From NCBI GenBank assembly GCA_944375905.1, contig CALWAS010000020.1, positions 1 through 64,000 on the forward strand: DNA of 64,000 nucleotides. The letters are read 5' to 3'. This DNA is from an uncultured Bacilli bacterium. Its GTDB lineage: Bacteria > Bacillota_I > Bacilli_A > RFN20 > CAG-826. The position numbers were made by a program, and so were the translations under genes. The notes under the pieces were generated by a model, which had not been told where the DNA came from, did no database searches, and saw only the letters and a list, made by a program, of their open reading frames with translations. Below are positions 1 through 64,000 of this stretch, one piece after another; position 1 is the first letter of the stretch, and every line of letters starts with the position of its first letter.

Positions 1-54
1 TTCCAGCTTTATCTCGTCAGGGTATTTCTTAAATTTCTGCCCTTTGCCGGCCAT
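1..54 (-). CDS. IS3-family transposase OrfA-like N-terminus (partial)
   Basis: Only the first 18 residues are inside the window. They begin MAGKGQKFKKYPDEIKLE, which resembles the opening of the helix-turn-helix OrfA of IS3/IS150-type transposases (basic start followed by K-K-Y-x-x-E-x-K). The start is well supported: AGGAGG lies at 62-67, 7 nt before the ATG. The element continues off the left edge, so OrfB and the other terminus cannot be seen. The assignment is from the N-terminal motif only and is moderately secure. Confidence 0.55.
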   Translation of the reverse strand, partial: MAGKGQKFKKYPDEIKLE

Positions 55-61
55 ATAAAAA

Positions 62-95
62 CCTCCTAACGATATTTTACGCTAGGAGGCTTTTT
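62..95. promoter_or_regulatory. Hairpin enclosing the transposase ribosome binding site; terminator-like on +
   Basis: Arms at 62-71 and 80-89 (CCTCCTAACG / CGCTAGGAGG) pair with one wobble around an 8-nt loop. On the + strand the stem is followed by CTTTTT and looks like an intrinsic terminator. On the - strand the AGGAGG of the transposase is inside the stem. Read-through from outside would therefore fold and hide the site. This is a known way for IS elements to limit impinging expression; the role here is inferred. Confidence 0.6.
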
Positions 96-101
96 CTGCC
101 C

Positions 102-128
102 TGTGAACTAAATTGGGTTCAGTTCACA
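102..128. repeat. Probable IS terminal inverted-repeat hairpin
   Basis: Perfect 8-base arms TGTGAACT (102-109) and AGTTCACA (121-128) flank an 11-nt loop. They lie just upstream of the partial transposase, where the left end of an IS3/IS150-type element is expected. The - strand loop reads GAACCCAATTT, similar in style to the TGA-CCC-AAA ends of that group. No target duplication can be tested because the other end is outside the window. Confidence 0.45.
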
Positions 129-194
129 CGAACGGGCTTTTAAATTGACAGGCAAGAAAACAGCATTGGCTCATTTAAGAGCCGGCAGTCGCGA

Positions 195-200
195 TATAAT
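195..200 (+). promoter_or_regulatory. -10 box (TATAAT) before the DUF4011 gene
   Basis: A perfect TATAAT lies 10 nt before the ATG at 211. There is no Shine-Dalgarno sequence and no good -35 at 17 bp. A transcript starting about 7 nt downstream would have a leader of only a few bases. Confidence 0.5.
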
Positions 201-210
201 GCGAGTTAGT

Positions 211-3200
211 ATGCCAGGCAACCGTTTTTCCTTCGTCTTCGACGGCCTCGAGGACGTCTCCTATCCTTCCTTCCAAGCCGAAAAGGCCATCAGGAGCTAT
301 TCCCCGGGCAACCGGCCGAATGCCTTTTCCTTTCTCAAGGGGATATACCTCGAGAGCCGAACGCCGGGAACCTATCGCGACCTCGTCTTCCGCCTCGAAA
401 GCGACTTGCCCGGCTTTTCTTTCAAGCCCGTGCGCCTCTCGCGCCTTTCCCTTGGCGAGAAGGCGATCATCGACGCCTTCTCCTATTCTCTCGACGAGGA
501 GGCCCTCTATCGGCTCGCCGAGCCGCGGAAGGTTTCGCTTAAGGCCGTGCTTTATAGCGGGGAAACGGCAATAGCCTCCCACGATGCGACCATCGAGGCC
601 ATGCCGATCGAACACGCCCTCGGATCCGGCGCGGAGAAAGTCCTTCTCGCTAGCTACGTCACTCCCGACGAAGCTCTCCTCGAAAACGCTTTCGAAAGGG
701 CCAAGAAGCTAGGTCGGGAAAGGAAGGCCTCCTTCGAAGGCTATCTCGAACGCGACCCGAACGACGTATTGCTCGTCTCCGAAGCCCTATACGAGTCCTT
801 GCTCGAGGAAAAGATCGAGCTTCTCCGCCTCCCAAGCGGGAAAGGCAGGGCCCTCGAGCGCGTGTCGCTTCCCGGATCGACCTTGCTTGACAAGAAAGGA
901 ACGAGCCTCGACATCGCCCTCGTCTATGCTTCGCTCGTCGAGAAGGCCGGGCTCCATCCCTCGATCATCCTTTACGAGGGAGGGGCGGCGGTGGGCGTCT
1001 GGCTCGACGAGGAATCGTTCCAAAGCGCCTATCAGGACAATGCGGCAGGGCTTCTCGTCATGGCCTCCAAGGGTTATGACCGGCTCCTCGTCATCGATCC
1101 ATCGAGCGGCCTCGCTCCCCAGGAGGCCCGCGAAAAGGCCTATAAGGATCTCGAGGAAGGCCGCCTCTTCGTCGGGTCGATCGATGTCTTCGCCGCGAGG
1201 AAGGAACATATCGTTCCCCTTCCGACGCCCGATGCGAAGGGGACGCTAAGCTTCCCTTCATTCGAAAGCGAGAGCTCCGGGAAGATGGCGACCATCGACG
1301 AGAACAGCCATCGCTACATAGATAGCGAGGACCGCGGGGACAAAAACCGCTACGACCATTGGCTCGACAAGCTTCTCGACCTCAACTTGAAGAACCGCTT
1401 GATCAACCTTCGCCCCGGACGGAACACGCCCCAGCTCCTCGTAAGCGAGGCGGAGGCTTTCCTCGACCTGCTCAAAGGCAACCGGAAGCTCGTCGTCGCC
1501 CCTTATGAAAGCTTCGTGACGAAGGAAAGGAAGGGCGAGCACCTGCTTGACTTCCCGTCGTCCTATTTCGGCAAAATCGCCAAGGAAAGCTATGAGAAAG
1601 GCATCGTCCCGTTCCTCCTATCGGGAGCGGAAGCCACCGACGACGTGATCAAATCGCTTTCGAGAAGGAGCAATACCGCCCTCGAGGAAAGCGGCAGCAA
1701 TCCCCTTTTCCTTACCGTCGGTCTCCTTCGCTATTTCGATAACGAGAAGGCAGCCGAGAAGATGAAGGGGGCGATGTACGCCCCGATTCTCCTTCTCCCG
1801 ATCAAAATCCCCCTCCGCAAGGGCGGGGCGCATTTTTCCTTTGAATACGAATACGACGAGATAACGGTTAACACCACGCTCTTCGAGTATCTCAACCAGG
1901 CATATGGAATCGACCTTACGCCGATAGAGGGAACTATCAGGAAGAAGGACGGACAGGTCGACCTTCGACTCATATACAACTACATAAGGGGCAAAATCGC
2001 CTCGAAGAAAGGCTTTGCCCTCATTGAAAATGCCTCGACGATTGGCCTTTTCTCTTTCGCCCACTTCGTCATGTGGGACGATTTGCGGCGGAGGAAAGAG
2101 GATCTATTGGCCAATCCGCACATCGCTTCGATGGTAAGCGGCAAGATTTCCTTTTCCGAGCCGAGCGGTCTCCTTTCGAGCAAGGAACTCGACGAGAAGG
2201 AAGAGCTTCTTCCGCTCCCCCTCCCGGCCGACTCTTCCCAGATAAAGGCCATCGACGATGCCCTCAAGGGGGCTAGCTTCGTGATGGATGGGCCGCCCGG
2301 AACCGGCAAAAGCCAGACGATCGCGAACATGATCGTCGCCTTCCTTGCAAAGGGAAAGCGCGTCCTTTTCGTTGCCGAGAAGGAAGTCGCCCTCGAAGTG
2401 GTCAAGCGCCGCCTCGACGAGATTTCCCTTGGACGGTTTGCCCTCTTTCTTTCCTCGTCGCGAACGGCGAAAGGCGACGTGCTGAAGGCGCTTGGCGAAC
2501 TGATCGGGCTCGGGCAGCTATCCTCCTCGAGCAAGTTCGATGAGGCGGCCGCTTCCCTCAAGGAAAAGACGAGGGAGCTGAATTCGCTCCTCGAAAGCCT
2601 CCATGGGCCTTCCTCTTTCCTCTTCTCGGTATCGGAAGCCATCGACGTTTACCTCGATACGATCGATTCGAAAGGCCTCTTCCGCTTCCCGATCGACCGG
2701 GCGCGGCGGCTTGACCGCGGCCTCTACGAGAAGGCCGTCGCTTCCCTTGAGCGACTATTCCGGTCCGACGAGAAAGTAGGGGGGCACCTTTCGAGCCCGT
2801 TCCTCCCCTTCGTCGGCTCTTCCTACAGCCAGCTTTCCCGGGATGCCCTTCTCAAGGATCTGAAGCCGCTGGTCGATCTCGACCAGGATCTCTACCTTGC
2901 CGAGCACAATGCTCTCTTAGGCTTCAACGGAATCCCAAAAACCAGGCAAAACGCCATTCTTTTGCGGGATATTTCGCTAATCGACGAGCAATCGGGCGGC
3001 ATTTTCGCGTCCTATTGCGCGAAGGAAAGCGACGAACGGGAAGAAAGCCGGATCCGTTCTTGCCTCAAAGACGTGGAAGCCTACGGGGCGGCGCGCAGGA
3101 AAATCCTTTCCCGCTTCAAGGAAGATGTCTATTCCCTTCAAAGGGAAGCCGTCCTTTCCTTCATGAAGGAATACCGCGAAGGCGGCTTCTTCGCCTCCCG

Positions 3201-6003
3201 AAAGGCACGCAAGAGCTTAATCGCCCTCCTCTCGCCCCATTATCTCGGAGTCGGGAAGCCATCGAAGAAGGAACTCGATGCCTTCCTCGATGCCTACTCG
3301 GGCAGCGCTTCCTCGAAAGGCGACGTCGAAGGAGAGCTTTTCTTCCTCCGCGAGAAACTCGGCCCGATCGATCCTAGCGACCTAGAAGGGCTTTCGAAGC
3401 GCTTCGAAGCCACGCTTAAGGTCAAAGGGAAGGTCCGCGAGCTCATTGCCTCTTCCTCGAGCCCGAAGAAGGACATGAACCGCCTGGCAGCGATGCCAGG
3501 GGCCTTCTCAAGCGAGGCAATCCGCCGTCTATCCACGCTTCTAGGCGACTATCTGCGCCTATCCGGCGAGCTGCTATCCGACCACGCCTTCGACCTCAAT
3601 CTTTACAAAGACGGAGACGAGTACTTCAAAAAGGAAAAGGCCAAGGTCTCGGCTTGCCTTGCCTCAAGCGGCGAAATGGCTTCCTATTTCGCCTATCTCG
3701 AGGCCAAGTCGGAGGCCGCTTCTTTGGCCGGAAGCGAAATCGTGAGCCTCTTCGAGGAAGGGAAGATCCCTCCCCGCAAGCTCGTCGGCGCCTACAAAAA
3801 CGGCCTGGCCCTTCTCGTCGCGAGCGAGGAGGCGAGCGCCAAAGGCGTCTCGACCCTTTCCCATGACGAGGTTGAGCGGCTTCTCGTCGACTATGCCTCG
3901 GCTCTCAAATCCTACCAGGAAGCCTCGATCGCCGAATGCGCGGCCGCCATCACCTCGCGCTATCCCTCACCCGAAGCCGGCAGCGCCGCCTCGAGCGACC
4001 TCTATCGGATGAGAAAGCTCATTGCCAATAACGGCAGGGGAGTCTCGCTACGGAATCTCTTGAAGGAATTCGGTGGGCTCGTTTCGACCCTTTGCCCGTG
4101 CTATCTCATGTCGCCGCTCTCGGTTGCCCAATTCCTGAGGAAGGAAGACCGCTTCGACGTCGTCATCTTCGACGAAGCCTCGCAGATCCCGACGAGCGAA
4201 GCCATCGGGGCCATTTCCCATGCCGAGCAGATCGTCGTGGCCGGCGACCAGATGCAGATGCCGCCGACCGATTTCTTCAAGGCGACCGTTACCGGCGTCG
4301 AGGAAGGAATCGACAGCTTCCTGTCCCTCGACGAGGATCTTGAATCCCTCCTCGACGATGTCATCGTGATGGGCTATCCGCGCAATCGGCTCAATTTCCA
4401 TTACCGTTCGCGGAACGAGAACCTAATTGCCTTCTCCAACGAGCGTTTCTACGGAAACTCCCTCTATACCTTCCCCTCGCCGATGAAAAAGGGAACCGGC
4501 GTCTCCTTCGTCCGGGTGAAGGGCGAATACCAAGTGGGACGCGGCATCAATCGGCCCGAGGCCGCCGCCCTCGTCGAGGAAGTCGTCCGCCGGCTTTCCG
4601 ACCCGCTCGAAAAGAAGCGGTCCATCGGCATCGTGACTTTCAACGAAGCACAGCAGAACCTCATCCTCGACCTCCTCGAAAGAAAATGCCCGTCGGCCTT
4701 CCTTTACGAAGAAGGGCGGGAGCCGATCTTCGTCAAGAACCTCGAGAACGTCCAAGGCGACGAAAGGGACGTCATCCTTTTCTCGACGACCTACGGCCCG
4801 ACCAAGGGAGGGTCGCTTTCCATCAATTTCGGTCCCCTTTCGCGGGAAAAGGGCGAGCGGCGGCTCAACGTCGCCATCACGCGGGCTCGCGAGGAAATGG
4901 TCGTCTTTTCCTCCTTCGACCCCGAGGACATCCGGGCCGAACGGGCCAAGAACGCCGGGGCCCGTTACCTTCGCGATTTCCTTTTCTTCGCCCGAGACGG
5001 AGAAAAGGCCCTCTACAAGGTCGCCGGCTCCGTTCGCTACGAGAACGTGGGCAAAGTGGCTTCCTCTTTGGCTAACGATCTCCGGAAACTCGGCTACGAA
5101 GTCGATCTCGACATCGGAACGAGCCTCTTCCGGGTCGATGTCGCGGTCAAGGGGAAAAACGGGGAGTACGTCCTCGGCGTCCTTCTCGACGGGGCAAGCT
5201 ACCTTTCGGCCCCGACGTGCGAAGACCGCAATCTCGTCCAGCCCTCGATCCTTTCGAGGCTCGGATGGCGCTTCGTCCGCTTCTATTGCATCGAGTATTT
5301 CGATCGGCCCGATGAGGTGGTGAAGGAAATCGTCAATCTCATCAACGCTCCGATTCCTGCCTCCGAAGGCGAAAAGAAAGGACTCACTTTGCCTTCTTAC
5401 GAAAGGAAGGCCATCAACTTGGAGCCCAATCAGACCCCTTATCGCAAGGTCGATCTTTCGCTTGCGGGCGAAAGCGACGAGGAAAAGGTCCTCCTCTTTG
5501 CCCAAAAGGCCATTGCCACCGAGGCCCCGATCGCCCATTCCCTATTGGAAAAGAGGGTGAAGGAGGCCTTCGCTCTCAAGTCGATGACCAGCAAGTTCCG
5601 CAGCTATCTAGGGATGGCCATCGAGAAGATTTCCCCGGCGAGGGAATCCTTCCCGAACGAGGAAACCTTCTACTATCCATCCGGTAGCGATCCCCGGGCC
5701 TATCGCTTCTATCGGCTGGAGGTCGCGAAGGCCGGGCGGTCAATCGAGGAAATTGGCTTTATCGAGCTTTCGAATCTCTTCCGCGACATCCTCCTCGTCG
5801 AGGGGCGGCTTTTCCGCGAAGACCTTGTGAAGCTGGCCTTGGAGCGCCTTTCGTCCTCGGCTTTCCGCAAGAAGAACAACGATCATCTTCTCCTTGCCCT
5901 CAAGTGCGCCCTCATGAACCACTGGGGAATCAAGATGGACGAAGACGGCTACGTCGTCCTCGAGGGCGGGGAAGCGACAACCGGAGAGGAAGGGAAACAA
6001 TAA
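211..6003 (+). CDS. DUF4011-family giant SF1 helicase with REase-fold nuclease domain
   Basis: About 1930 residues. A transglutaminase-like region (about 220-290) reads GTSLDIALVYAS then EGGAAVGVWL; relatives usually have Cys and His at the Ser and Gly positions, so it looks degenerate. DUF4011 follows (WLDKLLDLNLKNRLINLR, about 380). The UvrD/Upf1-like helicase has Walker A GPPGTGKS (694-701), Walker B DEASQ (1321 onward), VQGDERDV and AITRARE (about 1555-1561). A PD-(D/E)XK/MTES_1575-like nuclease domain spans about 1625-1710, and the C-terminus resembles DUF3320. Such proteins are often found in defence or mobile regions; a DNA/RNA-acting role in defence is inference. I chose ATG 211 because of the TATAAT at 195; an in-frame TTG at 145 and ATG at 199 are alternatives. 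GH31 follows directly. Confidence 0.85.
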   Translation: MPGNRFSFVFDGLEDVSYPSFQAEKAIRSYSPGNRPNAFSFLKGIYLESRTPGTYRDLVFRLESDLPGFSFKPVRLSRLSLGEKAIIDAFSYSLDEEALYRLAEPRKVSLKAVLYSGETAIASHDATIEAMPIEHALGSGAEKVLLASYVTPDEALLENAFERAKKLGRERKASFEGYLERDPNDVLLVSEALYESLLEEKIELLRLPSGKGRALERVSLPGSTLLDKKGTSLDIALVYASLVEKAGLHPSIILYEGGAAVGVWLDEESFQSAYQDNAAGLLVMASKGYDRLLVIDPSSGLAPQEAREKAYKDLEEGRLFVGSIDVFAARKEHIVPLPTPDAKGTLSFPSFESESSGKMATIDENSHRYIDSEDRGDKNRYDHWLDKLLDLNLKNRLINLRPGRNTPQLLVSEAEAFLDLLKGNRKLVVAPYESFVTKERKGEHLLDFPSSYFGKIAKESYEKGIVPFLLSGAEATDDVIKSLSRRSNTALEESGSNPLFLTVGLLRYFDNEKAAEKMKGAMYAPILLLPIKIPLRKGGAHFSFEYEYDEITVNTTLFEYLNQAYGIDLTPIEGTIRKKDGQVDLRLIYNYIRGKIASKKGFALIENASTIGLFSFAHFVMWDDLRRRKEDLLANPHIASMVSGKISFSEPSGLLSSKELDEKEELLPLPLPADSSQIKAIDDALKGASFVMDGPPGTGKSQTIANMIVAFLAKGKRVLFVAEKEVALEVVKRRLDEISLGRFALFLSSSRTAKGDVLKALGELIGLGQLSSSSKFDEAAASLKEKTRELNSLLESLHGPSSFLFSVSEAIDVYLDTIDSKGLFRFPIDRARRLDRGLYEKAVASLERLFRSDEKVGGHLSSPFLPFVGSSYSQLSRDALLKDLKPLVDLDQDLYLAEHNALLGFNGIPKTRQNAILLRDISLIDEQSGGIFASYCAKESDEREESRIRSCLKDVEAYGAARRKILSRFKEDVYSLQREAVLSFMKEYREGGFFASRKARKSLIALLSPHYLGVGKPSKKELDAFLDAYSGSASSKGDVEGELFFLREKLGPIDPSDLEGLSKRFEATLKVKGKVRELIASSSSPKKDMNRLAAMPGAFSSEAIRRLSTLLGDYLRLSGELLSDHAFDLNLYKDGDEYFKKEKAKVSACLASSGEMASYFAYLEAKSEAASLAGSEIVSLFEEGKIPPRKLVGAYKNGLALLVASEEASAKGVSTLSHDEVERLLVDYASALKSYQEASIAECAAAITSRYPSPEAGSAASSDLYRMRKLIANNGRGVSLRNLLKEFGGLVSTLCPCYLMSPLSVAQFLRKEDRFDVVIFDEASQIPTSEAIGAISHAEQIVVAGDQMQMPPTDFFKATVTGVEEGIDSFLSLDEDLESLLDDVIVMGYPRNRLNFHYRSRNENLIAFSNERFYGNSLYTFPSPMKKGTGVSFVRVKGEYQVGRGINRPEAAALVEEVVRRLSDPLEKKRSIGIVTFNEAQQNLILDLLERKCPSAFLYEEGREPIFVKNLENVQGDERDVILFSTTYGPTKGGSLSINFGPLSREKGERRLNVAITRAREEMVVFSSFDPEDIRAERAKNAGARYLRDFLFFARDGEKALYKVAGSVRYENVGKVASSLANDLRKLGYEVDLDIGTSLFRVDVAVKGKNGEYVLGVLLDGASYLSAPTCEDRNLVQPSILSRLGWRFVRFYCIEYFDRPDEVVKEIVNLINAPIPASEGEKKGLTLPSYERKAINLEPNQTPYRKVDLSLAGESDEEKVLLFAQKAIATEAPIAHSLLEKRVKEAFALKSMTSKFRSYLGMAIEKISPARESFPNEETFYYPSGSDPRAYRFYRLEVAKAGRSIEEIGFIELSNLFRDILLVEGRLFREDLVKLALERLSSSAFRKKNNDHLLLALKCALMNHWGIKMDEDGYVVLEGGEATTGEEGKQ

Positions 6004-8211
6004 ATGAACAAATTGCTCCACGATTCGCTCTTTTTGGTCGAAGATGAAGGCGGGATCGTCCGCCTTTCGGAAAGGCTCGAGCATCGCTCCTTGGCTCTCG
6101 AGACGCCGCCGAAGGCACTGGGCCTACCTCTTGAAAAGGGCGAGGTTTCGCTTGGGAGCCTCGTCTATCGCCTCGATGGGAACGGCCGCTTCTCGATTGA
6201 GAAAAACGGGGACAAGGCCTTTTTCGAGGTGCCTTTTGCCTACGATCCGCTCCGCACCTACGTCAAGGACAAGATAATCGACCGCGAGCACGGCCTTACG
6301 AAGGAAGGAAGCGGGAACGGCATCAGGCTCGACGACGGCTTCACTTACGAACGTCTCATTTCCTTTTCCCTTCCCAAGGATGCCGAGTTCTATGGCCTTG
6401 GCGACCACGTAGGTCCCCTTTCGAGAAGGGGATACGAGTTTGTCTGCTACAACACCGACGATCCGTCCGACCATAACGAAAACAAGAAAAGCCTCTACAA
6501 ATCCTTTCCCTTTTTGCTAATTTCGATTTTCGGAGGATACCTTGCCGTCTACTTGGACAGCACTTATCGGAGCCTTTTCGACTGCGCGGTCGAGGAAGGC
6601 TCGTTCAAGATCGCCGTTTCGAAGGGACCGCTCGATCTCTACTTTTCCTTTGCCGAGGACCCGAGGGAACTGCTCATTCGGGTTTCCAGCTTCCTTGGGA
6701 GGATGGCCATGCCCCCGCGTTACGCCCTCGGCGTCCAGCAGACGCGGTGGGGCTACAAAGACGAGGGCGAGGTGCTTTCCGTCGTCGACGGCTATAAGAA
6801 AGCCGGCATCCCCCTAAGTGCCGTCTATCTCGACATCGACTACATGGACGGCTATCGGGTCTTCACCTTCGACCCGGAAAGGTTCCCGGACCCCGCCGCC
6901 TTCCTCGAAAAGCTATCGAAGGAAGGAATAAAGGCCATTACCATCGTCGATCCGGGAGTCAAACTCGATAAGGGATACCGGGTTTACGAGGAACTCGTCA
7001 AAGACGGTCTTGTCGCGACTCTGGACGGCAAGACCTATGTAAATGAGGTGTGGCCGGGCGAAGCCGTCTATCCTGCCTTCAACGACCCGAAGTGCGCCGA
7101 GATGTGGGGAAAGGAGGTTGCCTCTTTCCTCGAGCTTGGGGTTTCCGGCTTCTGGAACGACATGAATGAGCCCGCTTCTTTCCGGGGCGAGCTGCCGGCC
7201 GAGGTGGACTTTGCCGGGGTGAAGCACGATGAAATGCACAACCTCTACGGCTTTTTCATGGCCAAGGCCACGGCCGCGGCCGTCGAGAAAAAGGGAAAGC
7301 GTCCCTTCATCGTGACCCGAGCCGCTTTCATGGGCAGCCAGCGCTATTGCGTAGGCTGGACGGGCGACAACCATAGCAACTTCGATTCGCTACGGCTTCT
7401 TCCTTCGCAAATAGCCAACCTCGGCATCAGCCTCTTCCCCTTCGTCGGAAGCGACGTCGGGGGCTTTTCGGGCGATGCGACCCCCGAACTCATAAGGAAG
7501 TGGGCTGCCTTTGCCGTTGCCATGCCGCTCTTCCGCAACCACTCGGCCATCAACACGAGAAGGCAGGAGCCCTATTTCTTCGATGAACGGACGGTCGAGG
7601 CCTATCGCTCGGCTGCCGAGCTTCGCTATCGCCTCGTTCCCTTCCTTTACGATTGGTGCTTCGTCGCCTCGATTGCCGGCGCTCCGATCGTCAGGCCGCT
7701 CTTCTTCGAGTTTTTCGAAGATCCCGAGACGAAGGATGTTTCCGACGAAATCCTTCTTGGGAAAGAGACGCTCATCGCTCCGTTCCTGAACCCGGGACCG
7801 GATGTCCGCTCCGTCTATCTGCCAAAGGGAACCCGCTGGTTCCCCTTCGAGTTCGGGACTCCGATCGAAGGCGGAAACTGGATCATCGCCAAAGGGAAGA
7901 AGGAGGGAATCCCACCCATCTATGTCAAGGAAGGATCCGTCATGCCGCTTTTCGAAGAGGGCTATTTCGATCTTTCCAAGAACCCGGAGACGATCGTCCT
8001 CAAGGCCTATCCGGGCAAGGGAAAGCATTATCACTATGTCGATGCGGGAGAAGGGCTTGCTTACAAAAGCGGGGAATACACCCTTCTCGAAATCCAGAAC
8101 AACGACGGGAAGCTATCGATCAAGAAGCTGCACGACGGCTACCCCATTTACAAAAAAGCCCGCGTCGAGACGATCGACGGGGCTTACGAAATCGACCTTC
8201 AGAAGCTGTAA
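6004..8211 (+). CDS. Glycoside hydrolase family 31 alpha-glucosidase
   Basis: 735 residues. Family GH31 retaining alpha-glycosidases release terminal alpha-glucose or related sugars. The catalytic (beta/alpha)8 barrel is clear: the nucleophile Asp386 is in WNDMNEPA and the acid/base Asp455 is in GWTGDNHS, with a GVQQTRWGY strand upstream and a DVGGF loop downstream. An N-terminal beta-sandwich precedes the barrel and a beta C-domain follows it. No signal peptide is visible, so it is probably cytosolic and acts on imported oligosaccharides. The ATG follows the stop codon of the helicase gene with no gap, so the two are probably cotranscribed although functionally unrelated. The 3' end overlaps the opposite-strand gene by 13 bases. 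Substrate specificity cannot be read from the sequence. Confidence 0.92.
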   Translation: MNKLLHDSLFLVEDEGGIVRLSERLEHRSLALETPPKALGLPLEKGEVSLGSLVYRLDGNGRFSIEKNGDKAFFEVPFAYDPLRTYVKDKIIDREHGLTKEGSGNGIRLDDGFTYERLISFSLPKDAEFYGLGDHVGPLSRRGYEFVCYNTDDPSDHNENKKSLYKSFPFLLISIFGGYLAVYLDSTYRSLFDCAVEEGSFKIAVSKGPLDLYFSFAEDPRELLIRVSSFLGRMAMPPRYALGVQQTRWGYKDEGEVLSVVDGYKKAGIPLSAVYLDIDYMDGYRVFTFDPERFPDPAAFLEKLSKEGIKAITIVDPGVKLDKGYRVYEELVKDGLVATLDGKTYVNEVWPGEAVYPAFNDPKCAEMWGKEVASFLELGVSGFWNDMNEPASFRGELPAEVDFAGVKHDEMHNLYGFFMAKATAAAVEKKGKRPFIVTRAAFMGSQRYCVGWTGDNHSNFDSLRLLPSQIANLGISLFPFVGSDVGGFSGDATPELIRKWAAFAVAMPLFRNHSAINTRRQEPYFFDERTVEAYRSAAELRYRLVPFLYDWCFVASIAGAPIVRPLFFEFFEDPETKDVSDEILLGKETLIAPFLNPGPDVRSVYLPKGTRWFPFEFGTPIEGGNWIIAKGKKEGIPPIYVKEGSVMPLFEEGYFDLSKNPETIVLKAYPGKGKHYHYVDAGEGLAYKSGEYTLLEIQNNDGKLSIKKLHDGYPIYKKARVETIDGAYEIDLQKL

Positions 8212-8696
8212 TTGCCTTCCTTCTTCTGGGGAATGGGGACGAGCGGAAGCCCTTCCCCCGTTTTCTTTGCTAGGAAGCGGGCGATTTTCACGAAGTACGA
8301 ATATACCGCCTTGGCATCCCGATCCGGGTAGTCCTCGTAGCGGTCGCTCAAGTCGTTTCCCGGCGGATTGAATAGATAATCGGGAAGGCGAAAGGCCGGA
8401 AGGTCCATGAACTGGATCTGGGCGTGGCGGAAGCCCTGGGCCTCGCTGCCGACGCGTCCAGCCATGACGAGCTTCGAAACTTCCTCGAATCCGTCTCTAG
8501 CAAGGGAAAGGAATTCCTCTTGCCCTCTCTCGTCGAGCAGAAAGCTCGCGAAACGGTCTTCCTTATGGAGGAAGCGCTTCTTCCTGAGGACGCATTTTGC
8601 GTTCTCGATGTCGTAGGCATAGACGAAATGGACGGGATCGAGATCGCCTTCGTAAATGGAAGGCCCGACGAGATCGATTTGGACGAAGTATGGCAT
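8199..8696 (-). CDS. Hypothetical protein, 165 residues
   Basis: I do not recognise this family. The protein is soluble, acidic and aromatic-rich, with no membrane segment or signal peptide. It begins MPYFVQIDLVGPSIYEGD and has a lysine-containing tail. A -10 box (GATAAT) lies 8 nt upstream of the ATG and there is no Shine-Dalgarno sequence, which supports this start. It is divergent from the small membrane-protein gene at 8736 and converges, with 13 bases of overlap, on the GH31 gene. Codon use matches the neighbours, which supports a real gene. Confidence 0.65.
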   Translation of the reverse strand: MPYFVQIDLVGPSIYEGDLDPVHFVYAYDIENAKCVLRKKRFLHKEDRFASFLLDERGQEEFLSLARDGFEEVSKLVMAGRVGSEAQGFRHAQIQFMDLPAFRLPDYLFNPPGNDLSDRYEDYPDRDAKAVYSYFVKIARFLAKKTGEGLPLVPIPQKKEGNYSF

Positions 8697-8704
8697 CGCC
8701 CCCG

Positions 8705-8710
8705 ATTATC
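8705..8710 (-). promoter_or_regulatory. -10 box for the hypothetical gene ending at 8199
   Basis: GATAAT on the - strand, 8 nt before the ATG at 8696. It is back to back with the divergent -10 at 8724-8729. Between them lies a palindromic CGCGCAAATGCGCG. Confidence 0.55.
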
Positions 8711-8723
8711 GCGCAAATGCGCG

Positions 8724-8729
8724 TAATAT
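8724..8729 (+). promoter_or_regulatory. -10 box for the gene at 8736
   Basis: TAATAT followed by 6 nt and a GTG start; no Shine-Dalgarno sequence. The -35 zone of this promoter would overlap the -10 of the divergent gene. Confidence 0.5.
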
Positions 8730-8735
8730 AACAAC

Positions 8736-9292
8736 GTGGAAGAAAAGACATACATGGACAAAGCGCAAGAAAAAACGATCCGTCTATTGAAGGGCGACGA
8801 ATCTCTCCTCGTTGGGGAGCTCTCGGCCTTCGGCTACCGAGTTAAAAGCAAAAAGCCTGGCAAAAGCGCTTCCTTTGGAAGACTTTCGAATATACTTTCG
8901 TCCGCGAAGGAGGGCCGGTCGATCAGTTTATGGCCGAAAAGGAAAAAGAATTCGACCTCCTCTTCCATGAATGGTGCGACGAGTTCCTCATGAAGAAAAT
9001 GCCGCGCTATTTCTTTTTCGAGGTCTTTTCCCTCGCCCTCCTCATTGCCGGCATCGTCCTTTCCATCTTTTTTCTCGGTGGGGAGACATCCTACATAGGC
9101 ATGATTGGCCTTCTTCTCGTGGTTTTGAGCCTTGCCGTCAGCTTCATCCTCCTCTTCAAGTTCCAAAAGCGGATAAAGGGAATCCGGCTCATGGACGCCT
9201 GCGCGATTGCCGCGCGGGAGCACATGCTATCGCTCGCAATGGCCGCGAGGCTCGAAAAGGAAAACAAAGACAAGGGCCCATCGAAGGATTGA
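8736..9292 (+). pseudogene. Two-TM membrane protein gene with a frameshift
   Basis: The first 40 codons (GTG start; or ATG at 8754) run into a different frame at an A5 run (8850-8854). Re-reading one base there (-1) joins the upstream part, ending RVKSKK, to AWQKRFLWKTFEYTFVREGG and a downstream frame that is open to 9292. The joined protein is about 185 residues, with a soluble N-terminus, two hydrophobic segments (YFFFEVFSLALLIAGIVLS and IGMIGLLLVVLSLAVSFIL) and a basic tail. The site C AAA AAG is not a canonical slippery heptamer, so an indel or an assembly error in the A run is more likely than programmed frameshifting. The family is unknown. Confidence 0.6.
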
Positions 9293-9348
9293 GCCTTCTT
9301 TCTTTTTTATTCCCTAAACGGTCTCTTAGGTGTATATTTAACCGGCAC

Positions 9349-9439
9349 GGAGGCGTACCCAAGAGGCCGAAGGGGACGGTTTGCTAAACCGTTAGACCGG
9401 GTTACCGGTGCTCGGGTTCAAATCCCGACGCCTCCGCCA
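9349..9439 (+). tRNA. tRNA-Ser (GCT)
   Basis: Acceptor arms GGAGGCG/CGCCTCC pair, followed by G and an encoded CCA. The anticodon stem ACGGT/ACCGT encloses TTGCTAA, giving anticodon GCT. A long variable arm, typical of serine tRNA, and a T loop GGTTCAAATCC are present. It would read AGC/AGU. TATATT at 9333-9338 is a plausible -10 box. Confidence 0.96.
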
Positions 9440-9449
9440 GCGACAAATG

Positions 9450-9475
9450 CCGAAGGCTAGCCTTCGGTTTTTTTC
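9450..9475 (+). terminator. Intrinsic terminator after tRNA-Ser
   Basis: CCGAAGGC and GCCTTCGG form an 8-bp stem with a 2-nt loop, followed by a run of seven T. Confidence 0.92.
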
Positions 9476-9511
9476 TATTTCGCGGCGGTGGCTTCGCCTA
9501 TTCCCATAACA

Positions 9512-9517
9512 TAGAAT
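9512..9517 (+). promoter_or_regulatory. -10 box (TAGAAT) for the DUF3137 gene
   Basis: TAGAAT ends 6 nt before the ATG at 9524, with no Shine-Dalgarno sequence between; predicted leaderless start. Confidence 0.55.
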
Positions 9518-9523
9518 AAATCC

Positions 9524-10525
9524 ATGGCAAGGAAACCGAATGCCGCTTCCCCTTTCGAGGAGAGGCTCGCCTACATCGAGAAGGAAAGGAAAATCAGGCT
9601 TGCGAAGCTGATCGTTTTGATTGTCCTTGCCTCGCTTTTCGGGGCCGGAGGATTCGCCGGCATGGTCGTCTGCCTAATCGTTGAGTTTACGCCCTCTTGG
9701 GCAAGGTTCACCTTGCTCGCCGTCTCGATTGCCTCCTTTCTTCTCTTGACGATGATTACGGTCCTCAAGGCGGCTTCCATCCCTTCAAAGCATCGGGAGG
9801 ACTTCTTTGAACTATTCGAGGCGGAGGCATCGAAAGGGCTCTACGACGAACTTGAGTGCGCCTATCGAATGGCAGGGAAGGACATCATCGATGCCAACGC
9901 GGAGGGGCGTCGCACAAGCGGGAAAATGCCCGATGCGGAAGCCGGCCCTTATTTGCGCGGCAAAAAGGGCAATGTGTCCTTTTATTCCTTTCCTTTTCTC
10001 GCCAACGGCCTTTCGTTCAAGGAGAGGGGAGCCCTCTCGATCGAGGAGGAAACGCTCGATGGGCGGCCCATCAAATCCAGACGTCAGCCTGGAAAGGACC
10101 TGGTCGGTCGCTACTTCCTTTTCAAGGCTCAAGAGGAATTTCCGCTCGCGGTTCACATACGCGACCGGAGGTGGCTCCGAGCCGTTCGGCGGCCATTTGG
10201 CCACTGGGTGGAGTTTAGGGGCGAATCGACGCGCTTCAACGAGTGCTTTCGCGCCTCCTATAGCGGCGGGAGCAATGAAGATGCCTATTCTTTTTTGACG
10301 CCGTCTTTCATGAGCCGCCTTCTTCTTTTGGAAGACGAATACGGCGGGTATTTTTCCTTGCTGGTGGAGGGCCGCTCGGTGCACTGCCTTCTCGACCACT
10401 ACGATTCCGGGCTCAATCTTTCGCTTGCTAGGAAAATCGATCGCCGAACCGTCGATTATCTACGCGCCGAGCTTTCGCTCCCATCTAGGATCATCGAGGC
10501 ATTGGGACTAAAAGACGGCCGTTAA
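9524..10525 (+). CDS. DUF3137-like membrane protein
   Basis: 333 residues. A basic N-terminus is followed by two hydrophobic segments (about residues 25-50 and 60-82). A large soluble domain follows, with a stretch resembling DUF3137: FNECFRASYSGGSNEDAYSF, then LTPSFMSRLLLLE and a beta-rich end. In DUF3137 proteins the pattern F-x-V-x-S-D/N-x-E-x-x-x-I/F-L-T-P is typical, so the match is good, but the molecular function of the family is unknown. The 3' end overlaps the convergent permease gene by 18 bases. Confidence 0.7.
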   Translation: MARKPNAASPFEERLAYIEKERKIRLAKLIVLIVLASLFGAGGFAGMVVCLIVEFTPSWARFTLLAVSIASFLLLTMITVLKAASIPSKHREDFFELFEAEASKGLYDELECAYRMAGKDIIDANAEGRRTSGKMPDAEAGPYLRGKKGNVSFYSFPFLANGLSFKERGALSIEEETLDGRPIKSRRQPGKDLVGRYFLFKAQEEFPLAVHIRDRRWLRAVRRPFGHWVEFRGESTRFNECFRASYSGGSNEDAYSFLTPSFMSRLLLLEDEYGGYFSLLVEGRSVHCLLDHYDSGLNLSLARKIDRRTVDYLRAELSLPSRIIEALGLKDGR

Positions 10526-11914
10526 CGCAAAGGAAACGACAAAGAGGAAAAAGAGAAGGTAAAGCGGCCAGCCGATTCTTTTCGCATTGCCTTCGAAAAG
10601 CTGCATCACGACGTATGAGACGATGCCGATGGCCATTCCGTTGGAAAGGGAATAGGTAAGTACCATCCCCATGAGGGTGAAGAGGGAGGCCATGAGCGAC
10701 GATCCCCCTTCCTTGGCCACTTCCTTGATCGATCCGGCCATGATAAAGAGCCCGACGTAGACAAGGGCGACTGCATTGACGGAGTTGTAGGAGAAGACCG
10801 AGAAGACGGGAAATAGGAAGCCGGCCAAGAGAAAGAGAAGCCCGACGACGATGGTTGATAGGCCGGTTCGGGCCCCGAAGGAAATGCCGACCGTCGACTC
10901 GGCAAAGCCAGTTAGGGAGGTGGTGCCCATGATTCCGCCAAGCGGAAGGGCAATGCCGTCCACGATCATGGCCCGGGAGAAAGGCGAGCCATTTCCCACT
11001 TCCACGATTCCGGCGGCCTTTCCGGTCGCGAAAAGGCAGGCGGTAGCATTGAAAAGGGCGAGGAAAACGATGGAGAAGATGGCAACATAGCTGTCCGGCT
11101 TTCCGAAGATGTTCGCGAAGGCCGACCCCCAATCGAGCGGCTGCTTGAAAGCGCCGAAGAAGAAAACGGAATCGAAACCGGCGACTCCCCAGGAAAGGGA
11201 AGGATCTAGCCAGGGGGCAAGGGGGAGATCGAAGCTATCCTGCCCGGTAGCCAAAAGGATCGAGGAGGCCGTCACCCCGATGGCAGCCGTTGCGAAAAGG
11301 GCAATGGGGAGGGCGAATTTCTGTATGACCGGGACCTTCTTGAAGGAAGAAAGGCCGAGGGCCAAGAGGATGCCGAACGACGCTAGCATCACGGCGGGGG
11401 AAGAAAAATCCCCGATGGCAAGGAGAGTGGATGGATCGCTTACGACGATCTTGGCATTGGCAAGGCCGACAAAGAGAACAAAGCCTCCGAGGCCAACCGT
11501 GATGGCTGCCCGAAGGCCCGAGGGAACGGCCTTCACCAGGACTTTCCTTATGGGCGTCATGGTCAAGAAAAGGTAGACGAGCCCGGCGATGACGATGAGG
11601 ATGCTTCCTTCGGCTAATGAGAGGCCGCTGCGGTCGACGATCGTGTAGGCGAAGTAGGCATTGAGCCCCATCCCCGAGGAAAGGACAAGCGGGTAGTTGG
11701 CAAATAGCCCCATCAGGAGGGAAACGAGGAAGGTCGAGAGAGCCGTCGCGAAAAACACCCCTGATGGGTCGGCTCCGATCCCTTCGAGCATCGAGCTTTC
11801 GACCGGGAGTATGTAGAGGGTTGCGAAAAAGGTTAGAACGCCGCCGAGGATTTCGTTTCGGAAATCGGTTTTCCTTTCCTCGAATCGGAAAAACCTTCGC
11901 AAAGCCGCTCTCAT
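10508..11914 (-). CDS. NCS2/AzgA-type purine permease
   Basis: 468 residues with about 12-14 hydrophobic segments. It imports purine bases (adenine, guanine or hypoxanthine) across the membrane by ion symport, as known for AzgA proteins. The sequence has the hallmark GMGLNAYFAYTIV near residue 80, a typical start (FRFEERKTDFRNEILGGV), and FGARTGLSTIVVGLLFLLAGF in the second half. It is the last gene of a leftward set dtxR-xth-permease and starts 4 nt after the xth stop codon, so cotranscription is likely. The exact substrate is inferred from family only. Confidence 0.88.
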   Translation of the reverse strand: MRAALRRFFRFEERKTDFRNEILGGVLTFFATLYILPVESSMLEGIGADPSGVFFATALSTFLVSLLMGLFANYPLVLSSGMGLNAYFAYTIVDRSGLSLAEGSILIVIAGLVYLFLTMTPIRKVLVKAVPSGLRAAITVGLGGFVLFVGLANAKIVVSDPSTLLAIGDFSSPAVMLASFGILLALGLSSFKKVPVIQKFALPIALFATAAIGVTASSILLATGQDSFDLPLAPWLDPSLSWGVAGFDSVFFFGAFKQPLDWGSAFANIFGKPDSYVAIFSIVFLALFNATACLFATGKAAGIVEVGNGSPFSRAMIVDGIALPLGGIMGTTSLTGFAESTVGISFGARTGLSTIVVGLLFLLAGFLFPVFSVFSYNSVNAVALVYVGLFIMAGSIKEVAKEGGSSLMASLFTLMGMVLTYSLSNGMAIGIVSYVVMQLFEGNAKRIGWPLYLLFFLFVVSFALTAVF

Positions 11915-11917
11915 TTC

Positions 11918-12682
11918 TTAAATATCAATATCGAGCAGAACGGGGCAGTGGTCGCTTCCGAATATTTCGGAATGAATTTCCGAGGCCTTGACCAAAGGAA
12001 GGATACGCCTCGATACGAGGAAATAGTCGATTCGCCAACCAGCGTTGTTTTCCCGGGCATGGAAGCGATACGACCACCAAGAGTAGGCGATGTCGTTCGG
12101 ATGCAGTTCGCGGAAGCTATCGGCAAAACCGGCGGCCAACAGTTCGTTCATCTTCGAGCGCTCTTCTGGCGTGAAGCCGGCATTCTTGACATTGGCATCC
12201 GGGTTTTTGATGTCGATCCGTTCGTGGGCGACATTGAGGTCGCCGGCATAGATGACCGGTTTCTGGCGGTCGAGCATAAGAAGATATTCCCTTAGGCGGT
12301 CCTCATATTCCATTCGGAAAGGGAGACGCTTTAGCCCTTCGCCCGAGTTGGGGACATAGGCCCCGACGAAATAGAACGACGGGTACTCGAGAGTGATTAG
12401 CCGGCCTTCTTCGTCGTACTCCCCGTTTTGGAGCCCGTAATGGATGGATAGCGGCTCCTTGCGGAAATAGGCCATGGTGCCGCTGTAGCCCTTGCGGAGT
12501 TTGCTTGAGGTATGGACTTCTTCATATCCTTCGGGCGGAAGCGGAAAGACGTTCTTTCCGTTGTCGGTCCATTTCGTTTCCCCAACGAAGAGAATGTCGG
12601 GGGAAAGGGCGGCCACGCTCTCGAAAAAGCCCTTGCCGATAGCGGCGCGCAGCCCATTGACGTTCCAAGCGACCAAACGCAT
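11918..12682 (-). CDS. xth: Exonuclease III / AP endonuclease
   Basis: 254 residues. Cuts DNA 5' to abasic sites and trims 3' ends during base excision repair. Family residues are visible: the N-terminal WNVNGLRA with the Asn, the metal-binding Glu in VGETKW, GDLNVAH, and the final SDHCPVLLDI with the catalytic His. Length is normal for ExoA/XthA. The ATG at 12682 is preferred because GGGAG lies 8 nt upstream and the dtxR stop codon ends just before it; a longer frame upstream is only a shadow of dtxR. It lies in an operon with an iron regulator, consistent with a link between iron and oxidative DNA damage, which is inference. Confidence 0.93.
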   Translation of the reverse strand: MRLVAWNVNGLRAAIGKGFFESVAALSPDILFVGETKWTDNGKNVFPLPPEGYEEVHTSSKLRKGYSGTMAYFRKEPLSIHYGLQNGEYDEEGRLITLEYPSFYFVGAYVPNSGEGLKRLPFRMEYEDRLREYLLMLDRQKPVIYAGDLNVAHERIDIKNPDANVKNAGFTPEERSKMNELLAAGFADSFRELHPNDIAYSWWSYRFHARENNAGWRIDYFLVSRRILPLVKASEIHSEIFGSDHCPVLLDIDI

Positions 12683-12684
12683 TG

Positions 12685-13071
12685 TCAGTCTCCCTTCTGG
12701 GCGACTTTCTTGAGGACGGCATAGGTTTCGTCGCTCAGATCGTGCTCCATCTTGCAGGCATCCTTGTATGCCTGTTCCTTGCTTACCCCGAGGCTCATCA
12801 GCCATTCTCCGAGGAAGCGGTGCCTTTCGTATGTTTTTTCAGCGATGCTTCGCCCCAAATCGGTAAGGACGATTTCCTCGTGGCGATTGACGGAAAGATA
12901 GCCGAGGCCGGTAAGCTTTTTGATTGCCTTCGAAATCGATGGTTTGCTGTAATGAAGTGAATTTGCGATGTCGATGGCGTGGACTTTGCCGGGCCCTTTT
13001 TCTTCTTCGAGCATCAGTATCCGCTCGAGGTAGTCCTCGCCCGACTCATGGATGTCTTTGTCTAATTCCAT
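12685..13071 (-). CDS. DtxR/MntR-family metal-dependent repressor
   Basis: 128 residues: a winged helix (SKPSISKAIKKLTGLGYL) plus dimerisation domain, without the C-terminal SH3 domain, so MntR-like in length. Aligned by eye to MntR the ligands are Asp and Glu of GEDYLERI, His of ERHRFL, and CKMEHDL. The position of MntR Glu99 is Cys, as in the iron-responsive DtxR (Cys102), and ACKMEHDLSDE is very close to DtxR. Iron sensing is therefore more likely than manganese, which fits the divergent feo operon. ATG 13071 is chosen because TATAAT at 13082-13087 excludes the longer frame. It probably represses both directions. Confidence 0.9.
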   Translation of the reverse strand: MELDKDIHESGEDYLERILMLEEEKGPGKVHAIDIANSLHYSKPSISKAIKKLTGLGYLSVNRHEEIVLTDLGRSIAEKTYERHRFLGEWLMSLGVSKEQAYKDACKMEHDLSDETYAVLKKVAQKGD

Positions 13072-13081
13072 ACTCAAGCGA

Positions 13082-13110
13082 ATTATAGCCAATGTCTATA
13101 CCGGGGTTAA
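13082..13110 (-). promoter_or_regulatory. Promoter of dtxR-xth-permease
   Basis: -10 TATAAT (13082-13087) and -35 TTAACC (13105-13110) are separated by 17 bp on the - strand. The -10 is 10 nt from the ATG. The -35 forms one arm of GGTTAA-N14-TTAACC (13105-13130), a possible repressor site. Confidence 0.65.
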
Positions 13111-13146
13111 TCAATACAGAATAGTTAACCATATGCAACTTTAGTA

Positions 13147-13175
13147 TTGACCCAACAATGGCCCGGGACTACCAT
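13147..13175 (+). promoter_or_regulatory. Promoter of the feo operon
   Basis: -35 TTGACC (13147-13152), 17-bp spacer, -10 TACCAT (13170-13175). The predicted start near 13182 is immediately before the dyad at 13184. Confidence 0.65.
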
Positions 13176-13183
13176 ACAACCGT

Positions 13184-13199
13184 GTTAGCCAAGACTAAC
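13184..13199 (+). promoter_or_regulatory. Candidate DtxR-type operator in the feo leader
   Basis: GTTAGCC-AA-GACTAAC is a near-perfect dyad (6 of 7 positions) resembling the core of DtxR/IdeR sites (TTAGGTTAGSCTAACCTAA). It covers about +2 to +18 of the predicted transcript, a position suited to repression when iron is plentiful. Confidence 0.6.
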
Positions 13200-13212
13200 T
13201 AAGGAGGCAACC

Positions 13213-13425
13213 ATGCCATTGTCCATTGCTCCGATCAATGTGCCGCTTGTCGTCAGGCGAGTTTCCGGCGAGGCGAAGCTTCAAAAGCACCTCGTCTCCC
13301 TCGGAATCGTCCTTGGCGCTTCGATAACCGTTCTAAGCCGAAGCAGAGGAGGCGCCCTCATCGAAATAAAGGGAAGTCGCCTTGCTCTTTCTCGGGACGT
13401 GATTTCGATGATAGCGGTCAGCTGA
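13213..13425 (+). CDS. feoA: FeoA-domain protein 1
   Basis: 70 residues, a single SH3-like FeoA domain (KHLVSLGIVLGASITVLSRS and GSRLALSRDVISMI). FeoA proteins are small cytosolic partners of the FeoB ferrous iron transporter. A strong AAGGAGG at 13201-13207 lies 5 nt before the ATG. It is the first gene of feoA-feoA-feoB-Cys protein behind a putative iron-responsive operator. Confidence 0.9.
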   Translation: MPLSIAPINVPLVVRRVSGEAKLQKHLVSLGIVLGASITVLSRSRGGALIEIKGSRLALSRDVISMIAVS

Positions 13426-13436
13426 AAGGATTTTGT

Positions 13437-13661
13437 ATGCATTTGGATGAGTTGAAGGTGGGAGAGACCGCCTTCGTCGAGAAAATCGAAGGGGAAGGCA
13501 GAGTGCGCCGACGGCTTCTCGACATGGGAATTACCCCCGGAGCGGAGATTTACCTTCGCAAGAAGGCCCCTCTCGGGGATCCTATCGAAATCACTCTCCG
13601 CGGTTACGAATTGACGCTTAGGAAGACGGAGGCCAAAGCGGTTTCCGTCGTGAAGCGTTGA
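13437..13661 (+). CDS. feoA: FeoA-domain protein 2
   Basis: 74 residues, a more canonical FeoA than its upstream neighbour: RRRLLDMGITPGAEIYLRKKAPLGDPIEITLRGYELTLRK matches the family closely in its three central strands. Two tandem feoA genes before feoB are common in anaerobic Firmicutes. It is separated from the first copy by 11 nt. Confidence 0.93.
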   Translation: MHLDELKVGETAFVEKIEGEGRVRRRLLDMGITPGAEIYLRKKAPLGDPIEITLRGYELTLRKTEAKAVSVVKR

Positions 13662-13677
13662 AGTGGGGCAAAGGAAT

Positions 13678-15951
13678 ATGAAGAAAGAAAAAAGCGAATT
13701 CACGGCTGCTCTTCTCGGCAATCCCAATAGCGGGAAGACGACCCTTTTCAATTCACTCACCGGAGCGACTGCCTACGTTGGCAATTGGCCGGGAGTGACG
13801 GTTGAAAAAAGAAGCGGGGAGTTCCGTTTCAAAAAAGGGGGAAGCGCGGAAATCGTCGATCTCCCTGGCATTTATTCCCTGTCGCCTTATAGCCCCGAGG
13901 AAGAGATTGCCCGTAGCTACATAATCGATTCCCGTCCCGATGTCGTCATCGACGTCGTCGACTGCACCAACCTGGAGCGAAACCTTTATCTCACGACCCA
14001 GGTTCTCGAAACGGACGTTCCCGTCGTAATCGCGCTAAACATGACGGATGCCCTGAAAAAAGAAGGAAAGGCCATCGATGCGTCGCGTCTTAGCAAGGTG
14101 CTCGGCGCAAGGGTAGTCGCCATTTCGGCTCTTAAAGGAGAGGGCCTCGACGAATTGATGGCTGCCGCTAAGGAAGCGGCCAAGGAGAAAAGAAAGGGAT
14201 CGAGCGTCCTTCCCTCAAGCGATGAATTGAAGGAGGCCCTCTCAATCTACTCATCGGACGAGAGCGAGGTTTCGTCCCCTCTATTCCATTCCATCAAAGC
14301 CCTCGAGAGGGACGAGCTCGAGAAGAAGGCCAATCCGCACCTATGTGAAAAAGTCGAGAAGCTCGTCGAGGGAAGCGGAATCGACTATGAAACCTGGATC
14401 GCGGATGAGCGCTACAAATTCATCGAGAGGGAATGTTCTCCCTGCCTCGAAGGAAAAAGGGAGAGCGAACGCGAGAAACTGTCGTTTTCCGATAAAGTCG
14501 ACCGCGTTTTGACCAACCGCTGGGCTGGAATCCCGATTTTCGTGGCCATTCTCTTCATCGTGTTCCACATCGTCTTCTCGGAAGACTTCCTCTACCTTTC
14601 CTACACGGGCGCCATTCAGGGGACCTTTGCCGAAGGCACGATGTGGGAAGGACTCTTCTATGCTGATGGCGCCATCATGTCGCCAGGCGTCATCATGGCC
14701 AATTTCGTCAACTGCCTGACCGGTGGTCTTACAGAAGTCGTCGGAAATTGGATAAGCGATCCCTCGCTTGTCCCGCTACGTGGATTCATCTGCGACGGAA
14801 TTCTCGGCGGCCTATTCGCCGTAATCGGATTCCTCCCGCAAATCCTCTTCCTATTCTTCTTTTTCTCGATTCTCGAAGACAGCGGCTACATGGCCCGCGT
14901 CGCCTTCATATTCGATCGCATCTTCAGGCGCTTCGGCCTATCCGGACGCTCGCTTCTCCCGATGATAATGGGCTTTGGGTGCTCGGTGCCGGCGATCATG
15001 AATACGCGTACCCTCAACGGAGACAAAGAAAGGATCAAGACCATCCGGGTGATACCTTTCTTCTCTTGCATGGCCAAAGCTCCGATTCTCTCGGCCGTTG
15101 CCGGCACCTTGTCGGCCGATTTCGGGTGGGCGGCCTCCGACCTCGTTGCGCTTTCGGTCTACCTCTTAGGCATCCTTGTCGCCATCATAAGCGTCGTCCT
15201 CATGCACCTTACGACCCAAAGGGAGGCGGTCCCGCCCTTTGTCATGGAGCTTCCTTCCTATCACTTGCCCCAGCCGCGCGCCCTTGCCATCCATATCTAT
15301 GACAAGGCCAAGCACTTCTTCAAAAAGGCCTTCACCATCATTTTCCTCACGACCATCGCCATTTGGGTCCTATCGCACTTCAGCTGGGATTACACCTATT
15401 TGGAGAACAATCAAATCAATGTGTCGATCCTTAGCGACATCGGGCGCCTCATTCAGCCTCTCTTCACCCCGCTTGGCTTCGGCTCCCAGCTCGGTACGGC
15501 CTGGGGCTGGGCGTTTGCCGTCACGGCCATCACGGGTCTCATCGCCAAGGAGAACGTCATCATGACGATGGCCTACCTCGGGGCGGCCATCCTCCAAATC
15601 GAAGAGTTCGGCGGAAGCGATGCCGAGGCGGTAGGCGCCGTCGTGGAGGCCATTACCCTTAGCGGCGGAGTCGTGAGTTCGGGAGCCTTATTCGCCTTCA
15701 TCATGTTCAACGTCCTCACGGTTCCCTGCTTCGCCGCGGTGGCAACCGCCCGGTCTGAGCTTCCCAGCGGCAAGATTGGGCCGACCCTCCTCTTCTGGCT
15801 TCTCGTCTCCTACTTAGGCGGAACCGCCTTCTATCTCATGATCGACTGGCCATGGACGATCGCGATCGTGGTCGCGCTTCTCGCTGCTGCGTTTGCCGGG
15901 GCCTTCTTCTATGACCGAAGGAAAAGCGCCTCGGAGAAAGAAAGAGCGTAA
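13678..15951 (+). CDS. feoB: Ferrous iron transporter FeoB
   Basis: 757 residues. Imports Fe2+ across the cytoplasmic membrane. An N-terminal G domain has G1 GNPNSGKT, G3 DLPG and G4 NMTD, followed by a helical linker and a large membrane domain with two Gate motifs (for example FGCSVPAIMNTRTL and the segment after FFSCMAKAP). Length is typical. I prefer ATG 13678; an in-frame GTG at 13663 has no ribosome binding site. The operon with two FeoA genes and the DtxR-like repressor supports iron-regulated expression under low iron or anaerobic conditions. Confidence 0.96.
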   Translation: MKKEKSEFTAALLGNPNSGKTTLFNSLTGATAYVGNWPGVTVEKRSGEFRFKKGGSAEIVDLPGIYSLSPYSPEEEIARSYIIDSRPDVVIDVVDCTNLERNLYLTTQVLETDVPVVIALNMTDALKKEGKAIDASRLSKVLGARVVAISALKGEGLDELMAAAKEAAKEKRKGSSVLPSSDELKEALSIYSSDESEVSSPLFHSIKALERDELEKKANPHLCEKVEKLVEGSGIDYETWIADERYKFIERECSPCLEGKRESEREKLSFSDKVDRVLTNRWAGIPIFVAILFIVFHIVFSEDFLYLSYTGAIQGTFAEGTMWEGLFYADGAIMSPGVIMANFVNCLTGGLTEVVGNWISDPSLVPLRGFICDGILGGLFAVIGFLPQILFLFFFFSILEDSGYMARVAFIFDRIFRRFGLSGRSLLPMIMGFGCSVPAIMNTRTLNGDKERIKTIRVIPFFSCMAKAPILSAVAGTLSADFGWAASDLVALSVYLLGILVAIISVVLMHLTTQREAVPPFVMELPSYHLPQPRALAIHIYDKAKHFFKKAFTIIFLTTIAIWVLSHFSWDYTYLENNQINVSILSDIGRLIQPLFTPLGFGSQLGTAWGWAFAVTAITGLIAKENVIMTMAYLGAAILQIEEFGGSDAEAVGAVVEAITLSGGVVSSGALFAFIMFNVLTVPCFAAVATARSELPSGKIGPTLLFWLLVSYLGGTAFYLMIDWPWTIAIVVALLAAAFAGAFFYDRRKSASEKERA

Positions 15952-15953
15952 AG

Positions 15954-16160
15954 ATGCACTGGGCTTACTATCTGACGTTCGCTCTCCTTATTTCCTACTT
16001 CTTGCTTCTCTTCGTCCTCCATTTGCGAAGGCGGAAACGCGGCGATTTGCGAAGCAGCTGCGATTGCTCCGGAAAGGGTCGGATGCTCGTTGCGTCCTAC
16101 CACGCCCTCAAAAGAAAGGAAGCAAGGAAAGGAAATGAAAATCCGCCCAAGAAGGGCTAA
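15954..16160 (+). CDS. Small membrane protein with Cys motif, FeoB-associated
   Basis: 68 residues: one N-terminal transmembrane helix (YLTFALLISYFLLLFVLHL), a basic stretch, and SSCDCSGKG with two cysteines. It resembles the FeoB-associated Cys-rich membrane proteins found after feoB in many Firmicutes. It starts 2 nt after the feoB stop codon. The function of that group is unknown; metal binding by the cysteines is plausible. Confidence 0.7.
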   Translation: MHWAYYLTFALLISYFLLLFVLHLRRRKRGDLRSSCDCSGKGRMLVASYHALKRKEARKGNENPPKKG

Positions 16161-16198
16161 AGCAATCGAACTTTGCTAGGGGATTTGCGGATGGTTTT

Positions 16199-16229
16199 AA
16201 AAAAGGGACGGAGGAAGCCGTCCCTTTTT
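16199..16229. terminator. Bidirectional terminator between feo operon and ABC exporter
   Basis: GGGACGG and CCGTCCC form a 7-bp stem, with an A run to the left and TTTTT to the right, so it can end both convergent transcripts. Confidence 0.9.
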
Positions 16230-16238
16230 GCATGATGT

Positions 16239-18318
16239 TTAGTCGAGCTCGGCCTTGCCGGTCCAGAGTTCGTAGTAACGACCCTTCTTGGCGATGAGTT
16301 CGTCGTGCGAGCCGCGCTCGATGATCCTTCCGTGGTCCATGACCATGATGCAGTCGGCATAGCGGATCGTCGATAGGCGGTGGGCGATGACGAAGGTGGT
16401 CTTGCCCTTCATGATGTTGTCCATTCCCCTCGCGATGAGGCGCTCGGTTCTCGTGTCGATCGAGCTAGTAGCCTCGTCGAGGATGAGAATCGGCGGATTC
16501 GACACGGCGCAACGGGCGATGGAAAGAAGCTGCCTCTGCCCTTGGGAAAGCGAAGCATTCTGGGCATCGATGAAGGTGTTGTAGCCCTTCTTGAGCTTCT
16601 TGATGAAACTATCGGCACATGCGATTTCGGCTGCTTTCTCGCACTCTTCGTCGGTGGCCTTAAGATGTCCGAAGCGGATGTTATCGTAGACCGTGCCCGA
16701 GAATAGATGCGTATCTTGGAGGACGAGGGTCATCGACCGCCTCATCGAGACGCGATCGATGTCCTTGAGATTGATCCCGTCGATCAATATCTCGCCCGAA
16801 TCGATGTCGTAGAACCTTGTAAGCAGATTGGTGATCGTCGTCTTTCCCGCCCCGGTGGAACCGACGAGGGCGATCTTCTGCCCCGGATGGGCATACATCG
16901 TGATGTCGTCCAGAATCCTTTGCCCTCTCACATAGGAGAAGTTGACGTGGTTCATCTCGACTTCGCCGCGAACGGGCTTCGTGGTCTTCCCGTCCGTCCA
17001 ATAGAAATTCCCGTCTTCGCCCTTGAATGATTTCCATTTGGCTTCGTGGAGAGAAGGCTCTGGCTCTTGGTCGACCATTTGGAAGATTCGCTCGGCCCCG
17101 GCCAAGGACGCCTGAATGGCAGTCAAAAGGTTGGAGATGGAGTTGAAAGGACGGGCCAGCATCCGGAGGAAGGTTACGTACGAAATCAAGGTTCCGGCCG
17201 TGACGGCAAAACCCCAGTCGGCCCCGCTTACGACGAGGACGGCCCCGATGATGACGACGATGGCGGTCGTCATGTTGTTTATGTTGTTGACGATCGGGAT
17301 ATTGCTCGAGGAAAGGAAGACCGAACGGCGGTTGTGGAGCGTGTGGCGGTAGTCGATCGACTTGAATAAGCGCGCCATGTCCTCTTCTTTGTTGAAGCAC
17401 TTGACGACCTTGAGGCCGGAAAGCACCTCTTCGGCGATGCCGTTGAATTCGCCCATCGATACCTGCGTTTCGGAGAAGGCTCCGACGGAACGGTGGACGT
17501 TGAAACTCACGATGATGACGGCTATCGCCTCCATGAGGCAGACGATGAGGGCCAGGAACCAGTTGACGAGGAAGATGAAGATGACGACCCCGACCACCAT
17601 GACGATGGATGTGAATATCTCCATGATGCCGGTGTTGAAGAGCTGGGCCAGGGCGTCGACGTCGTTGGTGAAGCGAGACATGATGTCCCCATGGGCCGTC
17701 TGGTCGAAATAGCGGACCGGAAGCTTTTGAAGGCGGTCGAACATGTCGTTGCGAAGCCTCATCAGGGAGGACGACCCGATTCTCGTCATCAGGTAGACCT
17801 GCGCCGCCGAGAGCAATAGGCCGATTACGTATATTCCCATCATCGAGCCGAGGATGATGCCGGTTACCGAGAGCGCTTGGATATGGGCGTTCGCGGCATG
17901 CCAGTCTATGAGGTTGAAGAACCAGCTATAGAGGCCCATCTGCGGGGCGATCGACTGGGCGAAATAGCCCTCGGGACTTCCCCCGACGAGCCAATTGCCG
18001 GTCACCGAGTAGACGGCCGGCTGAAGGACGGCATCGACGAGAGGAGCAGCCAAGAAGGCCGAGAAGAGGTTGACGGAAGATCATGGCGACCGTGATGAAG
18101 GTTACAAGGACGAAGAGCCACTTGTCGGGTCCCAGATAGCCCATGACCCGGAGAAGCGATTTCCAGGAATGTTTGGGCTTGCCATACCCGCTCCGCCGCT
18201 TGGAATAGGTTGAAGTTATTTCCTCATAGCCTTTTTCGCCGCACGAATACTCGATTTGGACGCCGTTCACGACGGGGCCTTTGCCCGTCGCGGTGAAGCC
18301 GTTGGAGAAGTTTTCCAT
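16239..18318 (-). pseudogene. ABC exporter half with canonical ATPase site, frameshifted
   Basis: The C-terminal 604 residues (16239-18053) hold most of a type IV (exporter) membrane domain and a full nucleotide-binding domain: Walker A GSTGAGKTT, signature LSQGQRQ, Walker B LILDEATSS with the catalytic Glu. The N-terminus is in another frame from ATG 18318 and reads up to VTFITVAMIF. Joining it to NLFSAFLAAPLVDAV requires removing one base near 18075-18076. The gene starts 4 nt after the stop codon of its partner ABC gene. The family pairs as a heterodimer, likely for drug or lipid export. A one-base insertion, real or an assembly error, would abolish or shorten the product. Confidence 0.8.
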
Positions 18319-18322
18319 GCGA

Positions 18323-20269
18323 TCAATCAACCCCCTTCCTTTGGATTTCCTCTATTTCTCGGTAGATGGTGCATGTCTTCATGAGCTCGTCGTGGGTTCC
18401 TTCCCCGACGAGGGCACCGTTGTCGAGAACGAGGATCAGGTCGCAATCCTTGACCGAATCGATGCGTTGGGCGATTAGGAAGACCGTCGTCCCGATCAGC
18501 TTTTCCCTTAGCTGACGGTGGATGCGGGCCGAAGTATCGGTATCGCATGCCGAGGTCGAATCGTCGAGGATGAGGATCTTGGGCTTCTTGATGACGGCGC
18601 GGGCAATGCATAGACGCTGCTTTTGCCCGCCGGAGACCGAGCGCCCGCCCTGAGTGACCGGGGTCGAAAGCTTATCGGCAAACGAGTTAACGAAATCGCT
18701 GGCTTGGGCAATGTCCAAGGCCTCGTAGATTTCGGCGTCGCTCGCACCCTTCTTGCCCCATTGGATGTTGCTTCTAATCGTTCCGGTGAATAGGAGGTTG
18801 TTTTGAAGGACGACGCCAATGTCGTTTCTCAGGGCCTGAAGGGAATAGTCGCGGACGTCGTGCCCGCCGATCTTGACCGAACCTTCGGTTGGGTCGTAAA
18901 GCCGCGGTATTAGATTCACGAGCGAGCTTTTCCCGGCTCCGGTGCCGCCGACGATGCCAATCGTCATGCCTTCTCTCACCTTGAAGGAAATGGGCCCGAG
19001 AGCCCTCTTGTTGCGATCGCCGACATAGGAGAAGACGACGTTGTCGAATTCAACCTCGCCGCTCGAAAGCGAATCGGGGTCGAAATCGGCCGTCTTTTCC
19101 TTCGGATCGTAGGTGATGTCGATCTTCTCGGAGAGAAGGCGATCAATGCGCTCCTTCGAGGCCTCGGCCCGTCCGTAATACTGGAAGAGCATGCTCATGT
19201 AGGAGAAGGCAAGAGTAAGGAGGGCCGCGAACGAAGTCAGCATCGAAAGCTCGCCGGCATCGAAGATGGCAAGCCCGTTATTGAACGACTGCCAGAGGGG
19301 GTCGGAGAGGCTGGTGTTGATCATCGAGAAGCCGCCGAAGAGCTGGATGAGGCCGATCGTGACGTTGATCGCGAAGGTGGTGATGGCCGTGGTAAGGCCC
19401 ATCTTCGAAACCGACGAGTAGGTAACGTAAGTCAGGTTTTCGTTGGCTTCGCCGAATTTGTTGTCCATGTATTGCTCGCGGCAGAAGGCCTTGACTTCGC
19501 GGACGCCTTCGGTGTCTTCCTCGACGTCGCGGTTCACGTAGTCGATGGCGGTCTGGGTCATGATGAATTCCGGACGGGTCTTCTTGATGATCCAGAGGAT
19601 GAGGACGAAGGCGATGATCGTAAGCGGGACGGTGATGAGGCCGATCAGCCAGTTCAACGAGAAGATGAAGACGAAGCAGAAGATGATCATGAAAAACTGC
19701 TTGGCCCCCATTCGGATGAACATGAGCACGAAGAAGCGGATGTTGTTGCAGTCGTTGGAAAGCATCGTCGTGAGCTTCGAGACGGGGAAGCGGGCGATGT
19801 TCGAGAAGGAAAGTTCCTCTGCCTTGCCGAAGATGGTGTTTCTCAGGCGTTCGACGAAATCGCTCGAGACGATGGCGATGAGTTTCATCCCGAAAGACTG
19901 GACGAAGATGGCGACGAAGGCGCAGGCAATCATGATGCCGCCGTAAAGCCAAACCTGGGACATGGCCGGCTGATTCAATCCGCCGCCGACGATTAGAGGC
20001 TGGGGAATGCCCTCCGGAGTCAGGGCTCCGTAGCCTTCGAGACCGTACCTAATCAGCAGGCCGCTCATGAACGGGACCATGATCTCGAGGGCGACATCTA
20101 GTAGAATCAGGAAGACGTAAATGAGGATGTACTTCCAACTTGGCTTGAGGCAAGCGAGGTATATCCCCCATGTTTTTCTTCGATCGGCCTTATCGATTGC
20201 TTCGTCTTCCTTGCTATATGAAAGAGCTTGGTAGGCGCGCTTGCGTAGGGCCTTGGCCTTTTCACGCAT
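18323..20269 (-). CDS. ABC exporter half with degenerate ATPase site
   Basis: 648 residues: six-helix exporter membrane domain (about 40-350) and a nucleotide-binding domain with GGTGAGKSS, signature VSGGQKQR and Walker B LILDDSTS. The catalytic Glu is replaced by Asp, the usual mark of the non-canonical subunit in heterodimeric exporters such as BmrCD/LmrCD. The partner follows at 18318. I chose ATG 20269 since GGAGG lies 7 nt upstream; the in-frame TTG is less likely. A TATAAT at 20293-20298 (- strand) gives a short leader. Confidence 0.9.
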   Translation of the reverse strand: MREKAKALRKRAYQALSYSKEDEAIDKADRRKTWGIYLACLKPSWKYILIYVFLILLDVALEIMVPFMSGLLIRYGLEGYGALTPEGIPQPLIVGGGLNQPAMSQVWLYGGIMIACAFVAIFVQSFGMKLIAIVSSDFVERLRNTIFGKAEELSFSNIARFPVSKLTTMLSNDCNNIRFFVLMFIRMGAKQFFMIIFCFVFIFSLNWLIGLITVPLTIIAFVLILWIIKKTRPEFIMTQTAIDYVNRDVEEDTEGVREVKAFCREQYMDNKFGEANENLTYVTYSSVSKMGLTTAITTFAINVTIGLIQLFGGFSMINTSLSDPLWQSFNNGLAIFDAGELSMLTSFAALLTLAFSYMSMLFQYYGRAEASKERIDRLLSEKIDITYDPKEKTADFDPDSLSSGEVEFDNVVFSYVGDRNKRALGPISFKVREGMTIGIVGGTGAGKSSLVNLIPRLYDPTEGSVKIGGHDVRDYSLQALRNDIGVVLQNNLLFTGTIRSNIQWGKKGASDAEIYEALDIAQASDFVNSFADKLSTPVTQGGRSVSGGQKQRLCIARAVIKKPKILILDDSTSACDTDTSARIHRQLREKLIGTTVFLIAQRIDSVKDCDLILVLDNGALVGEGTHDELMKTCTIYREIEEIQRKGVD

Positions 20270-20292
20270 AATCAAACCTCCACGGGGGTTGA

Positions 20293-20298
20293 ATTATA
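20293..20298 (-). promoter_or_regulatory. -10 box for the ABC exporter operon
   Basis: TATAAT on the - strand, 23 nt before the ATG at 20269, with GGAGG between. This gene has a normal short leader rather than a leaderless start. Confidence 0.6.
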
Positions 20299-20631
20299 TT
20301 CCTATATATAGGATGGAGACTGCCGTTTTTAATATATGTAAACGCTTTGAGAGAAAGAGGCTGAGATAGAGGTCGGATGGGGCTCTATGAAAGACGTTTT
20401 GAGTCATTCCTCCATCAAAGGAAAATTGCAAAATGCGAGGATGGTTTAAATGGACCGGTTTGCACGCCTTCCTGAAGAATTGACTTCCGGTAGTGAAATT
20501 TATTTCATCCATTTCATTATTCTTTGATTAGAGAAAAAAGCCGCGATAATCGAGATAATCCAAGAATAAATAACAAAAGAAACAAATAATAGTTATGCAT
20601 ATTGGCGACAAAAAGAAAAAGTATTGAATGA
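20299..20631. other. AT-rich intergenic island without a recognisable gene
   Basis: About 330 bases clearly richer in A and T than all surrounding DNA. One open frame on the - strand (20294-20512, 72 residues, no Shine-Dalgarno sequence) has no recognised similarity, and its last codons run into the exporter promoter. No tRNA, riboswitch or terminator with a clear stem was found. GAAATTTATTTC at about 20497 is palindromic in part. It may be foreign or decayed DNA. Confidence 0.5.
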
Positions 20632-21624
20632 TCAGAGTTTCAATTTTGCGGCCAGCCGGCTGATTGATGCGTCGGACAGGAGATCGTCAATCTGCCGTTC
20701 CGAATTGATCACCGTTCCCTTGAGAAGGAAATGCAACTGGTTGATTACCCGATCGCTTTGGGTTTCGGCGAATCCGTATGGCAGGTCGCTTTCCTTTCCG
20801 AAGCGCAGTTCCTCGCCGATGAGAATGGCCATGCCGAGCCGTACATATAAAAGAATCGTTCCTTCTATCCAATAGAAGCACTTGGCTTCCCTTTTATCGA
20901 GGGCGTTTCTCAACCTGACGTAAAGGGGCAAGCCGTCTTCCTGGTTGTGCCAAAGGTCGGCGAAGACGCCGTCGAATTTCCTTCGTGACCTCGATAGGTA
21001 GGCAAAGGCATCGGAGTTGACGATCGTGACTTTTTCCTTCCGCTCGAAGCGGGGGAATAACTCTTCCTCGAATAGTTCGATTATCTCGGGGTCGGAGTCA
21101 ACGACCACGACCTCGGTTACGCTTTCCTTCCTCGAAAGGAGATAGGGAAAATAGCCAAGGCCAAGACCTAGCACGAGAATGCGTCCCGAGAGGGCAGACG
21201 CGGCAAAGGCCATCGTTTCGATTTCGTGGGGGCAAAGACTCATCCAAACCGTTCCTTCTTTCGATATGGCCGGAAAAAGGAAGTCCTCGGCAAAATAACC
21301 ATAAGGCTGTTCGACCTTGAAGGGGTCGTTATCGTCCGAACGCTCCTCGGCGTAGAGGAATGGATGGCGGGCGCCTATCTTTTCCCAGCCCAGGCGGCTC
21401 TTTCCCTTCTTTTTCCCCCTCAGGCCCATAAGCGAGCGAAAGTAGGGATCCGATTCGTATCTAGAAGGATCGAGGCGGCGGATTCCGCGCGCCTTGAGGA
21501 AGTCTTCCCCAAATGAATTGAGCGATGCCGAATTCAGGCGCTCATCGCGGGAAACGGCCCTTTCCAAGCGGGCAAGGTTCTTTTCCAAGGCGGATCTTTC
21601 GCGTTCGGAAAGCTCAAATATCAC
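20632..21624 (-). CDS. Class I SAM-dependent methyltransferase-like protein
   Basis: 330 residues. The central Rossmann part has motif I ILVLGLGLGYFPYL, the acidic end of strand 2 VVVVDSDPEIIELF and a later NSDAF, which fit a SAM or decarboxy-SAM binding fold as in spermidine synthases and methyltransferases. The N-terminal 130 residues and the C-terminal part are not recognised. The start is GTG 21624, 6 nt after TATAAT and without a Shine-Dalgarno sequence. It is divergent from the Nudix gene. The substrate is unknown. Confidence 0.7.
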   Translation of the reverse strand: MIFELSERERSALEKNLARLERAVSRDERLNSASLNSFGEDFLKARGIRRLDPSRYESDPYFRSLMGLRGKKKGKSRLGWEKIGARHPFLYAEERSDDNDPFKVEQPYGYFAEDFLFPAISKEGTVWMSLCPHEIETMAFAASALSGRILVLGLGLGYFPYLLSRKESVTEVVVVDSDPEIIELFEEELFPRFERKEKVTIVNSDAFAYLSRSRRKFDGVFADLWHNQEDGLPLYVRLRNALDKREAKCFYWIEGTILLYVRLGMAILIGEELRFGKESDLPYGFAETQSDRVINQLHFLLKGTVINSERQIDDLLSDASISRLAAKLKL

Positions 21625-21630
21625 GGCGTT

Positions 21631-21636
21631 ATTATA
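21631..21636 (-). promoter_or_regulatory. -10 box for the methyltransferase-like gene
   Basis: TATAAT on the - strand ends 6 nt before the GTG at 21624; predicted leaderless. Confidence 0.6.
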
Positions 21637-21652
21637 TTCTCTCCCAATCGTC

Positions 21653-21658
21653 TACAAT
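21653..21658 (+). promoter_or_regulatory. -10 box for the Nudix gene
   Basis: TACAAT ends 7 nt before the ATG at 21666, without a Shine-Dalgarno sequence. Confidence 0.6.
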
Positions 21659-21665
21659 TTCCCCG

Positions 21666-22073
21666 ATGGAAAAAGAACGTGGCCAGACGATACTCACGAC
21701 GATGATCATGCTTTACCGCAAGGACGGATCATTTCTCGTCGAAAACCGCGTCAAGAACGATTGGCCCGGAATCAATTTTCCCGGCGGGCATGTCGAGCCC
21801 GGCGAAAGCATCGAGGCGGGCGCGATTCGCGAATGCATTGAGGAGACGGGCCTTCGACCCCTTGAGATCGAGAACTGCGGCTATTACGAATGGAACCTGC
21901 CGGCGGAAAAGATTAGGCATCTATGCTTGCTGTTCCGAAGCCCCTCCTTCGAGGGAACGATCCATTCCTCAAAAGAGGGTCAAGTGTTCTTCTTAAGGGA
22001 AGAAGACCTTGGCAAATATGCGCTGTCGACCGATTTCGTGGAAGTTCTCAGAGCCATGAAAAAGGGGTTATAG
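21666..22073 (+). CDS. Nudix hydrolase
   Basis: 135 residues. The Nudix box is complete: GGHVEPGESIEAGAIRECIE followed by ETG, matching G-x5-E-x7-R-E-x-x-E-E-x-G. Such enzymes cleave nucleoside diphosphate derivatives; size and sequence suggest the MutT/8-oxo-dGTPase-like group, but substrate is not certain. The ATG at 21666 is favoured by the -10 box 7 nt upstream; the longer frame from 21525 would overlap the divergent gene. A terminator follows. Confidence 0.9.
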   Translation: MEKERGQTILTTMIMLYRKDGSFLVENRVKNDWPGINFPGGHVEPGESIEAGAIRECIEETGLRPLEIENCGYYEWNLPAEKIRHLCLLFRSPSFEGTIHSSKEGQVFFLREEDLGKYALSTDFVEVLRAMKKGL

Positions 22074-22090
22074 CGACCTTACTAAAATAA

Positions 22091-22112
22091 AAAAGCACCT
22101 GTTGGTGCTTTT
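22091..22112. terminator. Bidirectional terminator
   Basis: GCACC-TGTT-GGTGC flanked by an A run on the left and TTTT on the right. It serves the Nudix gene (+) and the acyl-CoA ligase (-). Confidence 0.82.
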
Positions 22113-23723
22113 CTATATGTGGAGCCTTTCTTGTATTTTCGCGAACTCGGCGGCATCGATCTTCCCGACCGGAGTGCGAGGAAGCTTATCGAGGAAGACG
22201 ATCTTGGCTGGCCGGCAAAGCGGCGGGAGGTTTTTTCCGATCGCGGCGTAGATGTCGGCTTCGACCTCTTCCTTTTTCCTCATGCCCTTGGGGCCTTCCC
22301 TCTCCACGACGGCCAGGCAAAGGACGTGCCCTTTCCTTTGGTCTTCGACCGGGAAGCAATATGCTTCGTAGACGTCGAAGAGATCGAGGGCCACGTCCTC
22401 GACATCGGACGGGCAGACGGTTTCCCCGTTTATCTTCACGACGCGCCGGAGCCGCTGGCGGAAGGTCAGATACCCGTCGTCGTCCTTGTATCCGAAGTCC
22501 CGGGTCCGGAAGTACTTCCGCCCGTCGATTTCGATGAACGATTTCTTCGTTAGCTCGTCATCGTGGAGGTATCCATTCATGAGGCAATCGCCGCCAATGC
22601 AGATTTCCCCGCTCGTCCCGTTGGGGAGGACTTTGCACGTTTCGGGATCGATGATGACTTCGTGGAGGTTGGGCAGGGGCTTTCCGATGGTTCCCCGCCT
22701 GTCCCTCCCATACGTGTTGACATTGGTGACATTGACCGTTTCCGTGAGGCCGTAGCCCTCGAAAAGGCGAGCGGTCGAGCCGAATCTCGACATGGCAGTG
22801 TTCCATTGGTCGAGAAGGGACTGGGGGACGGAATCGCCGCCGATGAAGGCGACGATCTGCTTTCGAAGCCAAGGACCGTAGAAAGTGTCCCGCGAAAGGA
22901 GCGCGTTATAGAGAGCCGGAACGCCGATTATGACGCTCGCCTGCCCCTTCCGGATGAAGCGGATTGCCTCCTTGGTATTGAATTTCAGCACGAGGACGGT
23001 CGAGGCGCCCCACGAAATCGGCGTGTGGATGCCCATTGCGAGCCCGAAGCCGTGGAAAAGGGGTATGGCCGTCAGCATCATGATGTCCTTGAGCCTTCCG
23101 CCGAAAAGCGGATACCCCTTGAGAGCCAGGTTGTTGATCGAACGGGAGGAAAGGCGAACGATCTTCGGTTCGCCGTTCGTTCCGCCGGTATTGAGGTAAA
23201 CGGCATCGTCGTCGGGATCGGGATGGACCGTTTTTCCTTGCTTGGACGGATGGATGCCGGCGTAGGAAATGATGCCGTGGGCCTTTTTCGATATTTTGTA
23301 GAGAACCGCAGCCTTGAGCCAATTTATCTTGAGATAAGGATTGACCGAAACGATTTTCACGTCCGAATCGAGGACCATCCTATGCTCATAGCAGGCATTC
23401 GCGAGGCAAATGAGAATCTTGGCCCCGGATTTCTCGATGTGCTTTTTCATCATCGGGGCCGGAGTGAGGGGATGTATGTTGTAGGAAATGGCCCCGATTT
23501 TGCTTATGGCATAGAAAAGGAAGAGCGCTTCCGGGCAGTTCGGCATGGCCACGGCCACGACGTCCCTTTCCTTTATTCCTAGGGAAAGCAGCTTTCGGCT
23601 GCAGATGTCGATTTCCTTCTCGAGGGCCTTGAAGGTCCATGATTTGTTCTCAAAACGGGCGGCGAGGCTATCGGGATAGGCTTTGGCCGCGTGCTCGAAC
23701 TGGTCGTAGATGGATTTCCCCAT
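22113..23723 (-). CDS. AMP-dependent acyl-CoA synthetase/ligase
   Basis: 536 residues of the ANL superfamily, which activate a carboxylic acid with ATP to acyl-AMP and then usually to acyl-CoA. Visible motifs: P-loop NTGGTNGEPK, EGYGLTETVNVTN, the hinge region RTRDFGYKDDDGYL and the catalytic lysine in RTPVGKIDA. Length is normal and there is no membrane segment. AAAGGAG lies 9 nt upstream of the ATG. It is 16 nt downstream of a membrane acyltransferase in the same direction, so it may supply acyl-CoA for that enzyme; this is inference. Confidence 0.88.
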   Translation of the reverse strand: MGKSIYDQFEHAAKAYPDSLAARFENKSWTFKALEKEIDICSRKLLSLGIKERDVVAVAMPNCPEALFLFYAISKIGAISYNIHPLTPAPMMKKHIEKSGAKILICLANACYEHRMVLDSDVKIVSVNPYLKINWLKAAVLYKISKKAHGIISYAGIHPSKQGKTVHPDPDDDAVYLNTGGTNGEPKIVRLSSRSINNLALKGYPLFGGRLKDIMMLTAIPLFHGFGLAMGIHTPISWGASTVLVLKFNTKEAIRFIRKGQASVIIGVPALYNALLSRDTFYGPWLRKQIVAFIGGDSVPQSLLDQWNTAMSRFGSTARLFEGYGLTETVNVTNVNTYGRDRRGTIGKPLPNLHEVIIDPETCKVLPNGTSGEICIGGDCLMNGYLHDDELTKKSFIEIDGRKYFRTRDFGYKDDDGYLTFRQRLRRVVKINGETVCPSDVEDVALDLFDVYEAYCFPVEDQRKGHVLCLAVVEREGPKGMRKKEEVEADIYAAIGKNLPPLCRPAKIVFLDKLPRTPVGKIDAAEFAKIQERLHI

Positions 23724-23739
23724 TGGACGAAGCTCCTTT

Positions 23740-24714
23740 CTAGAATTTCAGCGTATAGCCCATCGACAGGAGGACCGAGCCGAAAACGAGATAGATGATC
23801 GGCATGTGGGCGAGATAGACATATAGGCTATGTTTCGAGAGGAAGACGAGGGGAGCGGCCCATTTTCTCTTTTTGGCAGGCAGGAAACTCTTCCTATCAG
23901 GGTAGAAAGCCTTGGCCACGACGGCCCCGAGGAAAAGGATGGCCGCGCATTGGATCGGCGGGAAATAGTCGTCTCCGGCGGCTCCAAGCCCGAAGAGCAT
24001 CTTCCATGCCTCGTAGCGATCGGGCGGGAACGCATTATTGGGGTGGAAGATGGTGTTGTCGCCGTAGTTCAGCTTAAGCAAGATGCTTTCGGGCTCAAAT
24101 GAGGGATCGATTAGATGGGCAAGCTGCCCCCATAGGGTCCCGTCCCCGGGGTAACGCGAATAGAAGGAAAGGGCGATCGTCGAGAGCGAGAGGGCAATTG
24201 CCACCGCGAAAATGGCCTTCAGGTTTCCATGGCAAAGCCAGTCGACGAACGAGTAGAGGAGAATCGAGATCGCGATGGCGTGGAGGATGCCGCAATAAAT
24301 GAACACGTTGGCTCCGGTTAAAAAGGAGGCAAGTTCGAGCACGAGGCTCATCGCGACCGCGACGATCATGAGGTGCATCCCCCGCATTGAATTCGAACGC
24401 GCGAAACCGGTCGATATCCCAGAGAGAAAGACGAACATCATCGAGAAGAAGAACTCGAGGATGAAAAGATTTCCGCTGTTGATCAGCTGGAAGGCTTGGG
24501 TCCCAACGTCGAAAAGCGCCCTTACTCCCGCCGGCTCCGGCCCTTTACCTGCCCAGACGAAGAAACTGCCCGAAAGCATTACGGCGCAGGCAAAGTGGAG
24601 GGCGATCATCAAAATGAGGTCGAAGCCTCTCAGGAAGTCGATTTCGAATATCCTTTCCTTCTTGCGGAGGCGGCGCGGAGGCAAGCCGTATTTGTAAGGA
24701 AAGGAAGTGCTCAC
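23740..24714 (-). CDS. DUF1624/HGSNAT-like membrane acyltransferase
   Basis: 324 residues with about eight hydrophobic segments. The N-terminal RIFEIDFLRGFDLILMIALH matches the DUF1624 (heparan-alpha-glucosaminide N-acetyltransferase-like) family. These multi-pass proteins move acetyl groups across the membrane onto sugars or other acceptors. Start is GTG 24714, 7 nt after TATATT, without a Shine-Dalgarno sequence. It forms a pair with the acyl-CoA ligase gene downstream, and a 16-bp palindrome overlaps its -35 zone. The acceptor is unknown. Confidence 0.75.
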   Translation of the reverse strand: MSTSFPYKYGLPPRRLRKKERIFEIDFLRGFDLILMIALHFACAVMLSGSFFVWAGKGPEPAGVRALFDVGTQAFQLINSGNLFILEFFFSMMFVFLSGISTGFARSNSMRGMHLMIVAVAMSLVLELASFLTGANVFIYCGILHAIAISILLYSFVDWLCHGNLKAIFAVAIALSLSTIALSFYSRYPGDGTLWGQLAHLIDPSFEPESILLKLNYGDNTIFHPNNAFPPDRYEAWKMLFGLGAAGDDYFPPIQCAAILFLGAVVAKAFYPDRKSFLPAKKRKWAAPLVFLSKHSLYVYLAHMPIIYLVFGSVLLSMGYTLKF

Positions 24715-24721
24715 GACTTGA

Positions 24722-24727
24722 AATATA
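24722..24727 (-). promoter_or_regulatory. -10 box for the acyltransferase-ligase pair
   Basis: TATATT on the - strand, 7 nt before the GTG at 24714; no Shine-Dalgarno sequence. Confidence 0.55.
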
Positions 24728-24735
24728 GTTCAATA

Positions 24736-24751
24736 ATGGCCTTAAGGCCAT
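24736..24751. promoter_or_regulatory. Perfect 16-bp palindrome ATGGCCTTAAGGCCAT, candidate operator
   Basis: The palindrome covers the place where the -35 hexamer should be (24745-24750) relative to the -10 at 24722-24727. A protein bound here would control access of RNA polymerase. No regulator gene is adjacent. Confidence 0.5.
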
Positions 24752-24818
24752 CCTACTTTTGGCCCTCGTTAGGATAGAGTTTGAGCAATTCGCTCAATGG
24801 ATGGGCGATTTGCAGGGA

Positions 24819-25892
24819 TTAGGCACGCTTTTTTGAATAGTTCCGTCTTTTTGAAAAGATCGATGGCACAGTGGATGGAACGACGGCTTTTATCCGTCCG
24901 TTCTTCCTTCTAAGCGGGAGGCGGCGAGATTCTTCCTTTTCCTTCCTAAGCTTGATTCGGAAAGCGATGATCCCTGGGGTAAGGGGCGATTTTCGCATCG
25001 CGCGCTTTTTACGGGCCGAGGTGACCGGGACGACGAAAAGGAAGTGGAAAGAAGCCCCGATGGCCGATCCGACGATAAGCGAGAAGCCGATGTCTGAAAG
25101 GTAGTGCGAGCCGTCGATCAATTCCCCAAGCGACAAAAGAAGCGTCAAGGCGGCAATTCCGCTCCCCATAATGACGTCGGCGTTTTTCCTGTTGCCGAAA
25201 TAGAGTCCGAAGGCCGAAAGACCGGCGAAAGAAGAGGCGCTCGCCATCACGGGCAATGACGGGAAGGAGGCCAGCTGCGACGCCCTTAGTCCCGGATACT
25301 CATCAAGGAGGGCCGGGGCAAAGTCATACCAAGGGCGGAAGGGCGCCATTCCCTCGGATCCGCCGTTGATGGCCGCGAACGAAGGACGCAGGGAAATGAG
25401 CGAAAAAGCAAGCGAGAAGGCAATGGCCAAGGCGGCCGCGCAAATAACGGAGGCTGAAAAGGCGGTGGCCCTTGAACGGTCGATGCCCCTAGAGGAAAAA
25501 AGGACGGCATACGAGACGATGGCAACCGTTATGATGCCGATGGCAACGGCGAGAATCCGGCTGTCGATGAATTGGCCGATCGAGATCAAACCATAGAGGA
25601 TCCCGCTCACGATGCTCGAGGCAGCCGTTATGCAAATGGAAACGACGCCCGGCTTTTTCCCGTGGAATAAACCAGATGCGAGGAACGCCCCGGATGTAGC
25701 GATGAATATGTAAAAGGGGAAAGGCGCGACGATTCCGAAGAATATCGAAATCAGACTTCCGGCCGGAAAATCGGAAAGTGCCGAAGAAACGGCCAAATCG
25801 GCTCCGCTGCCGATCGCCAGGAACAGGATCCCGATCAAGCCGAGCGCAATCGGCGGCACGAGATCGAGATGGGAAAGAACCCGCTCTTTCAT
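24819..25892 (-). CDS. PAP2-like membrane protein with altered catalytic motif
   Basis: 357 residues with about eight hydrophobic segments and a strongly basic C-terminal tail of about 60 residues. Parts of the PAP2 phosphatase signature are seen: SLRPSF for motif 1 and DGSHYLSDIG for motif 3 (His and Asp). Motif 2, normally PSGH, reads FPSLPV, so the histidine is missing. It may be inactive or a different branch. The ATG at 25892 is 7 nt after TATAAT. Confidence 0.6.
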   Translation of the reverse strand: MKERVLSHLDLVPPIALGLIGILFLAIGSGADLAVSSALSDFPAGSLISIFFGIVAPFPFYIFIATSGAFLASGLFHGKKPGVVSICITAASSIVSGILYGLISIGQFIDSRILAVAIGIITVAIVSYAVLFSSRGIDRSRATAFSASVICAAALAIAFSLAFSLISLRPSFAAINGGSEGMAPFRPWYDFAPALLDEYPGLRASQLASFPSLPVMASASSFAGLSAFGLYFGNRKNADVIMGSGIAALTLLLSLGELIDGSHYLSDIGFSLIVGSAIGASFHFLFVVPVTSARKKRAMRKSPLTPGIIAFRIKLRKEKEESRRLPLRRKNGRIKAVVPSTVPSIFSKRRNYSKKRA

Positions 25893-25899
25893 GCTTTCG

Positions 25900-25905
25900 A
25901 TTATA
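25900..25905 (-). promoter_or_regulatory. -10 box for the PAP2-like gene
   Basis: TATAAT on the - strand, 7 nt before the ATG at 25892; predicted leaderless. Confidence 0.6.
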
Positions 25906-25946
25906 GCGAAGCCTGCCTTCTTCCGTTAGGAAACTCGTCTTTATGC

Positions 25947-25952
25947 TACAAT
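25947..25952 (+). promoter_or_regulatory. Extended -10 for the Sel1-ABC-ABC-Vsr operon
   Basis: TGCTACAAT (extended -10) ends 7 nt before ATG 25960, with no Shine-Dalgarno sequence. Confidence 0.65.
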
Positions 25953-25959
25953 TTGCCAG

Positions 25960-27372
25960 ATGAAAAAAACGAATAAGTCGAAGGTTTCCGCCAAAAGCGA
26001 CCTCCATCCTTATACCGCGGCGATGTTCGACAACCTCAACTCAGTGCTATCTTCCAAAAACTGCGGTTGTCCGCATTGCCGGCTTTCCTTTCCTTCTTCG
26101 AGTGTCTCAGACTGGAGAGTGACCGACGACGGTCACAAGATGACCGCCCTTTGCCCCTACTGCGGTTTTACCGACGTCATACCGGATTCGAGCGGCCTTC
26201 CGATCGACGAGGAATCCCTTAGGCGAGTCGGGTCGCTTCTTTTTCCTGATGAGAAAAGCCCGATTGCGACTCAGATGAAAGCCAACTTCCTGGAGCTCTA
26301 TGACCGGGATTCACTCAACGAAAGCGCAAGGAACGAAGCGCTTTTCCTGCAATATGCCAGCTTTTTTGCCGAGCAGGGCAATGCCTATGCCCTAACAAGG
26401 ATCGGGCTTCTATATGAATTCGGAACCGCCTTTTCCCCGGTCGATTTGAAAACGGCCTTTTCCTATTACGCGAGCACAATCCTCCACGGCGACGGCTTTG
26501 CCCTTGCGCGCATCGGCCAATGCCTAGAGAAAGGCGCCTCTGGCGAGCCTAACTATGAGGAAGCCTACCGATGCTATGCCCATAGTGCCGCCCTCAACAA
26601 CGACTATGGAAAGATGTACCTCGGCGATTGCTATCGGGATGGCCATGGCGTAAAGCAGGATCTCGAGGGCGCCGGGTCGATCTACATGGGGCTTTTCCAT
26701 TCGGTGCTAAGGATGTTCATCTCCTCGCATGGCTCTAATCCGCACATTCTGCCCGAGCTTTGCCTACGAATTTCAAAGTTGATATCGCAGATCGGCGATT
26801 CCAAGGACAAGGATTTCCTGTCGCTTCGCTATTCGCTGATCGGGCTTGCCGCCCTCGAAAGCAAAAAGAAGGACCCGCTCTTCCTCCATTACGAACTCGG
26901 CGCGATCGAAAAGGAGCTCAAGTCGACGGTCGACGAACTTTCGGGAAAGCTAGGGGCGGTAAGCGATTCCCCTTATTTCGATGCCGATACGTTCTTCGAC
27001 ACCCTTGATCTCTTCGGCGAGAACGGTTACCTCGAGCAGGGGGCTGGACGAGCCGTCTTCCATGAAGAGGAAGGAAAGAAAGGCGTCGTCGACATGGATC
27101 TTACGATGAGCTGCGGCTATTTGTTCGTCGTCGACGTCATGACTCTTTATTGCGGCTTCGAGGAAGGAACCACGCATTGGCACTTCGAGGAAGTGGAAGG
27201 CTTCTACCCCAAGAAACGCAAGACCTTCGTTTTCTCCAACATCGATGGCATCTACCGGGTCTCGATTGGCTTCCAGTCGCCCGAAGGCCCGGAGAAGGAC
27301 ATGTCGTTGGAATTCTCGGAAAACGACGACGATTCGATCAAGGACAAGATCGAAAGCAAAGGGCAGGCATGA
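25960..27372 (+). CDS. Zinc-ribbon and Sel1-repeat protein
   Basis: 470 residues, soluble. Near residues 28-65 four cysteines occur as CPHC and CPYC about 35 residues apart, a zinc ribbon. Residues about 125-240 form TPR-like Sel1 repeats (ALTRIGLLYEFGTAFSPVD, ALARIGQCLEKGASGEPNYE, GKMYLGDCYRDGHGVKQDLE), which usually mediate protein contacts. The C-terminal 200 residues, ending in an acidic beta-rich part, are not recognised. It is the first gene of a four-gene unit; the next gene starts 2 nt after its stop. The role is unknown; it might regulate or scaffold the exporter. Confidence 0.75.
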   Translation: MKKTNKSKVSAKSDLHPYTAAMFDNLNSVLSSKNCGCPHCRLSFPSSSVSDWRVTDDGHKMTALCPYCGFTDVIPDSSGLPIDEESLRRVGSLLFPDEKSPIATQMKANFLELYDRDSLNESARNEALFLQYASFFAEQGNAYALTRIGLLYEFGTAFSPVDLKTAFSYYASTILHGDGFALARIGQCLEKGASGEPNYEEAYRCYAHSAALNNDYGKMYLGDCYRDGHGVKQDLEGAGSIYMGLFHSVLRMFISSHGSNPHILPELCLRISKLISQIGDSKDKDFLSLRYSLIGLAALESKKKDPLFLHYELGAIEKELKSTVDELSGKLGAVSDSPYFDADTFFDTLDLFGENGYLEQGAGRAVFHEEEGKKGVVDMDLTMSCGYLFVVDVMTLYCGFEEGTTHWHFEEVEGFYPKKRKTFVFSNIDGIYRVSIGFQSPEGPEKDMSLEFSENDDDSIKDKIESKGQA

Positions 27373-27373
27373 A

Positions 27374-29092
27374 ATGGCCAAAACAGCGCTTTCGCCTTTA
27401 AGAAAATACCGAGGAAAGGTCATCCTCGCGCCGCTTCTTAAGATAATCGAGTGCATGGCCGAGCTCGCGACGCCATTCCTCGTCCGCTACGTTATCGACG
27501 ACGGCATCGCCTCGCACGACATGAAGGCGATTTTCATTCTCGGCGGGATCATCGTGGCTTTGGCCGTTGTCGGCTTTGGCTCGACGATGGTTGCACAATA
27601 TCTGGCCAGCAGGGTGGCGAGCGACTACGGACACGACCTCCGATCCCTCCTTTTCGCGCATTCCCTGGCCCTTGACGAAAGATCGCTTGAGAAGGCTTCC
27701 AAGGCCAAAGTCAGCACCTACATCGGAAACGATGCCTTCGCGATGCAAAACGGCGTCATGATGTTCATGCGCCTCATTTTCCGGCCTCCGATACTTCTGC
27801 TTGGGTCTTTCTGCCTCTCTTTCGTCGTTTCTCCATGGGCCGGGCTCATTTTCGGCGTTGCCATCGTTCTTTCGGCAGTCGTCATGGGGACCGTGATGCT
27901 GCTTTCGCCAAAGCGCTATCGGGCCATCCAGTCGAGGCTTGACGACCTTTCGACGATTTCGAGCGACGATATCCAGGGGCGCCGTCAAATCAAGGCCTTC
28001 AACAACCAAGAGCTCGAGAAGAGACGCTACCTCGAAGCCGCCAAGCGTTACGAAAGCGCCTCGATGGAAATGGGAAAGCTCTCCTCATTCGTCAATCCGT
28101 TGACTTTCCTCTTCATCAATGCCGGCATCGTCCTGGTCGTCTTCCTTGGTGGGAATTACGAGGGCATAGGGGGCCTCACTTCCGGGGAAATCGCCTCCCT
28201 CATCTCATACCTCGTTTCGTCATTGGCCGCGCTTACGATGTGGTCTCGTCTCGTATCCTCCCTCAATAAGGCCCTGGAAAGCAAAAGGCGGCTCGACGCC
28301 TACCTTGCCCTCGAGGAAAAAGGCGAAGGGAAGAAGGACAAGGCACCGGCACTTTTGGCCGTCCGCTTCGACAATGTCGGCTTCACCTATGGGCAGAAAG
28401 GCGATGGCAAGGCGGTGAGCGGTCTGTCCTTTGAGCTCCGTGAGGGCAAAAGCATTGGGGTAGTGGGCGGAACCGGTTCGGGAAAATCGACGGTCGCCAA
28501 GCTTCTTTCCGGCGTCTATGCGCCTAGCGAGGGCACCGTTTTCCTCAACGACCAAATAGCAAGCCAAAACGGAGAAAAGAAACTCGATTTGCGGAGCCTT
28601 TTTGCCTACGTGCCGCAAAAAACGATCCTTTTTTCCGGCACCGTGAGGTCGAATTTGCTCCTTGGCAGGCCGACGGCCAGCGACGACGAGCTGATCGAGG
28701 CTCTCAAAAAGGCGCAAGCCCTCGCCTTCCTTAAGGAAAAGGGAAGTCCCCTCGACGTGGCGGTAAGCGAAGGCGGAAGCAATTTCTCGGGCGGGCAGAG
28801 GCAGCGCATCGTGCTGGCGCGGGCCTTCCTCTCGAGCGCCCCGGCCCTCATTCTCGACGACAGCCTATCGGCCCTCGATTACATCACGGAGAAGAAAATC
28901 CGCGACGAGCTGCCTTCCCTTTTCAAAACGGCCTTCTTGGTTTCGAGCCGCCTTTCGCTCGTCGAGAAATGCGACGAGATCCTCTTCTTCGACCATGGCG
29001 AAATCGCCGCCCGGGGAAGCCACGAGGAACTGCTTGAGCGCTCTCCGGCCTATCGCGAATTCTACGAAATCCAGAAAGGAGCAATCGAATGA
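27374..29092 (+). CDS. ABC exporter half with degenerate ATPase site
   Basis: 572 residues. Six-helix exporter domain followed by a nucleotide-binding domain: Walker A GGTGSGKST, signature FSGGQRQR and Walker B ALILDDSLSALD. The catalytic Glu is Asp, as in the non-canonical half of heterodimeric exporters. The real start is ATG 27374, 2 nt after the upstream stop; an in-frame extension to 27245 lies inside the previous gene. Its stop overlaps the partner's ATG by 4 nt. Substrate unknown. Confidence 0.92.
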   Translation: MAKTALSPLRKYRGKVILAPLLKIIECMAELATPFLVRYVIDDGIASHDMKAIFILGGIIVALAVVGFGSTMVAQYLASRVASDYGHDLRSLLFAHSLALDERSLEKASKAKVSTYIGNDAFAMQNGVMMFMRLIFRPPILLLGSFCLSFVVSPWAGLIFGVAIVLSAVVMGTVMLLSPKRYRAIQSRLDDLSTISSDDIQGRRQIKAFNNQELEKRRYLEAAKRYESASMEMGKLSSFVNPLTFLFINAGIVLVVFLGGNYEGIGGLTSGEIASLISYLVSSLAALTMWSRLVSSLNKALESKRRLDAYLALEEKGEGKKDKAPALLAVRFDNVGFTYGQKGDGKAVSGLSFELREGKSIGVVGGTGSGKSTVAKLLSGVYAPSEGTVFLNDQIASQNGEKKLDLRSLFAYVPQKTILFSGTVRSNLLLGRPTASDDELIEALKKAQALAFLKEKGSPLDVAVSEGGSNFSGGQRQRIVLARAFLSSAPALILDDSLSALDYITEKKIRDELPSLFKTAFLVSSRLSLVEKCDEILFFDHGEIAARGSHEELLERSPAYREFYEIQKGAIE

Positions 29093-30807
29093 AGAAACTC
29101 AGGCAGCTTGCTCCCTTCGTCAAGGGAAGTCGAATCATGTTCGCCCTTTCGCTCCTCTCCGGAACGATCGCGACCGTCTCGCGCTTGCTTATCCCCTTCT
29201 TGGCCGGGAAGGCCATCAATGACATCTTCGACGGCGGCGACCACATCAGCGGCTATCTCGTCGCGATGGGGGTTCTCCTAATCGTCGGAACCGTCTTCCG
29301 ATACGGCTTCGATTTCCTCACTTATCTCGTCGGCCAGCGGGTCATCACGAAGATGAGGGAAGTCGTCTTCGCCTCCTACATGGATGCTTCGCTCTCCTCC
29401 CTCGACAAGGAAAAGGAGGGCGATCTTTCCCTCCGCCTCATGTCGGACGTCGAGAACGTGAACAACGGGCTCGTGACCGGTTTTGCCACTCTTTACGACG
29501 GACTCATATCGATTGTGCTGACCATTGCCTTCATGCTGGCGCTCAACTATCTCCTCGGTCTCATCGTCATCGTCTTGACCCCTCTTTCGCTTCTTGCCTC
29601 CCGCTTCATTTCCAAATTCAACGCCAAGTATTTCAAGAAGCAGGGGAAGAATTCCGGGCAGCTTTCGAGCTTCCTCGACGAGACGCTGGAAGGAAGCGAA
29701 ACCGTCCATGCCCTCGGGGCGGAAGACGAACGGACGAAGGGCTTCGAGGAAATCAACGAGGTCTACCGCGAGTCGACCTTCAAGGCGAACATGGGAGCCT
29801 CGATCATCAATCCCCTTACCAGGCTCGTGAACGGAATCGTGAACTGCGTCGTTCTCATCACCGGCGCCCTTTTCATCGCCGGCAATTGGCAGCTTGGCAT
29901 CGTCTTCCTGGTCGGCGACCTCTCGGCTTTCATTACCTACGCCAGCAGCTACACCCAGCCCTTCAACGAGGTCTCCTCGGTAATGAGCGAGATTTCCTAT
30001 GCGGTCGCAAGCTTCGACCGCGTCCTGGCCTCTTGCTCCCTCGAAAAAGAGGCGAAAGGCGGGGACGATGTCTCGAAGCCGGGCCTAGGGAAAATCGAAG
30101 TCAGGGACCTGATCTTCCATTACGATGGCGGCAAGGATGTCATCAAGGGCGTTTCCTTCCATCTTGAGAAAGGAAAGTCCGTGGCCCTCGTCGGGCCGAC
30201 CGGCTCGGGGAAAACGACCCTCATCTCCCTCCTCATGCGGTTCTATGAAGAACAGGGCGGCAGCGTCCTTTTCGACGGCCGCGACGCGAAGGAGTTCCTG
30301 ACCAAGTCCCTTCGCTCCCGCTTCGGGATGGTCTTGCAGGATTCGTGGGTTTTCAAAGGCACGGTCCGGGAGAACATCGCCTATGGACGCCCCGATGCAA
30401 GCGAAGAGGAAATCATTGCCGCCAGCAAGACGGCCGGAGCCCATTCCTTCATTTCCCGCTTGCCGAAGGGATACGATACCGAAATCGGCAACAATTCCTC
30501 ATTGTCGAAAGGGGAGCGGCAGCTTCTTTCGATGGCCCGGGTCGTCCTCATGGATCCCGAGGTCGTCCTCCTCGACGAGGCGACGAGTTCCATCGACGTC
30601 CTGACCGAAAGGCGGCTTTCCCGTTCGCTCGAAAAGCTTCTCAAGGGAAAGACGAGCCTCGTCGTTGCCCATCGTCTATCGACGGTTGAGCACAGCGATC
30701 TCATCCTCGTCCTCGACGGCGGGAAGATCGTCGAGGAAGGAACCCACAAAGAGCTGGTGAAAAAAGGCGGCTTCTATGCCGGGCTTTACCAGGCGCAGTT
30801 CCAATGA
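29089..30807 (+). CDS. ABC exporter half with canonical ATPase site
   Basis: 572 residues. Exporter membrane domain and nucleotide-binding domain with Walker A GPTGSGKTT, signature LSKGERQ and Walker B VVLLDEATSS with the catalytic Glu. It complements the Asp-bearing partner, as expected for a heterodimeric multidrug- or lipid-type exporter. The ATGA overlaps at both ends (29089-29092 and 30804-30807) point to translational coupling with the partner and with the following Vsr-like gene. Confidence 0.92.
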   Translation: MKKLRQLAPFVKGSRIMFALSLLSGTIATVSRLLIPFLAGKAINDIFDGGDHISGYLVAMGVLLIVGTVFRYGFDFLTYLVGQRVITKMREVVFASYMDASLSSLDKEKEGDLSLRLMSDVENVNNGLVTGFATLYDGLISIVLTIAFMLALNYLLGLIVIVLTPLSLLASRFISKFNAKYFKKQGKNSGQLSSFLDETLEGSETVHALGAEDERTKGFEEINEVYRESTFKANMGASIINPLTRLVNGIVNCVVLITGALFIAGNWQLGIVFLVGDLSAFITYASSYTQPFNEVSSVMSEISYAVASFDRVLASCSLEKEAKGGDDVSKPGLGKIEVRDLIFHYDGGKDVIKGVSFHLEKGKSVALVGPTGSGKTTLISLLMRFYEEQGGSVLFDGRDAKEFLTKSLRSRFGMVLQDSWVFKGTVRENIAYGRPDASEEEIIAASKTAGAHSFISRLPKGYDTEIGNNSSLSKGERQLLSMARVVLMDPEVVLLDEATSSIDVLTERRLSRSLEKLLKGKTSLVVAHRLSTVEHSDLILVLDGGKIVEEGTHKELVKKGGFYAGLYQAQFQ

Positions 30808-31256
30808 GCAGGCGCTCCCCAGAGCTGAACCACCGGATCATGTCGGCCATAAAAGGCAAGGACACCGGAATCGAAAAGCGGCTAAGAAAGGCCCTTTACG
30901 AAGAAGGGATCCGCTACCGGAAGAACTCGAGCCGGGTGTTCGGACACCCGGACATTTCGATGAAAGGGCTCAAGATCGCGATTTTCTGCGATAGCGAGTT
31001 CTGGCACGGGAAGAACTTCGAAACTCAGAAGGAAAAGCTTTCGACCAATCGGGAATACTGGATAAAGAAAATCGAACGCAACATCGAGCGCGACCGCGAA
31101 GTCGATGAGAAGCTCGGGCAAGACGGCTACCTCGTCATCCGATTTTGGGGCGAGGAAATCGAGAAGGACCTGGAATCGTGCGTCGAACGCGTCAAAGCGG
31201 CGGTGGAGGAAAGGAAAACCCGCCTCCGCGAGGCGGAAGCGGGCAAAAGAAGTTAA
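30804..31256 (+). CDS. vsr: Vsr-like very short patch repair endonuclease
   Basis: 150 residues. Vsr nicks DNA at T:G mismatches arising from deaminated 5-methylcytosine. The family pattern is visible: a start with MSAIKGKDTGIEKRLRKAL, then GHPDISMKGLKIAIFCDSEF with the metal-binding Asp, FWHGKNF, a basic NREYWIKKIERN and a final FWGEEIEKDLESCVERV. No Dcm-type cytosine methylase is present in the window. The ATG overlaps the exporter stop (ATGA), so it is translated with it. The C-terminus runs through a strong GC hairpin (31220-31236). A repair role is known for the family; a link to the exporter is unexplained. Confidence 0.88.
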   Translation: MSRRSPELNHRIMSAIKGKDTGIEKRLRKALYEEGIRYRKNSSRVFGHPDISMKGLKIAIFCDSEFWHGKNFETQKEKLSTNREYWIKKIERNIERDREVDEKLGQDGYLVIRFWGEEIEKDLESCVERVKAAVEERKTRLREAEAGKRS

Positions 31257-31258
31257 AG

Positions 31259-31281
31259 GGAAGCGCTTAGGCTTCCTTTTT
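31259..31281 (+). terminator. Terminator after the Vsr-like gene
   Basis: GGAAGC (31259-31264) and GCTTCC (31271-31276) form a stem followed by TTTTT. It overlaps the 3' end of the convergent gene. Confidence 0.75.
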
Positions 31282-31725
31282 CTTCAACACGAGATAGGCG
31301 CCGCAAAGGGCAGCAAGGTAGCCGAAGACGGCGGGAACGATCGAGCCGGCCCCGAGAGTCGTGGCCCCGGTATTGTCGACGTTGATTCCGTTGGCCGCCG
31401 AATAGAGGGGAATCGAGAAGAGGCAGATCGTAGCGCCGGCCGCGGCCAGGACGAAGAGGCAGATGCCGAAGATCTTGGTTCCTTTGTCCCGGAGGCTCAT
31501 TCCGAGGCAGGCAACGATGAAGCCAATGCCGAGGAGGAGGAAGCCGACGAGAAGGATGTAGACGATGCTCGTACCGTCGATGAGGCCGAAGGCAACTTCG
31601 AAGAAATTGCCGCGGACCGATCCCTGGTCCTCGTCGAAGGCATTGGCGAACATCGAGAAGACGCTCACCAGAAGGCAGATGGCCGCGAGAAGCGACGCGA
31701 TTTTGACAGGATATTTCTTTTTCAT
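31267..31725 (-). CDS. Small four-TM membrane protein
   Basis: 152 residues from ATG 31725 (MKKKYPVKIASLLAAICLLV). Four hydrophobic segments are visible. Between the first two lies a short acidic stretch (FDEDQGSVRGN), probably external. An in-frame GTG is 9 nt upstream. The family is not recognised. TATACT lies about 28 nt before the start on the - strand and may be its -10. It converges on the Vsr-like gene. Confidence 0.6.
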   Translation of the reverse strand: MKKKYPVKIASLLAAICLLVSVFSMFANAFDEDQGSVRGNFFEVAFGLIDGTSIVYILLVGFLLLGIGFIVACLGMSLRDKGTKIFGICLFVLAAAGATICLFSIPLYSAANGINVDNTGATTLGAGSIVPAVFGYLAALCGAYLVLKKKEA

Positions 31726-31830
31726 GGGCACCAAAAACGCTTTCCGGGGCTAAGTATACGCCCGCATAGGAATGCCGGCAACGCCATATTTCCCTGAAAG
31801 GGAAGCCTTTACCCTTTCTTCGGTTTGATG

Positions 31831-31836
31831 GATAAT
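31831..31836 (+). promoter_or_regulatory. -10 box for the lipoprotein gene
   Basis: GATAAT ends 6 nt before ATG 31843; predicted leaderless start. Confidence 0.55.
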
Positions 31837-31842
31837 TCACCC

Positions 31843-33489
31843 ATGAGCAAAACGGCTCGCCTTTTCTTGGCGCTTCTTCCTACCCTCGCCCTTGTTTCCT
31901 GCGGAAGCATGGCCAATAGCAGCTACTCGGCCCCATCGCCGCTTACCGTTACTTTTTACGACGACAGCCCCGAGCCCGAGCCCGTCGGCTATGCCTATGT
32001 CCTTACCGGACAGCGGGCCAACCCGAACTTTTCGTCGAGCGGCTACGACTTCCTCTCCAACGATCCGGATGTCGTCCTCGCTGACGGCGAGCACCAGGTC
32101 TTCAAGTCTTGGGTCGGATATTACGACGAAGCGAAGCAAAAGCCGATCGACCTCGACTCGATTCAAGAGGATTGTTCAGTCTATGCGACTTTTGCGGTCG
32201 AAAAATACGGATTGCGCTTCCTTTTCCACAACGGGGGAAACTACATCCCGTCCGAGGAAGACCCGACCGTCCCCCTCGTCGCCAGAATGCTTTGGGGAGG
32301 GGAGAACGTCGAGATCCCGCTCCTTCCCAAAATCGAGAAATACCAACCCGACTTCCTTCTCGATTACCTCTTCGATGGGTGGACCGTATCCGGTCACGAT
32401 GGATTCGGCCTATTGAAGAGCGACCTTTCGAATCTTTGCTTTGCCGACTATGACGAGGCGGCGGCAGGGGAGCCCCTTACCCTTTACCTCGATTCGTCTT
32501 CGCTGCTCGCGAACGGCGAGCGGGAATACCCGGTCTACATTTACGAAGGCGGGAGCTATCTCTCCATCGGATCTCTTTCCGAAGGGCTTACGGTCGACCT
32601 CGATTCCCATTTTGCCGAAAGCAGAAAGTCGTTCGAGGCTACCTTCGTCTTCAACGGGGAAAGCAAGACAATTTCCATTCCCGCCCATGGCCGGCTTTCC
32701 GTTTCCCGCGAAATCGATGACGCGTCGAATTATGTACTGAGTTTCCTGGCCGGCGACGAATCGGCCTCCTATTCTCTGCCCGTCTTCGAAAACGTCGGGA
32801 AGGAGCTTGCCTTCGAAGCCGTTTACGACGAGGACGCGGCCCCTCATCTCCGGGGCAATCCCGTCGATCTTGAAAACATCATCGGGCCTTTCACGGTGAA
32901 TGTCGCCGCCAAGGAAACGACCCATGCCCTCCATTTCTACGACAACGACCTCGACGGGCGGCTCCTCGAGACCGTCGATCTTCCTTCGGGTGCCTTGGTA
33001 ACCGCCTCCTTGACGCGCCCGGGAACCGACGAGGAAGGAAGCTTTACCGTTTCCTACGATGGAATCCCGAGCAAGTTTTCCTATCGCTTTGCCGCTTCCG
33101 AGCACATAACATCGCTCGAGCCGGCATTCCAAGGGGCCGATCCCGATGGATATCCGGTCCTCAAGGCCTCGGAGAATTCCTTTTACCTTCTCCAGGACGC
33201 ATCGGTTTACCTCGACATGGATGGCGACTGGACCCTGAATTGCTATAGCGGCACCGAAATCGACGGCGATCCGGAGTCGACCCTCTCCATCCTCGAGACG
33301 ACGCGGGTCGTGATGCCGGATCCGGTCTTTGATGCCGAAAAGGGCGGCTATCGCTCGAACGTGACGATCGGTCTCCATACCGCTTCGCTTCTCTATCGAA
33401 GCGACGATCCCTCCCTGTCGCTTACCCTCGTCTCGAGCGACGACCCGGCTTCCAAGACGCGGAGCATTCGCTTCGCGCTTGCCGCCTGA
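31843..33489 (+). CDS. Large lipoprotein with bacterial repeat-like domains
   Basis: 548 residues. A lipoprotein signal peptide is clear: ALLPTLALVSCGS with lipobox Leu-Val-Ser-Cys, so the mature protein is anchored outside the membrane. The remainder is beta-rich and acidic. Stretches such as LTVTFYDD with FKSWVGYYDEAKQKPIDLD and CSVYATFAVEKYGLRFLFHN resemble flg_new/InlB-type bacterial repeats found in surface proteins. Later segments (ALHFYDNDLDGRLLETVDL) suggest more copies in degenerate form. Adhesion or surface binding is plausible but unproven. ATG 31843 fits the -10 box; an ATG at 31828 and a TTG further up are less likely. Confidence 0.75.
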   Translation: MSKTARLFLALLPTLALVSCGSMANSSYSAPSPLTVTFYDDSPEPEPVGYAYVLTGQRANPNFSSSGYDFLSNDPDVVLADGEHQVFKSWVGYYDEAKQKPIDLDSIQEDCSVYATFAVEKYGLRFLFHNGGNYIPSEEDPTVPLVARMLWGGENVEIPLLPKIEKYQPDFLLDYLFDGWTVSGHDGFGLLKSDLSNLCFADYDEAAAGEPLTLYLDSSSLLANGEREYPVYIYEGGSYLSIGSLSEGLTVDLDSHFAESRKSFEATFVFNGESKTISIPAHGRLSVSREIDDASNYVLSFLAGDESASYSLPVFENVGKELAFEAVYDEDAAPHLRGNPVDLENIIGPFTVNVAAKETTHALHFYDNDLDGRLLETVDLPSGALVTASLTRPGTDEEGSFTVSYDGIPSKFSYRFAASEHITSLEPAFQGADPDGYPVLKASENSFYLLQDASVYLDMDGDWTLNCYSGTEIDGDPESTLSILETTRVVMPDPVFDAEKGGYRSNVTIGLHTASLLYRSDDPSLSLTLVSSDDPASKTRSIRFALAA

Positions 33490-33507
33490 AGAAGAAGCTT
33501 GTACATG

Positions 33508-33535
33508 AAAAAAGCTAGGCTTAGCCTAGCTTTTT
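33508..33535. terminator. Bidirectional terminator
   Basis: GCTAGGC-TTA-GCCTAGC with A6 to the left and T5 to the right, between the lipoprotein and the convergent MFS gene. Confidence 0.92.
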
Positions 33536-33550
33536 CAATATCCTGCCGCC

Positions 33551-34957
33551 TTACTCGTCTGCCTTTTCTTCTACTCCCTTCTTCCTTGCTTTCCTTTCGC
33601 TCAGGAAGAAGAAAGTGCCGGGAACGATGGCGAGCGCCATGAAGGCAAGGGAAACGATGAACATGATGGAAGTCGGGGCGTAAACTTCCTCGAAAGTGGT
33701 GGTCGAGACATATGTTTCCCCGGTTAGGTTGAAGAAAAGCTGGCTAACGTTCGAGCCGACGATCATCGGGATCATGACCGCGAAGACCATCCTGCCGCCT
33801 TGGAAAAGCCCGGCCTCCCCCTTCGGGGTCAAGTCGCGGACGATTGCCCCGAGGCAAGCCGTGCCGATGAGATAGCCGGCCATGAGGATGGTCGCGGCAA
33901 TGATCACGAACCAAGGCTCGCGGGCAAAGTAGAGGAGAAGGGAACCGAGGATGCCAAGCCCGATCGAGGGATAGACGAGATTGACCTTCCCGATCTTTTC
34001 CATGAAGAAGCCGACGACGATGGCCGCGGCCGCCGAGACGACGAGGATGATGGCAAACGAGACATAGAAAAGATAGAGGCGGTCGTCGCTGTAACCTAGT
34101 CCGCCGAGCTCGGCCGGATTCTGGAAATAGACCATGTAGTAGGGAAGGAAGCTGTCGACGGCCGCGTTGAAGGCCATGAAGGTGAGGAGGGCGAGGTAAA
34201 GGCGCCCGTTCCGCTTCATGACCGACGGGCGGAATCCATGGACGAGGTTCGCCCAGTAGTTCCCTTCCTTCCGCGCGACGGTATGGCTATCGTCGATGAG
34301 GAAGAAGGCGATGATGCCCACGATGATCACCACGGCGCCGAAGGCAATGAAGAAATGCTGCCATCCGGCAGCGGATTCCGCGGCGGTTTCGGCAATCGGC
34401 CGCTCCAGGTCAACGTTGGCATTGGCCCCGAATAGCATCTGGGCGAAAAGCATGACCACGTTGGCTAGCAATGGGAGGACGGAGAGGACCGATTCGACCT
34501 TCCCGCGGTTTTCGGGGGCCGTTATGTCCGTTACCATGGCATTGAAGCAAGCATCGTTGGCCGTCGATCCGAAGAAGGTCATGACCGTATCGAGGAGGGC
34601 CATCGATAGCCCAACGGCGAGCGAGGCCCCGGCAGCCCCGAAAAGAAAGGCCATGTTCGAGTAGCTGGCAAGGGCGAAGGCCCCGACCGATATGCCCCAA
34701 AGGAGATAGCCGCCGGCGATGAAGATCTTCCGCTTGCCAAGGCGGTCGGAGAGAACGCCCATGAAGAAGGTGGTGACGGTGGCCGCGATGGCCGATATGG
34801 TCGTCATCCAAGTGATGTAGTTGCTGTTCTGCGTCTGGGAATAAACCCAGAGGTTTATCTGGTTGTTCTCGATGCACCAGGCAAGCTGGCCGGCGAGGCC
34901 AACGAGGATGACGACGAGCCAATTCCTGGCCCCAAAGCGCTTTTTGCTTTCTTCCAT
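33551..34957 (-). CDS. MFS transporter, GPH/SLC45-like
   Basis: 468 residues with about 12 hydrophobic segments. The opening (RNWLVVILVGLAGQLAWCIE) and the loop FMGVLSDRLGKRKIFIAGGY match MFS carriers; RDLTPKGEAGLFQGGR fits the GPH sugar symporter-like group. It probably imports a sugar or glycoside with a cation; the substrate cannot be told. AAAGGA lies about 8 nt before the ATG, and TAAAAT at 34976-34981 may provide a promoter within the end of the preceding ABC permease gene. Confidence 0.85.
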   Translation of the reverse strand: MEESKKRFGARNWLVVILVGLAGQLAWCIENNQINLWVYSQTQNSNYITWMTTISAIAATVTTFFMGVLSDRLGKRKIFIAGGYLLWGISVGAFALASYSNMAFLFGAAGASLAVGLSMALLDTVMTFFGSTANDACFNAMVTDITAPENRGKVESVLSVLPLLANVVMLFAQMLFGANANVDLERPIAETAAESAAGWQHFFIAFGAVVIIVGIIAFFLIDDSHTVARKEGNYWANLVHGFRPSVMKRNGRLYLALLTFMAFNAAVDSFLPYYMVYFQNPAELGGLGYSDDRLYLFYVSFAIILVVSAAAAIVVGFFMEKIGKVNLVYPSIGLGILGSLLLYFAREPWFVIIAATILMAGYLIGTACLGAIVRDLTPKGEAGLFQGGRMVFAVMIPMIVGSNVSQLFFNLTGETYVSTTTFEEVYAPTSIMFIVSLAFMALAIVPGTFFFLSERKARKKGVEEKADE

Positions 34958-34978
34958 GCTCTTTTCCTTTACCCCATT

Positions 34979-36157
34979 TTAACCGAACATCGCCCGTTCG
35001 CTTCGGAAAAGACGGACGGTAAGGAAGAGGAAGAAGCCGGCGATGAGGAGCGATTCGACGATCGATATAGCCCAGTAGAGGATCGAAACCGGGGTCGAGA
35101 AGACGCTGCTCATGCAGACGATGACGTTGAGGAACGGGACGAAGGCAAACCAGATCGGCGTGAGATCGAGGGCCATCGGCAGGACGGCGAGAATGACGAG
35201 GACGGCAGTAAGGGGGCCGAGATAGCCAGTCGCTTCCTTTATCGTCTTGGCAAAGGCCGAGACGAGGCTTGAGCCGGCTACCATCATTAGAAGAAGGGAA
35301 ACGACCGCGAAGAAGAGGCCCGCAATCGAAATGGGCGAGAGCGAGATGCTCATCCCGCCGAGCATCGTCGGCAGGGAAGCGATGAGGCCGAGGGCCGACA
35401 CGGTTCCGGAGAGGACGGCCAAGACCGAGAGGGAAACAATCTTGCCCGTCGCGAGTTCCCAAGGCCGGATGGGGGTAATGAGGATCGAGGCGATGGTTCC
35501 TCGCTCTTTTTCGCCGGCTATCGATTCGGGGCAGATGGAGAGGCAACTCGAGAAAAGCAAGCTCGTCACGATCATCGGGAACAAAAAGGAAAAAAGGGAA
35601 TTCATCGTGAACGATTCCCCTCCGACATTCGGGTTCTCGATCGAGGCGTTGACGGTATACGCGTCGTAGACGCCGGTGAGGGATAGCAGAAGCGAATAAG
35701 CCTGTTCGCTGGCTTGATGGGAGGCATTGTAGTAGATATCCACGTTCGGACGGGTCGGGGAAAGGGAGGGGCCTTCCTCGAGAATCGACTCGAATCCCTC
35801 GGAGAAGGAAATCACGATGTCGAGTTCGCCCTCCGCAAGGTCGCTTAGCATCTCGCCGCGCTTTGCCGGCTCATAGGGCAGGAAAACGCTTTCCCCCGTA
35901 TGTCCGCTCGAGGCGAGATAGGAAGAAAAGGCCGTAAGCAGGGCCGGTTCCTCTTCGCTCCCGTAGTTGTCGCTATAGGCGATTCTGTAGCTGTAGTCCG
36001 GCTCGACCGAACCGATGTCAAGCCCTTGGACGAAATTTCCGAGGGCGGTGTAGATGAGAAAGATCAAAATGCCGGGAAGAAAGAGGGCGGCAAGCATCCG
36101 CGGATCGGTGAAATACCGGCGGAATTCCTTCTTCGCAATGGCCCAAATCCGTTTCAT
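34979..36157 (-). CDS. ABC-2 type permease, NatB-like
   Basis: 392 residues. A first membrane helix (MLAALFLPGILIFLIYTAL) follows MKRIWAIAKKEFRRYFTDPR, then a large external domain of about 150 residues, then about five more helices including a C-terminal set. SIAGEKERGTIASILITPIRPWEL is the ABC-2/NatB family hallmark. It pairs with the ATPase gene whose stop overlaps its ATG by 4 nt. In Bacillus NatAB exports Na+; that role here is only suggested. Confidence 0.85.
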   Translation of the reverse strand: MKRIWAIAKKEFRRYFTDPRMLAALFLPGILIFLIYTALGNFVQGLDIGSVEPDYSYRIAYSDNYGSEEEPALLTAFSSYLASSGHTGESVFLPYEPAKRGEMLSDLAEGELDIVISFSEGFESILEEGPSLSPTRPNVDIYYNASHQASEQAYSLLLSLTGVYDAYTVNASIENPNVGGESFTMNSLFSFLFPMIVTSLLFSSCLSICPESIAGEKERGTIASILITPIRPWELATGKIVSLSVLAVLSGTVSALGLIASLPTMLGGMSISLSPISIAGLFFAVVSLLLMMVAGSSLVSAFAKTIKEATGYLGPLTAVLVILAVLPMALDLTPIWFAFVPFLNVIVCMSSVFSTPVSILYWAISIVESLLIAGFFLFLTVRLFRSERAMFG

Positions 36158-36921
36158 TTTCGCCCTCCATACAGGGAAAAGAACGCTTCTTCGACGCTTC
36201 CATAGCGGGCGACAAGCTCGCCTACGCTTTCCTCAAGGACAAGCTTTCCATCGATCAGGAAACCGACCCGATCGGCCAACTTGTCGACCAAGGAGAAAAT
36301 GTGGGTAGAAATCACGATGGCTTTCCCGCTGGACTTTTCCTCGCGGATGAAATCCTCGACATCCCGGCTTGCCACGATGTCGAGCCCGTTGGTCGGCTCG
36401 TCGTAAACGATGAGCTCGGGGTCGGCGACGACCGACATGGCAAGCGATGCCTTTTGCTTCATGCCGGTTGAGAGGTCCTTTATCCGGGTTTCGGAAAAGC
36501 CGTCGATGCCAAAGCGGGCAAACACTTCCCGCTTGCGCCTTTTGCTTTCCTCCTCGCTCAGCCCATATAGCGTCGCTAGGAAAGAGAACGTGTAAGACGG
36601 CGAGAAAAAGGGATCGAGTTTGAGCTCGGAGGTAAGGAAACCGATCTTACCTCGGAGCGAATCGCTTTCCTTGGTGAGGGTTTTGCCGTCGATTTTTATT
36701 TCGCCCGACGTTGGCGATATAAGCGACGACACCATCCGTAGGCAAGTCGTTTTCCCGGCTCCGTTCGGTCCTAGGAGGGCGTAGATCTCGCCTCTTTCGA
36801 CCTGAAAGGAGACATCGTCGACCGCCGTCAACTCGCGCGAGGAAATTCCCCGCTCCCTTGCCTGGCGGGAAGAAAGTGGGAACCGCTTCGTTAGGTGAAT
36901 CGCCTCAAGACAAACTTCCAT
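36154..36921 (-). CDS. ABC transporter ATPase, NatA-like
   Basis: 255 residues. Walker A LLGPNGAGKTT, signature LSTGMKQK, Walker B LIVYDEPTNGLD, and the H-loop ISTHIF are all present, so it is an active ATPase. It drives the permease encoded directly downstream. The closest architecture is NatA, the ATPase of a sodium efflux system. Its ATG is 6 nt after a TGCTAAAAT extended -10 and lacks a Shine-Dalgarno sequence. Confidence 0.9.
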   Translation of the reverse strand: MEVCLEAIHLTKRFPLSSRQARERGISSRELTAVDDVSFQVERGEIYALLGPNGAGKTTCLRMVSSLISPTSGEIKIDGKTLTKESDSLRGKIGFLTSELKLDPFFSPSYTFSFLATLYGLSEEESKRRKREVFARFGIDGFSETRIKDLSTGMKQKASLAMSVVADPELIVYDEPTNGLDIVASRDVEDFIREEKSSGKAIVISTHIFSLVDKLADRVGFLIDGKLVLEESVGELVARYGSVEEAFFSLYGGRK

Positions 36922-36927
36922 GGGTGG

Positions 36928-36933
36928 ATTTTA
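36928..36933 (-). promoter_or_regulatory. Extended -10 for natA-like gene
   Basis: TGCTAAAAT on the - strand, with TAAAAT ending 6 nt before the ATG at 36921. Confidence 0.6.
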
Positions 36934-36982
36934 GCATGGGGATTGCAGCGTTATGGCCAAAATGAGAGCGAAAGGCGGTTGC

Positions 36983-37624
36983 TTAGACGAGAAAGCGTAT
37001 CTCGGCGAAGTTATGGAGAACGCCCTTCAGGCGCGGAAGCAAGGATTCGTCCGGCTCGCTCAGGTCGATGGCCATGTAGGTGTCGATCCCGGCATCGAGA
37101 GCCGCTTCGATGCCGTTTGGGGCGTCTTCGATCGCGATGGCTTCTTCGGGGCCGACCTTGGCTTCCTTAAGGGCAAGGAGGTAGCAATCGGGGAAGGGCT
37201 TGCCGCGCGGGGCGTCCTTGGCCGAGACGATGCCGTCGAAGTAATCCTTCAGGAAGTAGGAAGAGAGCAGTTTCTCGATTTTTTCCCTTGGGGTCGCCGA
37301 AACGATGTAGGGTGAAATGCCCTTCGAGCGGAGGTAGCCCAGTCCTTGGATGACCCCGGGTTTCACCTCGTAGCGGTTTTCGCTCAGGTATTCGTCCATC
37401 AGTTCGTTTCTCGTTTGCCGCAGCTTATTCAAATCGAGGCCCGGGCCGTAGACGGACCGGAGGTAATCGTCGGCAAGCCCGCGGTCGAGGCTTCTGAGGC
37501 GGAGGGTGTCGCAATAGAAGCTTTCGAAGCCGCATTCCTCGATGGCTTCCTTCCAAAAGCGCTGATAGATGCGCTCGCTGTCGAGAACCGTTCCGTCGAG
37601 GTCGATGAAGGCCGCTTTCTTCAT
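36983..37624 (-). CDS. HAD-family phosphatase / phosphoglucomutase-like
   Basis: 213 residues. Motif I FIDLDGTVLDS carries the nucleophile Asp, a helical cap follows (about 15-80), then VSATPREK, KGKPFPDCYLLAL-type lysine region (APRGKPFPD) and AIEDAPNGIEAA for motif IV. This is the beta-phosphoglucomutase/phosphatase subgroup; the substrate is not known. ATG 37624 follows a -10 (TAAAAT) by 7 nt. It is divergent from the CmpB-like gene. Confidence 0.88.
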   Translation of the reverse strand: MKKAAFIDLDGTVLDSERIYQRFWKEAIEECGFESFYCDTLRLRSLDRGLADDYLRSVYGPGLDLNKLRQTRNELMDEYLSENRYEVKPGVIQGLGYLRSKGISPYIVSATPREKIEKLLSSYFLKDYFDGIVSAKDAPRGKPFPDCYLLALKEAKVGPEEAIAIEDAPNGIEAALDAGIDTYMAIDLSEPDESLLPRLKGVLHNFAEIRFLV

Positions 37625-37631
37625 ATGCGGG

Positions 37632-37637
37632 ATTTTA
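37632..37637 (-). promoter_or_regulatory. -10 box for the HAD gene
   Basis: TAAAAT on the - strand, 7 nt before ATG 37624. Confidence 0.55.
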
Positions 37638-37667
37638 TCACCCTACCGTTGGTTGAAGGCCAAGTGT

Positions 37668-37673
37668 TAATAT
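37668..37673 (+). promoter_or_regulatory. -10 box for the CmpB-like gene
   Basis: TAATAT ends 6 nt before ATG 37680; no Shine-Dalgarno sequence. Confidence 0.55.
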
Positions 37674-37679
37674 CTTCCC

Positions 37680-38441
37680 ATGAGTGATTTCATTGCCATT
37701 CTCTCCTTCTTTTTCCTCGGAGGGGCCTTCGGCTTCATCCTTGAGCTCTTCTTCAGACGCTACGTATCGCAGAAGCGGTGGGTAAAGCCCGGTTTCCTCG
37801 TCGGTCCCTTCATTCCCCTTTATGGATTCGGGTTGGCCGTTCTCTATTCCTTCGACCATTTCATACCCTGGGAAAGCATCTCTGGTTTCGAATGGCTCAA
37901 TCTCATCGTCGAAATCATCGTGCTAGGCATTTCGCTTACTCTCATCGAGCTCATCGCCGGCCTCATATTCGTGAAGGGAATGAAGCTCCGGCTTTGGGAC
38001 TACAGCAAGCAATGGGGCAACTTCGAAGGCCTCATCTGCCCCCTCTTCTCGTTCTTTTGGCTCGTCGGGGCCGCCCTTTACGTGCTTCTTCTTTCTTCTC
38101 CGATCGAAAGCCTCGGGACGTTCTTCGACGACAATTGGATTTACCTTGCCTACCCGATCGGCATTTTCACCGGCTTGGTCCTCATCGACTTCGCCTACTC
38201 GCTTGGCCTCGCCAAGAAACTAAGGGAAGCCGTTGCCGACAAGAAGTTCGTGGCCAGCTGGGAAAAGGCGAAGATCGCCCTTCAGGACTACTACGCAAAA
38301 TTGAAGAAGAAGCAGTCGCTGCTCCTTCCTTTCTTCAACAAGGAAGACCATTTCGCCGAGGCGATAAGGGAAAGGGTTGCCGAGATAAAGGCGAAGAAAA
38401 AGGAACTAAAGGCCAAATTCGCCGGCAAAAAGGAAGAATAG
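37680..38441 (+). CDS. CmpB-like putative ABC transporter permease
   Basis: 253 residues with about six hydrophobic segments and a highly charged, lysine-rich C-terminus of about 60 residues. The start (FFLGGAFGFILELFFRRYV, then KRWVKPGFLVGPFIPLYGFG) is typical of the CmpB family often annotated as putative ABC permease. No ATPase gene is adjacent, so the transporter label is uncertain. It is followed by the YhhN-like gene with a 1-nt gap. Confidence 0.8.
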   Translation: MSDFIAILSFFFLGGAFGFILELFFRRYVSQKRWVKPGFLVGPFIPLYGFGLAVLYSFDHFIPWESISGFEWLNLIVEIIVLGISLTLIELIAGLIFVKGMKLRLWDYSKQWGNFEGLICPLFSFFWLVGAALYVLLLSSPIESLGTFFDDNWIYLAYPIGIFTGLVLIDFAYSLGLAKKLREAVADKKFVASWEKAKIALQDYYAKLKKKQSLLLPFFNKEDHFAEAIRERVAEIKAKKKELKAKFAGKKEE

Positions 38442-38442
38442 G

Positions 38443-39165
38443 ATGCCAGGAGAAAGCGCGGGCCGGAGCGCCGTCTTTGCGTTGGCGATGGTGGGCTTTG
38501 CCCTCTATTTCCTTGCCTCGGCCGTCCATCTCTACTTCGTCTACAAGGAAAACGAGTCCGGCCGGCGGCTTACGAAGATCGTCCCCCTCCTTCTCCTCTC
38601 GGTCTCAAGCCTCTTCCTTCTTTCGGAAGGGCGGCTTGATCTCCTTCCGGCGGTCGTGGGTTTCCTTCTTTCGATCCTGGGAGACTTCCTCTTTCTCTAT
38701 AAAAAAAAGAAGCCCTTCCTCATCGTGGGGACGGCGGCTTTCTTTTTGGCCCACGTGGCCTTCCTTTTCGCCATCGGGGCCTTTTTCCCGGAAACGGCTT
38801 CCTTCTTCCCGTACGGGCTCATCTACTTGCCAGCCGCTGCCGTCATCGCCTTCTATCCGATTTACCGCTTCGTTCGCGGGAGCCTCGTCTTTTCGCTTTT
38901 GGGCTCGGCCTACTTTGCCTTCGTTACCGCCCTTGCCTTCTTTTTCGTGCTTCGCTTTTTCGACCCGGGCACTCCGTTCAGCCTGGCCGAAACCGCGGTG
39001 GGTCTAGCCGGAGGCGTGCTATTCGCGATAAGCGACATGATCAATGCCTACACCCTTTTCCGAAAGGACGTGAAGCGGCGCGATTTCTATATCATGCTTC
39101 CTTATGTATTGGCCCAAGCGGCCCTTTATCTATCCTTTTGCCTGCTACCGGTCCTGGGAGTCTAG
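38443..39165 (+). CDS. YhhN/TMEM86-family membrane protein (lysoplasmalogenase-like)
   Basis: 240 residues, about eight hydrophobic segments. LLSILGDFLFLYKKKKPFL and FFLAHVAFLFAIG match the YhhN pattern with conserved Asp and His; AISDMINAYTLF near the end is also typical. TMEM86 members hydrolyse the vinyl ether of lysoplasmalogens, so plasmalogen lipids are a possible link, since these occur in anaerobes. The stop overlaps that of rdgB by 4 bases on the opposite strand. AGGA precedes the ATG. Confidence 0.8.
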   Translation: MPGESAGRSAVFALAMVGFALYFLASAVHLYFVYKENESGRRLTKIVPLLLLSVSSLFLLSEGRLDLLPAVVGFLLSILGDFLFLYKKKKPFLIVGTAAFFLAHVAFLFAIGAFFPETASFFPYGLIYLPAAAVIAFYPIYRFVRGSLVFSLLGSAYFAFVTALAFFFVLRFFDPGTPFSLAETAVGLAGGVLFAISDMINAYTLFRKDVKRRDFYIMLPYVLAQAALYLSFCLLPVLGV

Positions 39166-39734
39166 ATGGCCAGATAGGTGGCAAGCTTCAAAAGAGCCCT
39201 TCCTCGATGCGAGTGGAGAGTCTTTTCTTCTTCGCTTGCCTCCCCGAAGCGGACTCCGTCCTCGCTTTCGAAGATGGGATCGTAGCCGAAGCCGTTGGTG
39301 CCATGCCGTTCGGGAAGGATGCGTCCTTTGACCTCGCCCTCGAAGTAGCGGGGGCCTTTCCCTTTCTCGATTAGGCAAATGGTGCATCGGAAAAGCGCCC
39401 GGTCGTCCTGCCTCGTCTTCCCCACGATGAAATCCATTGCCTTGTCGTAGCCTCCGAGCTCTTCGGCAAAGCGGGCCGAATGAAGGCCGGGCTTGCCGCC
39501 GAGCGATGCAATTTCGAAACCGGAGTCGTCGCTGAAGACGGGAAACGGGAGGGTCGAAAACGCCTGGGCTTTCAAATAAGCATTCTCAGCATAGGTACTT
39601 CCCGATTCCGTCACTTTCTCGTCGAGAAAGAGGTCGTCGAGCCCGTAGACGACGTAGCCGACTTTGGAAAGGAAGGCCCTGGCTTCCCTGAGCTTTCCCT
39701 TGTTGTGGGTCGCGAAGAGGATTTCCTGGTTCAT
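39162..39734 (-). CDS. rdgB: XTP/dITP diphosphatase
   Basis: 190 residues. Cleanses the nucleotide pool by hydrolysing ITP, dITP and XTP to monophosphates. Family motifs: FATHNKGKLREA (substrate loop), ESGSTYAENAYLKA, SDDSGFEI with catalytic Asp, GKPGLHSARFA, and HGTNGFGYDPIF. Length is normal. The ATG follows GATAAT by 6 nt with no Shine-Dalgarno sequence. Confidence 0.95.
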   Translation of the reverse strand: MNQEILFATHNKGKLREARAFLSKVGYVVYGLDDLFLDEKVTESGSTYAENAYLKAQAFSTLPFPVFSDDSGFEIASLGGKPGLHSARFAEELGGYDKAMDFIVGKTRQDDRALFRCTICLIEKGKGPRYFEGEVKGRILPERHGTNGFGYDPIFESEDGVRFGEASEEEKTLHSHRGRALLKLATYLAI

Positions 39735-39740
39735 GGCAAT

Positions 39741-39746
39741 ATTATC
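39741..39746 (-). promoter_or_regulatory. -10 box for rdgB
   Basis: GATAAT on the - strand, 6 nt before ATG 39734; predicted leaderless. Confidence 0.58.
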
Positions 39747-39842
39747 CGCCTAAAAAGCATGGAACCCATTACCCTTGTCTATCCATGAAGCGTTTCTCTT
39801 ATAATTCGCCGTCCTAAGCCTAAAATTCCTTCCGCGGGAAAG

Positions 39843-39862
39843 AAAAACCCGGCAATGCCGGG
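39843..39862 (-). terminator. Terminator after tRNA-Gly
   Basis: CCCGGC-AAT-GCCGGG followed, on the - strand, by TTTTT. Confidence 0.88.
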
Positions 39863-39872
39863 AAGCTCTCAC

Positions 39873-39946
39873 TGGAGCAGGCGACGGGAGTCGAACCCGC
39901 ATACTCAGCTTGGAAGGCTGATATTCTACCGCTGAACTACGCCTGC
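39873..39946 (-). tRNA. tRNA-Gly (TCC)
   Basis: On the - strand GCAGGCG pairs with CGCCTGC, then T and an encoded CCA. The anticodon stem TCAGC/GCTGA encloses CTTCCAA, anticodon TCC. The T loop GGTTCGACTCC is canonical. It is 2 bases from tRNA-Asp and cotranscribed with it. Confidence 0.96.
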
Positions 39947-39948
39947 GC

Positions 39949-40025
39949 TGGCGGATCATACGGGATTCGAACCCGTGGTCTCCTCCGTGACAGGGAGGCA
40001 TGTTAGGCCGCTACACCAATGATCC
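39949..40025 (-). tRNA. tRNA-Asp (GTC)
   Basis: On the - strand GGATCAT pairs with ATGATCC, followed by G and CCA. The anticodon loop CTGTCAC gives GTC. It is the first gene of a two-tRNA unit. A TGCTACAAT extended -10 ends 10 nt upstream. Confidence 0.97.
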
Positions 40026-40035
40026 AGCGGGGCGG

Positions 40036-40041
40036 ATTGTA
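40036..40041 (-). promoter_or_regulatory. Extended -10 for tRNA-Asp/tRNA-Gly
   Basis: TGCTACAAT on the - strand ends about 10 nt before the mature tRNA-Asp; the same -10 sequence occurs before the Sel1-ABC-Vsr operon. Confidence 0.5.
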
Positions 40042-40097
40042 GCATGAAGAAGCGAGAAGATAAAGAAAACTTGACACGGAGGTTAGGATAAATCGCT

Positions 40098-40952
40098 ATG
40101 GAAAAGGTATCGAATGGACATTACGAAGAGGAAAGGGCGCTTTACGGCCTTCGCGACGCGGAGGTCGAAAACTGCCTTTTCGCGGGTAAGGAAGACGGCG
40201 AGTCGCCATTGAAGGAATGCCGCGACATCGTGGTGAAGGGCTGTTCTTTCTCCCTTCGCTACCCGCTTTGGCACCTTCGGGGCGGCAAGATCGAGGACAT
40301 GACTTTGACCGACCTTGCCCGGGCCGGGCTTTGGTATGGGGAAGACGTCGAAATCGTTTCCTCGAATCTGCTTGCCGTCAAGTTCATGCGCGAGTGCAAA
40401 CGGATATCCTATCTCGGTTCGCGGATCGAGGGCGATGAATTCGGATGGAAGAGTTCGTCGATTCGCCTGAAGGACACGAGCGTCAAAAGCATGTACTCCT
40501 TCCTCGATAGCAAGAACATAGAGGCGAAAGGGATGGACCTCGACGGAAAGTACTCGCTTCAGTACATCGAGGATTCGCGCTTCGAGAACTGCTCGTTCAA
40601 GGGCCGCGACGCCTTCTGGCACGCCAAAAACGTCACGGTCGTCGATTCTTCCTTCGAGGGAGAATACCTTTCCTGGTACAGCGAGGGCCTTACCCTCATT
40701 CGCTGTCACATCAACTCGCACCAGCCGCTTTGCTACTGCAAGAACCTCCGCCTGATCGACTGCACCTTCGGCCCGGAAAGCGATCTGGCCCTCGAAAACA
40801 GCGAGGCGAACGGAACGATCAAAGGGCGCGTTCCCTCGATCAAGAACCTGGCCGCCGGCCGAATCGAAGTCGAAGAAGTGGGGGAACTCGTCCACGAGCC
40901 CGACGTTTACCAATTGAAAGGCGAAATCGTCGTCAAAACCCCTTCCAAATGA
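40098..40952 (+). CDS. DUF3737 right-handed beta-helix protein
   Basis: 284 residues. The sequence strongly matches DUF3737: EERALYGLRDAEVENCLFAG, KEDGESPLKECRDIVVKGCS, SLRYPLWHLRGGKIEDM and ARAGLWYGEDVEI. Repeats of about 20-22 residues with small, aromatic and Cys positions indicate a parallel beta-helix. Function is unknown. No signal peptide, so it is probably cytosolic. TAGGAT ends 8 nt before the ATG, a possible leaderless start; a TTGACA at 40071 is not spaced for it. Confidence 0.9.
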   Translation: MEKVSNGHYEEERALYGLRDAEVENCLFAGKEDGESPLKECRDIVVKGCSFSLRYPLWHLRGGKIEDMTLTDLARAGLWYGEDVEIVSSNLLAVKFMRECKRISYLGSRIEGDEFGWKSSSIRLKDTSVKSMYSFLDSKNIEAKGMDLDGKYSLQYIEDSRFENCSFKGRDAFWHAKNVTVVDSSFEGEYLSWYSEGLTLIRCHINSHQPLCYCKNLRLIDCTFGPESDLALENSEANGTIKGRVPSIKNLAAGRIEVEEVGELVHEPDVYQLKGEIVVKTPSK

Positions 40953-40954
40953 AT

Positions 40955-41042
40955 AAAAAGGCCAGCCGAAGGTAAATGAGGTGAGCCCCAAATGTTGGAC
41001 AAACCAACAGGAGGGGCTCACTTCAAAACGGCTGGCTTTTTT
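40955..41042. terminator. Bidirectional terminator with a second palindrome inserted in its loop
   Basis: The outer stem GCCAGCCG (40961-40968) / CGGCTGGC (41029-41036) has A5 on the left and T6 on the right. Its loop holds a 47-nt palindrome (40978-41024): GAGGTGAGCCCC / GGGGCTCACTTC with a further inner stem GTTGG / CCAAC around ACAAA. The terminator serves the DUF3737 gene and thioredoxin. The inner piece looks like IS-end sequence (TGAGCCCC...GGGGCTCA). Confidence 0.8.
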
Positions 41043-41044
41043 GC

Positions 41045-41350
41045 TTAGTCGGCGATGAACGATTTGAGGCGGGGTTTCGGAATGAATCCGACTTGTTTTT
41101 TCGCCGGAACCCCGTTCTTGAAGAGAATGAGGGTCGGGATCGAATATATCTCGTACCGGGCGGCAATGCGCGGGGCCTCGTCGACGTCGATTTTGACGAA
41201 GGTTACGTCCTTCATTTCCTCGCTTAGCTCCTCGACGATCGGGGAGAGCATCTTGCAGGGCCCGCACCAAGTCGCGAAGAAGTCAACCAGGACGGTACCG
41301 GTTTTCGTAATTTCGTCGAACTCTTTTTCTTCTTTGATGTGATTGATCAT
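41045..41350 (-). CDS. trxA: Thioredoxin
   Basis: 101 residues. Disulfide reductase with active site WCGPC in FFATWCGPCKMLSPIVEEL and the cis-Pro in SIPTLILFKNG. Start ATG 41350 is 7 nt after AGGAGG; an ATG 6 nt earlier is too close to it. It is the last gene of a leftward set with TraX-like and CPBP genes, but with its own TAATAT box close upstream. Confidence 0.95.
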   Translation of the reverse strand: MINHIKEEKEFDEITKTGTVLVDFFATWCGPCKMLSPIVEELSEEMKDVTFVKIDVDEAPRIAARYEIYSIPTLILFKNGVPAKKQVGFIPKPRLKSFIAD

Positions 41351-41361
41351 TGTCATTCCTC

Positions 41362-42324
41362 CTAGAGCGATATTACATAAAAGATCGCGGCCAACAAAGC
41401 GATGTGCACCGGGAAATAGGACCATTCGAAATACACCCACCATTTCGCGTGGTAGCCGCGCTTCCCCCCATAGAGGAGGAGGAAGAAGGCGGCCAGGATG
41501 CCATACATCTCAAACGAAATGCTCGTCGACGGCCCGAGCACCTCGAAGCGGAAGCCGACTAAGAGCAGGAGATAGGAAAGGGCCCAGAAAAGGACGAAGA
41601 CGGCAGCAACCGAAGCAGCGTAAAGGGCGTTCAGCTGGCGCCGGTAATCCTTTTCGCCGTACTGCCCAGGATTTAGGAATTCCACGTGCCCTTGCCCGTC
41701 CTTGTTGGCAAGCCCGGTTCGATAAAGGACGGAATAAAGGAAACGCGGGGCGAAGTAGAGAGGGACGAACATGAATAGGCCGAGAATGTTGTATTGAGCC
41801 AGCAGGAAGGCCGGAATGAAACCGCTCGGGTAGAGGGAAATTGCCCCATTCATGGCCACAAGAACCGATACGGCCGAAACGAGGATGTAGGCAACCGGCA
41901 GGGCAATGAGAAAGCGCCACTTGCCGCCTTTTTCGTAAAAGAAGGCAATGAGGGCCAATAGGAGGAGATCGATGAAGGGCTGCGACAGGTCGCTCAAGAG
42001 ATAGCCGAAGCCGGGAATTTGTCCGAGTCCCGCCTGGCAAATGAGAATGAAGGCAGCAAGGATGGCAAAGCGGAGGCAGTAGTTTCCGCGGTCATGGGTG
42101 TAACGCATGCCCTCGGCGAGGAAGAAAACGAAAAGGGGGAAGGCCAGCCTTCCGATGGCCCTCAAGACAGTGGCGGCAACCGATAGCGGGGTCCCTTCGA
42201 CCGGAAGGTAGTTCATCTCGATGAAGGCGCCTATGTGGTCGAGCGTCATGAACAAAAGGGCGGCGATTTTGAGCGAGAAGCCGTCGAAGCGGAAGGAAAG
42301 GAAAGAAGGACGGGCGTTTTCCAT
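41362..42324 (-). CDS. TraX-family membrane protein
   Basis: 320 residues with about nine hydrophobic segments. The pattern LKIAALLFMTLDHIGAFIE, then LRAIGRLAFPLFVFFLAEGM and a C-terminal WWVYFEWSYFPVHIALLA, is that of TraX, the F-pilin N-acetylase family, of which many chromosomal members exist without conjugation genes. It probably acylates an extracytoplasmic substrate. It starts 3 nt after the CPBP gene stop. Confidence 0.85.
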   Translation of the reverse strand: MENARPSFLSFRFDGFSLKIAALLFMTLDHIGAFIEMNYLPVEGTPLSVAATVLRAIGRLAFPLFVFFLAEGMRYTHDRGNYCLRFAILAAFILICQAGLGQIPGFGYLLSDLSQPFIDLLLLALIAFFYEKGGKWRFLIALPVAYILVSAVSVLVAMNGAISLYPSGFIPAFLLAQYNILGLFMFVPLYFAPRFLYSVLYRTGLANKDGQGHVEFLNPGQYGEKDYRRQLNALYAASVAAVFVLFWALSYLLLLVGFRFEVLGPSTSISFEMYGILAAFFLLLYGGKRGYHAKWWVYFEWSYFPVHIALLAAIFYVISL

Positions 42325-42327
42325 GTT

Positions 42328-43182
42328 TCAGACAATGAGGGCGGAGATAACCGCGATGAGGTTGTTGAGGACGTGGGCGGCTACGGATCCTTCGAATCCA
42401 AAGCGGTGGTAAACGAAGGAAAGGATGAGCCCGGCGAATAGGTAGTCGGGGAAGTTGAGCCACTCGTTCAACGAGGAGAAGTCCTTCATGTGGATGAGAC
42501 CGAAAACGACGCTTGCCAAGAGGTAAGCAACGGCTGGATGGATGCGCATCCCCAGGTTGAATAGGCCAAGACGATAGGTGATTTCCTCGCAAATCGGCCC
42601 TATGAATCCCAAAACGACGACGGCAAAGAGAGGGGAGGCATCGACGATGGAGACGACTGTCTCCTGATTTATCGAGGTTCCGCCGTCAAGCGCGGACACG
42701 ACCATACCCCAGAGCATGGACACGACGATGAGGGCAATGCCGCCCAGCAGCCCCCAAAGGAGGTTGCGCCATTTTGCGAAGGTCGACGCAATGCGCCTGA
42801 TTTCAGGGGATATGATCGCCAGCAAGACGAGGAAAAGGACGATGTAGGTAGCGTAATTCAGAAAGGCCGTTCCCTCGACCGAGGAGGCGTAGTCCTGAAT
42901 CGCTTGGGAAAGCGAGCCGCCCGTAAGGCCGGCTCCGATGAGAACTCCTTGGGCCAAGGCGATTTGAATGAACGAAACGATGAAGCCGAGCACCTGAAAG
43001 CCGAGCCAGCCGACGACGAAGAGGGCGATTTCGCGAAAAGTCCCGAGCGGAAGCATGTTCCTGAAACGCTTGGCTCCCGGATCGTCCAACGAGGAGCGGC
43101 ATTTTGGGCAGGTGCTGCGTCCCGCGTCGATCCTCGAGCCGCATTCCGGGCAGTTCTTCTCGTGGAAAAAGGTGAGCGCCAT
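42328..43182 (-). CDS. Zinc-ribbon CPBP (CAAX-type) intramembrane protease
   Basis: 284 residues. N-terminal zinc ribbon CPECGSRIDAGRSTCPKCRS, then about seven hydrophobic segments. The catalytic motifs of CPBP glutamic proteases are present: CEEITYRLGLF (Glu-Glu-x3-Arg), FGLIHMKD and AAHVLNNLIA. ATG 43182 is chosen because TATAAT lies 7 nt upstream; the long N-terminal extension (Tyr-Ala repeats) is out of the transcript. Family members cleave lipidated or membrane-bound peptides. It is cotranscribed with TraX. Confidence 0.88.
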   Translation of the reverse strand: MALTFFHEKNCPECGSRIDAGRSTCPKCRSSLDDPGAKRFRNMLPLGTFREIALFVVGWLGFQVLGFIVSFIQIALAQGVLIGAGLTGGSLSQAIQDYASSVEGTAFLNYATYIVLFLVLLAIISPEIRRIASTFAKWRNLLWGLLGGIALIVVSMLWGMVVSALDGGTSINQETVVSIVDASPLFAVVVLGFIGPICEEITYRLGLFNLGMRIHPAVAYLLASVVFGLIHMKDFSSLNEWLNFPDYLFAGLILSFVYHRFGFEGSVAAHVLNNLIAVISALIV

Positions 43183-43189
43183 TGACGTG

Positions 43190-43195
43190 ATTATA
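43190..43195 (-). promoter_or_regulatory. -10 box for CPBP gene
   Basis: TATAAT on the - strand, 7 nt before ATG 43182. Confidence 0.6.
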
Positions 43196-43252
43196 TACAA
43201 ATTTTCGAGAATGTATGCGTATGCGTGCGTTGCCTTCGCGCGAGGCCGCGCA

Positions 43253-43258
43253 TACAAT
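43253..43258 (+). promoter_or_regulatory. -10 box for the giant-protein operon
   Basis: TACAAT ends 7 nt before ATG 43266, no Shine-Dalgarno sequence. The upstream DNA has short GCGTATGCGT-type repeats. Confidence 0.55.
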
Positions 43259-43265
43259 TTAAAAC

Positions 43266-46200
43266 ATGCAAAGGCTCTTAACGATTTTCGACGCGATCCC
43301 GGTCGATCCCTCTTTTATCGCTCAAGTGACGAACTACGTGACGCTTTCATTGTTCATCGCCTGCCTTGTTTGGCTTGTGTGTGCATTCTTGCGGGGGCTT
43401 GCCAGGGGATGGCGGTACGGAACCTACCGCCTCGTGATGTTCCTTCTACTCATTGCCATTGCCTTGCTTACCCTTCGGCCGATCGTCAATGCCATCGGAA
43501 ATCTCGATCTCACCGTCTTTGGCATCGGAACGAGCGTTCAACTGCCGACATTCGTGGTTTCGATCAACGGGCAGTCGGTTGCCATTGCGACGGAAGGGAC
43601 TACCGCCTTCGAAATCGTAAGCGGATACATAGCGAACCTGATGAAGGCCACCGGCAGCGATTTGCCTCCGGACGTTCTTTCGGCCTATGCGCTGACTTTC
43701 GCGACGAGCCTCGTCTCGCTCGTGCTCGTCTTGGTAGACGCTTTCCTGATCAGCATCTTCGGGACTTTCTTCGTTTTCATCCTTTGGCACCTTGCCTTCA
43801 AGCGCTTCATTCCGAAGGCAACGAGGAAGGCGTCCTATAAGAAAGGCAAGGTCTGGGGCGGATTCTCCTCCCTTGTCGTGAGCGCTTGCTGCATAAGCCT
43901 TTTCTGGTTCCCGCTTACAAGCGTCGTCAACTCGCTGAACGGGGCATGGCAATCGGGCCAGCTTAGCGAAGAGGACAAGACGACCCTCCATACCATCGAC
44001 GACCCGACCTACCAGGCCATTTCCTCCGTTTTGGATGCCTACGACAACTCGGTCTTTGCCGAAGCCTTCTTCAACTGGACCCGCAACAACGAAGGAAAGA
44101 CCCTCGACGTTTCTCTCATGGAGTTCCTTACCGGAGCCGAGATGAGCCTAGGCGACAACGAGAAGGTTTCCGTTTCCTTCCTCAACGAACTCACGACGTT
44201 CGCCAAGGCATTTACCATCGTCATCCAGGGCGGCGTCCTATCCCAAGGGACGTTCGATTCCGCCCGGATCCCGCTCCTTTTGACCACTTCCATGGCCCCC
44301 GAATTGCTGAGGACGCTAGGCTCTAGCCAGCTCGTGACCGGCATAATGCCCTACGGTCTCACCGTCCTCGAGAACATGGATGGGGTAGCCGAATACGTCA
44401 AAGTCGGCACCGGCATCGATTTCTCCGGCAACTACGAGCTCACCTTCAACGAGCTTGCCGACATCTACGACTCGGTCCTCGACTCGACGCTTCTCGATAA
44501 TCTCGTTGATCCCTCGACGGGCGAACTCGGTTCCAGCTCCGCCGTGATGGAAGATGTCCTGAGCGAAGGCAACAAAGCGACGGTAACCGGGGTGTTCGAT
44601 GCCCTCGACGGAGAAAACCTCCACATATTCGACGCCGTCATCGAAAGCGCCTTGACCATTCAGGCATACAAGGACATTACGAGCGGGAAGGCCGCTTCCG
44701 AAAGCGAGCTCACGGTTAGCGACTTCCTTCCCTACGTTACCCTTGACGAATTCACGCCCGTGGATGGAAAGCCGACGACGATCCCCGAGTCCTATCGGGA
44801 CATCAAGTGGGGAAGCATTTTCGCGGACTTCTTTGCCTCGACCGTGAACCTGGTCAACGTCTCCGAGGAACTCTACCTCGCCGTCTGCAATGCGATGCCG
44901 AGCTGGAACGGCGAGCCGTCGCCTTCTTATCAATTCGACGCCATCCTCGAGCCGATACTCGACGATTTCGAGGCCGCGAAGGAAGCGCTCGTCGGAAACG
45001 GGGAGCCGGATGAGGGAGAAGAAGCGGTGACTCCGCTTCTAGGAACGGAATTCATCCTCAATGCGTCCCCGAAGATCGTCAAAATGCTAGCCTCGAGCGT
45101 CAATTCGTCGCTTAACCTTTCGGGCGAGAAAGCCATCGATCTTTCGAACGTTGCCGCGACTTTCCGCTCCGACCAAAGCACGATCCTCCCCGAGTTCAGC
45201 GCCCTTCTCGACATCGTCGGCGACTTCGCGGGGACGGAGGAGGGAAAGGAATTCCTCCTTCATCTCGACGCGATGCCCGGCATCTATTTTGCCCCTGACG
45301 GCAGTTTCGTCGGAATCGACGAGGGGCTTGTCGAGGGACTGCAGTCCGGCCTGCGCGGCCTCGACGCTTCCCTCATCGCCTCCGAGGCGCTTCCGCCCAT
45401 CTTCGAAAATCTCCTTGCCGGGAGCGATTCCATTCTCGGCGATTTAGGCGAGGGGCTCGTCTTCGACTTCGACGTCGACGATGTCGGGTCCGAGCTTGCC
45501 ACGATTCTCGGGGCCGTCTCTTCCTCGCAGGGGCTCATTTCCTACCTCCTGACCCTCGGGGACGTTTCCTCGCTCAAGGGACAGGCCCTCGAAAGCGCCG
45601 TCGACACCATTTCCTACTACCAGGACGAACTCGTGGACTTCCTCCAAGCCGTCGCCGGCAGCCAAGTCCTCAATCCGGTGGTCGACGGAAAGCGGAATTC
45701 AAACATCGCAACCTTGCTTGGCAAAGTCTTCGAAGCGGTGGGGATCGACGATGTCGAAAGCCTTTCCTCGACCCTTGGCTCGCTTTCGGAAAGCGAGACC
45801 CAAGCCGAGATGGAGAGCTTCGTCAATGTTCTCATCGACGTAATAGATAGCGGCATCGTGCCTTCGATATCGAGCGGCAGCGTGTCATTGACATCGCTTG
45901 AAAGCGTCTCTTTCGAGGAGATGTTCTCCTCTTTTGACGAGAGCATCATTTTCTCGAGCTGCTTCGGCAGCGTCATCGACTCCCTGCTTAGCGAAAACGC
46001 GACCTTCAAGGACATGATCGACAGCGGGCTTTCCTTCGAGAACGTCACTTCCTGGAGGGAAGAGGGCCGCAATCTCGACATCCTGGTCCGCTCCATCAAC
46101 TTGCTCGGCGCCAAAGGCCTTCTCGACGGCGGGTCGATCGATTTCTTCTCAAGCGATCCCGAAGCCGTCAAGAACGTGCTTCAAGTCCTTTCCTCCTCTT

Positions 46201-49200
46201 CCCTCTTCGTGGAGAAGACGGATGGCGGATACTATTACCGTTTCCCGTCCTTCCTAGGCGACCTTATGGGCCGCTACCTCGATGACGCAAGCGACGCTTC
46301 CTCCTTCTTCGTCACCCCCGAGGGGAGCGGAAAGGACGCTCTCATCGCCGATATCGAGTCGACCGCCCTTTCCTCTGATGGCAGCGACGTGCTCAGCTCG
46401 GACGAAGTCATCGCGGCCAAGGAACTCTGGAACGGCGAGTCGGCCGTCCTTTCGGATGTCATCCGCTCGATTTTAGCTTCCGGCGGCATGGAGTCGTTTG
46501 GGGACGGCAAGATCGACCTTGCGAGCGTTTCGGCCGCTTCCATCGACGCCTTGTTCCACGATTCGGCCTCCCTAAAAATATTCGGTCGGGTCCTCAACTA
46601 TTCAATCTACAAGGCCATTGCGGGCGAAGTCTCTTCTGCCTTTGCCGATGCATCCGACAGTCCCAACCTTGCCGCTTTCTGGTTCGATTCGCTTTCCTCT
46701 TACGAGGAAGCGGCCGTCCCCGGCGGCATCTTCGATGAAGAAGCCGACGCCATGTCGACTTTCCTTTATGCCGTCCTCGATCCCGAGACCGGGATCGTGG
46801 GGGAGAGCGGCGGGGAATCCCGCTTGGATTTCGACAGCATCGACCTAACGGAAATTTCCACCTACTACCTGATTCGCCCCCTTCTCGACGGCCTTTCCTC
46901 GTCCCGCCTCTTCAATACGCTCGGCAACAAGGAGTACACGACCTACGAATACATGCTTTCCTCGATTCTCGAGGGAACCCTCTTCGACAAGGGAGAAGGC
47001 CTTGTGAAAGTCGCCTCGGTCCGCGTATCGCTAGGAAGCGACCCGACCTTCGAGGCCCTCAAGTCGGCCTGGGAAAAGGAAAACGATGCCATCGTCAATA
47101 CGCTAGATGCCCTCGGGGAAGCCGACGTCGATGTCTCGACCGTCCAAAACGACCCGATGGCTTTCTTCGAAGGCGGATCGAGCTATGAGGGCCAGCGGGC
47201 CAAACTCGAGAACCTTCTCGTCGCGGCCGGCGATTCCAAAATCGTCCGCCCGGCCATGGTCGACATGGTCGAAAAGGCGGCCGACGAACTCAAGGAAGGC
47301 ACCGAAGTCGATGCCGATTATCTCCTTTCCGCGAGCCAAGCCGATTACGACGTGGAGGTGCGGCGCCTTTCCTTCGTCTTGATGTACGGCGCGATGATCG
47401 GCACCATCGACACTTCCGACATCGACGTCCTTTTCGAGAACCCGGCGGCCGATGGCTTCTTCCGCGAGGCGGCGACTTCCCGGGTCCTGAACCCCGAGCC
47501 GGGCGCGGACGGCACTTACGGCTTCTTTGAGAAACTCGTTCGCGACGTCCTTCTCGAGAGCGATTATTACCTCGCCGGGGGCGAAGCCGCCGGAGACTTA
47601 TCCGAGGAAAGGAGGGTTGACGCCGTCCTTGCTTCCATCGACGGGGCCGGGGACCGTTATGTCGCCTGGCCAAGCGAAGCCGACTCGCTTTCCGAGGCGA
47701 TGGGCGCGATCCGCGACAATGGCGTTTCCCTTTCGGACGCGACCGACCTTGCGTCTTTCTTCAACGGGGAAGGAAGTGCCGACGGGCCGGACGAAGCCGG
47801 CCGCGACAAGCTTTACGCGATTCTTTCTTCCGTCAACGATTCCGGCCTCCTTTACCCAGGGCTTGGCCTCCGCTTCTCGGCGGCGATCGGGGATGTCGGA
47901 TCGGCGAGCGTCGATCTCGGGGAAGCCAATTTCTACTACCCCGGCAAGAGCGGCGAAGGCTTGCTAAGCGCTCGCTATTCCTCTTCCGAGCTTCTTCGTT
48001 TGAGCGATGTCGTCATGTATGCCCAGGACCTTAGCGAGGTCGACTTCAACGACATAGCGACAATCGACGGATCCTCGGCCGGGAACCTTCTCGCGACGAT
48101 GGCGAATTCGAGGATCTTCAACTCGCTTTCCTCCGAGGCCGCGGAAGGAAGCGCGACTTCCTTCGTTTCGATCATGAAGGAAATCCTTTCCTCGCCCACG
48201 CTCGCTCCCTATTACTTCAGCTCCAATAGCCCAAAGGACGAAGAACTTGGCTACCTCGATGCCGAGGACAAGGCCGCGAAGGCCGTCTCGGCCCTCTTCC
48301 CCGAGGTCAAAGACGATTCGGGAAAGGAAAGCAACGATACCGCTTCCCTCAACGGGGAAAGCGAGAGCAGCCTTGCCTCGATCATCGATTACATTGCCGA
48401 GAATGACCTTTCCTCGGTCCTCGACGACCTTCAGGGCGGAGCCCTTCCTTCGAGCGAGGCCGCCGACGGCAAAGCATCCTCCCTCGACATGCTCACGGAG
48501 CTTTTGAAGCGGATCGACGGCAACGACATCCTCTTCGACATCGTGCCTAATGCCATTGCCTCGATTACCGACGGCGGCGATTCGGCCTCGATTAACATCG
48601 ACGGCATCGACCTTGCAAGAAGCGATCCCTTCTTCCCGTATCGAAATGGGGAAGGAGCCATCGATTCAGCCAATTTCACAAAGCGGTATGGCTCCGAGGA
48701 AATTGGGAGCGTCATGGGAATCGCCGATGCTTTGAATAAGAACCAGGCGATCTTCGGAGCGATGGGAAGCACGGGCTCGGGCATCGGGATGAATGAGATT
48801 TCCGAGCTTCGGAACCTTCTCGTTTCCCTTTCGGATTCCGATGTCTTCAACGGCTATGTCGGCAAAGTTACCGCCGGCGTTTCGATCGGCGGGGTCGATG
48901 TGCCGGAAGCACTCAACGTCTTCGACGAGACCCTATTCTACATAATGGTGGATAGCGGCCTTTATCTCAGGGCATATGACCCGGTAATCGACGCCGAAAC
49001 GGGCTTCGTTTCGGCCGTGGACAAACTCAAGAATGCAATCCTTGGCCTTTCGAGAGACGAGGAACGCTCCGAGGTAGACCATTTGATCGGCAACGATAAA
49101 CTCGACGAAGGGCTGCTTGTGACCGCTCTCAACGAATTGGGAACGGTCGAAGGAGTGGGAGGTGAGCGGCGCCTCACCGTCGACTTCGCTAGCGGCAGCG

Positions 49201-51116
49201 GAACCAACGTCATGGATTTCGCTTCCATCGCTCCCGATTCGCTCAATCGCCTTTTCCGCGCCATCAACAAAGTCGCGATCGCGGATGGCGTTTTGAGGGG
49301 TGGCGTCGAGGTGCTCCTCGGCGATACGATCAACCTTTCGATGTGGAGCCAAATCGAAACCAACCGGCGCCTCGCCAATGGGGAAGAATCCCTTCGCATC
49401 GCCAAGATAAGCTACATCGGCGAGGGAGAGGCACCGGTTCTCTATTACACCAACGGCGCCGGCAAGACGCCGGTCGTGGCGGAAGATGGAGTCTATAGCT
49501 TCCTGCGTAACCGCGATATCGACGATGGGGAAATCGACGTCGATTCCTCGTTGATCGGACCGACCGACGTCTACATCAAGGATGGCGACGCCTACGTTTC
49601 CATCTTCGTCTACGATTCTGACGGGTCTTCGGATTGGCTTTCCGACAACTTCCTCATCTCCTACGACGCCTCGACGGCCCACCTTCTCACACGGGCAGAT
49701 TACGATGCCTATACCATCGATCTCGTAACCGATTTCCTTTCTTCCTGCCTCTGGGGCGAGGAAAGCGAGTCCTATTCCAGGATCGATAACGCCACCGACT
49801 TCTTGATGCCGAGAGATGGCGGGAGTTCCTCTTCTTTATACGAAATAATCCGCTTCCTCCTTGCCAAGGGAAGCCTTTATGGCGGGGCCTTCGACGAAGA
49901 GGGAACCTTCCTCGGAGCCGATGGGGCGTCGCTCGAAGAGGCCGCGACGCCGATATCCTACACGAGCGGGACCGCCCTCATGCGCAACTTCGTCAAGACC
50001 CTCGGGACGAGTTCAACCGACTTCCCGGTCAATGTCGACCTTGCCAAAGTCTTCGTCTATGCTAGGGGCGAAGATGCGGTGGGGAACGAGCGTTCCCTCC
50101 TCAAGGCGATCTATTCGTCGGTGGCCGCCGAGGCGAATTACGGCGGCAAAGACCGCGAAGCTGTTTATCCGTGGGGGATTTCCTTCCTCGAAGACAATCT
50201 CGGCGACGTCATCTTGACCTTGGCCGCGATGGACATCGGCGAAATCGATGGCTCGAGTCTAGGCGTCATCAACTCGATTCCTTCTTCGTCAGACGGCATC
50301 GTCCTTCTCGAAGCCTATAGCAAGCATGCCTACTTTGCAGTAGCCGACAACTCGGTCTCAAAGATCAACGATTTGATTTCGAGCGCCAATGGCTTGCTCC
50401 TCGGCGTCGCGTCGGGGTCGGAGGCGGAAGCCTCGCTCTCCGCCTCTTTGGCCAACAACGTCATAACTTCGCTTTTCGCGAGGCTCGTGTCTGCCTCGAA
50501 CGAGGTCTTTGCCACGGAGTCTGGCGAGGCGATCCGCCCGCTTACCATGGGCTACCTCTTCGCAAAGGAAAGCGCCTCGAGCGTATATGGCAAGGTCTCG
50601 TCGGTAACGAGCTCGGAAGGCGTCCTCGAAAGCGCCACCGTCGGCTCGATGGGCAAGCGGGCTGCCGCCTTCGATGCCAACATGGGGCTCATGGCGATGG
50701 AGAACGACGGCCTTTCCTTCAATAGCGGCAGGTCCCTTTACGCTAGCCTCTTCGAGACTCTTGCCGCCTTTGCCTTCACCGATTCGAACTTCGGGGCGAA
50801 CGATGCATTCGCGAAGGGATTCACGAGCAATCATCGCGAGCTTCTTTCCACCCTGGCCAATTGCGAGGCAAGCGAGCGCGGGAAGGCGGCGGCCAGCACT
50901 CTCCTCGAAGCCTATTTCTACGATGTCGTCATCATGCGCGGCTTGCTCAACGTGCCGCTAAAAGGCTATGTTTCGGTCATGTCCTTCCCGGAAATCGCCT
51001 TGAGCGTCCCTTCGCTCTCGACGCGGTATGCGGAAAGGCATGATATCAGCGCGACTTCCTATTTCGGATCCAACGGCTTCCTCTCCCTTTTGGAACTCCC
51101 GGCGGGGGAACTTTGA
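43266..51116 (+). CDS. Giant membrane-anchored repeat protein, 2616 residues
   Basis: The N-terminal 215 residues have about four hydrophobic helices (about 25-45, 47-70, 137-165, 187-210), reminiscent of CvpA-like anchors. Basic loops (RGLARGWRYGTYR; HLAFKRFIPKATRKASYKKG) lie after the first and third, so by the positive-inside rule the remaining 2400 residues are outside. That part is Ser/Asp/Glu-rich with a recurring motif: a hydrophobic helix, Ser or Asp, then a turn, as in LSSSRLFNTLG, MANSRIFNSL, AATSRVLNPEP, AAGDSKIVRPA, VAGSQVLNPVV and LSDSDVFNGYV, spaced about 80-180 residues. No catalytic motif is recognised. It is coupled to yigZ and pepP downstream. Confidence 0.8.
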   Translation: MQRLLTIFDAIPVDPSFIAQVTNYVTLSLFIACLVWLVCAFLRGLARGWRYGTYRLVMFLLLIAIALLTLRPIVNAIGNLDLTVFGIGTSVQLPTFVVSINGQSVAIATEGTTAFEIVSGYIANLMKATGSDLPPDVLSAYALTFATSLVSLVLVLVDAFLISIFGTFFVFILWHLAFKRFIPKATRKASYKKGKVWGGFSSLVVSACCISLFWFPLTSVVNSLNGAWQSGQLSEEDKTTLHTIDDPTYQAISSVLDAYDNSVFAEAFFNWTRNNEGKTLDVSLMEFLTGAEMSLGDNEKVSVSFLNELTTFAKAFTIVIQGGVLSQGTFDSARIPLLLTTSMAPELLRTLGSSQLVTGIMPYGLTVLENMDGVAEYVKVGTGIDFSGNYELTFNELADIYDSVLDSTLLDNLVDPSTGELGSSSAVMEDVLSEGNKATVTGVFDALDGENLHIFDAVIESALTIQAYKDITSGKAASESELTVSDFLPYVTLDEFTPVDGKPTTIPESYRDIKWGSIFADFFASTVNLVNVSEELYLAVCNAMPSWNGEPSPSYQFDAILEPILDDFEAAKEALVGNGEPDEGEEAVTPLLGTEFILNASPKIVKMLASSVNSSLNLSGEKAIDLSNVAATFRSDQSTILPEFSALLDIVGDFAGTEEGKEFLLHLDAMPGIYFAPDGSFVGIDEGLVEGLQSGLRGLDASLIASEALPPIFENLLAGSDSILGDLGEGLVFDFDVDDVGSELATILGAVSSSQGLISYLLTLGDVSSLKGQALESAVDTISYYQDELVDFLQAVAGSQVLNPVVDGKRNSNIATLLGKVFEAVGIDDVESLSSTLGSLSESETQAEMESFVNVLIDVIDSGIVPSISSGSVSLTSLESVSFEEMFSSFDESIIFSSCFGSVIDSLLSENATFKDMIDSGLSFENVTSWREEGRNLDILVRSINLLGAKGLLDGGSIDFFSSDPEAVKNVLQVLSSSSLFVEKTDGGYYYRFPSFLGDLMGRYLDDASDASSFFVTPEGSGKDALIADIESTALSSDGSDVLSSDEVIAAKELWNGESAVLSDVIRSILASGGMESFGDGKIDLASVSAASIDALFHDSASLKIFGRVLNYSIYKAIAGEVSSAFADASDSPNLAAFWFDSLSSYEEAAVPGGIFDEEADAMSTFLYAVLDPETGIVGESGGESRLDFDSIDLTEISTYYLIRPLLDGLSSSRLFNTLGNKEYTTYEYMLSSILEGTLFDKGEGLVKVASVRVSLGSDPTFEALKSAWEKENDAIVNTLDALGEADVDVSTVQNDPMAFFEGGSSYEGQRAKLENLLVAAGDSKIVRPAMVDMVEKAADELKEGTEVDADYLLSASQADYDVEVRRLSFVLMYGAMIGTIDTSDIDVLFENPAADGFFREAATSRVLNPEPGADGTYGFFEKLVRDVLLESDYYLAGGEAAGDLSEERRVDAVLASIDGAGDRYVAWPSEADSLSEAMGAIRDNGVSLSDATDLASFFNGEGSADGPDEAGRDKLYAILSSVNDSGLLYPGLGLRFSAAIGDVGSASVDLGEANFYYPGKSGEGLLSARYSSSELLRLSDVVMYAQDLSEVDFNDIATIDGSSAGNLLATMANSRIFNSLSSEAAEGSATSFVSIMKEILSSPTLAPYYFSSNSPKDEELGYLDAEDKAAKAVSALFPEVKDDSGKESNDTASLNGESESSLASIIDYIAENDLSSVLDDLQGGALPSSEAADGKASSLDMLTELLKRIDGNDILFDIVPNAIASITDGGDSASINIDGIDLARSDPFFPYRNGEGAIDSANFTKRYGSEEIGSVMGIADALNKNQAIFGAMGSTGSGIGMNEISELRNLLVSLSDSDVFNGYVGKVTAGVSIGGVDVPEALNVFDETLFYIMVDSGLYLRAYDPVIDAETGFVSAVDKLKNAILGLSRDEERSEVDHLIGNDKLDEGLLVTALNELGTVEGVGGERRLTVDFASGSGTNVMDFASIAPDSLNRLFRAINKVAIADGVLRGGVEVLLGDTINLSMWSQIETNRRLANGEESLRIAKISYIGEGEAPVLYYTNGAGKTPVVAEDGVYSFLRNRDIDDGEIDVDSSLIGPTDVYIKDGDAYVSIFVYDSDGSSDWLSDNFLISYDASTAHLLTRADYDAYTIDLVTDFLSSCLWGEESESYSRIDNATDFLMPRDGGSSSSLYEIIRFLLAKGSLYGGAFDEEGTFLGADGASLEEAATPISYTSGTALMRNFVKTLGTSSTDFPVNVDLAKVFVYARGEDAVGNERSLLKAIYSSVAAEANYGGKDREAVYPWGISFLEDNLGDVILTLAAMDIGEIDGSSLGVINSIPSSSDGIVLLEAYSKHAYFAVADNSVSKINDLISSANGLLLGVASGSEAEASLSASLANNVITSLFARLVSASNEVFATESGEAIRPLTMGYLFAKESASSVYGKVSSVTSSEGVLESATVGSMGKRAAAFDANMGLMAMENDGLSFNSGRSLYASLFETLAAFAFTDSNFGANDAFAKGFTSNHRELLSTLANCEASERGKAAASTLLEAYFYDVVIMRGLLNVPLKGYVSVMSFPEIALSVPSLSTRYAERHDISATSYFGSNGFLSLLELPAGEL

Positions 51117-51121
51117 TCGAG

Positions 51122-51730
51122 ATGGCCGAAATAGAGACCGTTTCTTCTTCCTTTTCGATGGAGGAAAAGGTGCTTTCCAGCCGTTTCATTGGGGTTTTGC
51201 TGCCGCTTTTGGGCAGGAGCTTCGAGGCGGCGAAGGAAGGAATAGCCCTTCTTTATCCCAAGGCGACCCATTATTGCTATGCCTTCAAGAAAGGGAACCT
51301 CGAAGGGAGCTCCGACGATGGGGAGCCTTCCCATTCGGCCGGGCTTCCGCTGCTTGCCATCCTCAGGGGATCGGGCCTCGACGAGGTCGCCCTCTTCGTC
51401 GTCCGCTACTTCGGTGGGACGAAGCTCGGGCTCCCGCGCCTTACCCACGCCTATCGGGAAATGGGGAAGGCCGTCGTCATGAAGGCCCCGCGTTCCATCG
51501 TGAAAGAGGGTCTCGAGGTGCTTCTTGAGATTCCCTACCCCGATTTCGATAGGGCAATGGACCGGATCCGCCGGCTCGGGATCGAGGCCGGGAAGCCCTC
51601 TTTTTCCTCCTCGGTTGCCCTATGGGTCAAAGGCGATGATAAAATCATCGGGTCCTTCCTCTCCCTTTTCCCCTCGATCGAGGCAAAGGAAGAGAAGAAG
51701 GCCCTTATCTATCTGGAGAAAAAGCAATGA
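51122..51730 (+). CDS. yigZ: YigZ/IMPACT-family protein
   Basis: 202 residues from ATG 51122. YigZ/IMPACT motifs: HYCYAFKKGN, SSDDGEPSHSAGLPLL and VVRYFGGTKLGLPRLTHAYREM. The C-terminal domain is the usual ferredoxin-like half. A role in RNA or translation control is suspected for the family. The ATG is 5 nt after the stop of the giant gene; an in-frame TTG at 51113 overlaps that stop. Its own stop overlaps the start of pepP (ATGA). Confidence 0.9.
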   Translation: MAEIETVSSSFSMEEKVLSSRFIGVLLPLLGRSFEAAKEGIALLYPKATHYCYAFKKGNLEGSSDDGEPSHSAGLPLLAILRGSGLDEVALFVVRYFGGTKLGLPRLTHAYREMGKAVVMKAPRSIVKEGLEVLLEIPYPDFDRAMDRIRRLGIEAGKPSFSSSVALWVKGDDKIIGSFLSLFPSIEAKEEKKALIYLEKKQ

Positions 51731-53016
51731 TCAAAGCCAGCGAATATGCCGAGCGGCGGCTCCGCCTCCTCAACATGATGGAGCCCTCGTCGGCGATGGT
51801 CGTCTTCTCGGGCGTCAGCAAATGCAAAAGCGCCGACGAAGACTACCCCTTCGAAGTGGCCAGGAACTTCTATTACCTCACGGGAATCGACCAGCCCGAC
51901 AGCATCCTCCTCCTCATCAATAGCGAAGGCGAACAAAAGGAATTCCTCTTCGTCTCGCCCTTCGACGAAAGGAAGGAGAAATGGTATGGCAAGCGCCTTA
52001 CCTTCGAGGAAGCGGAAACCCTAAGCGGCATCCATAACGTCCTCGTCAACTCGTCCTTCCAATCGAAGCTCGATGCCACCCTTTCGAGCAAAGTCGCCCA
52101 GTATGGCGAAGTGTCGACCCTTTACCTCGACCTCGATCGCGAAGTCAAGATCGCCGACGAAACCTATACCCGCGATTACCTATCGACGGTAAGCAAGGCA
52201 TACGACGGCCTAGCCATCCTCGATGCCTATCCGCTCATAACGACCCTGCGCTTAAGGAAATCGACCGCGGAAATCCAGGAATTCCGGAGCGCCATCCGGA
52301 CGACCCACATCGGCATCAACAGCGTCCTCCACATCCTCGAGCCGGGGCGGAAGGAATACGAGCTTGCCGACGCCTTCCTCCACGCGATCAACGACGATAA
52401 CGGCTATCAAGGGCTCTCGTTCCCGACCATCATGGCCAGCGGACGCCATACGACGTGCCTCCATTACCCGACGCCCTTCGACACGGTGAAGGACGGGGAC
52501 CTCGTCCTCATGGACCTCGGCGCCCGAACCGGCTATTACTGCGCCGACGTGAGCCGCACCTACCCGGCGAACGGCAAATACTCCCCGGAACAGCTTGCCG
52601 CCTACCGCCTCGTGCTCGAAGCCAACAAGATGGTCGCCGACATGGCCAAGCCCGGGCTTACGATTGCCGAGCTCCAAAAGGCCGTTATCGACCTCTATGA
52701 ACGGGAACTCCCGCGCATCGGCCTCCTCGCCGAAGGGGAAAGGGTGGAGGATGTCTATTTCCACAGCGTCTCCCATTTCATCGGACTCGATACCCACGAT
52801 CCCTATTTCTCGCCCAACGACAAGCGCTATCGCGACATCCCCCTCGAAGCCGGGATGGTCATCTCCGACGAGCCGGGCCTATACTTCTCCCGCCTTGGAT
52901 TCGGCATCCGGATCGAGGACGATCTCCTCATTACCGAACGGGGATGCGAAGTCCTCACCCGGGACATACCGAAGGAACCGGAGGCCATCGAGAAGCTGCT
53001 CCAAAGTCAAAGGTAA
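51727..53016 (+). CDS. pepP: Xaa-Pro aminopeptidase, M24B
   Basis: 429 residues. Removes N-terminal residues before proline. The AMP_N domain (about 1-150) precedes the pita-bread catalytic domain with metal ligands Asp in LMDLGARTGYYCADVSRTYP (two Asp), His in SHFIGLDTHD, Glu in VISDEPGLYF and Glu in GFGIRIEDD. All are present. GGAGAAAAAGCA precedes the ATG. It is the last gene of the giant-protein operon and is followed by a terminator. Confidence 0.95.
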   Translation: MIKASEYAERRLRLLNMMEPSSAMVVFSGVSKCKSADEDYPFEVARNFYYLTGIDQPDSILLLINSEGEQKEFLFVSPFDERKEKWYGKRLTFEEAETLSGIHNVLVNSSFQSKLDATLSSKVAQYGEVSTLYLDLDREVKIADETYTRDYLSTVSKAYDGLAILDAYPLITTLRLRKSTAEIQEFRSAIRTTHIGINSVLHILEPGRKEYELADAFLHAINDDNGYQGLSFPTIMASGRHTTCLHYPTPFDTVKDGDLVLMDLGARTGYYCADVSRTYPANGKYSPEQLAAYRLVLEANKMVADMAKPGLTIAELQKAVIDLYERELPRIGLLAEGERVEDVYFHSVSHFIGLDTHDPYFSPNDKRYRDIPLEAGMVISDEPGLYFSRLGFGIRIEDDLLITERGCEVLTRDIPKEPEAIEKLLQSQR

Positions 53017-53026
53017 GCTTCCGAAT

Positions 53027-53048
53027 AAGCACCCGACCGGGTGCTTTT
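53027..53048 (+). terminator. Terminator after pepP
   Basis: GCACCC-GACC-GGGTGC followed by TTTT. Confidence 0.88.
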
Positions 53049-53131
53049 CCTTTTGGAGGCGCGAATCCCGGAAAGCGTGATTGTCCCTTGCTTTTCGTCT
53101 ATAATGGCCTCAAAGGAAGAAAAAACCGCCA

Positions 53132-54073
53132 ATGGACCTCGTTTCACTCGTCAACGAAAGCCTCATCGCCTCGAAGACGGGGGAAACGACGACGGTCGTG
53201 AAGGTCATCGGGACCGATTTCTCGAAGGCCCTCATCGGCTGTTCCAACAAAAAGTTCTACCAGCTCTCCAGCGCCCTTCGCGAGGGGACGATCCGCTTTG
53301 TCGACGAAGCCGTCCAAAGCGAAGTCGTTTCGTCGTTCAATTCGCTGAGCGCCTCCGAGGCGGCCGAGAAAAGGCGGAAGAAGGCCATTGAGGAACGCCT
53401 CCAGAAGGAAGGCAGCGAGAAAAGAATCGTCGTCTGGGACTCCCGCGAGAAAGAGAAGGCCTTCTATCTCGTTCCCGACTTTTCCTCTTATTTAGTCATC
53501 GACTGCACGGAAAAGGGCAGCGACGTTCCCGACCTTTGCCCTTCTTTCATCGGCCCGATCAGCGTTCCCGACGGAACGGAAGAGGGGACGCGCTGCGAAA
53601 GCTTCGAGGCCCTTTGGCTCTTTTCGGCCGTCCGTCCTTCCGACGTCGACCAGGAAGGTAACCTTCTCGCTTCCTATTGGAAGAACCGGGCCAACGGCTT
53701 TGCCGGGCTAAGCCGCGGCAGCAAGGCCCTCCGCAAGGAAAAGCCCCTTTATCACATCGCCTATCTCGACGGGGCATTCCGGAAGCTGGGCCACCTCGAA
53801 GCGAGGAAGAAAGTCTACATCCCAACCTATGCGAAGCTGGCCGTTGCCACCGAGGGATTCCGCCGGCTGAAGGAGCTCTACGCGAGCGGGCAGAAGATGA
53901 TCCTTCTCGACAATGGGCAGTCGGCCTTCCGCGACCTCTCGCGAAACGTCGTGGACTTCGTGAACGATCCGACGCGGCCCCTGACCCATTCCCTCGTCCT
54001 CAGGATGCTCCTCGAAGGCGACATCGAGGTGAGAGACGGGGAAGTGGTCGACAACGTCGATGCCTTGGCCTGA
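53132..54073 (+). CDS. Unknown protein, 313 residues
   Basis: I do not recognise this family. It is soluble, with an N-terminal beta-rich part, a charged helix (about 70-95, RRKKAIEERLQKEG) and a C-terminal segment reading HIAYLDGAFRKLGHLEARKK and VYIPTYAKLAVATEGFRRL then GQKMILLDNG. The last part suggests an alpha/beta fold handling a nucleotide-like ligand, but this is a guess. TATAAT at 53100-53105 with AAAGGAAG between gives a normal short leader. A terminator follows the stop. Confidence 0.65.
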   Translation: MDLVSLVNESLIASKTGETTTVVKVIGTDFSKALIGCSNKKFYQLSSALREGTIRFVDEAVQSEVVSSFNSLSASEAAEKRRKKAIEERLQKEGSEKRIVVWDSREKEKAFYLVPDFSSYLVIDCTEKGSDVPDLCPSFIGPISVPDGTEEGTRCESFEALWLFSAVRPSDVDQEGNLLASYWKNRANGFAGLSRGSKALRKEKPLYHIAYLDGAFRKLGHLEARKKVYIPTYAKLAVATEGFRRLKELYASGQKMILLDNGQSAFRDLSRNVVDFVNDPTRPLTHSLVLRMLLEGDIEVRDGEVVDNVDALA

Positions 54074-54078
54074 TGATG

Positions 54079-54096
54079 CGCCCTCCGGGGCGTTTT
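54079..54096 (+). terminator. Terminator before glpK
   Basis: CGCCC-TCCG-GGGCG followed by TTTT; the T tail merges with the TTGCTT -35 box of glpK. Confidence 0.75.
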
Positions 54097-54123
54097 GCTT
54101 ATATGAAAGAGAAAGGCGATAAT
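54095..54123 (+). promoter_or_regulatory. Promoter of glpK
   Basis: -35 TTGCTT (54095-54100), exactly 17 bp, -10 GATAAT (54118-54123), then 6 nt to the ATG. It is the clearest complete leaderless promoter in the window. Confidence 0.72.
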
Positions 54124-54129
54124 GAAAAA

Positions 54130-55611
54130 ATGAAGAAATACGTGCTTTCCCTCGACCAAGGGACGACTTCGACGAGGGCCCTTCTCATCGACCGCTCGGG
54201 GCGGGCTTGCTACAAGGCGAGCCGCGAGCTCGAATGCCTTTATCCCCGTCCGGGCGAGGTCGAACTCGACGCCGAGCGGATCTGGGTATCGACGGTCGAT
54301 GTCATCAACGAGGTCCTGATCCTTTCGGGGGCAAGTTGGGAAGACATCGATTCGATTGGGATAACCAACCAGCGCGAGACGACCATCGTCTACGAGAAAA
54401 AGACCGGCCGCCCAATCCACAATGCGATCGTTTGGCAGTCGAAGGCCTCGGCCGAGATCTGCGAGCGCTACCGTCCTTACGAAAAAGAAATCAGGGCCAA
54501 GACCGGCTTGCTCATCAATCCCTACTTCTCGGCCAGCAAGATCCGCTATGTCCTCGAAAAGGTGCCCGGGGCCGAGGAAAGGGCCCGGCGGGGAGAGCTC
54601 GCCTTCGGCACCGTAGACAGCTTCCTCGTCTACAAGATGACGAAGGGAAAGACTTTCGCGACCGATGCGACGAATGCTTCGCGGACGATGCTTTACAACA
54701 TCGAATCGCTTTCCTACGACCGGGAATTGCTCAAGCTTTTCGACATCGATCCCTCGCTTCTTCCGGAAGTTAGGCCTTCCGACGACGACTATGGGGAAGC
54801 CTCTTTCTTCGATTGCCGCGTCCACATCCACGGCATCCTCGGCGACCAGCAAAGCGCCCTTTTCGGGCAGGGTTGCCTCGTCGAAGGGGAAAGCAAGAAC
54901 ACCTACGGGACCGGCTGCTTCATGCTCATGAACACCGGAAGCCGCCCCGTCTATTCGAAGAAGGGGCTCCTCACGACCGTTGCCGCCCTTCGCAGGGGCA
55001 AGGCGAGCTACGCCCTCGAGGGTTCGGTCCTCGTCGGCGGGGCGGTGGTGCAGTGGCTGCGGGACGAGATGAACTGGTTCAAGCGCTCCTCCGACGTCGA
55101 GGAATACGCGATGCGGCGTCCCGATACCGGCGGCGTCTACGTCGTCCCGGCCTTCGTCGGGCTCGGCACCCCCTATTGGGACGACGAGGCGCGCGGGGCC
55201 ATCTTCGGCCTGACCCGGGGAAGCGACCGCCATAACATCACCCGGGCCGCCCTCTATTCGATCGCCTATCAGTCCAAGGACGTGATCGAGCTCATGAAGG
55301 AAGAGGCAGGGCTCGACCTCCCGACCCTCAAGGTCGACGGCGGGGCTTCTTCCGATGCCCTCCTCATGCAGTTCCAGGCCGACATCCTAAGAAGCGAGAT
55401 CCTCGTTCCCGAGCAGATCGAGACGACCGCCCTCGGGGCAGGCTATCTTTCGGGCCTCGCGACCGGCTTCTACGAGAGCGAGGAGGCGCTTTTCTCCAAA
55501 AGGAGCTATGCCCGCCGCTATACCCCGTTGATCGGCAAAGAGGAGGCCGACCGCCTCTACGAAGGCTGGAAGGAGGCCGTGAAGGCCACCAGGGCCTACA
55601 AGCCGAGGTAG
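54130..55611 (+). CDS. glpK: Glycerol kinase
   Basis: 493 residues. Phosphorylates glycerol to glycerol 3-phosphate with ATP. FGGY-kinase signatures: LSLDQGTTSTRALLID, ITNQRETTIVYEKKTGRPIH with NAIVWQ, GTVDSFLVYKM, GDQQSALFGQG, GTGCFMLMNTG and VDGGASSDALLMQFQADIL. Length is typical. ATG 54130 is fixed by the promoter; the longer open frame upstream is a shadow. No glpF or glpO is adjacent. DUF5677 gene follows 4 nt later. Confidence 0.96.
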   Translation: MKKYVLSLDQGTTSTRALLIDRSGRACYKASRELECLYPRPGEVELDAERIWVSTVDVINEVLILSGASWEDIDSIGITNQRETTIVYEKKTGRPIHNAIVWQSKASAEICERYRPYEKEIRAKTGLLINPYFSASKIRYVLEKVPGAEERARRGELAFGTVDSFLVYKMTKGKTFATDATNASRTMLYNIESLSYDRELLKLFDIDPSLLPEVRPSDDDYGEASFFDCRVHIHGILGDQQSALFGQGCLVEGESKNTYGTGCFMLMNTGSRPVYSKKGLLTTVAALRRGKASYALEGSVLVGGAVVQWLRDEMNWFKRSSDVEEYAMRRPDTGGVYVVPAFVGLGTPYWDDEARGAIFGLTRGSDRHNITRAALYSIAYQSKDVIELMKEEAGLDLPTLKVDGGASSDALLMQFQADILRSEILVPEQIETTALGAGYLSGLATGFYESEEALFSKRSYARRYTPLIGKEEADRLYEGWKEAVKATRAYKPR

Positions 55612-55615
55612 CGAG

Positions 55616-56743
55616 ATGGAACGCAAATTCACCTTCGAGACTTTTTCCGCCTTCCTCGGAGCCGCCCTTCCTTCCTACAAAGGGGACAAGGAGCTCCTTT
55701 ACGAGCTTTCCGAGGCGGCTTTTTCCTCGATTCCGGCCATATCGAGCCAATCGCCCATCCTTTCGCGCTTCGGCTATAGCCCGGCCCACATCATCTTCTA
55801 CATCGTGGGCGAGCACACTTTCTATCTCGCGACCCATCCCGACAAAAAGGAAAGCGACCTCAAGGGCGACGAGGACTATGCCCGCTTCATCGCTTCCTTT
55901 GCCCTCGACAAGTACTACACCAACGAGCACCTTTCCTATAGCGAAGGGTCGCTTCTATCGCCCTACATGCCCGAGGTGTCGACGATTTCCCTTTACCTCA
56001 ATTTCGTCCTAGGGACCCTCAGGCGCTTCAAGAAGGGGGACCCGAAGCAAACCCTCTTCGTCGACATCCTTTCGAAGGGTCTAACGATGGCCAAATGCAT
56101 CGTTTCCCTCCTCGTCGGCGGCTACGAAACCGAGGCATTTTCGACGTGGAGGACCCTCCACGAGAACGAATGCATCCTCCTCTCCCTTCTTTCGGCCGGG
56201 GAAAAAGCCGTTCAGTCCTACATCCGCCACATGCATTATGCCTTGGCCTTCCGCGGGGCCCTTCCTAGCAAGGAGGAAACCGACGCGACCTTCCTCGAGA
56301 TCAAGGAGGGGATGAAGGCACACGGATTGAAGAGCAAGGACATGAAGCGCTACATCGAGTACGGGTGGCTTTACGAAGTTCCGAATGCCGCCGGGGAGGA
56401 AGGGTTCAAGCTCAACTTCCGCGACGGGGTCGAGAAGGCCGCCGGCCTCCATTCCTATAGCCGGGTCTATGAAATGAGCAGCGAGATCGCCCATAGCTCC
56501 CCCCTTCTCATCTACTCCCGGAAGTCGTATTTCACCCTCATCGGCATCATCAACCTCTACGAGAGCTTCTTTCGCCTCGAGAAAGTGTTCTCCTCGATGT
56601 ACCTCGGGACGGCGGGCGAGGAGGAGAAAAGACGCTACGAGAATCTCCGCCATGCCTACTATGGGGAGCTAATCGCCTCCTACGGGCGCCTCAAGAAGCG
56701 CTTTTCGAGCCTTTCGAAAAAAGAAAAGAAGGAAGGCGATTAG
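55616..56743 (+). CDS. DUF5677-like protein
   Basis: 375 residues, soluble, largely helical. The middle (LLVGGYETEAFSTWRTLHEN, then SYIRHMHYAL) and YSRVYEMSSEIAHSSPLL fit the DUF5677 pattern of a paired helix core with Arg/Glu and a late His. Molecular function of the family is unknown. It begins 4 nt after the glpK stop, so it is cotranscribed. Confidence 0.65.
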   Translation: MERKFTFETFSAFLGAALPSYKGDKELLYELSEAAFSSIPAISSQSPILSRFGYSPAHIIFYIVGEHTFYLATHPDKKESDLKGDEDYARFIASFALDKYYTNEHLSYSEGSLLSPYMPEVSTISLYLNFVLGTLRRFKKGDPKQTLFVDILSKGLTMAKCIVSLLVGGYETEAFSTWRTLHENECILLSLLSAGEKAVQSYIRHMHYALAFRGALPSKEETDATFLEIKEGMKAHGLKSKDMKRYIEYGWLYEVPNAAGEEGFKLNFRDGVEKAAGLHSYSRVYEMSSEIAHSSPLLIYSRKSYFTLIGIINLYESFFRLEKVFSSMYLGTAGEEEKRRYENLRHAYYGELIASYGRLKKRFSSLSKKEKKEGD

Positions 56744-56762
56744 CTTTCCTTCCTGCGGACGG

Positions 56763-56787
56763 GCCGCCTAGCAAACGGGCGGCTTTT
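56763..56787 (+). terminator. Terminator after the glpK-DUF5677 unit
   Basis: GCCGCC and GGCGGC flank an 8-9-nt loop and are followed by TTTT; it overlaps the 3' end of the convergent gene. Confidence 0.75.
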
Positions 56788-57481
56788 CCTTTTTCGGGGC
56801 GATGAGGTTCTTGATGGCGGCGAAAAGATAGGAAGCGGCAACGAGGGCAGTGAGGAGGATGAGGATGTAATAGGCCGTGCCGATATTGCCGTTTTCAATC
56901 TCGAACCAGCCTAGCTTCTCGAAGTCCATGAAATAGTAGGGAAACTTGCCCGTTCCCGCCTCGAACTTAATTCCAAGCGGATAGCAGACGCAGTAGACGA
57001 AAAGGAGGTAGAGCAGGGGAAGCAGGCATCCGAAAAGGGGGTAGCCTTTCTTGAGGATGAGCACCCGGTCGAAGAAAAGGGCATCGATAAGCGTGAGGAC
57101 GGGAAGGGCCAGATGGACCGAGACATTGGCAAAGCTTTCGGCGTACCCCGGGCCGGAGGTCGGTAAGAGCAGGGCGAAGAAAACGCCCATCGTAAGCAGA
57201 ACGGCGATGGCCGAGGCGAAGCGGTAAAGGCGCAGGGGAAAAAGCTTGCATTCGCGTCCCGTGGCGATGGCCACGATGTCGATGACCATGAAGAGAAAAG
57301 CCGATAGCATGGCCGCGAGCGCGGAAATGATCGTGAAGTAGAGGAAGAGATAGTTGCCATTCATGAAGCTTCCCGCGTTCTTCAGGTTGGCGACGATTCC
57401 AAGAAAGCCGACCGCGATGATCGCCCCTTTGAGGAAAAGGCCGCAATACAGTAGTGGCTTCGAGGCTTTGCGCGTTTCCAT
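56768..57481 (-). CDS. Pr6Pr/FAR-17a-like membrane protein
   Basis: 237 residues with six to seven hydrophobic segments. NYLFLYFTIISAL, VHLALPVLTLIDALFFDR and FPYYFMDFEKLGWF fit the Pr6Pr/AIG1-like family, whose eukaryotic members hydrolyse fatty acid esters of hydroxy fatty acids. The bacterial role is unknown. It starts 8 nt after TAAGAT with a TTGAGG -35 at 17 bp. Confidence 0.7.
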   Translation of the reverse strand: METRKASKPLLYCGLFLKGAIIAVGFLGIVANLKNAGSFMNGNYLFLYFTIISALAAMLSAFLFMVIDIVAIATGRECKLFPLRLYRFASAIAVLLTMGVFFALLLPTSGPGYAESFANVSVHLALPVLTLIDALFFDRVLILKKGYPLFGCLLPLLYLLFVYCVCYPLGIKFEAGTGKFPYYFMDFEKLGWFEIENGNIGTAYYILILLTALVAASYLFAAIKNLIAPKKEKPPVC

Positions 57482-57489
57482 ACAACCCT

Positions 57490-57518
57490 ATCTTAGAGGC
57501 CCCTCGGACCTGCCTCAA
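57490..57518 (-). promoter_or_regulatory. Promoter for the Pr6Pr-like gene
   Basis: -35 TTGAGG (57513-57518), 17-bp spacer, -10 TAAGAT (57490-57495) on the - strand; 8 nt to the ATG. Confidence 0.62.
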
Positions 57519-57540
57519 GGAAAAGCGCCCAAACGAAAAG

Positions 57541-57570
57541 AAAAAGCAGGCAAAGTTGGTCTTTGCCTGC
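57541..57570 (-). terminator. Terminator of the nucleoside kinase gene
   Basis: GCAGGCAAAG / CTTTGCCTGC 10-bp stem with 5-nt loop and a T5 tail on the - strand. Confidence 0.9.
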
Positions 57571-57598
57571 AAAACCCCGCTCTTTTTAACGAAAGAGA

Positions 57599-59251
57599 TC
57601 AGACATCGGCATAGCACGAGCCGCCGATGAACTCGCGCATTAGCGAATTCGACGGCACCCATTCGTCCTTCATGTCGAGGAAGAATTTCATCATGCGGAT
57701 GAGCCGCTCGGCGAGTGGGTAGTAGGGACTATCCTTGTCGATCTTGCTTAGGAGCGGCAGGGCGTACTTGCGCATTACCGCGAGCTCATAGGGGAGGAAG
57801 GAATTGAAGACGAAATCGCTTCCCTCTTGAGTTGAATAGATCCAGCGGAACTCGCCAGCCCTGACCTTCGGCCACATCGAGAAGGTTTCCTCGGGCGGCG
57901 CGGCCCGGAACTTGAAGTCGCGGACGAGCCGCCGCACGAGCCGTAGATCAGTGAGCGAGACCGGATTGTGGTCGTCGAGGTTGATTTGGGCCTGGGGCGA
58001 GATGAAGATCTTGAACTTGTTCGATTTGCTGATCGAGGGCGTGAGATGGTCGTTGAGGGCGTGGATGCCTTCGATGATGATCGGCTCGTCGCGGTGGACG
58101 CGGAGCTTGCGGCCCGGCACTCGGTGCCCCAGCTTGAAGTCGAATTTCGGAAGTTCGACTTCCTCGCCGTTGATTAGATCGAGCATGTTCTGGTTGAAGA
58201 GCTCGGTGTCGAGGGCATCGATCGATTCGAGGTCGGGCTTGCCGTCGTCCCCGAGCGGGGCTTCGGCCCTGGTTTTGTAGTAATCGTCGATCGAAAGGCG
58301 AATCGGCTTGATTCCGCGGGCAAGAAGCTCGATGCGGAGGCGGTTGGCAAAGGTCGTCTTTCCCGAGCTCGAGGGACCGGCGATGCAAATGAGGCGGATG
58401 TCGTCGATGTCGTCTTCGATGAGCTGCCCGAGCTCGGCTAGCATCCGGTTGTGGCGGGCCTCACAGATGTTGATGAACTCGACGGCTCCGTTATGCTCGA
58501 TTTCGCGGTTGATTTTGGCGACCGTGTCGATTCCGGCGATCTTGGCCCAGTCGTGGCTTTCCTTCAAGGTTCGGCCGAAAGTCGGCGCGTCCTCGAATTC
58601 CGGGATGGCGCCCCCGCATTCGGAGCGGGGGTATTGGACGAGGAAGCCGGGGGCGTAAAGCCGGATCTTGTAGTCCTTGATGTAGCCGGTCGAGGGAGCG
58701 AGATGCGAATACATGTAGTCGAGATAGCCATTGCATTCGTTGAGGTGGACGGTTTTCTCGGGGCGGTAGGCGAGAAGGGCGATTTTGTCGTCGAAGCCCC
58801 TCTCTTTGTAGATCTCGGCGGCTTTCTCGTTCGGGACGACCAGGCGCTTGATCGGGTAGTCGGCCGCCACGATGCGCTCCACTTCGTGGTTGAGGCGGAG
58901 GAGCATCGCCGTGTTGGCGACCATCTTGGGGTCGAGAAGGTGGACGCTTATGCAGCGGCTCACGTTGTAGGCAAAGCGGATCTTCAGCTCGGGGTAAAGG
59001 TTATGGAAGGCCATGGCGACGATGTAGCGGAGCGTCGCCTCGTATATTTTCATGGCTTCGTGGTCCTTCACGTCGAGAAACTCGACTTCGGCATCGTAAT
59101 AGACTTCATAGTTCAAGTCGCGGACGCGGTTGTTGACCTTGGCCGCGATGTAGCGCTCTTCCTCGATCCCGAAATCCTTTTCGACATCGAGAAGCGGCAG
59201 TTTTTCTTCGTAGGTTTTTTCTTTTCCGATTGCTTTGATTGTGAAACTCAT
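57599..59251 (-). CDS. Uridine-kinase-like nucleoside kinase with ThrRS-like N-terminus
   Basis: 550 residues. The C-terminal half is a P-loop kinase of the uridine kinase/phosphoribulokinase fold: IAGPSSSGKTTFANRL, LSIDDYYKTR, KFDFKLGHRV and IIEGIHALND. The first 280 residues resemble the TGS and editing-like part of threonyl-tRNA synthetases found in the long nucleoside kinases of Firmicutes. ATG 59251 has AAGGAG 8 nt upstream, and TAAAAT at 59280-59285 is its probable -10; upstream in-frame sequence is noncoding. The physiological substrate is not certain. Confidence 0.88.
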   Translation of the reverse strand: MSFTIKAIGKEKTYEEKLPLLDVEKDFGIEEERYIAAKVNNRVRDLNYEVYYDAEVEFLDVKDHEAMKIYEATLRYIVAMAFHNLYPELKIRFAYNVSRCISVHLLDPKMVANTAMLLRLNHEVERIVAADYPIKRLVVPNEKAAEIYKERGFDDKIALLAYRPEKTVHLNECNGYLDYMYSHLAPSTGYIKDYKIRLYAPGFLVQYPRSECGGAIPEFEDAPTFGRTLKESHDWAKIAGIDTVAKINREIEHNGAVEFINICEARHNRMLAELGQLIEDDIDDIRLICIAGPSSSGKTTFANRLRIELLARGIKPIRLSIDDYYKTRAEAPLGDDGKPDLESIDALDTELFNQNMLDLINGEEVELPKFDFKLGHRVPGRKLRVHRDEPIIIEGIHALNDHLTPSISKSNKFKIFISPQAQINLDDHNPVSLTDLRLVRRLVRDFKFRAAPPEETFSMWPKVRAGEFRWIYSTQEGSDFVFNSFLPYELAVMRKYALPLLSKIDKDSPYYPLAERLIRMMKFFLDMKDEWVPSNSLMREFIGGSCYADV

Positions 59252-59480
59252 GGGCATGTCTCCTTTCGGCCAGCCGGTCATTTTATGGTCTTGGAGGCTT
59301 CTTATGCAAGCGCTTTCATTCGGCTCGGCCGCAGGGTCCTTTCGAAGGCCCTCGCTATTATCCGCTCGTTGAGGCGGAGTTTCGCTTCTTTTTTGATGAT
59401 TCCTCCTTCGAGCGCCGCTCTTTCCCGTTTCCCCGACTACCCTCGTTGCCCTTAATTTGAGCCATGTCATCCCTATTTCC

Positions 59481-59509
59481 TTGAAAAGGCGCAGACAAAT
59501 TCCTACGAT
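59481..59509 (+). promoter_or_regulatory. Promoter of the atp operon
   Basis: -35 TTGAAA (59481-59486), 17-bp spacer, -10 TACGAT (59504-59509). The predicted start near 59516 is about 10 nt before ATG 59526. Confidence 0.65.
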
Positions 59510-59525
59510 TTACATGTTGAGCAAT

Positions 59526-60002
59526 ATGTCCAGGACCGCTGCCTTCCTAAGCAAGCTTTCGACCGAGGGCAAATCGATTGCCATTCTCCTTTTCCTTGCC
59601 TTCGTTCCCTTCCTCGGGATGCTCCCGATGTTCTTCTTCCACGATCCTTCGGGCTATCCGCTTGGAGCCTATGCCCTCGGATGGCTGTTGGGGAGCCTCG
59701 CTGGGGCCCTTTCCTACTGGAGCATCGTCTTGATTTCGAGAATGCTCCTAAGCAAAAGCGATGCTCCGCTCTATGCCCCGGTTCTTCTCGTCTTCGCTCG
59801 CCTTCTCCTTTACGCGATCGTCCTTGTGATAAGCGCCATATGCACTTTCCAACCCGGCTGGTTCGGCGGGTTCAACGCCTTCAATTTCTATACGGCGGCT
59901 GCCGGCCTCATCCCGATGTGTTTCGTTTCCATCCTTACCTACTTCCTCGAAAGGAAGAAGGACGGCGGGGCCCCGACTAGCGAGAGGGGCAGCCATGATT
60001 GA
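59526..60002 (+). CDS. atpI: AtpI-like membrane protein at head of atp operon
   Basis: 158 residues with four hydrophobic helices (for example IAILLFLAFVPFLGMLPMFFF and LLVFARLLLYAIVLVISAI). It occupies the atpI place before atpB and overlaps it by 8 nt. Sequence similarity to AtpI is not strong enough to be certain, so the name rests mainly on position, size and topology. AtpI assists c-ring assembly. ATG 59526 suits the promoter; ATG 59514 lies too near the -10. Confidence 0.6.
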   Translation: MSRTAAFLSKLSTEGKSIAILLFLAFVPFLGMLPMFFFHDPSGYPLGAYALGWLLGSLAGALSYWSIVLISRMLLSKSDAPLYAPVLLVFARLLLYAIVLVISAICTFQPGWFGGFNAFNFYTAAAGLIPMCFVSILTYFLERKKDGGAPTSERGSHD

Positions 60003-60900
60003 GCTTTCCCTCCCTTTCCAGGCGGAGACGGTCGACGAGCGCTTCGCCACGATGCTCGATTGGGATCTCGACCCCAATCTTTATTCCTCGCTCATCGTCA
60101 TGGGCGTTTTGCTTTTGCTCGGAATCGTCGTCGGCATTTCCGCTAGGAGAGCCTACAAGCGCGAGGACTACAAAAAGAGGCCGAAGGGTCTCATGTTCTA
60201 CGCCGAACAGTATGTCAATTTCGTCGACCGCTTCGCCATCAACACGATGGGTCACGACGTCTTCTCCCCCTGGGGCGGCTATTTCTTCACCCTTTTCGCC
60301 TATCTCTTCGTCGCCTTCAACGTCTCGCTTTTCGGCCTTCCTTCGGTAATCGACTGGATGGCCGCTCCCCTTTCCCTTGCGATCATCATGTTCGCCATCA
60401 TCCAGTACCAAGGACTCAAGTGGAGCAAGTGGAGCTATTTCCATCGCTATATTGAACCCATCGCGGTTTTCCTTCCGGTCAACCTCATCACCATGTGGTC
60501 GCCGATCCTCTCGACGACGATGCGTATGTTCGGCAACGCCATCTCGGGAACCGTAATCATCGGCCTCGTCCAATGGGCCTTTGGAAACCTCTCGGGAGCC
60601 ATCTTCGGACCGCTTACCGAGGCGGCCCGGCTCAACTACGTTCCTTTCTGGGACAGCGATCAGTCGACCGTCTGGACCCAGATATTCCTTGCCCCGATAC
60701 CGATCGGGATACTCAACATTTACTTTTCCCTTTTCAGCGGTGGGGTCCAGACGCTTGTCTTCTGCTCCCTCAATGCCGTCTGGATTGCGGCCGAGCGGCC
60801 CGTCGAGGACGATTCCTCCCCGGCCCTCCTCGACCGGGAACGGATGCTTCCCGCTGACGGGGAAAAAGTCGAAAATAACCCAAAGGAGGTAATTTCATGA
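59995..60900 (+). CDS. atpB: ATP synthase subunit a
   Basis: 301 residues. Forms the ion channel beside the c-ring. Five or so helices, and the essential Arg is in STTMRMFGNAISGTVIIGLV. Late segment IFLAPIPIGILNIYFSLFSG with GVQTLVFCSLNAVWIA is typical. There is a long acidic C-terminal tail. It overlaps the upstream gene by 8 nt and atpE by 4 nt. Confidence 0.95.
   Translation: MIELSLPFQAETVDERFATMLDWDLDPNLYSSLIVMGVLLLLGIVVGISARRAYKREDYKKRPKGLMFYAEQYVNFVDRFAINTMGHDVFSPWGGYFFTLFAYLFVAFNVSLFGLPSVIDWMAAPLSLAIIMFAIIQYQGLKWSKWSYFHRYIEPIAVFLPVNLITMWSPILSTTMRMFGNAISGTVIIGLVQWAFGNLSGAIFGPLTEAARLNYVPFWDSDQSTVWTQIFLAPIPIGILNIYFSLFSGGVQTLVFCSLNAVWIAAERPVEDDSSPALLDRERMLPADGEKVENNPKEVIS
60882..60890 (+). 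promoter_or_regulatory. Very strong ribosome binding site for atpE
   Basis: AAAGGAGGT, 6 nt before ATG 60897: the best Shine-Dalgarno in the operon, fitting the high copy number of subunit c. Confidence 0.85.
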
Positions 60901-61136
60901 CGGATTTGGGTCTCATCGCCATCGCGGCGGCCATCGCTGTTTCGTTCGGCTGTCTATCGGCCATCGGCGAGGCTTGGATTTGCTCGAAGGCCATCGGCGC
61001 CATGGCGCGTCAGCCCGAGATGCAGAAGAAACTGCAGTCGACGATGATCCTCGCGGTCGCCCTCGACGAATCGACGGCCATCTACACCCTCATCATTTCC
61101 ATCCTCATCGTGTTCGTTCTTGGGGGACGCGCCTAA
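60897..61136 (+). CDS. atpE: ATP synthase subunit c
   Basis: 79 residues, two helices joined by ARQPE. The ion-binding carboxylate is Glu58 in LDESTAIY. A second carboxylate, Glu25 in SAIGEAW, sits 33 residues earlier, the position of Gln32 in Ilyobacter tartaricus. Glu58-Ser59-Thr60 and Tyr63 match the Na+ signature (Glu65, Ser66, Thr67, Tyr70). The two-carboxylate form is known in Fusobacterium nucleatum Na+ c-rings. A Na+-translocating enzyme is therefore predicted; this is inference from residues. Confidence 0.95.
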   Translation: MTDLGLIAIAAAIAVSFGCLSAIGEAWICSKAIGAMARQPEMQKKLQSTMILAVALDESTAIYTLIISILIVFVLGGRA

Positions 61137-61151
61137 TAGGGTAGGGCGAAG

Positions 61152-61694
61152 ATGTCCTTCTTCCTTTTCCTCGGCGACGCCCCATTCACGAGCGGCGATT
61201 TCATCGACAAGCTCTTCCCCAATCTTTGGAGCTTGCTCATCAATCTCCTCGCCCTCGTCGTTCTTTTCGTTGCCCTCTATTTCATCGCCTACAAGCCGGT
61301 AAAGAAGTTCGTCAAGGCAAGGAAGGACTACATCGAGGGAAACATCAAGGAGACCGAGAAAGGCAAAAAAGAGATGGAAAAGGCCCTTCGGAAGAAGGAA
61401 ACCATCATCTTCGACGCAAGGGAAGAGGGCGACAGGATCATCGCCTCGAGCAAGGCCGATGCCGAAAAGCGCGCCGAGATGATCATCGGGGAAGCCAATG
61501 CCGAGGCCGCCTCGATCAGGAAAGAAGCCAACGAGAGCATCGAGCGCGAGAAGAAGAAGGCCGAAAGCGAAATGCGAAAGGCCATCGTCATGGCAGCATC
61601 CGAGGCAGCTCGCAAGGCCCTCGAAGGCCATGTCGACGAGAAGGAAGACGAGCGCATCCGTTCCTCGATTCGTAAGGAGATAGGCGATGAATGA
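61152..61694 (+). CDS. atpF: ATP synthase subunit b
   Basis: 180 residues. An N-terminal helix (LINLLALVVLFVALYFIAYK) is followed by a long charged coiled coil rich in Glu, Lys and Ala, the peripheral stalk. It overlaps atpH by 8 nt. Confidence 0.93.
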   Translation: MSFFLFLGDAPFTSGDFIDKLFPNLWSLLINLLALVVLFVALYFIAYKPVKKFVKARKDYIEGNIKETEKGKKEMEKALRKKETIIFDAREEGDRIIASSKADAEKRAEMIIGEANAEAASIRKEANESIEREKKKAESEMRKAIVMAASEAARKALEGHVDEKEDERIRSSIRKEIGDE

Positions 61695-62232
61695 CGGACG
61701 CTCGATCGCCTTGGCCGAAGGGCTCTTCGAATACGGGGAGCAGGCGTCCAAACGCGAAGAAATGCGGGCGGAATTCGTCAAATTGCGCGAAATTGCCCGC
61801 AAAACGCCGTCATTTTCCCTTTATTTCGACGATCCATCGATTCCTTTCGAGGACAAAAAGAAGCTCTTGGAGAGGATCTTGCCTTCATTTGACAAGGCTT
61901 TCGCGACCTGGTGCCTAATTGCCCTTAGGAAGAGGAAACTCGGTTCCATCGAGGAAATCGCCGACCGCTACGACGAGCTTTACGAGAAAGCCTCGGGCAA
62001 GAAGAGAGGCATCGTCTATAGCGCCCATCGGCTCGGGGAAGAGGAAATCAGGGAGCTCGAAAGGCGGCTGGGGAAAGAGGAAAAGGGAGAGGTCTCCCTC
62101 GATGCCCGGGTCGACCCGAGCCTCATTGGCGGATATCGGATCTATGTCGGCGGCAAACTCATTGACATGTCGGTCAGAGGGCGACTCGAGCGCATCGAGA
62201 AGACGCTATTGGCAAAGGAGGGCGGAGCATGA
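61687..62232 (+). CDS. atpH: ATP synthase subunit delta
   Basis: 181 residues. Connects the b stalk to F1. [20 protein letters not shown] and the end [20 protein letters not shown] with [12 protein letters not shown] match the family's C-terminal signature (IGG-x-x-I/V-x-x-G-x-x-I-D-x-S). Overlaps atpF by 8 nt and atpA by 4 nt. Confidence 0.94.
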
Positions 62233-63731
62233 GCCTCAAAGTGGAAGAAGCCGCCTCGATCATCGTCGAGGAAATAAAGAAGGCCGAAGCCGGAAGGAAA
62301 ATCGAGAAGGTCGGTACCGTGATCGCCGTCGGCGACGGCATCGCGACCGTCTACGGACTCGAGGATGCGATGCTCGGGGAAATGCTGACCTTCGAAAGCG
62401 GGGCCGAAGGCCTCGTCATGAACCTGAACGAAGACTCCATCGGCGTCGTCCTCCTTTCGAAGAAAGACGACGTGAGCGAGGGAGAAGCGGTCTTTTTGAC
62501 TGGCAAGGTCCTTGAGGTCAAAGTCGGCGACGCCCTCCTCGGACGGGTCGTCTCGGCCCTTGCCGAGCCGCTCGACGGCCTTGGACCGATCGATTCCGCG
62601 ACCTACCGCCCGATTGAGCGCATCGCCCCGGGCGTCATGGAACGCGAGAGCGTATCCGTCCCTCTCGAAACCGGGATCCTCGCGATCGATTCCCTCATTC
62701 CGATCGGGCGTGGGCAGCGCGAGCTCATCATCGGCGACCGCCAGACGGGGAAAACCTCGATTGCCATCGACGCGATCGTGAATCAGAAAGGCAAAGGCGT
62801 GAAATGCGTCTACGTTGCCATCGGGCAAAAGAATTCCTCGGTCGCCGCCATCCACGAACGGCTTCGGAGGCTCGGCTGCCTTTCCTATACGACGATCGTC
62901 GACGCCTCGGCTTCCGATTCGGCGCCGGAGCTTTACATCGCCCCCTTCGCCGGCATGGCAATGGCCGAGGCATGGATGGAAAAAGGCGAGGATGTCCTCA
63001 TCGTCTTCGACGATCTTTCGAAGCATGCCGTCGCTTACCGCGCCCTATCCCTCCTTCTCAGACGGGCGCCGGGCCGGGAAGCCTACCCGGGCGACATCTT
63101 CTATCTCCATAGCCGCCTCCTCGAAAGGAGCTGCAAGCTTTCGAAGAAGCGGGGCGGCGGCTCGATCACGGCCCTGCCGATCGTCGAAACCCAGGCGGGC
63201 GACATCTCGAGTTACATTCCGACCAACGTCATCTCGATTACCGACGGCCAGATCTTCCTTACTTCCGATCGCTTCCAATCCGGGCAGAGGCCGGCCATCG
63301 ACGTCGGTTTATCCGTCTCCCGCGTCGGATCGGCCGCCCAGACGAAGGCCATGAAGGCGGCCTCTTCCCGCCTCAAGATCGAGCTTGCCTCCTACCGCGA
63401 GAACCTTTCCTTCGCCCAGTTCGGGAGCGATCTCGATGCCGCGACGAAGAAGATAATCTCCCACGGGGCGGCCCTAGAAAGCGCCCTTCGCCAGAAGAAC
63501 TATTCCCCGATGTCGATGAGCGAAGAGGTGGTTACCCTCCTTGCCGCGAAAAGCGGGGCTTACGACGGGCTTGACCCGGACGAGGCCGCGGCCGCTTACG
63601 CTTCGGCCCGTTCCTATGTCCTCGACCACGGCAGCGACCTTCTTTCCGAACTTGAAAAGAAGAAGGAACTGGCGCCGGAAACGAAGAAAGGGATCGAGGA
63701 TCTGCTAGTGCTTTCGAGGGAGCGTCCGTGA
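62229..63731 (+). CDS. atpA: ATP synthase subunit alpha
   Basis: 500 residues, full length. Walker [50 protein letters not shown] and the catalytic Arg finger region [15 protein letters not shown] are present. A non-catalytic nucleotide-binding subunit of F1. It overlaps the gamma gene by GTGA. Confidence 0.97.
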
Positions 63732-64000
63732 GTTCTTCCCTTGCCAGGACCAAGAGGCGTATCGCCTCGATCGGAAACACCCGGAAGCTTACCCGGGCGA
63801 TGGAACTCATCGCCATGGCCAAGCTCCGCAAGGGCATGGACAGCCTCGCTTCGAGGCGCCTTTACCTTGGCGAATGGAGAAAGGCCCTTTCCCTAGTCAA
63901 GCGTCAGATGGCCGGGGATCGTGAAGAAGAGGCAAAGCCGGAAAACGGGGGACGGGGCCATCGCCTCGTCATCGCCGTCTATAGCGACCTCGGGCTTTGC
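63728..64000 (+). CDS. atpG: ATP synthase subunit gamma (partial, 5' part)
   Basis: 91 codons to the window end. The start is GTG 63728, whose last two bases form the atpA stop (GTGA). [20 protein letters not shown] with [14 protein letters not shown] matches the N-terminal coiled coil of gamma. Gene order predicts atpD and atpC beyond the edge. Confidence 0.93.

Follow-up and report, generated by a model that had tools for sequence, protein, structure and literature searches.

The window is a 64,000-nt stretch of contig 20 of a 1.22-Mb assembly (27 contigs, 97% complete). At 145-6003, it encodes a 1952-aa protein with DUF4011, AAA helicase domains, and a C-terminal MTES_1575 nuclease domain, an architecture that we take to resemble that of large defence-type helicase-nucleases. 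Other genes include rdgB, glpK, and those for an ABC transporter ATPase, a HAD hydrolase, and a PAP2 protein, and many of them have a TATAAT-like hexamer directly before the start codon (Table 1). Neither Pfam (E up to 1e-5) nor NCBIfam (E up to 0.001) yields a match for the 2616-aa open reading frame at 43266-51116, whose start is of the leaderless type.

The GlpK protein of the window is nearest to those of uncultured Firmicutes and Bacilli genomes, and three of the seven nearest name the ruminant stomach in their titles. One of these seven, JALCSW (G062), appears in the genome table of PMC9302107 under order RFN20, family CAG-826, genus UBA4951. From GlpK similarity to this genome (66%), the window probably belongs to RFN20/CAG-826.

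Candidate -10 boxes at start codons in the window

The first-pass annotation listed 17 start codons, and a weaker one at 40098, as having a TATAAT-type box 6-8 nt upstream. A strict box is defined here as a hexamer with at most one mismatch to TATAAT, and the spacer is the number of nucleotides between box and start codon. Strict boxes at 6-8 nt are present at 14 of the 18 sites, and the remaining four have hexamers with two mismatches. On both strands of the window, 21 of 2698 ATG/GTG triplets have a strict box at 6-8 nt, and the 14 strict sites are necessarily among these 21. Comparison of 14/18 with this background gives a binomial p of about 9e-27, uncorrected for the sites having been chosen beforehand in that annotation.

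Table 1. Hexamers preceding the listed start codons. Strict boxes have at most one mismatch to TATAAT; weak boxes have two.
Box	Position	Strand	Class	Start codon	Spacer (nt)	Gene or remark
GATAAT	8705..8710	-	strict	ATG 8696	8	
TAATAT	8724..8729	+	weak	GTG 8736	6	
TAGAAT	9512..9517	+	strict	ATG 9524	6	DUF3137 protein; downstream of tRNA-Ser 9349-9439
TATAAT	21631..21636	-	strict	GTG 21624	6	weak aminopropyltransferase-like match, below cut-off
TACAAT	21653..21658	+	strict	ATG 21666	7	Nudix-like, below cut-offs
TATATT	24722..24727	-	strict	GTG 24714	7	HGSNAT_cat match
TATAAT	25900..25905	-	strict	ATG 25892	7	PAP2 protein
TACAAT	25947..25952	+	strict	ATG 25960	7	Sel1-repeat match; divergent from 25892
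GATAAT	31831..31836	+	strict	ATG 31843	6	
TAAAAT	36928..36933	-	strict	ATG 36921	6	ABC transporter ATPase; gene call starts at 36831
TAAAAT	37632..37637	-	strict	ATG 37624	7	HAD hydrolase
TAATAT	37668..37673	+	weak	ATG 37680	6	ABC_trans_CmpB match
GATAAT	39741..39746	-	strict	ATG 39734	6	rdgB
GATAAA	40087..40092	+	weak	ATG 40098	5	DUF3737; SD-like 4-mer present
TATAAT	43190..43195	-	strict	ATG 43182	7	weak CPBP-type match, below cut-off
TACAAT	43253..43258	+	strict	ATG 43266	7	2616-aa protein; divergent from 43182
GATAAT	54118..54123	+	strict	ATG 54130	6	glpK; gene call is in-frame ATG 54103
TAAGAT	57490..57495	-	weak	ATG 57481	8	TTGAGG 17 bp upstream

The gene at 8736 is doubtful because an open reading frame in another frame, 8930-9292, was called in its stead, and the gene at 40098 is probably not leaderless. 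The start of glpK is ambiguous from the window alone since the gene caller chose another in-frame ATG. A -35 element exactly 17 bp upstream had been described for glpK and for the gene at 57481. The latter holds in part, with two mismatches; the glpK hexamer, TTGCTT, has three and does not rise above background. Since the box fills the SD position, the lack of a Shine-Dalgarno (SD) sequence at the listed starts adds no independent evidence. Divergent first genes with a box this close are found in gaps down to 41 bp. In the divergent pair 21624/21666, both boxes lie inside one gap of that length, so there is no space for leaders.

Distance from box to start codon across the genome

The genome-scale sample is composed of the window and 20 further stretches (420,446 bases, 34% of the genome, 52% GC). 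Genes were called by coding potential alone, and upstream signals were ignored. A gene counts as first-type if its upstream neighbour lies either on the opposite strand, separated by 30 nt or more, or on the same strand at a distance of 50 nt or more.

The box-to-start distance plot that the first-pass annotation had proposed as a check has a peak, located at 6-9 nt. A strict box at this distance, here called a near box, precedes 33 of 163 first-type genes vs 4 of 125 operon-internal genes (p=1e-5), so that the signal is concentrated in the first genes of transcription units. The start codons of the 33 genes are ATG (28) and GTG (5), with no TTG. Leaderless genes typically start with ATG or GTG. 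With the looser pattern TANNNT, the excess at 6-9 nt amounts to about 34 of 163 first-type genes (21%) and 4 of 125 internal genes. A TANNNT-like signal about 10-12 bp upstream that exceeds shuffled expectation, the mark used by Zheng et al. 2011, is present.

TATAAT-like words could occur everywhere in A/T-rich intergenic DNA, and the peak would then be due to chance. Scattered matches are indeed frequent in AT-rich relatives of the order, but these relatives have no excess at 6-9 nt. The sample itself is 52% GC, and shuffling of the 25 upstream bases (500 runs) gave a mean of 3.9 matches and a maximum of 11, vs the 33 observed. Chance has a negligible probability of accounting for the peak.

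The boxes could also be A/T-rich translation-initiation elements of the Bacteroidota non-SD type, located in leadered mRNAs whose transcription starts further upstream. Other phyla do have such signals ahead of their start codons, as described in portions of PMC5397173 and PMC9581028. The signal observed here is, however, TATAAT-specific. TATAAT (33 matches) outscores all 19 hexamers permuted from the same letters, and the runner-up is the shifted ATAATT with 18. The signal is also nearly limited to first-type genes, and another upstream -10 box is seldom found in near-box genes. Strict boxes form a second, broader cluster at 23-38 nt, where the near-box genes have 3 matches in 33 genes vs 35 in 130 for the other first-type genes. 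The weak -35 and the TG described below are common to near boxes and leadered promoters. This combination makes A/T-rich translation elements an improbable explanation.

The promoter marks were counted at 49 near and 60 far boxes. A -35 hexamer with at most two mismatches accompanies 11 of the 49 near boxes (p=0.011) and 15 of the 60 far boxes (p=0.0003), with a background of about 10%; the -35 is weak at both alike. A TG one base upstream of the box is present in 9/49 (p=0.003) and 9/60 (p=0.012), respectively, vs an assumed 1/16. Near boxes therefore bear the same marks as leadered promoters. Where the spacer is 6 nt, 24 of 27 genes of this genome and its relatives have a pyrimidine immediately before the codon vs 186 of 302 other first-type genes; this spacer was chosen after the data were seen, and all spacers of 6-9 nt give 51/68.

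Some near boxes adjoin other features. Those at L008:9477, L016:16390, and window 24714 lie, as judged by eye, directly behind hairpin-like G+C palindromes, two of which have T-rich tails. This adjacency suggests tight packing of terminator and promoter. In the region L011:2267-6627, the near box TATAAG lies 8 nt before a 203-aa gene directly upstream of what appears to be rpoB (identified from its position and from translated starts), so the rpoBC unit may have a leaderless start.

The share of near-box genes was estimated with a two-motif mixture model. The fractions from a single-motif EM are void because the motif drifted to SD in both the genome's own set and the genus set. The two-motif model places a -10 box at 5-10 nt in 47.6 of 163 first-type genes (29%) and at 20-47 nt in 62.9 (39%). 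For genes that the model assigns to either class at better than even odds, the mean SD probability is 0.67 with the far box (n=60) and 0.18 with the near box (n=49). SD-like 4-mers are found in 81 of 125 internal genes, 61 of 130 other first-type genes, and 1 of 33 near-box genes, the last being forced by the overlap of the box with the SD position. Divergently oriented first genes have a strict near box in 22 of 72 cases. Leaderless starts had been proposed as the default for first genes, and these shares contradict that proposal. The genome has a mixed system in which predicted leaderless genes stand beside SD-leadered ones. The window is enriched for near boxes (12/25 vs 21/138 in the rest of the sample, p=6e-4), as expected since the pattern was first spotted there, and the trait is overstated when the window is read alone.

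Codon adaptation, used as a stand-in for expression level, has medians of 0.428 for near-box genes (n=48), 0.495 for far-box genes with SD (n=35), and 0.445 for genes with SD only (n=39). Near-box genes do not differ significantly from the two SD groups pooled (p=0.23). Outside the window there are 21 strict near-box genes; of the 20 compared with NCBIfam (E up to 1e-40), 8 have a match, as do 8 of the 10 compared from the 21 confidently leadered genes. This is only a hint, with lengths unmatched, that near-box genes belong less often to well-known families.

Near boxes in relatives and sister families

Orthologs were compared between the genome's own sample and about 423 kb of the relative G061, which gave 84 pairs with usable starts. 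In all six first-type near-box pairs, the box is kept beside the ATG although much of the flanking sequence has diverged. Five pairs have identical spacers, and in one of these the ATG of G061 is shifted inward by one codon; the spacer of the sixth pair is 1 nt longer. The 18 first-type pairs in which the own gene has an SD show an SD in 12 G061 genes, a near box in 1, and neither in 5. Operon-internal near-box genes with a usable ortholog keep the box in one of three cases.

The rdgB gene permits a wider comparison, which takes in 31 of the 32 same-genus genomes where it was matched and every one of the 19 from other families; a match is absent in 5 of 37 same-genus and 5 of 24 other-family genomes. 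Sequences L155, L204, L205, L207, and L209-L218 of the order set entered this comparison only. Among the 31 same-genus copies, own included, 17 carry a box at 6-10 nt, 8 an SD, and 6 neither. In other families, the box is found in 2 of 19 (G042 and G044), an SD in 15, and neither in 2. Without L127, one of the six with neither and cut by a contig end, Fisher's test gives p=0.002 (17/30 vs 2/19); the rows are not independent events, since L118, L121, and L122 are near-identical upstream. For glpK, inspection by eye finds a box 6-9 nt before the conserved start in all five relatives at 63-83% GlpK identity (L022-L026). SD-like sequences take its place in L027 and L028 (54-56% identity, by eye).

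These comparisons bear on whether the starts were mis-called, with the true codons elsewhere and ordinary short leaders before them. The gene caller is imperfect: on 50 kb of E. coli, it recovered 41 of 46 annotated genes and placed 27 of those 41 starts correctly. Start errors would, however, blur the 6-9 nt peak rather than sharpen it. When alternative starts are allowed, 38 of 163 first-type genes have the box vs a permuted-control mean of 7.7. For rdgB and glpK, conservation of the protein fixes the start codon, and many relatives still have the box there. Mis-called starts are highly improbable as the source of the pattern.

The peak is also observed in ten pooled relatives, of which six are assigned to the same genus and four (G061, G062, G063, and G065) are presumed relatives pooled by GlpK similarity. 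Their 207 first-type genes have 35 strict boxes at 6-9 nt vs 17 in 14 flanking positions (p=5e-12), and the two-motif model gives 27% with a near box. G064 is outside the pool and has boxes at 6-9 nt in 2 of 13 first-type and 1 of 8 internal genes. Sequences L164 and L219 overlap by 4 kb, and some genes may count twice.

Thirteen genomes of six other families of the order (f2, f3, f4, f5, f6, and f8) have no peak, with 14 boxes at 6-9 nt vs 88 in 14 flanking positions, and the two-motif model assigns a near box to 0% of their 169 genes. Power is lowered here because most of these genomes are AT-rich and few genes were called in the AT-rich sister families (e.g., 6 genes in 20 kb of G045). We infer that an excess near 29% of the 169 genes should still be visible. 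Among single genomes of the order, G044 (5/18 first-type genes) and G060 (3/19) have boxes at 6-9 nt; both are AT-rich, and their background is similar.

Erysipelothrix has 7 matches in 41 genes (p=0.17; model 6%). Brevibacillus has none at 6-9 nt in 43 genes; its model value of 0% is weak, as the motif failed to converge on TATAAT. The E. coli stretch has 0/21 at 6-9 nt. In the positive control, plasmid 1 of Deinococcus deserti, 9 of the 26 annotated first-type genes have TANNNT with a spacer of exactly 6 nt.

Predicted leaderless initiation and comparison with known systems

The near boxes are probably ordinary housekeeping-type promoters predicted to give leaderless mRNA, with a probability of roughly 0.88 based on sequence comparison. 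The first-pass annotation had RNA polymerase starting on or next to the start codon, and this agrees with the placement of the boxes, their promoter marks, and the position kept between relatives. With the -10 box adjoining the gene, the transcript would begin with the first base of the codon or at most about 3 nt upstream of it, according to the established geometry of -10 promoters, as stated in the part seen of PMC3160421. Where the spacer is 9 nt, a leader a few nucleotides long would remain. An mRNA without a leader would have its 5'-terminal AUG or GUG bound directly by the ribosome, a step that rests on known leaderless-mRNA biology (PMC10783764, in part). About three in ten first-type genes would be leaderless. 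In the same genome, SD initiation would serve operon-internal genes and many first genes with a -10 box at 20-47 nt.

The translation apparatus was compared as well. The 16S 3' end carries an intact anti-SD (CCTCC) in the relatives G062 and G063, so it is not lost there; no 16S was found in the own assembly. A possible ribosomal correlate is the absence of protein bS21. All 24 genomes, own included, have bS21, and rpsA has no match at the curated cut-off in any of the 24. Neither bS21 nor rpsA sets the lineage apart from the sister families, so no cause on the translation side is put forward. The 11 same-genus genomes each have 1-2 S1-domain matches, compared with at least 3 in 11 of 13 other-family genomes.

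It is fairly likely that one RFN20 lineage, probably around CAG-826/UBA4951, replaced the short SD leaders of a large share of its first genes with leaderless promoters, that the sister families kept SD leaders, and that rdgB and glpK differ in state between relatives. Leaderless initiation would here be a lineage-restricted trait among small-genome Bacilli whose relatives use SD leaders for the same genes. Gain and loss would become testable gene by gene, and rdgB and glpK, if the reading is true, would be a natural series for the evolution of leaderless initiation. Tools that expect an SD may mis-annotate start codons in such genomes.

Discussion of leaderless initiation usually centres on Actinobacteria, Deinococcus, and Archaea, and leaderless promoters themselves are well known. 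As far as the open-licence literature goes, the RFN20 lineage and the contrast with its sister families are new. No leaderless work on RFN20 or CAG-826 was found in the open-licence PMC literature, where leaderless mRNA and Erysipelotrich together gave only work on anti-SD types. Mycobacteria reportedly have a similar mixture of SD and leaderless initiation, with ATG or GTG at the 5' end of the leaderless mRNAs. They are an unrelated phylum, in which the trait is said to have been mapped experimentally.

A section of PMC9581028 cites GeneMarkS-2 predictions of leaderless use for 21.6% of bacterial species. Leaderless mRNA as the default for first genes had been called notable in a Firmicute-like genome. 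Leaderless genes as such are not unheard of there, since an extract of Zheng et al. 2011 (PMC3160421) predicts them in Lactobacillales and Mycoplasma; the clades named in that extract are other lineages than RFN20. Mycoplasma gallisepticum also has a small genome, TATAAT-like promoters, and short 5' UTRs with a mode near 15 nt, according to part of PMC4245973. Nine of its transcripts appeared leaderless in that account, whereas 33 genes are predicted here, by the strict rule, in one third of the genome.

The closest parallel in form is the '-10 adjacent to ORF' promoter of Deinococcus-Thermus, described in the portion seen of PMC12340547. There, the -10 hexamer likewise lies directly before the codon, at 6 nt in the D. 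deserti control. The same portion gives about 30% of ORFs on average in Deinococcus-Thermus vs 29% of first-type genes here, with different denominators. A supplementary figure mentioned there also scans other phyla and may include related genomes. D. deserti differs in belonging to another phylum, in its response to the strict TATAAT rule (1 of 26 first-type genes on plasmid 1 vs 33/163 here), and in its spacing, which is looser in the present genome (6-9 nt).

Follow-up and report, generated by a model that had tools for sequence, protein, structure and literature searches.

A predicted membrane-anchored giant protein with a degenerate helical repeat, encoded in a fixed gene slot of uncultured Bacilli

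Described systems and the host of the giant protein

Animal guts commonly harbour bacteria of the orders around Mycoplasmatales, most of them uncultured and many of them wall-less. CvpA/Colicin_V proteins (PF02674) have a four-helix membrane domain with both termini outside, and the membrane helices of MarP (Rv3671c), a protein of ~397 amino acids with a trypsin-like protease, belong to this family. Gli349, the giant gliding and adhesion 'leg' protein of wall-less Mycoplasma mobile, combines an N-terminal transmembrane segment (a single one in the published scheme) with 18 repeats of ~100 amino acids and a distal binding foot (PMC7052211). The giant adhesins that Gram-positive bacteria anchor through LPXTG motifs and sortase are very long, repeat-built, Ser/Asp-rich surface proteins. 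A 2024 survey, in which family CAG-826 was predicted to be peptidoglycan-deficient and order RFN20 was reported to be sortase-free, without srtA or srtB, read the missing sortases as reduced surface protein expression (PMC10868615).

The window analysed here, a stretch of 64,000 nucleotides from an uncultured Bacilli bacterium, encodes a protein of 2616 amino acids that resembles each of these systems in part. It shares with CvpA a four-helix membrane domain and the predicted outside location of both termini, but carries ~2,390 extra outside residues and falls below the Pfam threshold. As in MarP and its homologs, four N-terminal membrane helices precede a large outside domain, which in the giant is predicted to be an all-helical repeat rod instead of a protease: no family match to a trypsin-like serine protease domain was obtained, and the AF2 model is all-helical. 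The giant resembles Gli349 in its wall-less host, its size, its N-terminal membrane segment, its many degenerate repeats and its outward distal end, whereas it has four predicted membrane segments; the comparison is one of design only, and relation by descent is not claimed. Unlike sortase-anchored adhesins, it has no LPXTG-type tail, its anchor is N-terminal, and its repeats are helical rather than beta. The alpha-solenoids of the HEAT/ARM type are also chains of stacked helices and gave the top Foldseek matches for both AF2 models described below, but these proteins are eukaryotic and intracellular, and no HEAT/ARM sequence model matched the giant in the Pfam/NCBIfam search.

The host is assigned by inference to family CAG-826 of order RFN20, through one member of its family (f1), Candidatus Alloenteromonas pullistercoris (L066); the genus Alloenteromonas was first described as Enteromonas, in order RFN20 and family CAG-826 (PMC8035907), and later renamed (PMC12451612). 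No PF00905 transpeptidase was found in the window genome by a search whose control was positive in 10 of 14 genomes, which agrees with the published prediction of peptidoglycan deficiency for CAG-826 (PMC10868615). Within f1, the transpeptidases of penicillin-binding proteins (PBPs) are patchy, as genera g37 and g39 have them and no listed member of the window's genus does.

The gene, its predicted anchor and its repeated exterior

The giant is encoded by a real gene. The reading frame is intact (ATG start, 2616 codons at 43266-51113 plus a TGA stop) and takes up 12.3% of the window, as had been estimated (12%) in the sequence-only reading that first described an anchored protein with a degenerate helical repeat here. 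Of the 37 genomes of its genus that were searched, 31 carry an ortholog; identity across the N-terminal 960 residues is 29-60%. Purifying selection (dN/dS 0.12-0.22 in eight ortholog pairs) resembles that on the adjoining membrane-protein genes and is even along the length of the giant, without a diversifying tip. No Pfam or NCBIfam model matched at E up to 1, PHROGs and PADLOC likewise had no match at E up to 0.1, and a PDB sequence search gave nothing usable; the description of the protein as apparently undescribed thus holds for these four libraries, none of which gave a confident match to a known cytosolic family. No recognised binding domain was found in the giant, and no enzyme signature was found in its exterior by the Pfam/NCBIfam searches. 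A scan of genome contigs (many from incomplete assemblies) with the single sequence found no relative, and an alignment scan found 28. Relatives range from 888 to 3,921 residues and differ in unit number.

Table 1. Features of the giant gene, its product and the conserved neighbouring genes in the window (boundaries of the repeat units are approximate)
Feature	Residues	Positions	Strand	Basis
Whole gene of the giant protein		43266..51116	+	ORF calling, orthologs, dN/dS
Predicted CvpA-like four-helix membrane anchor	15-230	43308..43955	+	hydropathy, hhalign, AF2, conservation
Conserved membrane-proximal exterior, predicted all-helical	231-959	43956..46142	+	conservation, family alignment, AF2
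Repeat unit 1	~960-1187	46143..46826	+	968-1073 matches 1203-1287
Repeat unit 2	~1188-1379	46827..47402	+	1188-1330 matches 1380-1532
Repeat unit 3	~1380-1591	47403..48038	+	1281-1429 matches 1480-1641, score 155
Repeat unit 4	~1592-1818	48039..48719	+	1381-1461 matches 1592-1677; AF2 pLDDT mostly >85
Repeat unit 5 (partial)	~1819-1940	48720..49085	+	1533-1672 matches 1760-1923
Distal region, candidate tip	~1941-2616	49086..51113	+	few homologs
CPBP (Rce1-like) intramembrane protease, conserved divergent neighbour		42328..43257	-	family match, slot conservation
YigZ/IMPACT protein, conserved downstream neighbour		51113..51730	+	family match, slot conservation
PepP Xaa-Pro aminopeptidase, conserved downstream neighbour		51727..53016	+	family match, slot conservation
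Promoter-like TTGCCT-17-TACAAT, ends 8 nt before the ATG of the giant		43230..43258	+	weak evidence
Terminator-like hairpin closing the giant-yigZ-pepP unit		53027..53046	+	sequence

No hydropathy segment rises above threshold after residue 222; the four before it (20-48, 50-80, 136-179 and 196-222) correspond to AF2 helices at 15-47, 49-68, 135-178 and 195-230. Because the loops after TM1 (45-53; 2 K/R, 0 D/E) and TM3 (175-197; 8 K/R, 0 D/E) are basic, the positive-inside rule and the lack of a later transmembrane segment predict that the N-terminus and residues ~230-2616 (~2,390) lie outside, in line with the earlier placement of about 2400 residues beyond four N-terminal helices with basic loops. 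The C-terminus (...SLLELPAGEL) has no LPXTG motif, transmembrane helix or basic tail. Between TM1 and TM2, the basic loop is conserved in the family as FLRGLxRGWRYGTYRLV. Profile comparison indicates that the anchor is a remote CvpA-like four-helix membrane domain, although the giant itself is below the Pfam threshold: a profile of the family's first 240 columns matched small CvpA proteins of the same order over 185 columns with an hhalign probability of 97.7% and, in this one comparison, E 1.7e-12, and control profiles of TraX and CPBP reached 0.5% and 1.3%. PF02674 did not match the giant at E up to 1, matched 2 of 27 orthologs weakly (best E 0.0029), and scored 23.4 and 19.7 bits at the N-terminus of two giants, where the curated Pfam cut-off is 29.3 bits. 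The CvpA-like nature of the anchor had not been remarked upon in the sequence-only reading.

The exterior is acidic (382 D/E against 139 K/R), with 12.6% serine and four cysteines, and so matches its earlier description as Ser/Asp-rich and almost cysteine-free. Its membrane-proximal region is kept in both short and long family members, and residues Y259, S262, D281 and E643 are invariant. AF2 models were made of residues 1-1180 from an alignment of 57 sequences (mean pLDDT 81.9, pTM 0.57) and of residues 1100-1960 from 38 sequences (mean pLDDT 81.1, pTM 0.73), and consist almost entirely of short stacked helices in a solenoid-like arrangement. With neither model did Foldseek yield a match at E <= 0.001; the nearest PDB folds were HEAT/ARM-type solenoids (importin-beta, SF3B1, CAND1 and Pds5), none of them significant, with best E of 1e-3 to 1e-2 and TM-score <0.2, so that these predictions suggest a fold class only, the helical solenoid. 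Only two to five sequences align in the distal region, and in one pair of relatives (L032/L033) conservation is lowest over the last ~300 residues, which is not so in another (L099/L100).

The degenerate repeat is real but is more limited, and of longer period, than had been thought. Self-comparison of the giant by blastp found no repeats, and because the whole-profile self mode of hhalign also gave no matches, 150-column pieces of the family profile were compared with the whole profile, with shuffled columns as controls. This revealed units offset by 192-243 residues, with a top score of 155, whereas shuffled columns reached at most 26. An artefact of wrongly registered homologs was rejected as the source of the signal, which survives with the four closest orthologs only (72 against 29) and weakly with the single sequence of the giant (28 against 21.5). 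At least five units of ~190-235 residues lie between ~960 and ~1940, and repeats are demonstrable only from there (more weakly from 846) to ~1940. The short motif proposed earlier as the repeat, in the loose form [SD]x[IVL][FLVY][NRDP], is enriched, with 20 occurrences in the giant versus 5.7 in shuffles (maximum 12 in 200), but the true duplicated unit spans ~200-230 residues and holds about two copies of the motif. Among 75 family members, a 23-residue motif profile grown from sites in the window (consensus LEDLLAAIADSKLLNPVLPGVLN) detects up to 200 sites, whereas shuffled sequences yield none. All 13 of the listed motif sites fall 0-3 residues past the end of a predicted helix, as do 14.7% of positions (p ~2e-11), and the motif is, by these models, a turn element. 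The length of family members varies with the copy number of modules: the region equivalent to residues 1400-1880 occurs four times in a row in a relative of 3921 amino acids (L103) and twice in one of 3058 (L101), and the region equivalent to 1577-1844 occurs three times in one of 2672.

The gene slot and the distribution of the family

Three families of the order (f1, f3 and f5) keep the giant in one fixed slot, in which genes for Trx, TraX and CPBP are divergent from those for the giant, YigZ and PepP. The giant and YigZ genes overlap (TTG/TGA at 51113-51116), as do those of YigZ and PepP (by 4 nt), and to this extent the coupling to yigZ and pepP noticed earlier was accurate. The striking conservation of the arrangement suggested that the giant might be functionally linked to YigZ, PepP and CPBP, but this was rejected: 12 genomes without the giant, three of them from the window's genus, have the same genes around a cleanly empty slot, in which the CPBP and YigZ matches lie roughly 70-200 bases apart. 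Since the arrangement persists around the empty slot, none of YigZ, PepP, CPBP, TraX and Trx requires the giant, and since the slot is repeatedly and cleanly empty, the giant is dispensable. A tree of the flanking proteins, four in number (a quick tree under a simple model, counting gain and loss alike as changes), requires eight changes to explain the absence of the giant, at least seven of them forced by well-supported branches. That three families share one slot makes repeated loss of an ancestral gene a simpler reading than gain.

Several single loci depart from this pattern. One full-length giant (L118, in G205) lacks the usual TraX-CPBP and YigZ-PepP neighbours, which implies at least one move of the gene. 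In another genome (L136 in G070, 2223-7753), ~5.5 kb between YigZ and CPBP, in which the family profile finds little, is probably a strongly diverged giant. The frame is split in two in L029/L074 (922+1409 amino acids), L024 (397+2454) and L109 (485+977), through either assembly error or real frameshift and decay before loss. The TACAAT upstream of the giant in the window is found at about the same distance from the start in L032 and L033, and other relatives have a GGAGG site; translation of the giant may therefore be leaderless in the subclade of the window, L032 and L033.

Outside the order, nine further families of the class have long frames (up to 4803 amino acids) whose N-terminal 200-400 residues match the family profile, with E down to 4e-31. 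This set is also CvpA-like (hhalign 98.5%) and lacks the RFN20 gene neighbourhood. No giant from outside the class was among the matches listed for a phylum-wide sample. The span of the family across the class Bacilli had not been anticipated in the earlier description. An origin from phage, plasmid or defence systems was rejected, as the family was found in no phage contigs or plasmids and the giant had no match in PHROGs or PADLOC.

Possible functions of the giant protein

The giant may best be viewed, with moderate confidence, as an accessory, membrane-anchored extracellular stalk or adhesin. Its stalk anatomy is read from the membrane anchor, the conserved base, the rod of tandem units and the outward distal end. 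The CvpA-like domain would hold it in the cytoplasmic membrane so that both ends lie outside; a conserved, all-helical base of ~730 residues would stand on the membrane; from residue ~960, a chain of helical-solenoid units of ~200-230 residues would lengthen the rod, its copy number setting the reach; and the most distal ~680 residues would form a less conserved end. The distal or side surface might then bind the host, mucus or other cells, and the giant might serve bacteria without sortase-anchored surface proteins as a long adhesin or holdfast. Dispensability, variable length, an acidic and Ser-rich exterior, and the lack of enzyme signatures all fit an accessory adhesin or spacer, the functional class that was named at the outset and is still the best one, although adhesion itself is only inferred. 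Against an adhesin, no recognised binding domain was found, even purifying selection is not typical of an adhesin exposed to immunity, and in other proteins CvpA domains have been linked with envelope stress and export, not adhesion (PMC6705877).

It is also conceivable, but unlikely, that the function resides in the CvpA-like part, as a small transporter, a channel or an element of envelope stress, and that the ectodomain is a regulatory or substrate-gathering arm, as in MarP with its four N-terminal helices and periplasmic domain (PMC4992679). Such a role would suit the profile match of the anchor to CvpA, the basic cytoplasmic loop RGWRYGTYR, in which conservation of the membrane part is strongest, and the need for CvpA in the resistance of E. 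coli to deoxycholate (PMC6705877). However, the window genome keeps a separate, ordinary CvpA of 269 amino acids, the exterior has no enzyme signature, and invariant residues are found there as well. Somewhat less probable still is a structural coat or envelope scaffold, in which many copies of the rod would form a protein layer replacing the lost wall. A host without PBP transpeptidases, one large conserved gene per genome, and even purifying selection speak for a coat, but the gene has been cleanly lost from its slot again and again, even in close, likewise wall-less relatives from its genus, and is also present where PBPs remain (f3 and genus g39), so the giant is not a consequence of wall loss. 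Empty slots and the occurrence of the gene in both walled and wall-less relatives also make the envelope-spanning scaffold suggested earlier unlikely, if an essential one was meant. An appendage for contact-dependent antagonism, predation or leg-like motility seems improbable: length and repeat design do resemble legs of the Gli349 type, and giants occur in tandem pairs in other families of the class, but the slot has no toxin, motor or secretion genes, and the defence and phage libraries gave no match.

If the giant is indeed a stalk or adhesin, the class-wide family, unrecognised by the four family libraries searched, is a concrete candidate for surface attachment of sortase-free Bacilli, and the CvpA fold would be extended to a new role as the anchor of very long outside domains. 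More speculatively, an unnamed superfamily of CvpA-anchored giant helical solenoids might constitute the main long-range surface structure of mycoplasma-related, partly wall-less Bacilli, replacing sortase-anchored proteins, with a reach tuned by gain and loss of ~200-residue units and a use as legs or stalks for attachment or movement. Repeated, clean absence from one fixed slot provides natural pairs of bacteria with and without the giant for comparison.

Some genes near giants also deserve mention. In other families of the class, CvpA-anchored giants are found in tandem (L161, L162 and others; 2640+1327 and 2249+881 amino acids), and a BspA-type leucine-rich-repeat surface protein (L153:7850-11248) adjoins a CvpA-anchored giant. 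The window itself also encodes a DUF6939-like protein at 53132-54073 (24.2 bits; Pfam cut-off 27) and a DUF3737 protein at 40098-40952 (317 bits).
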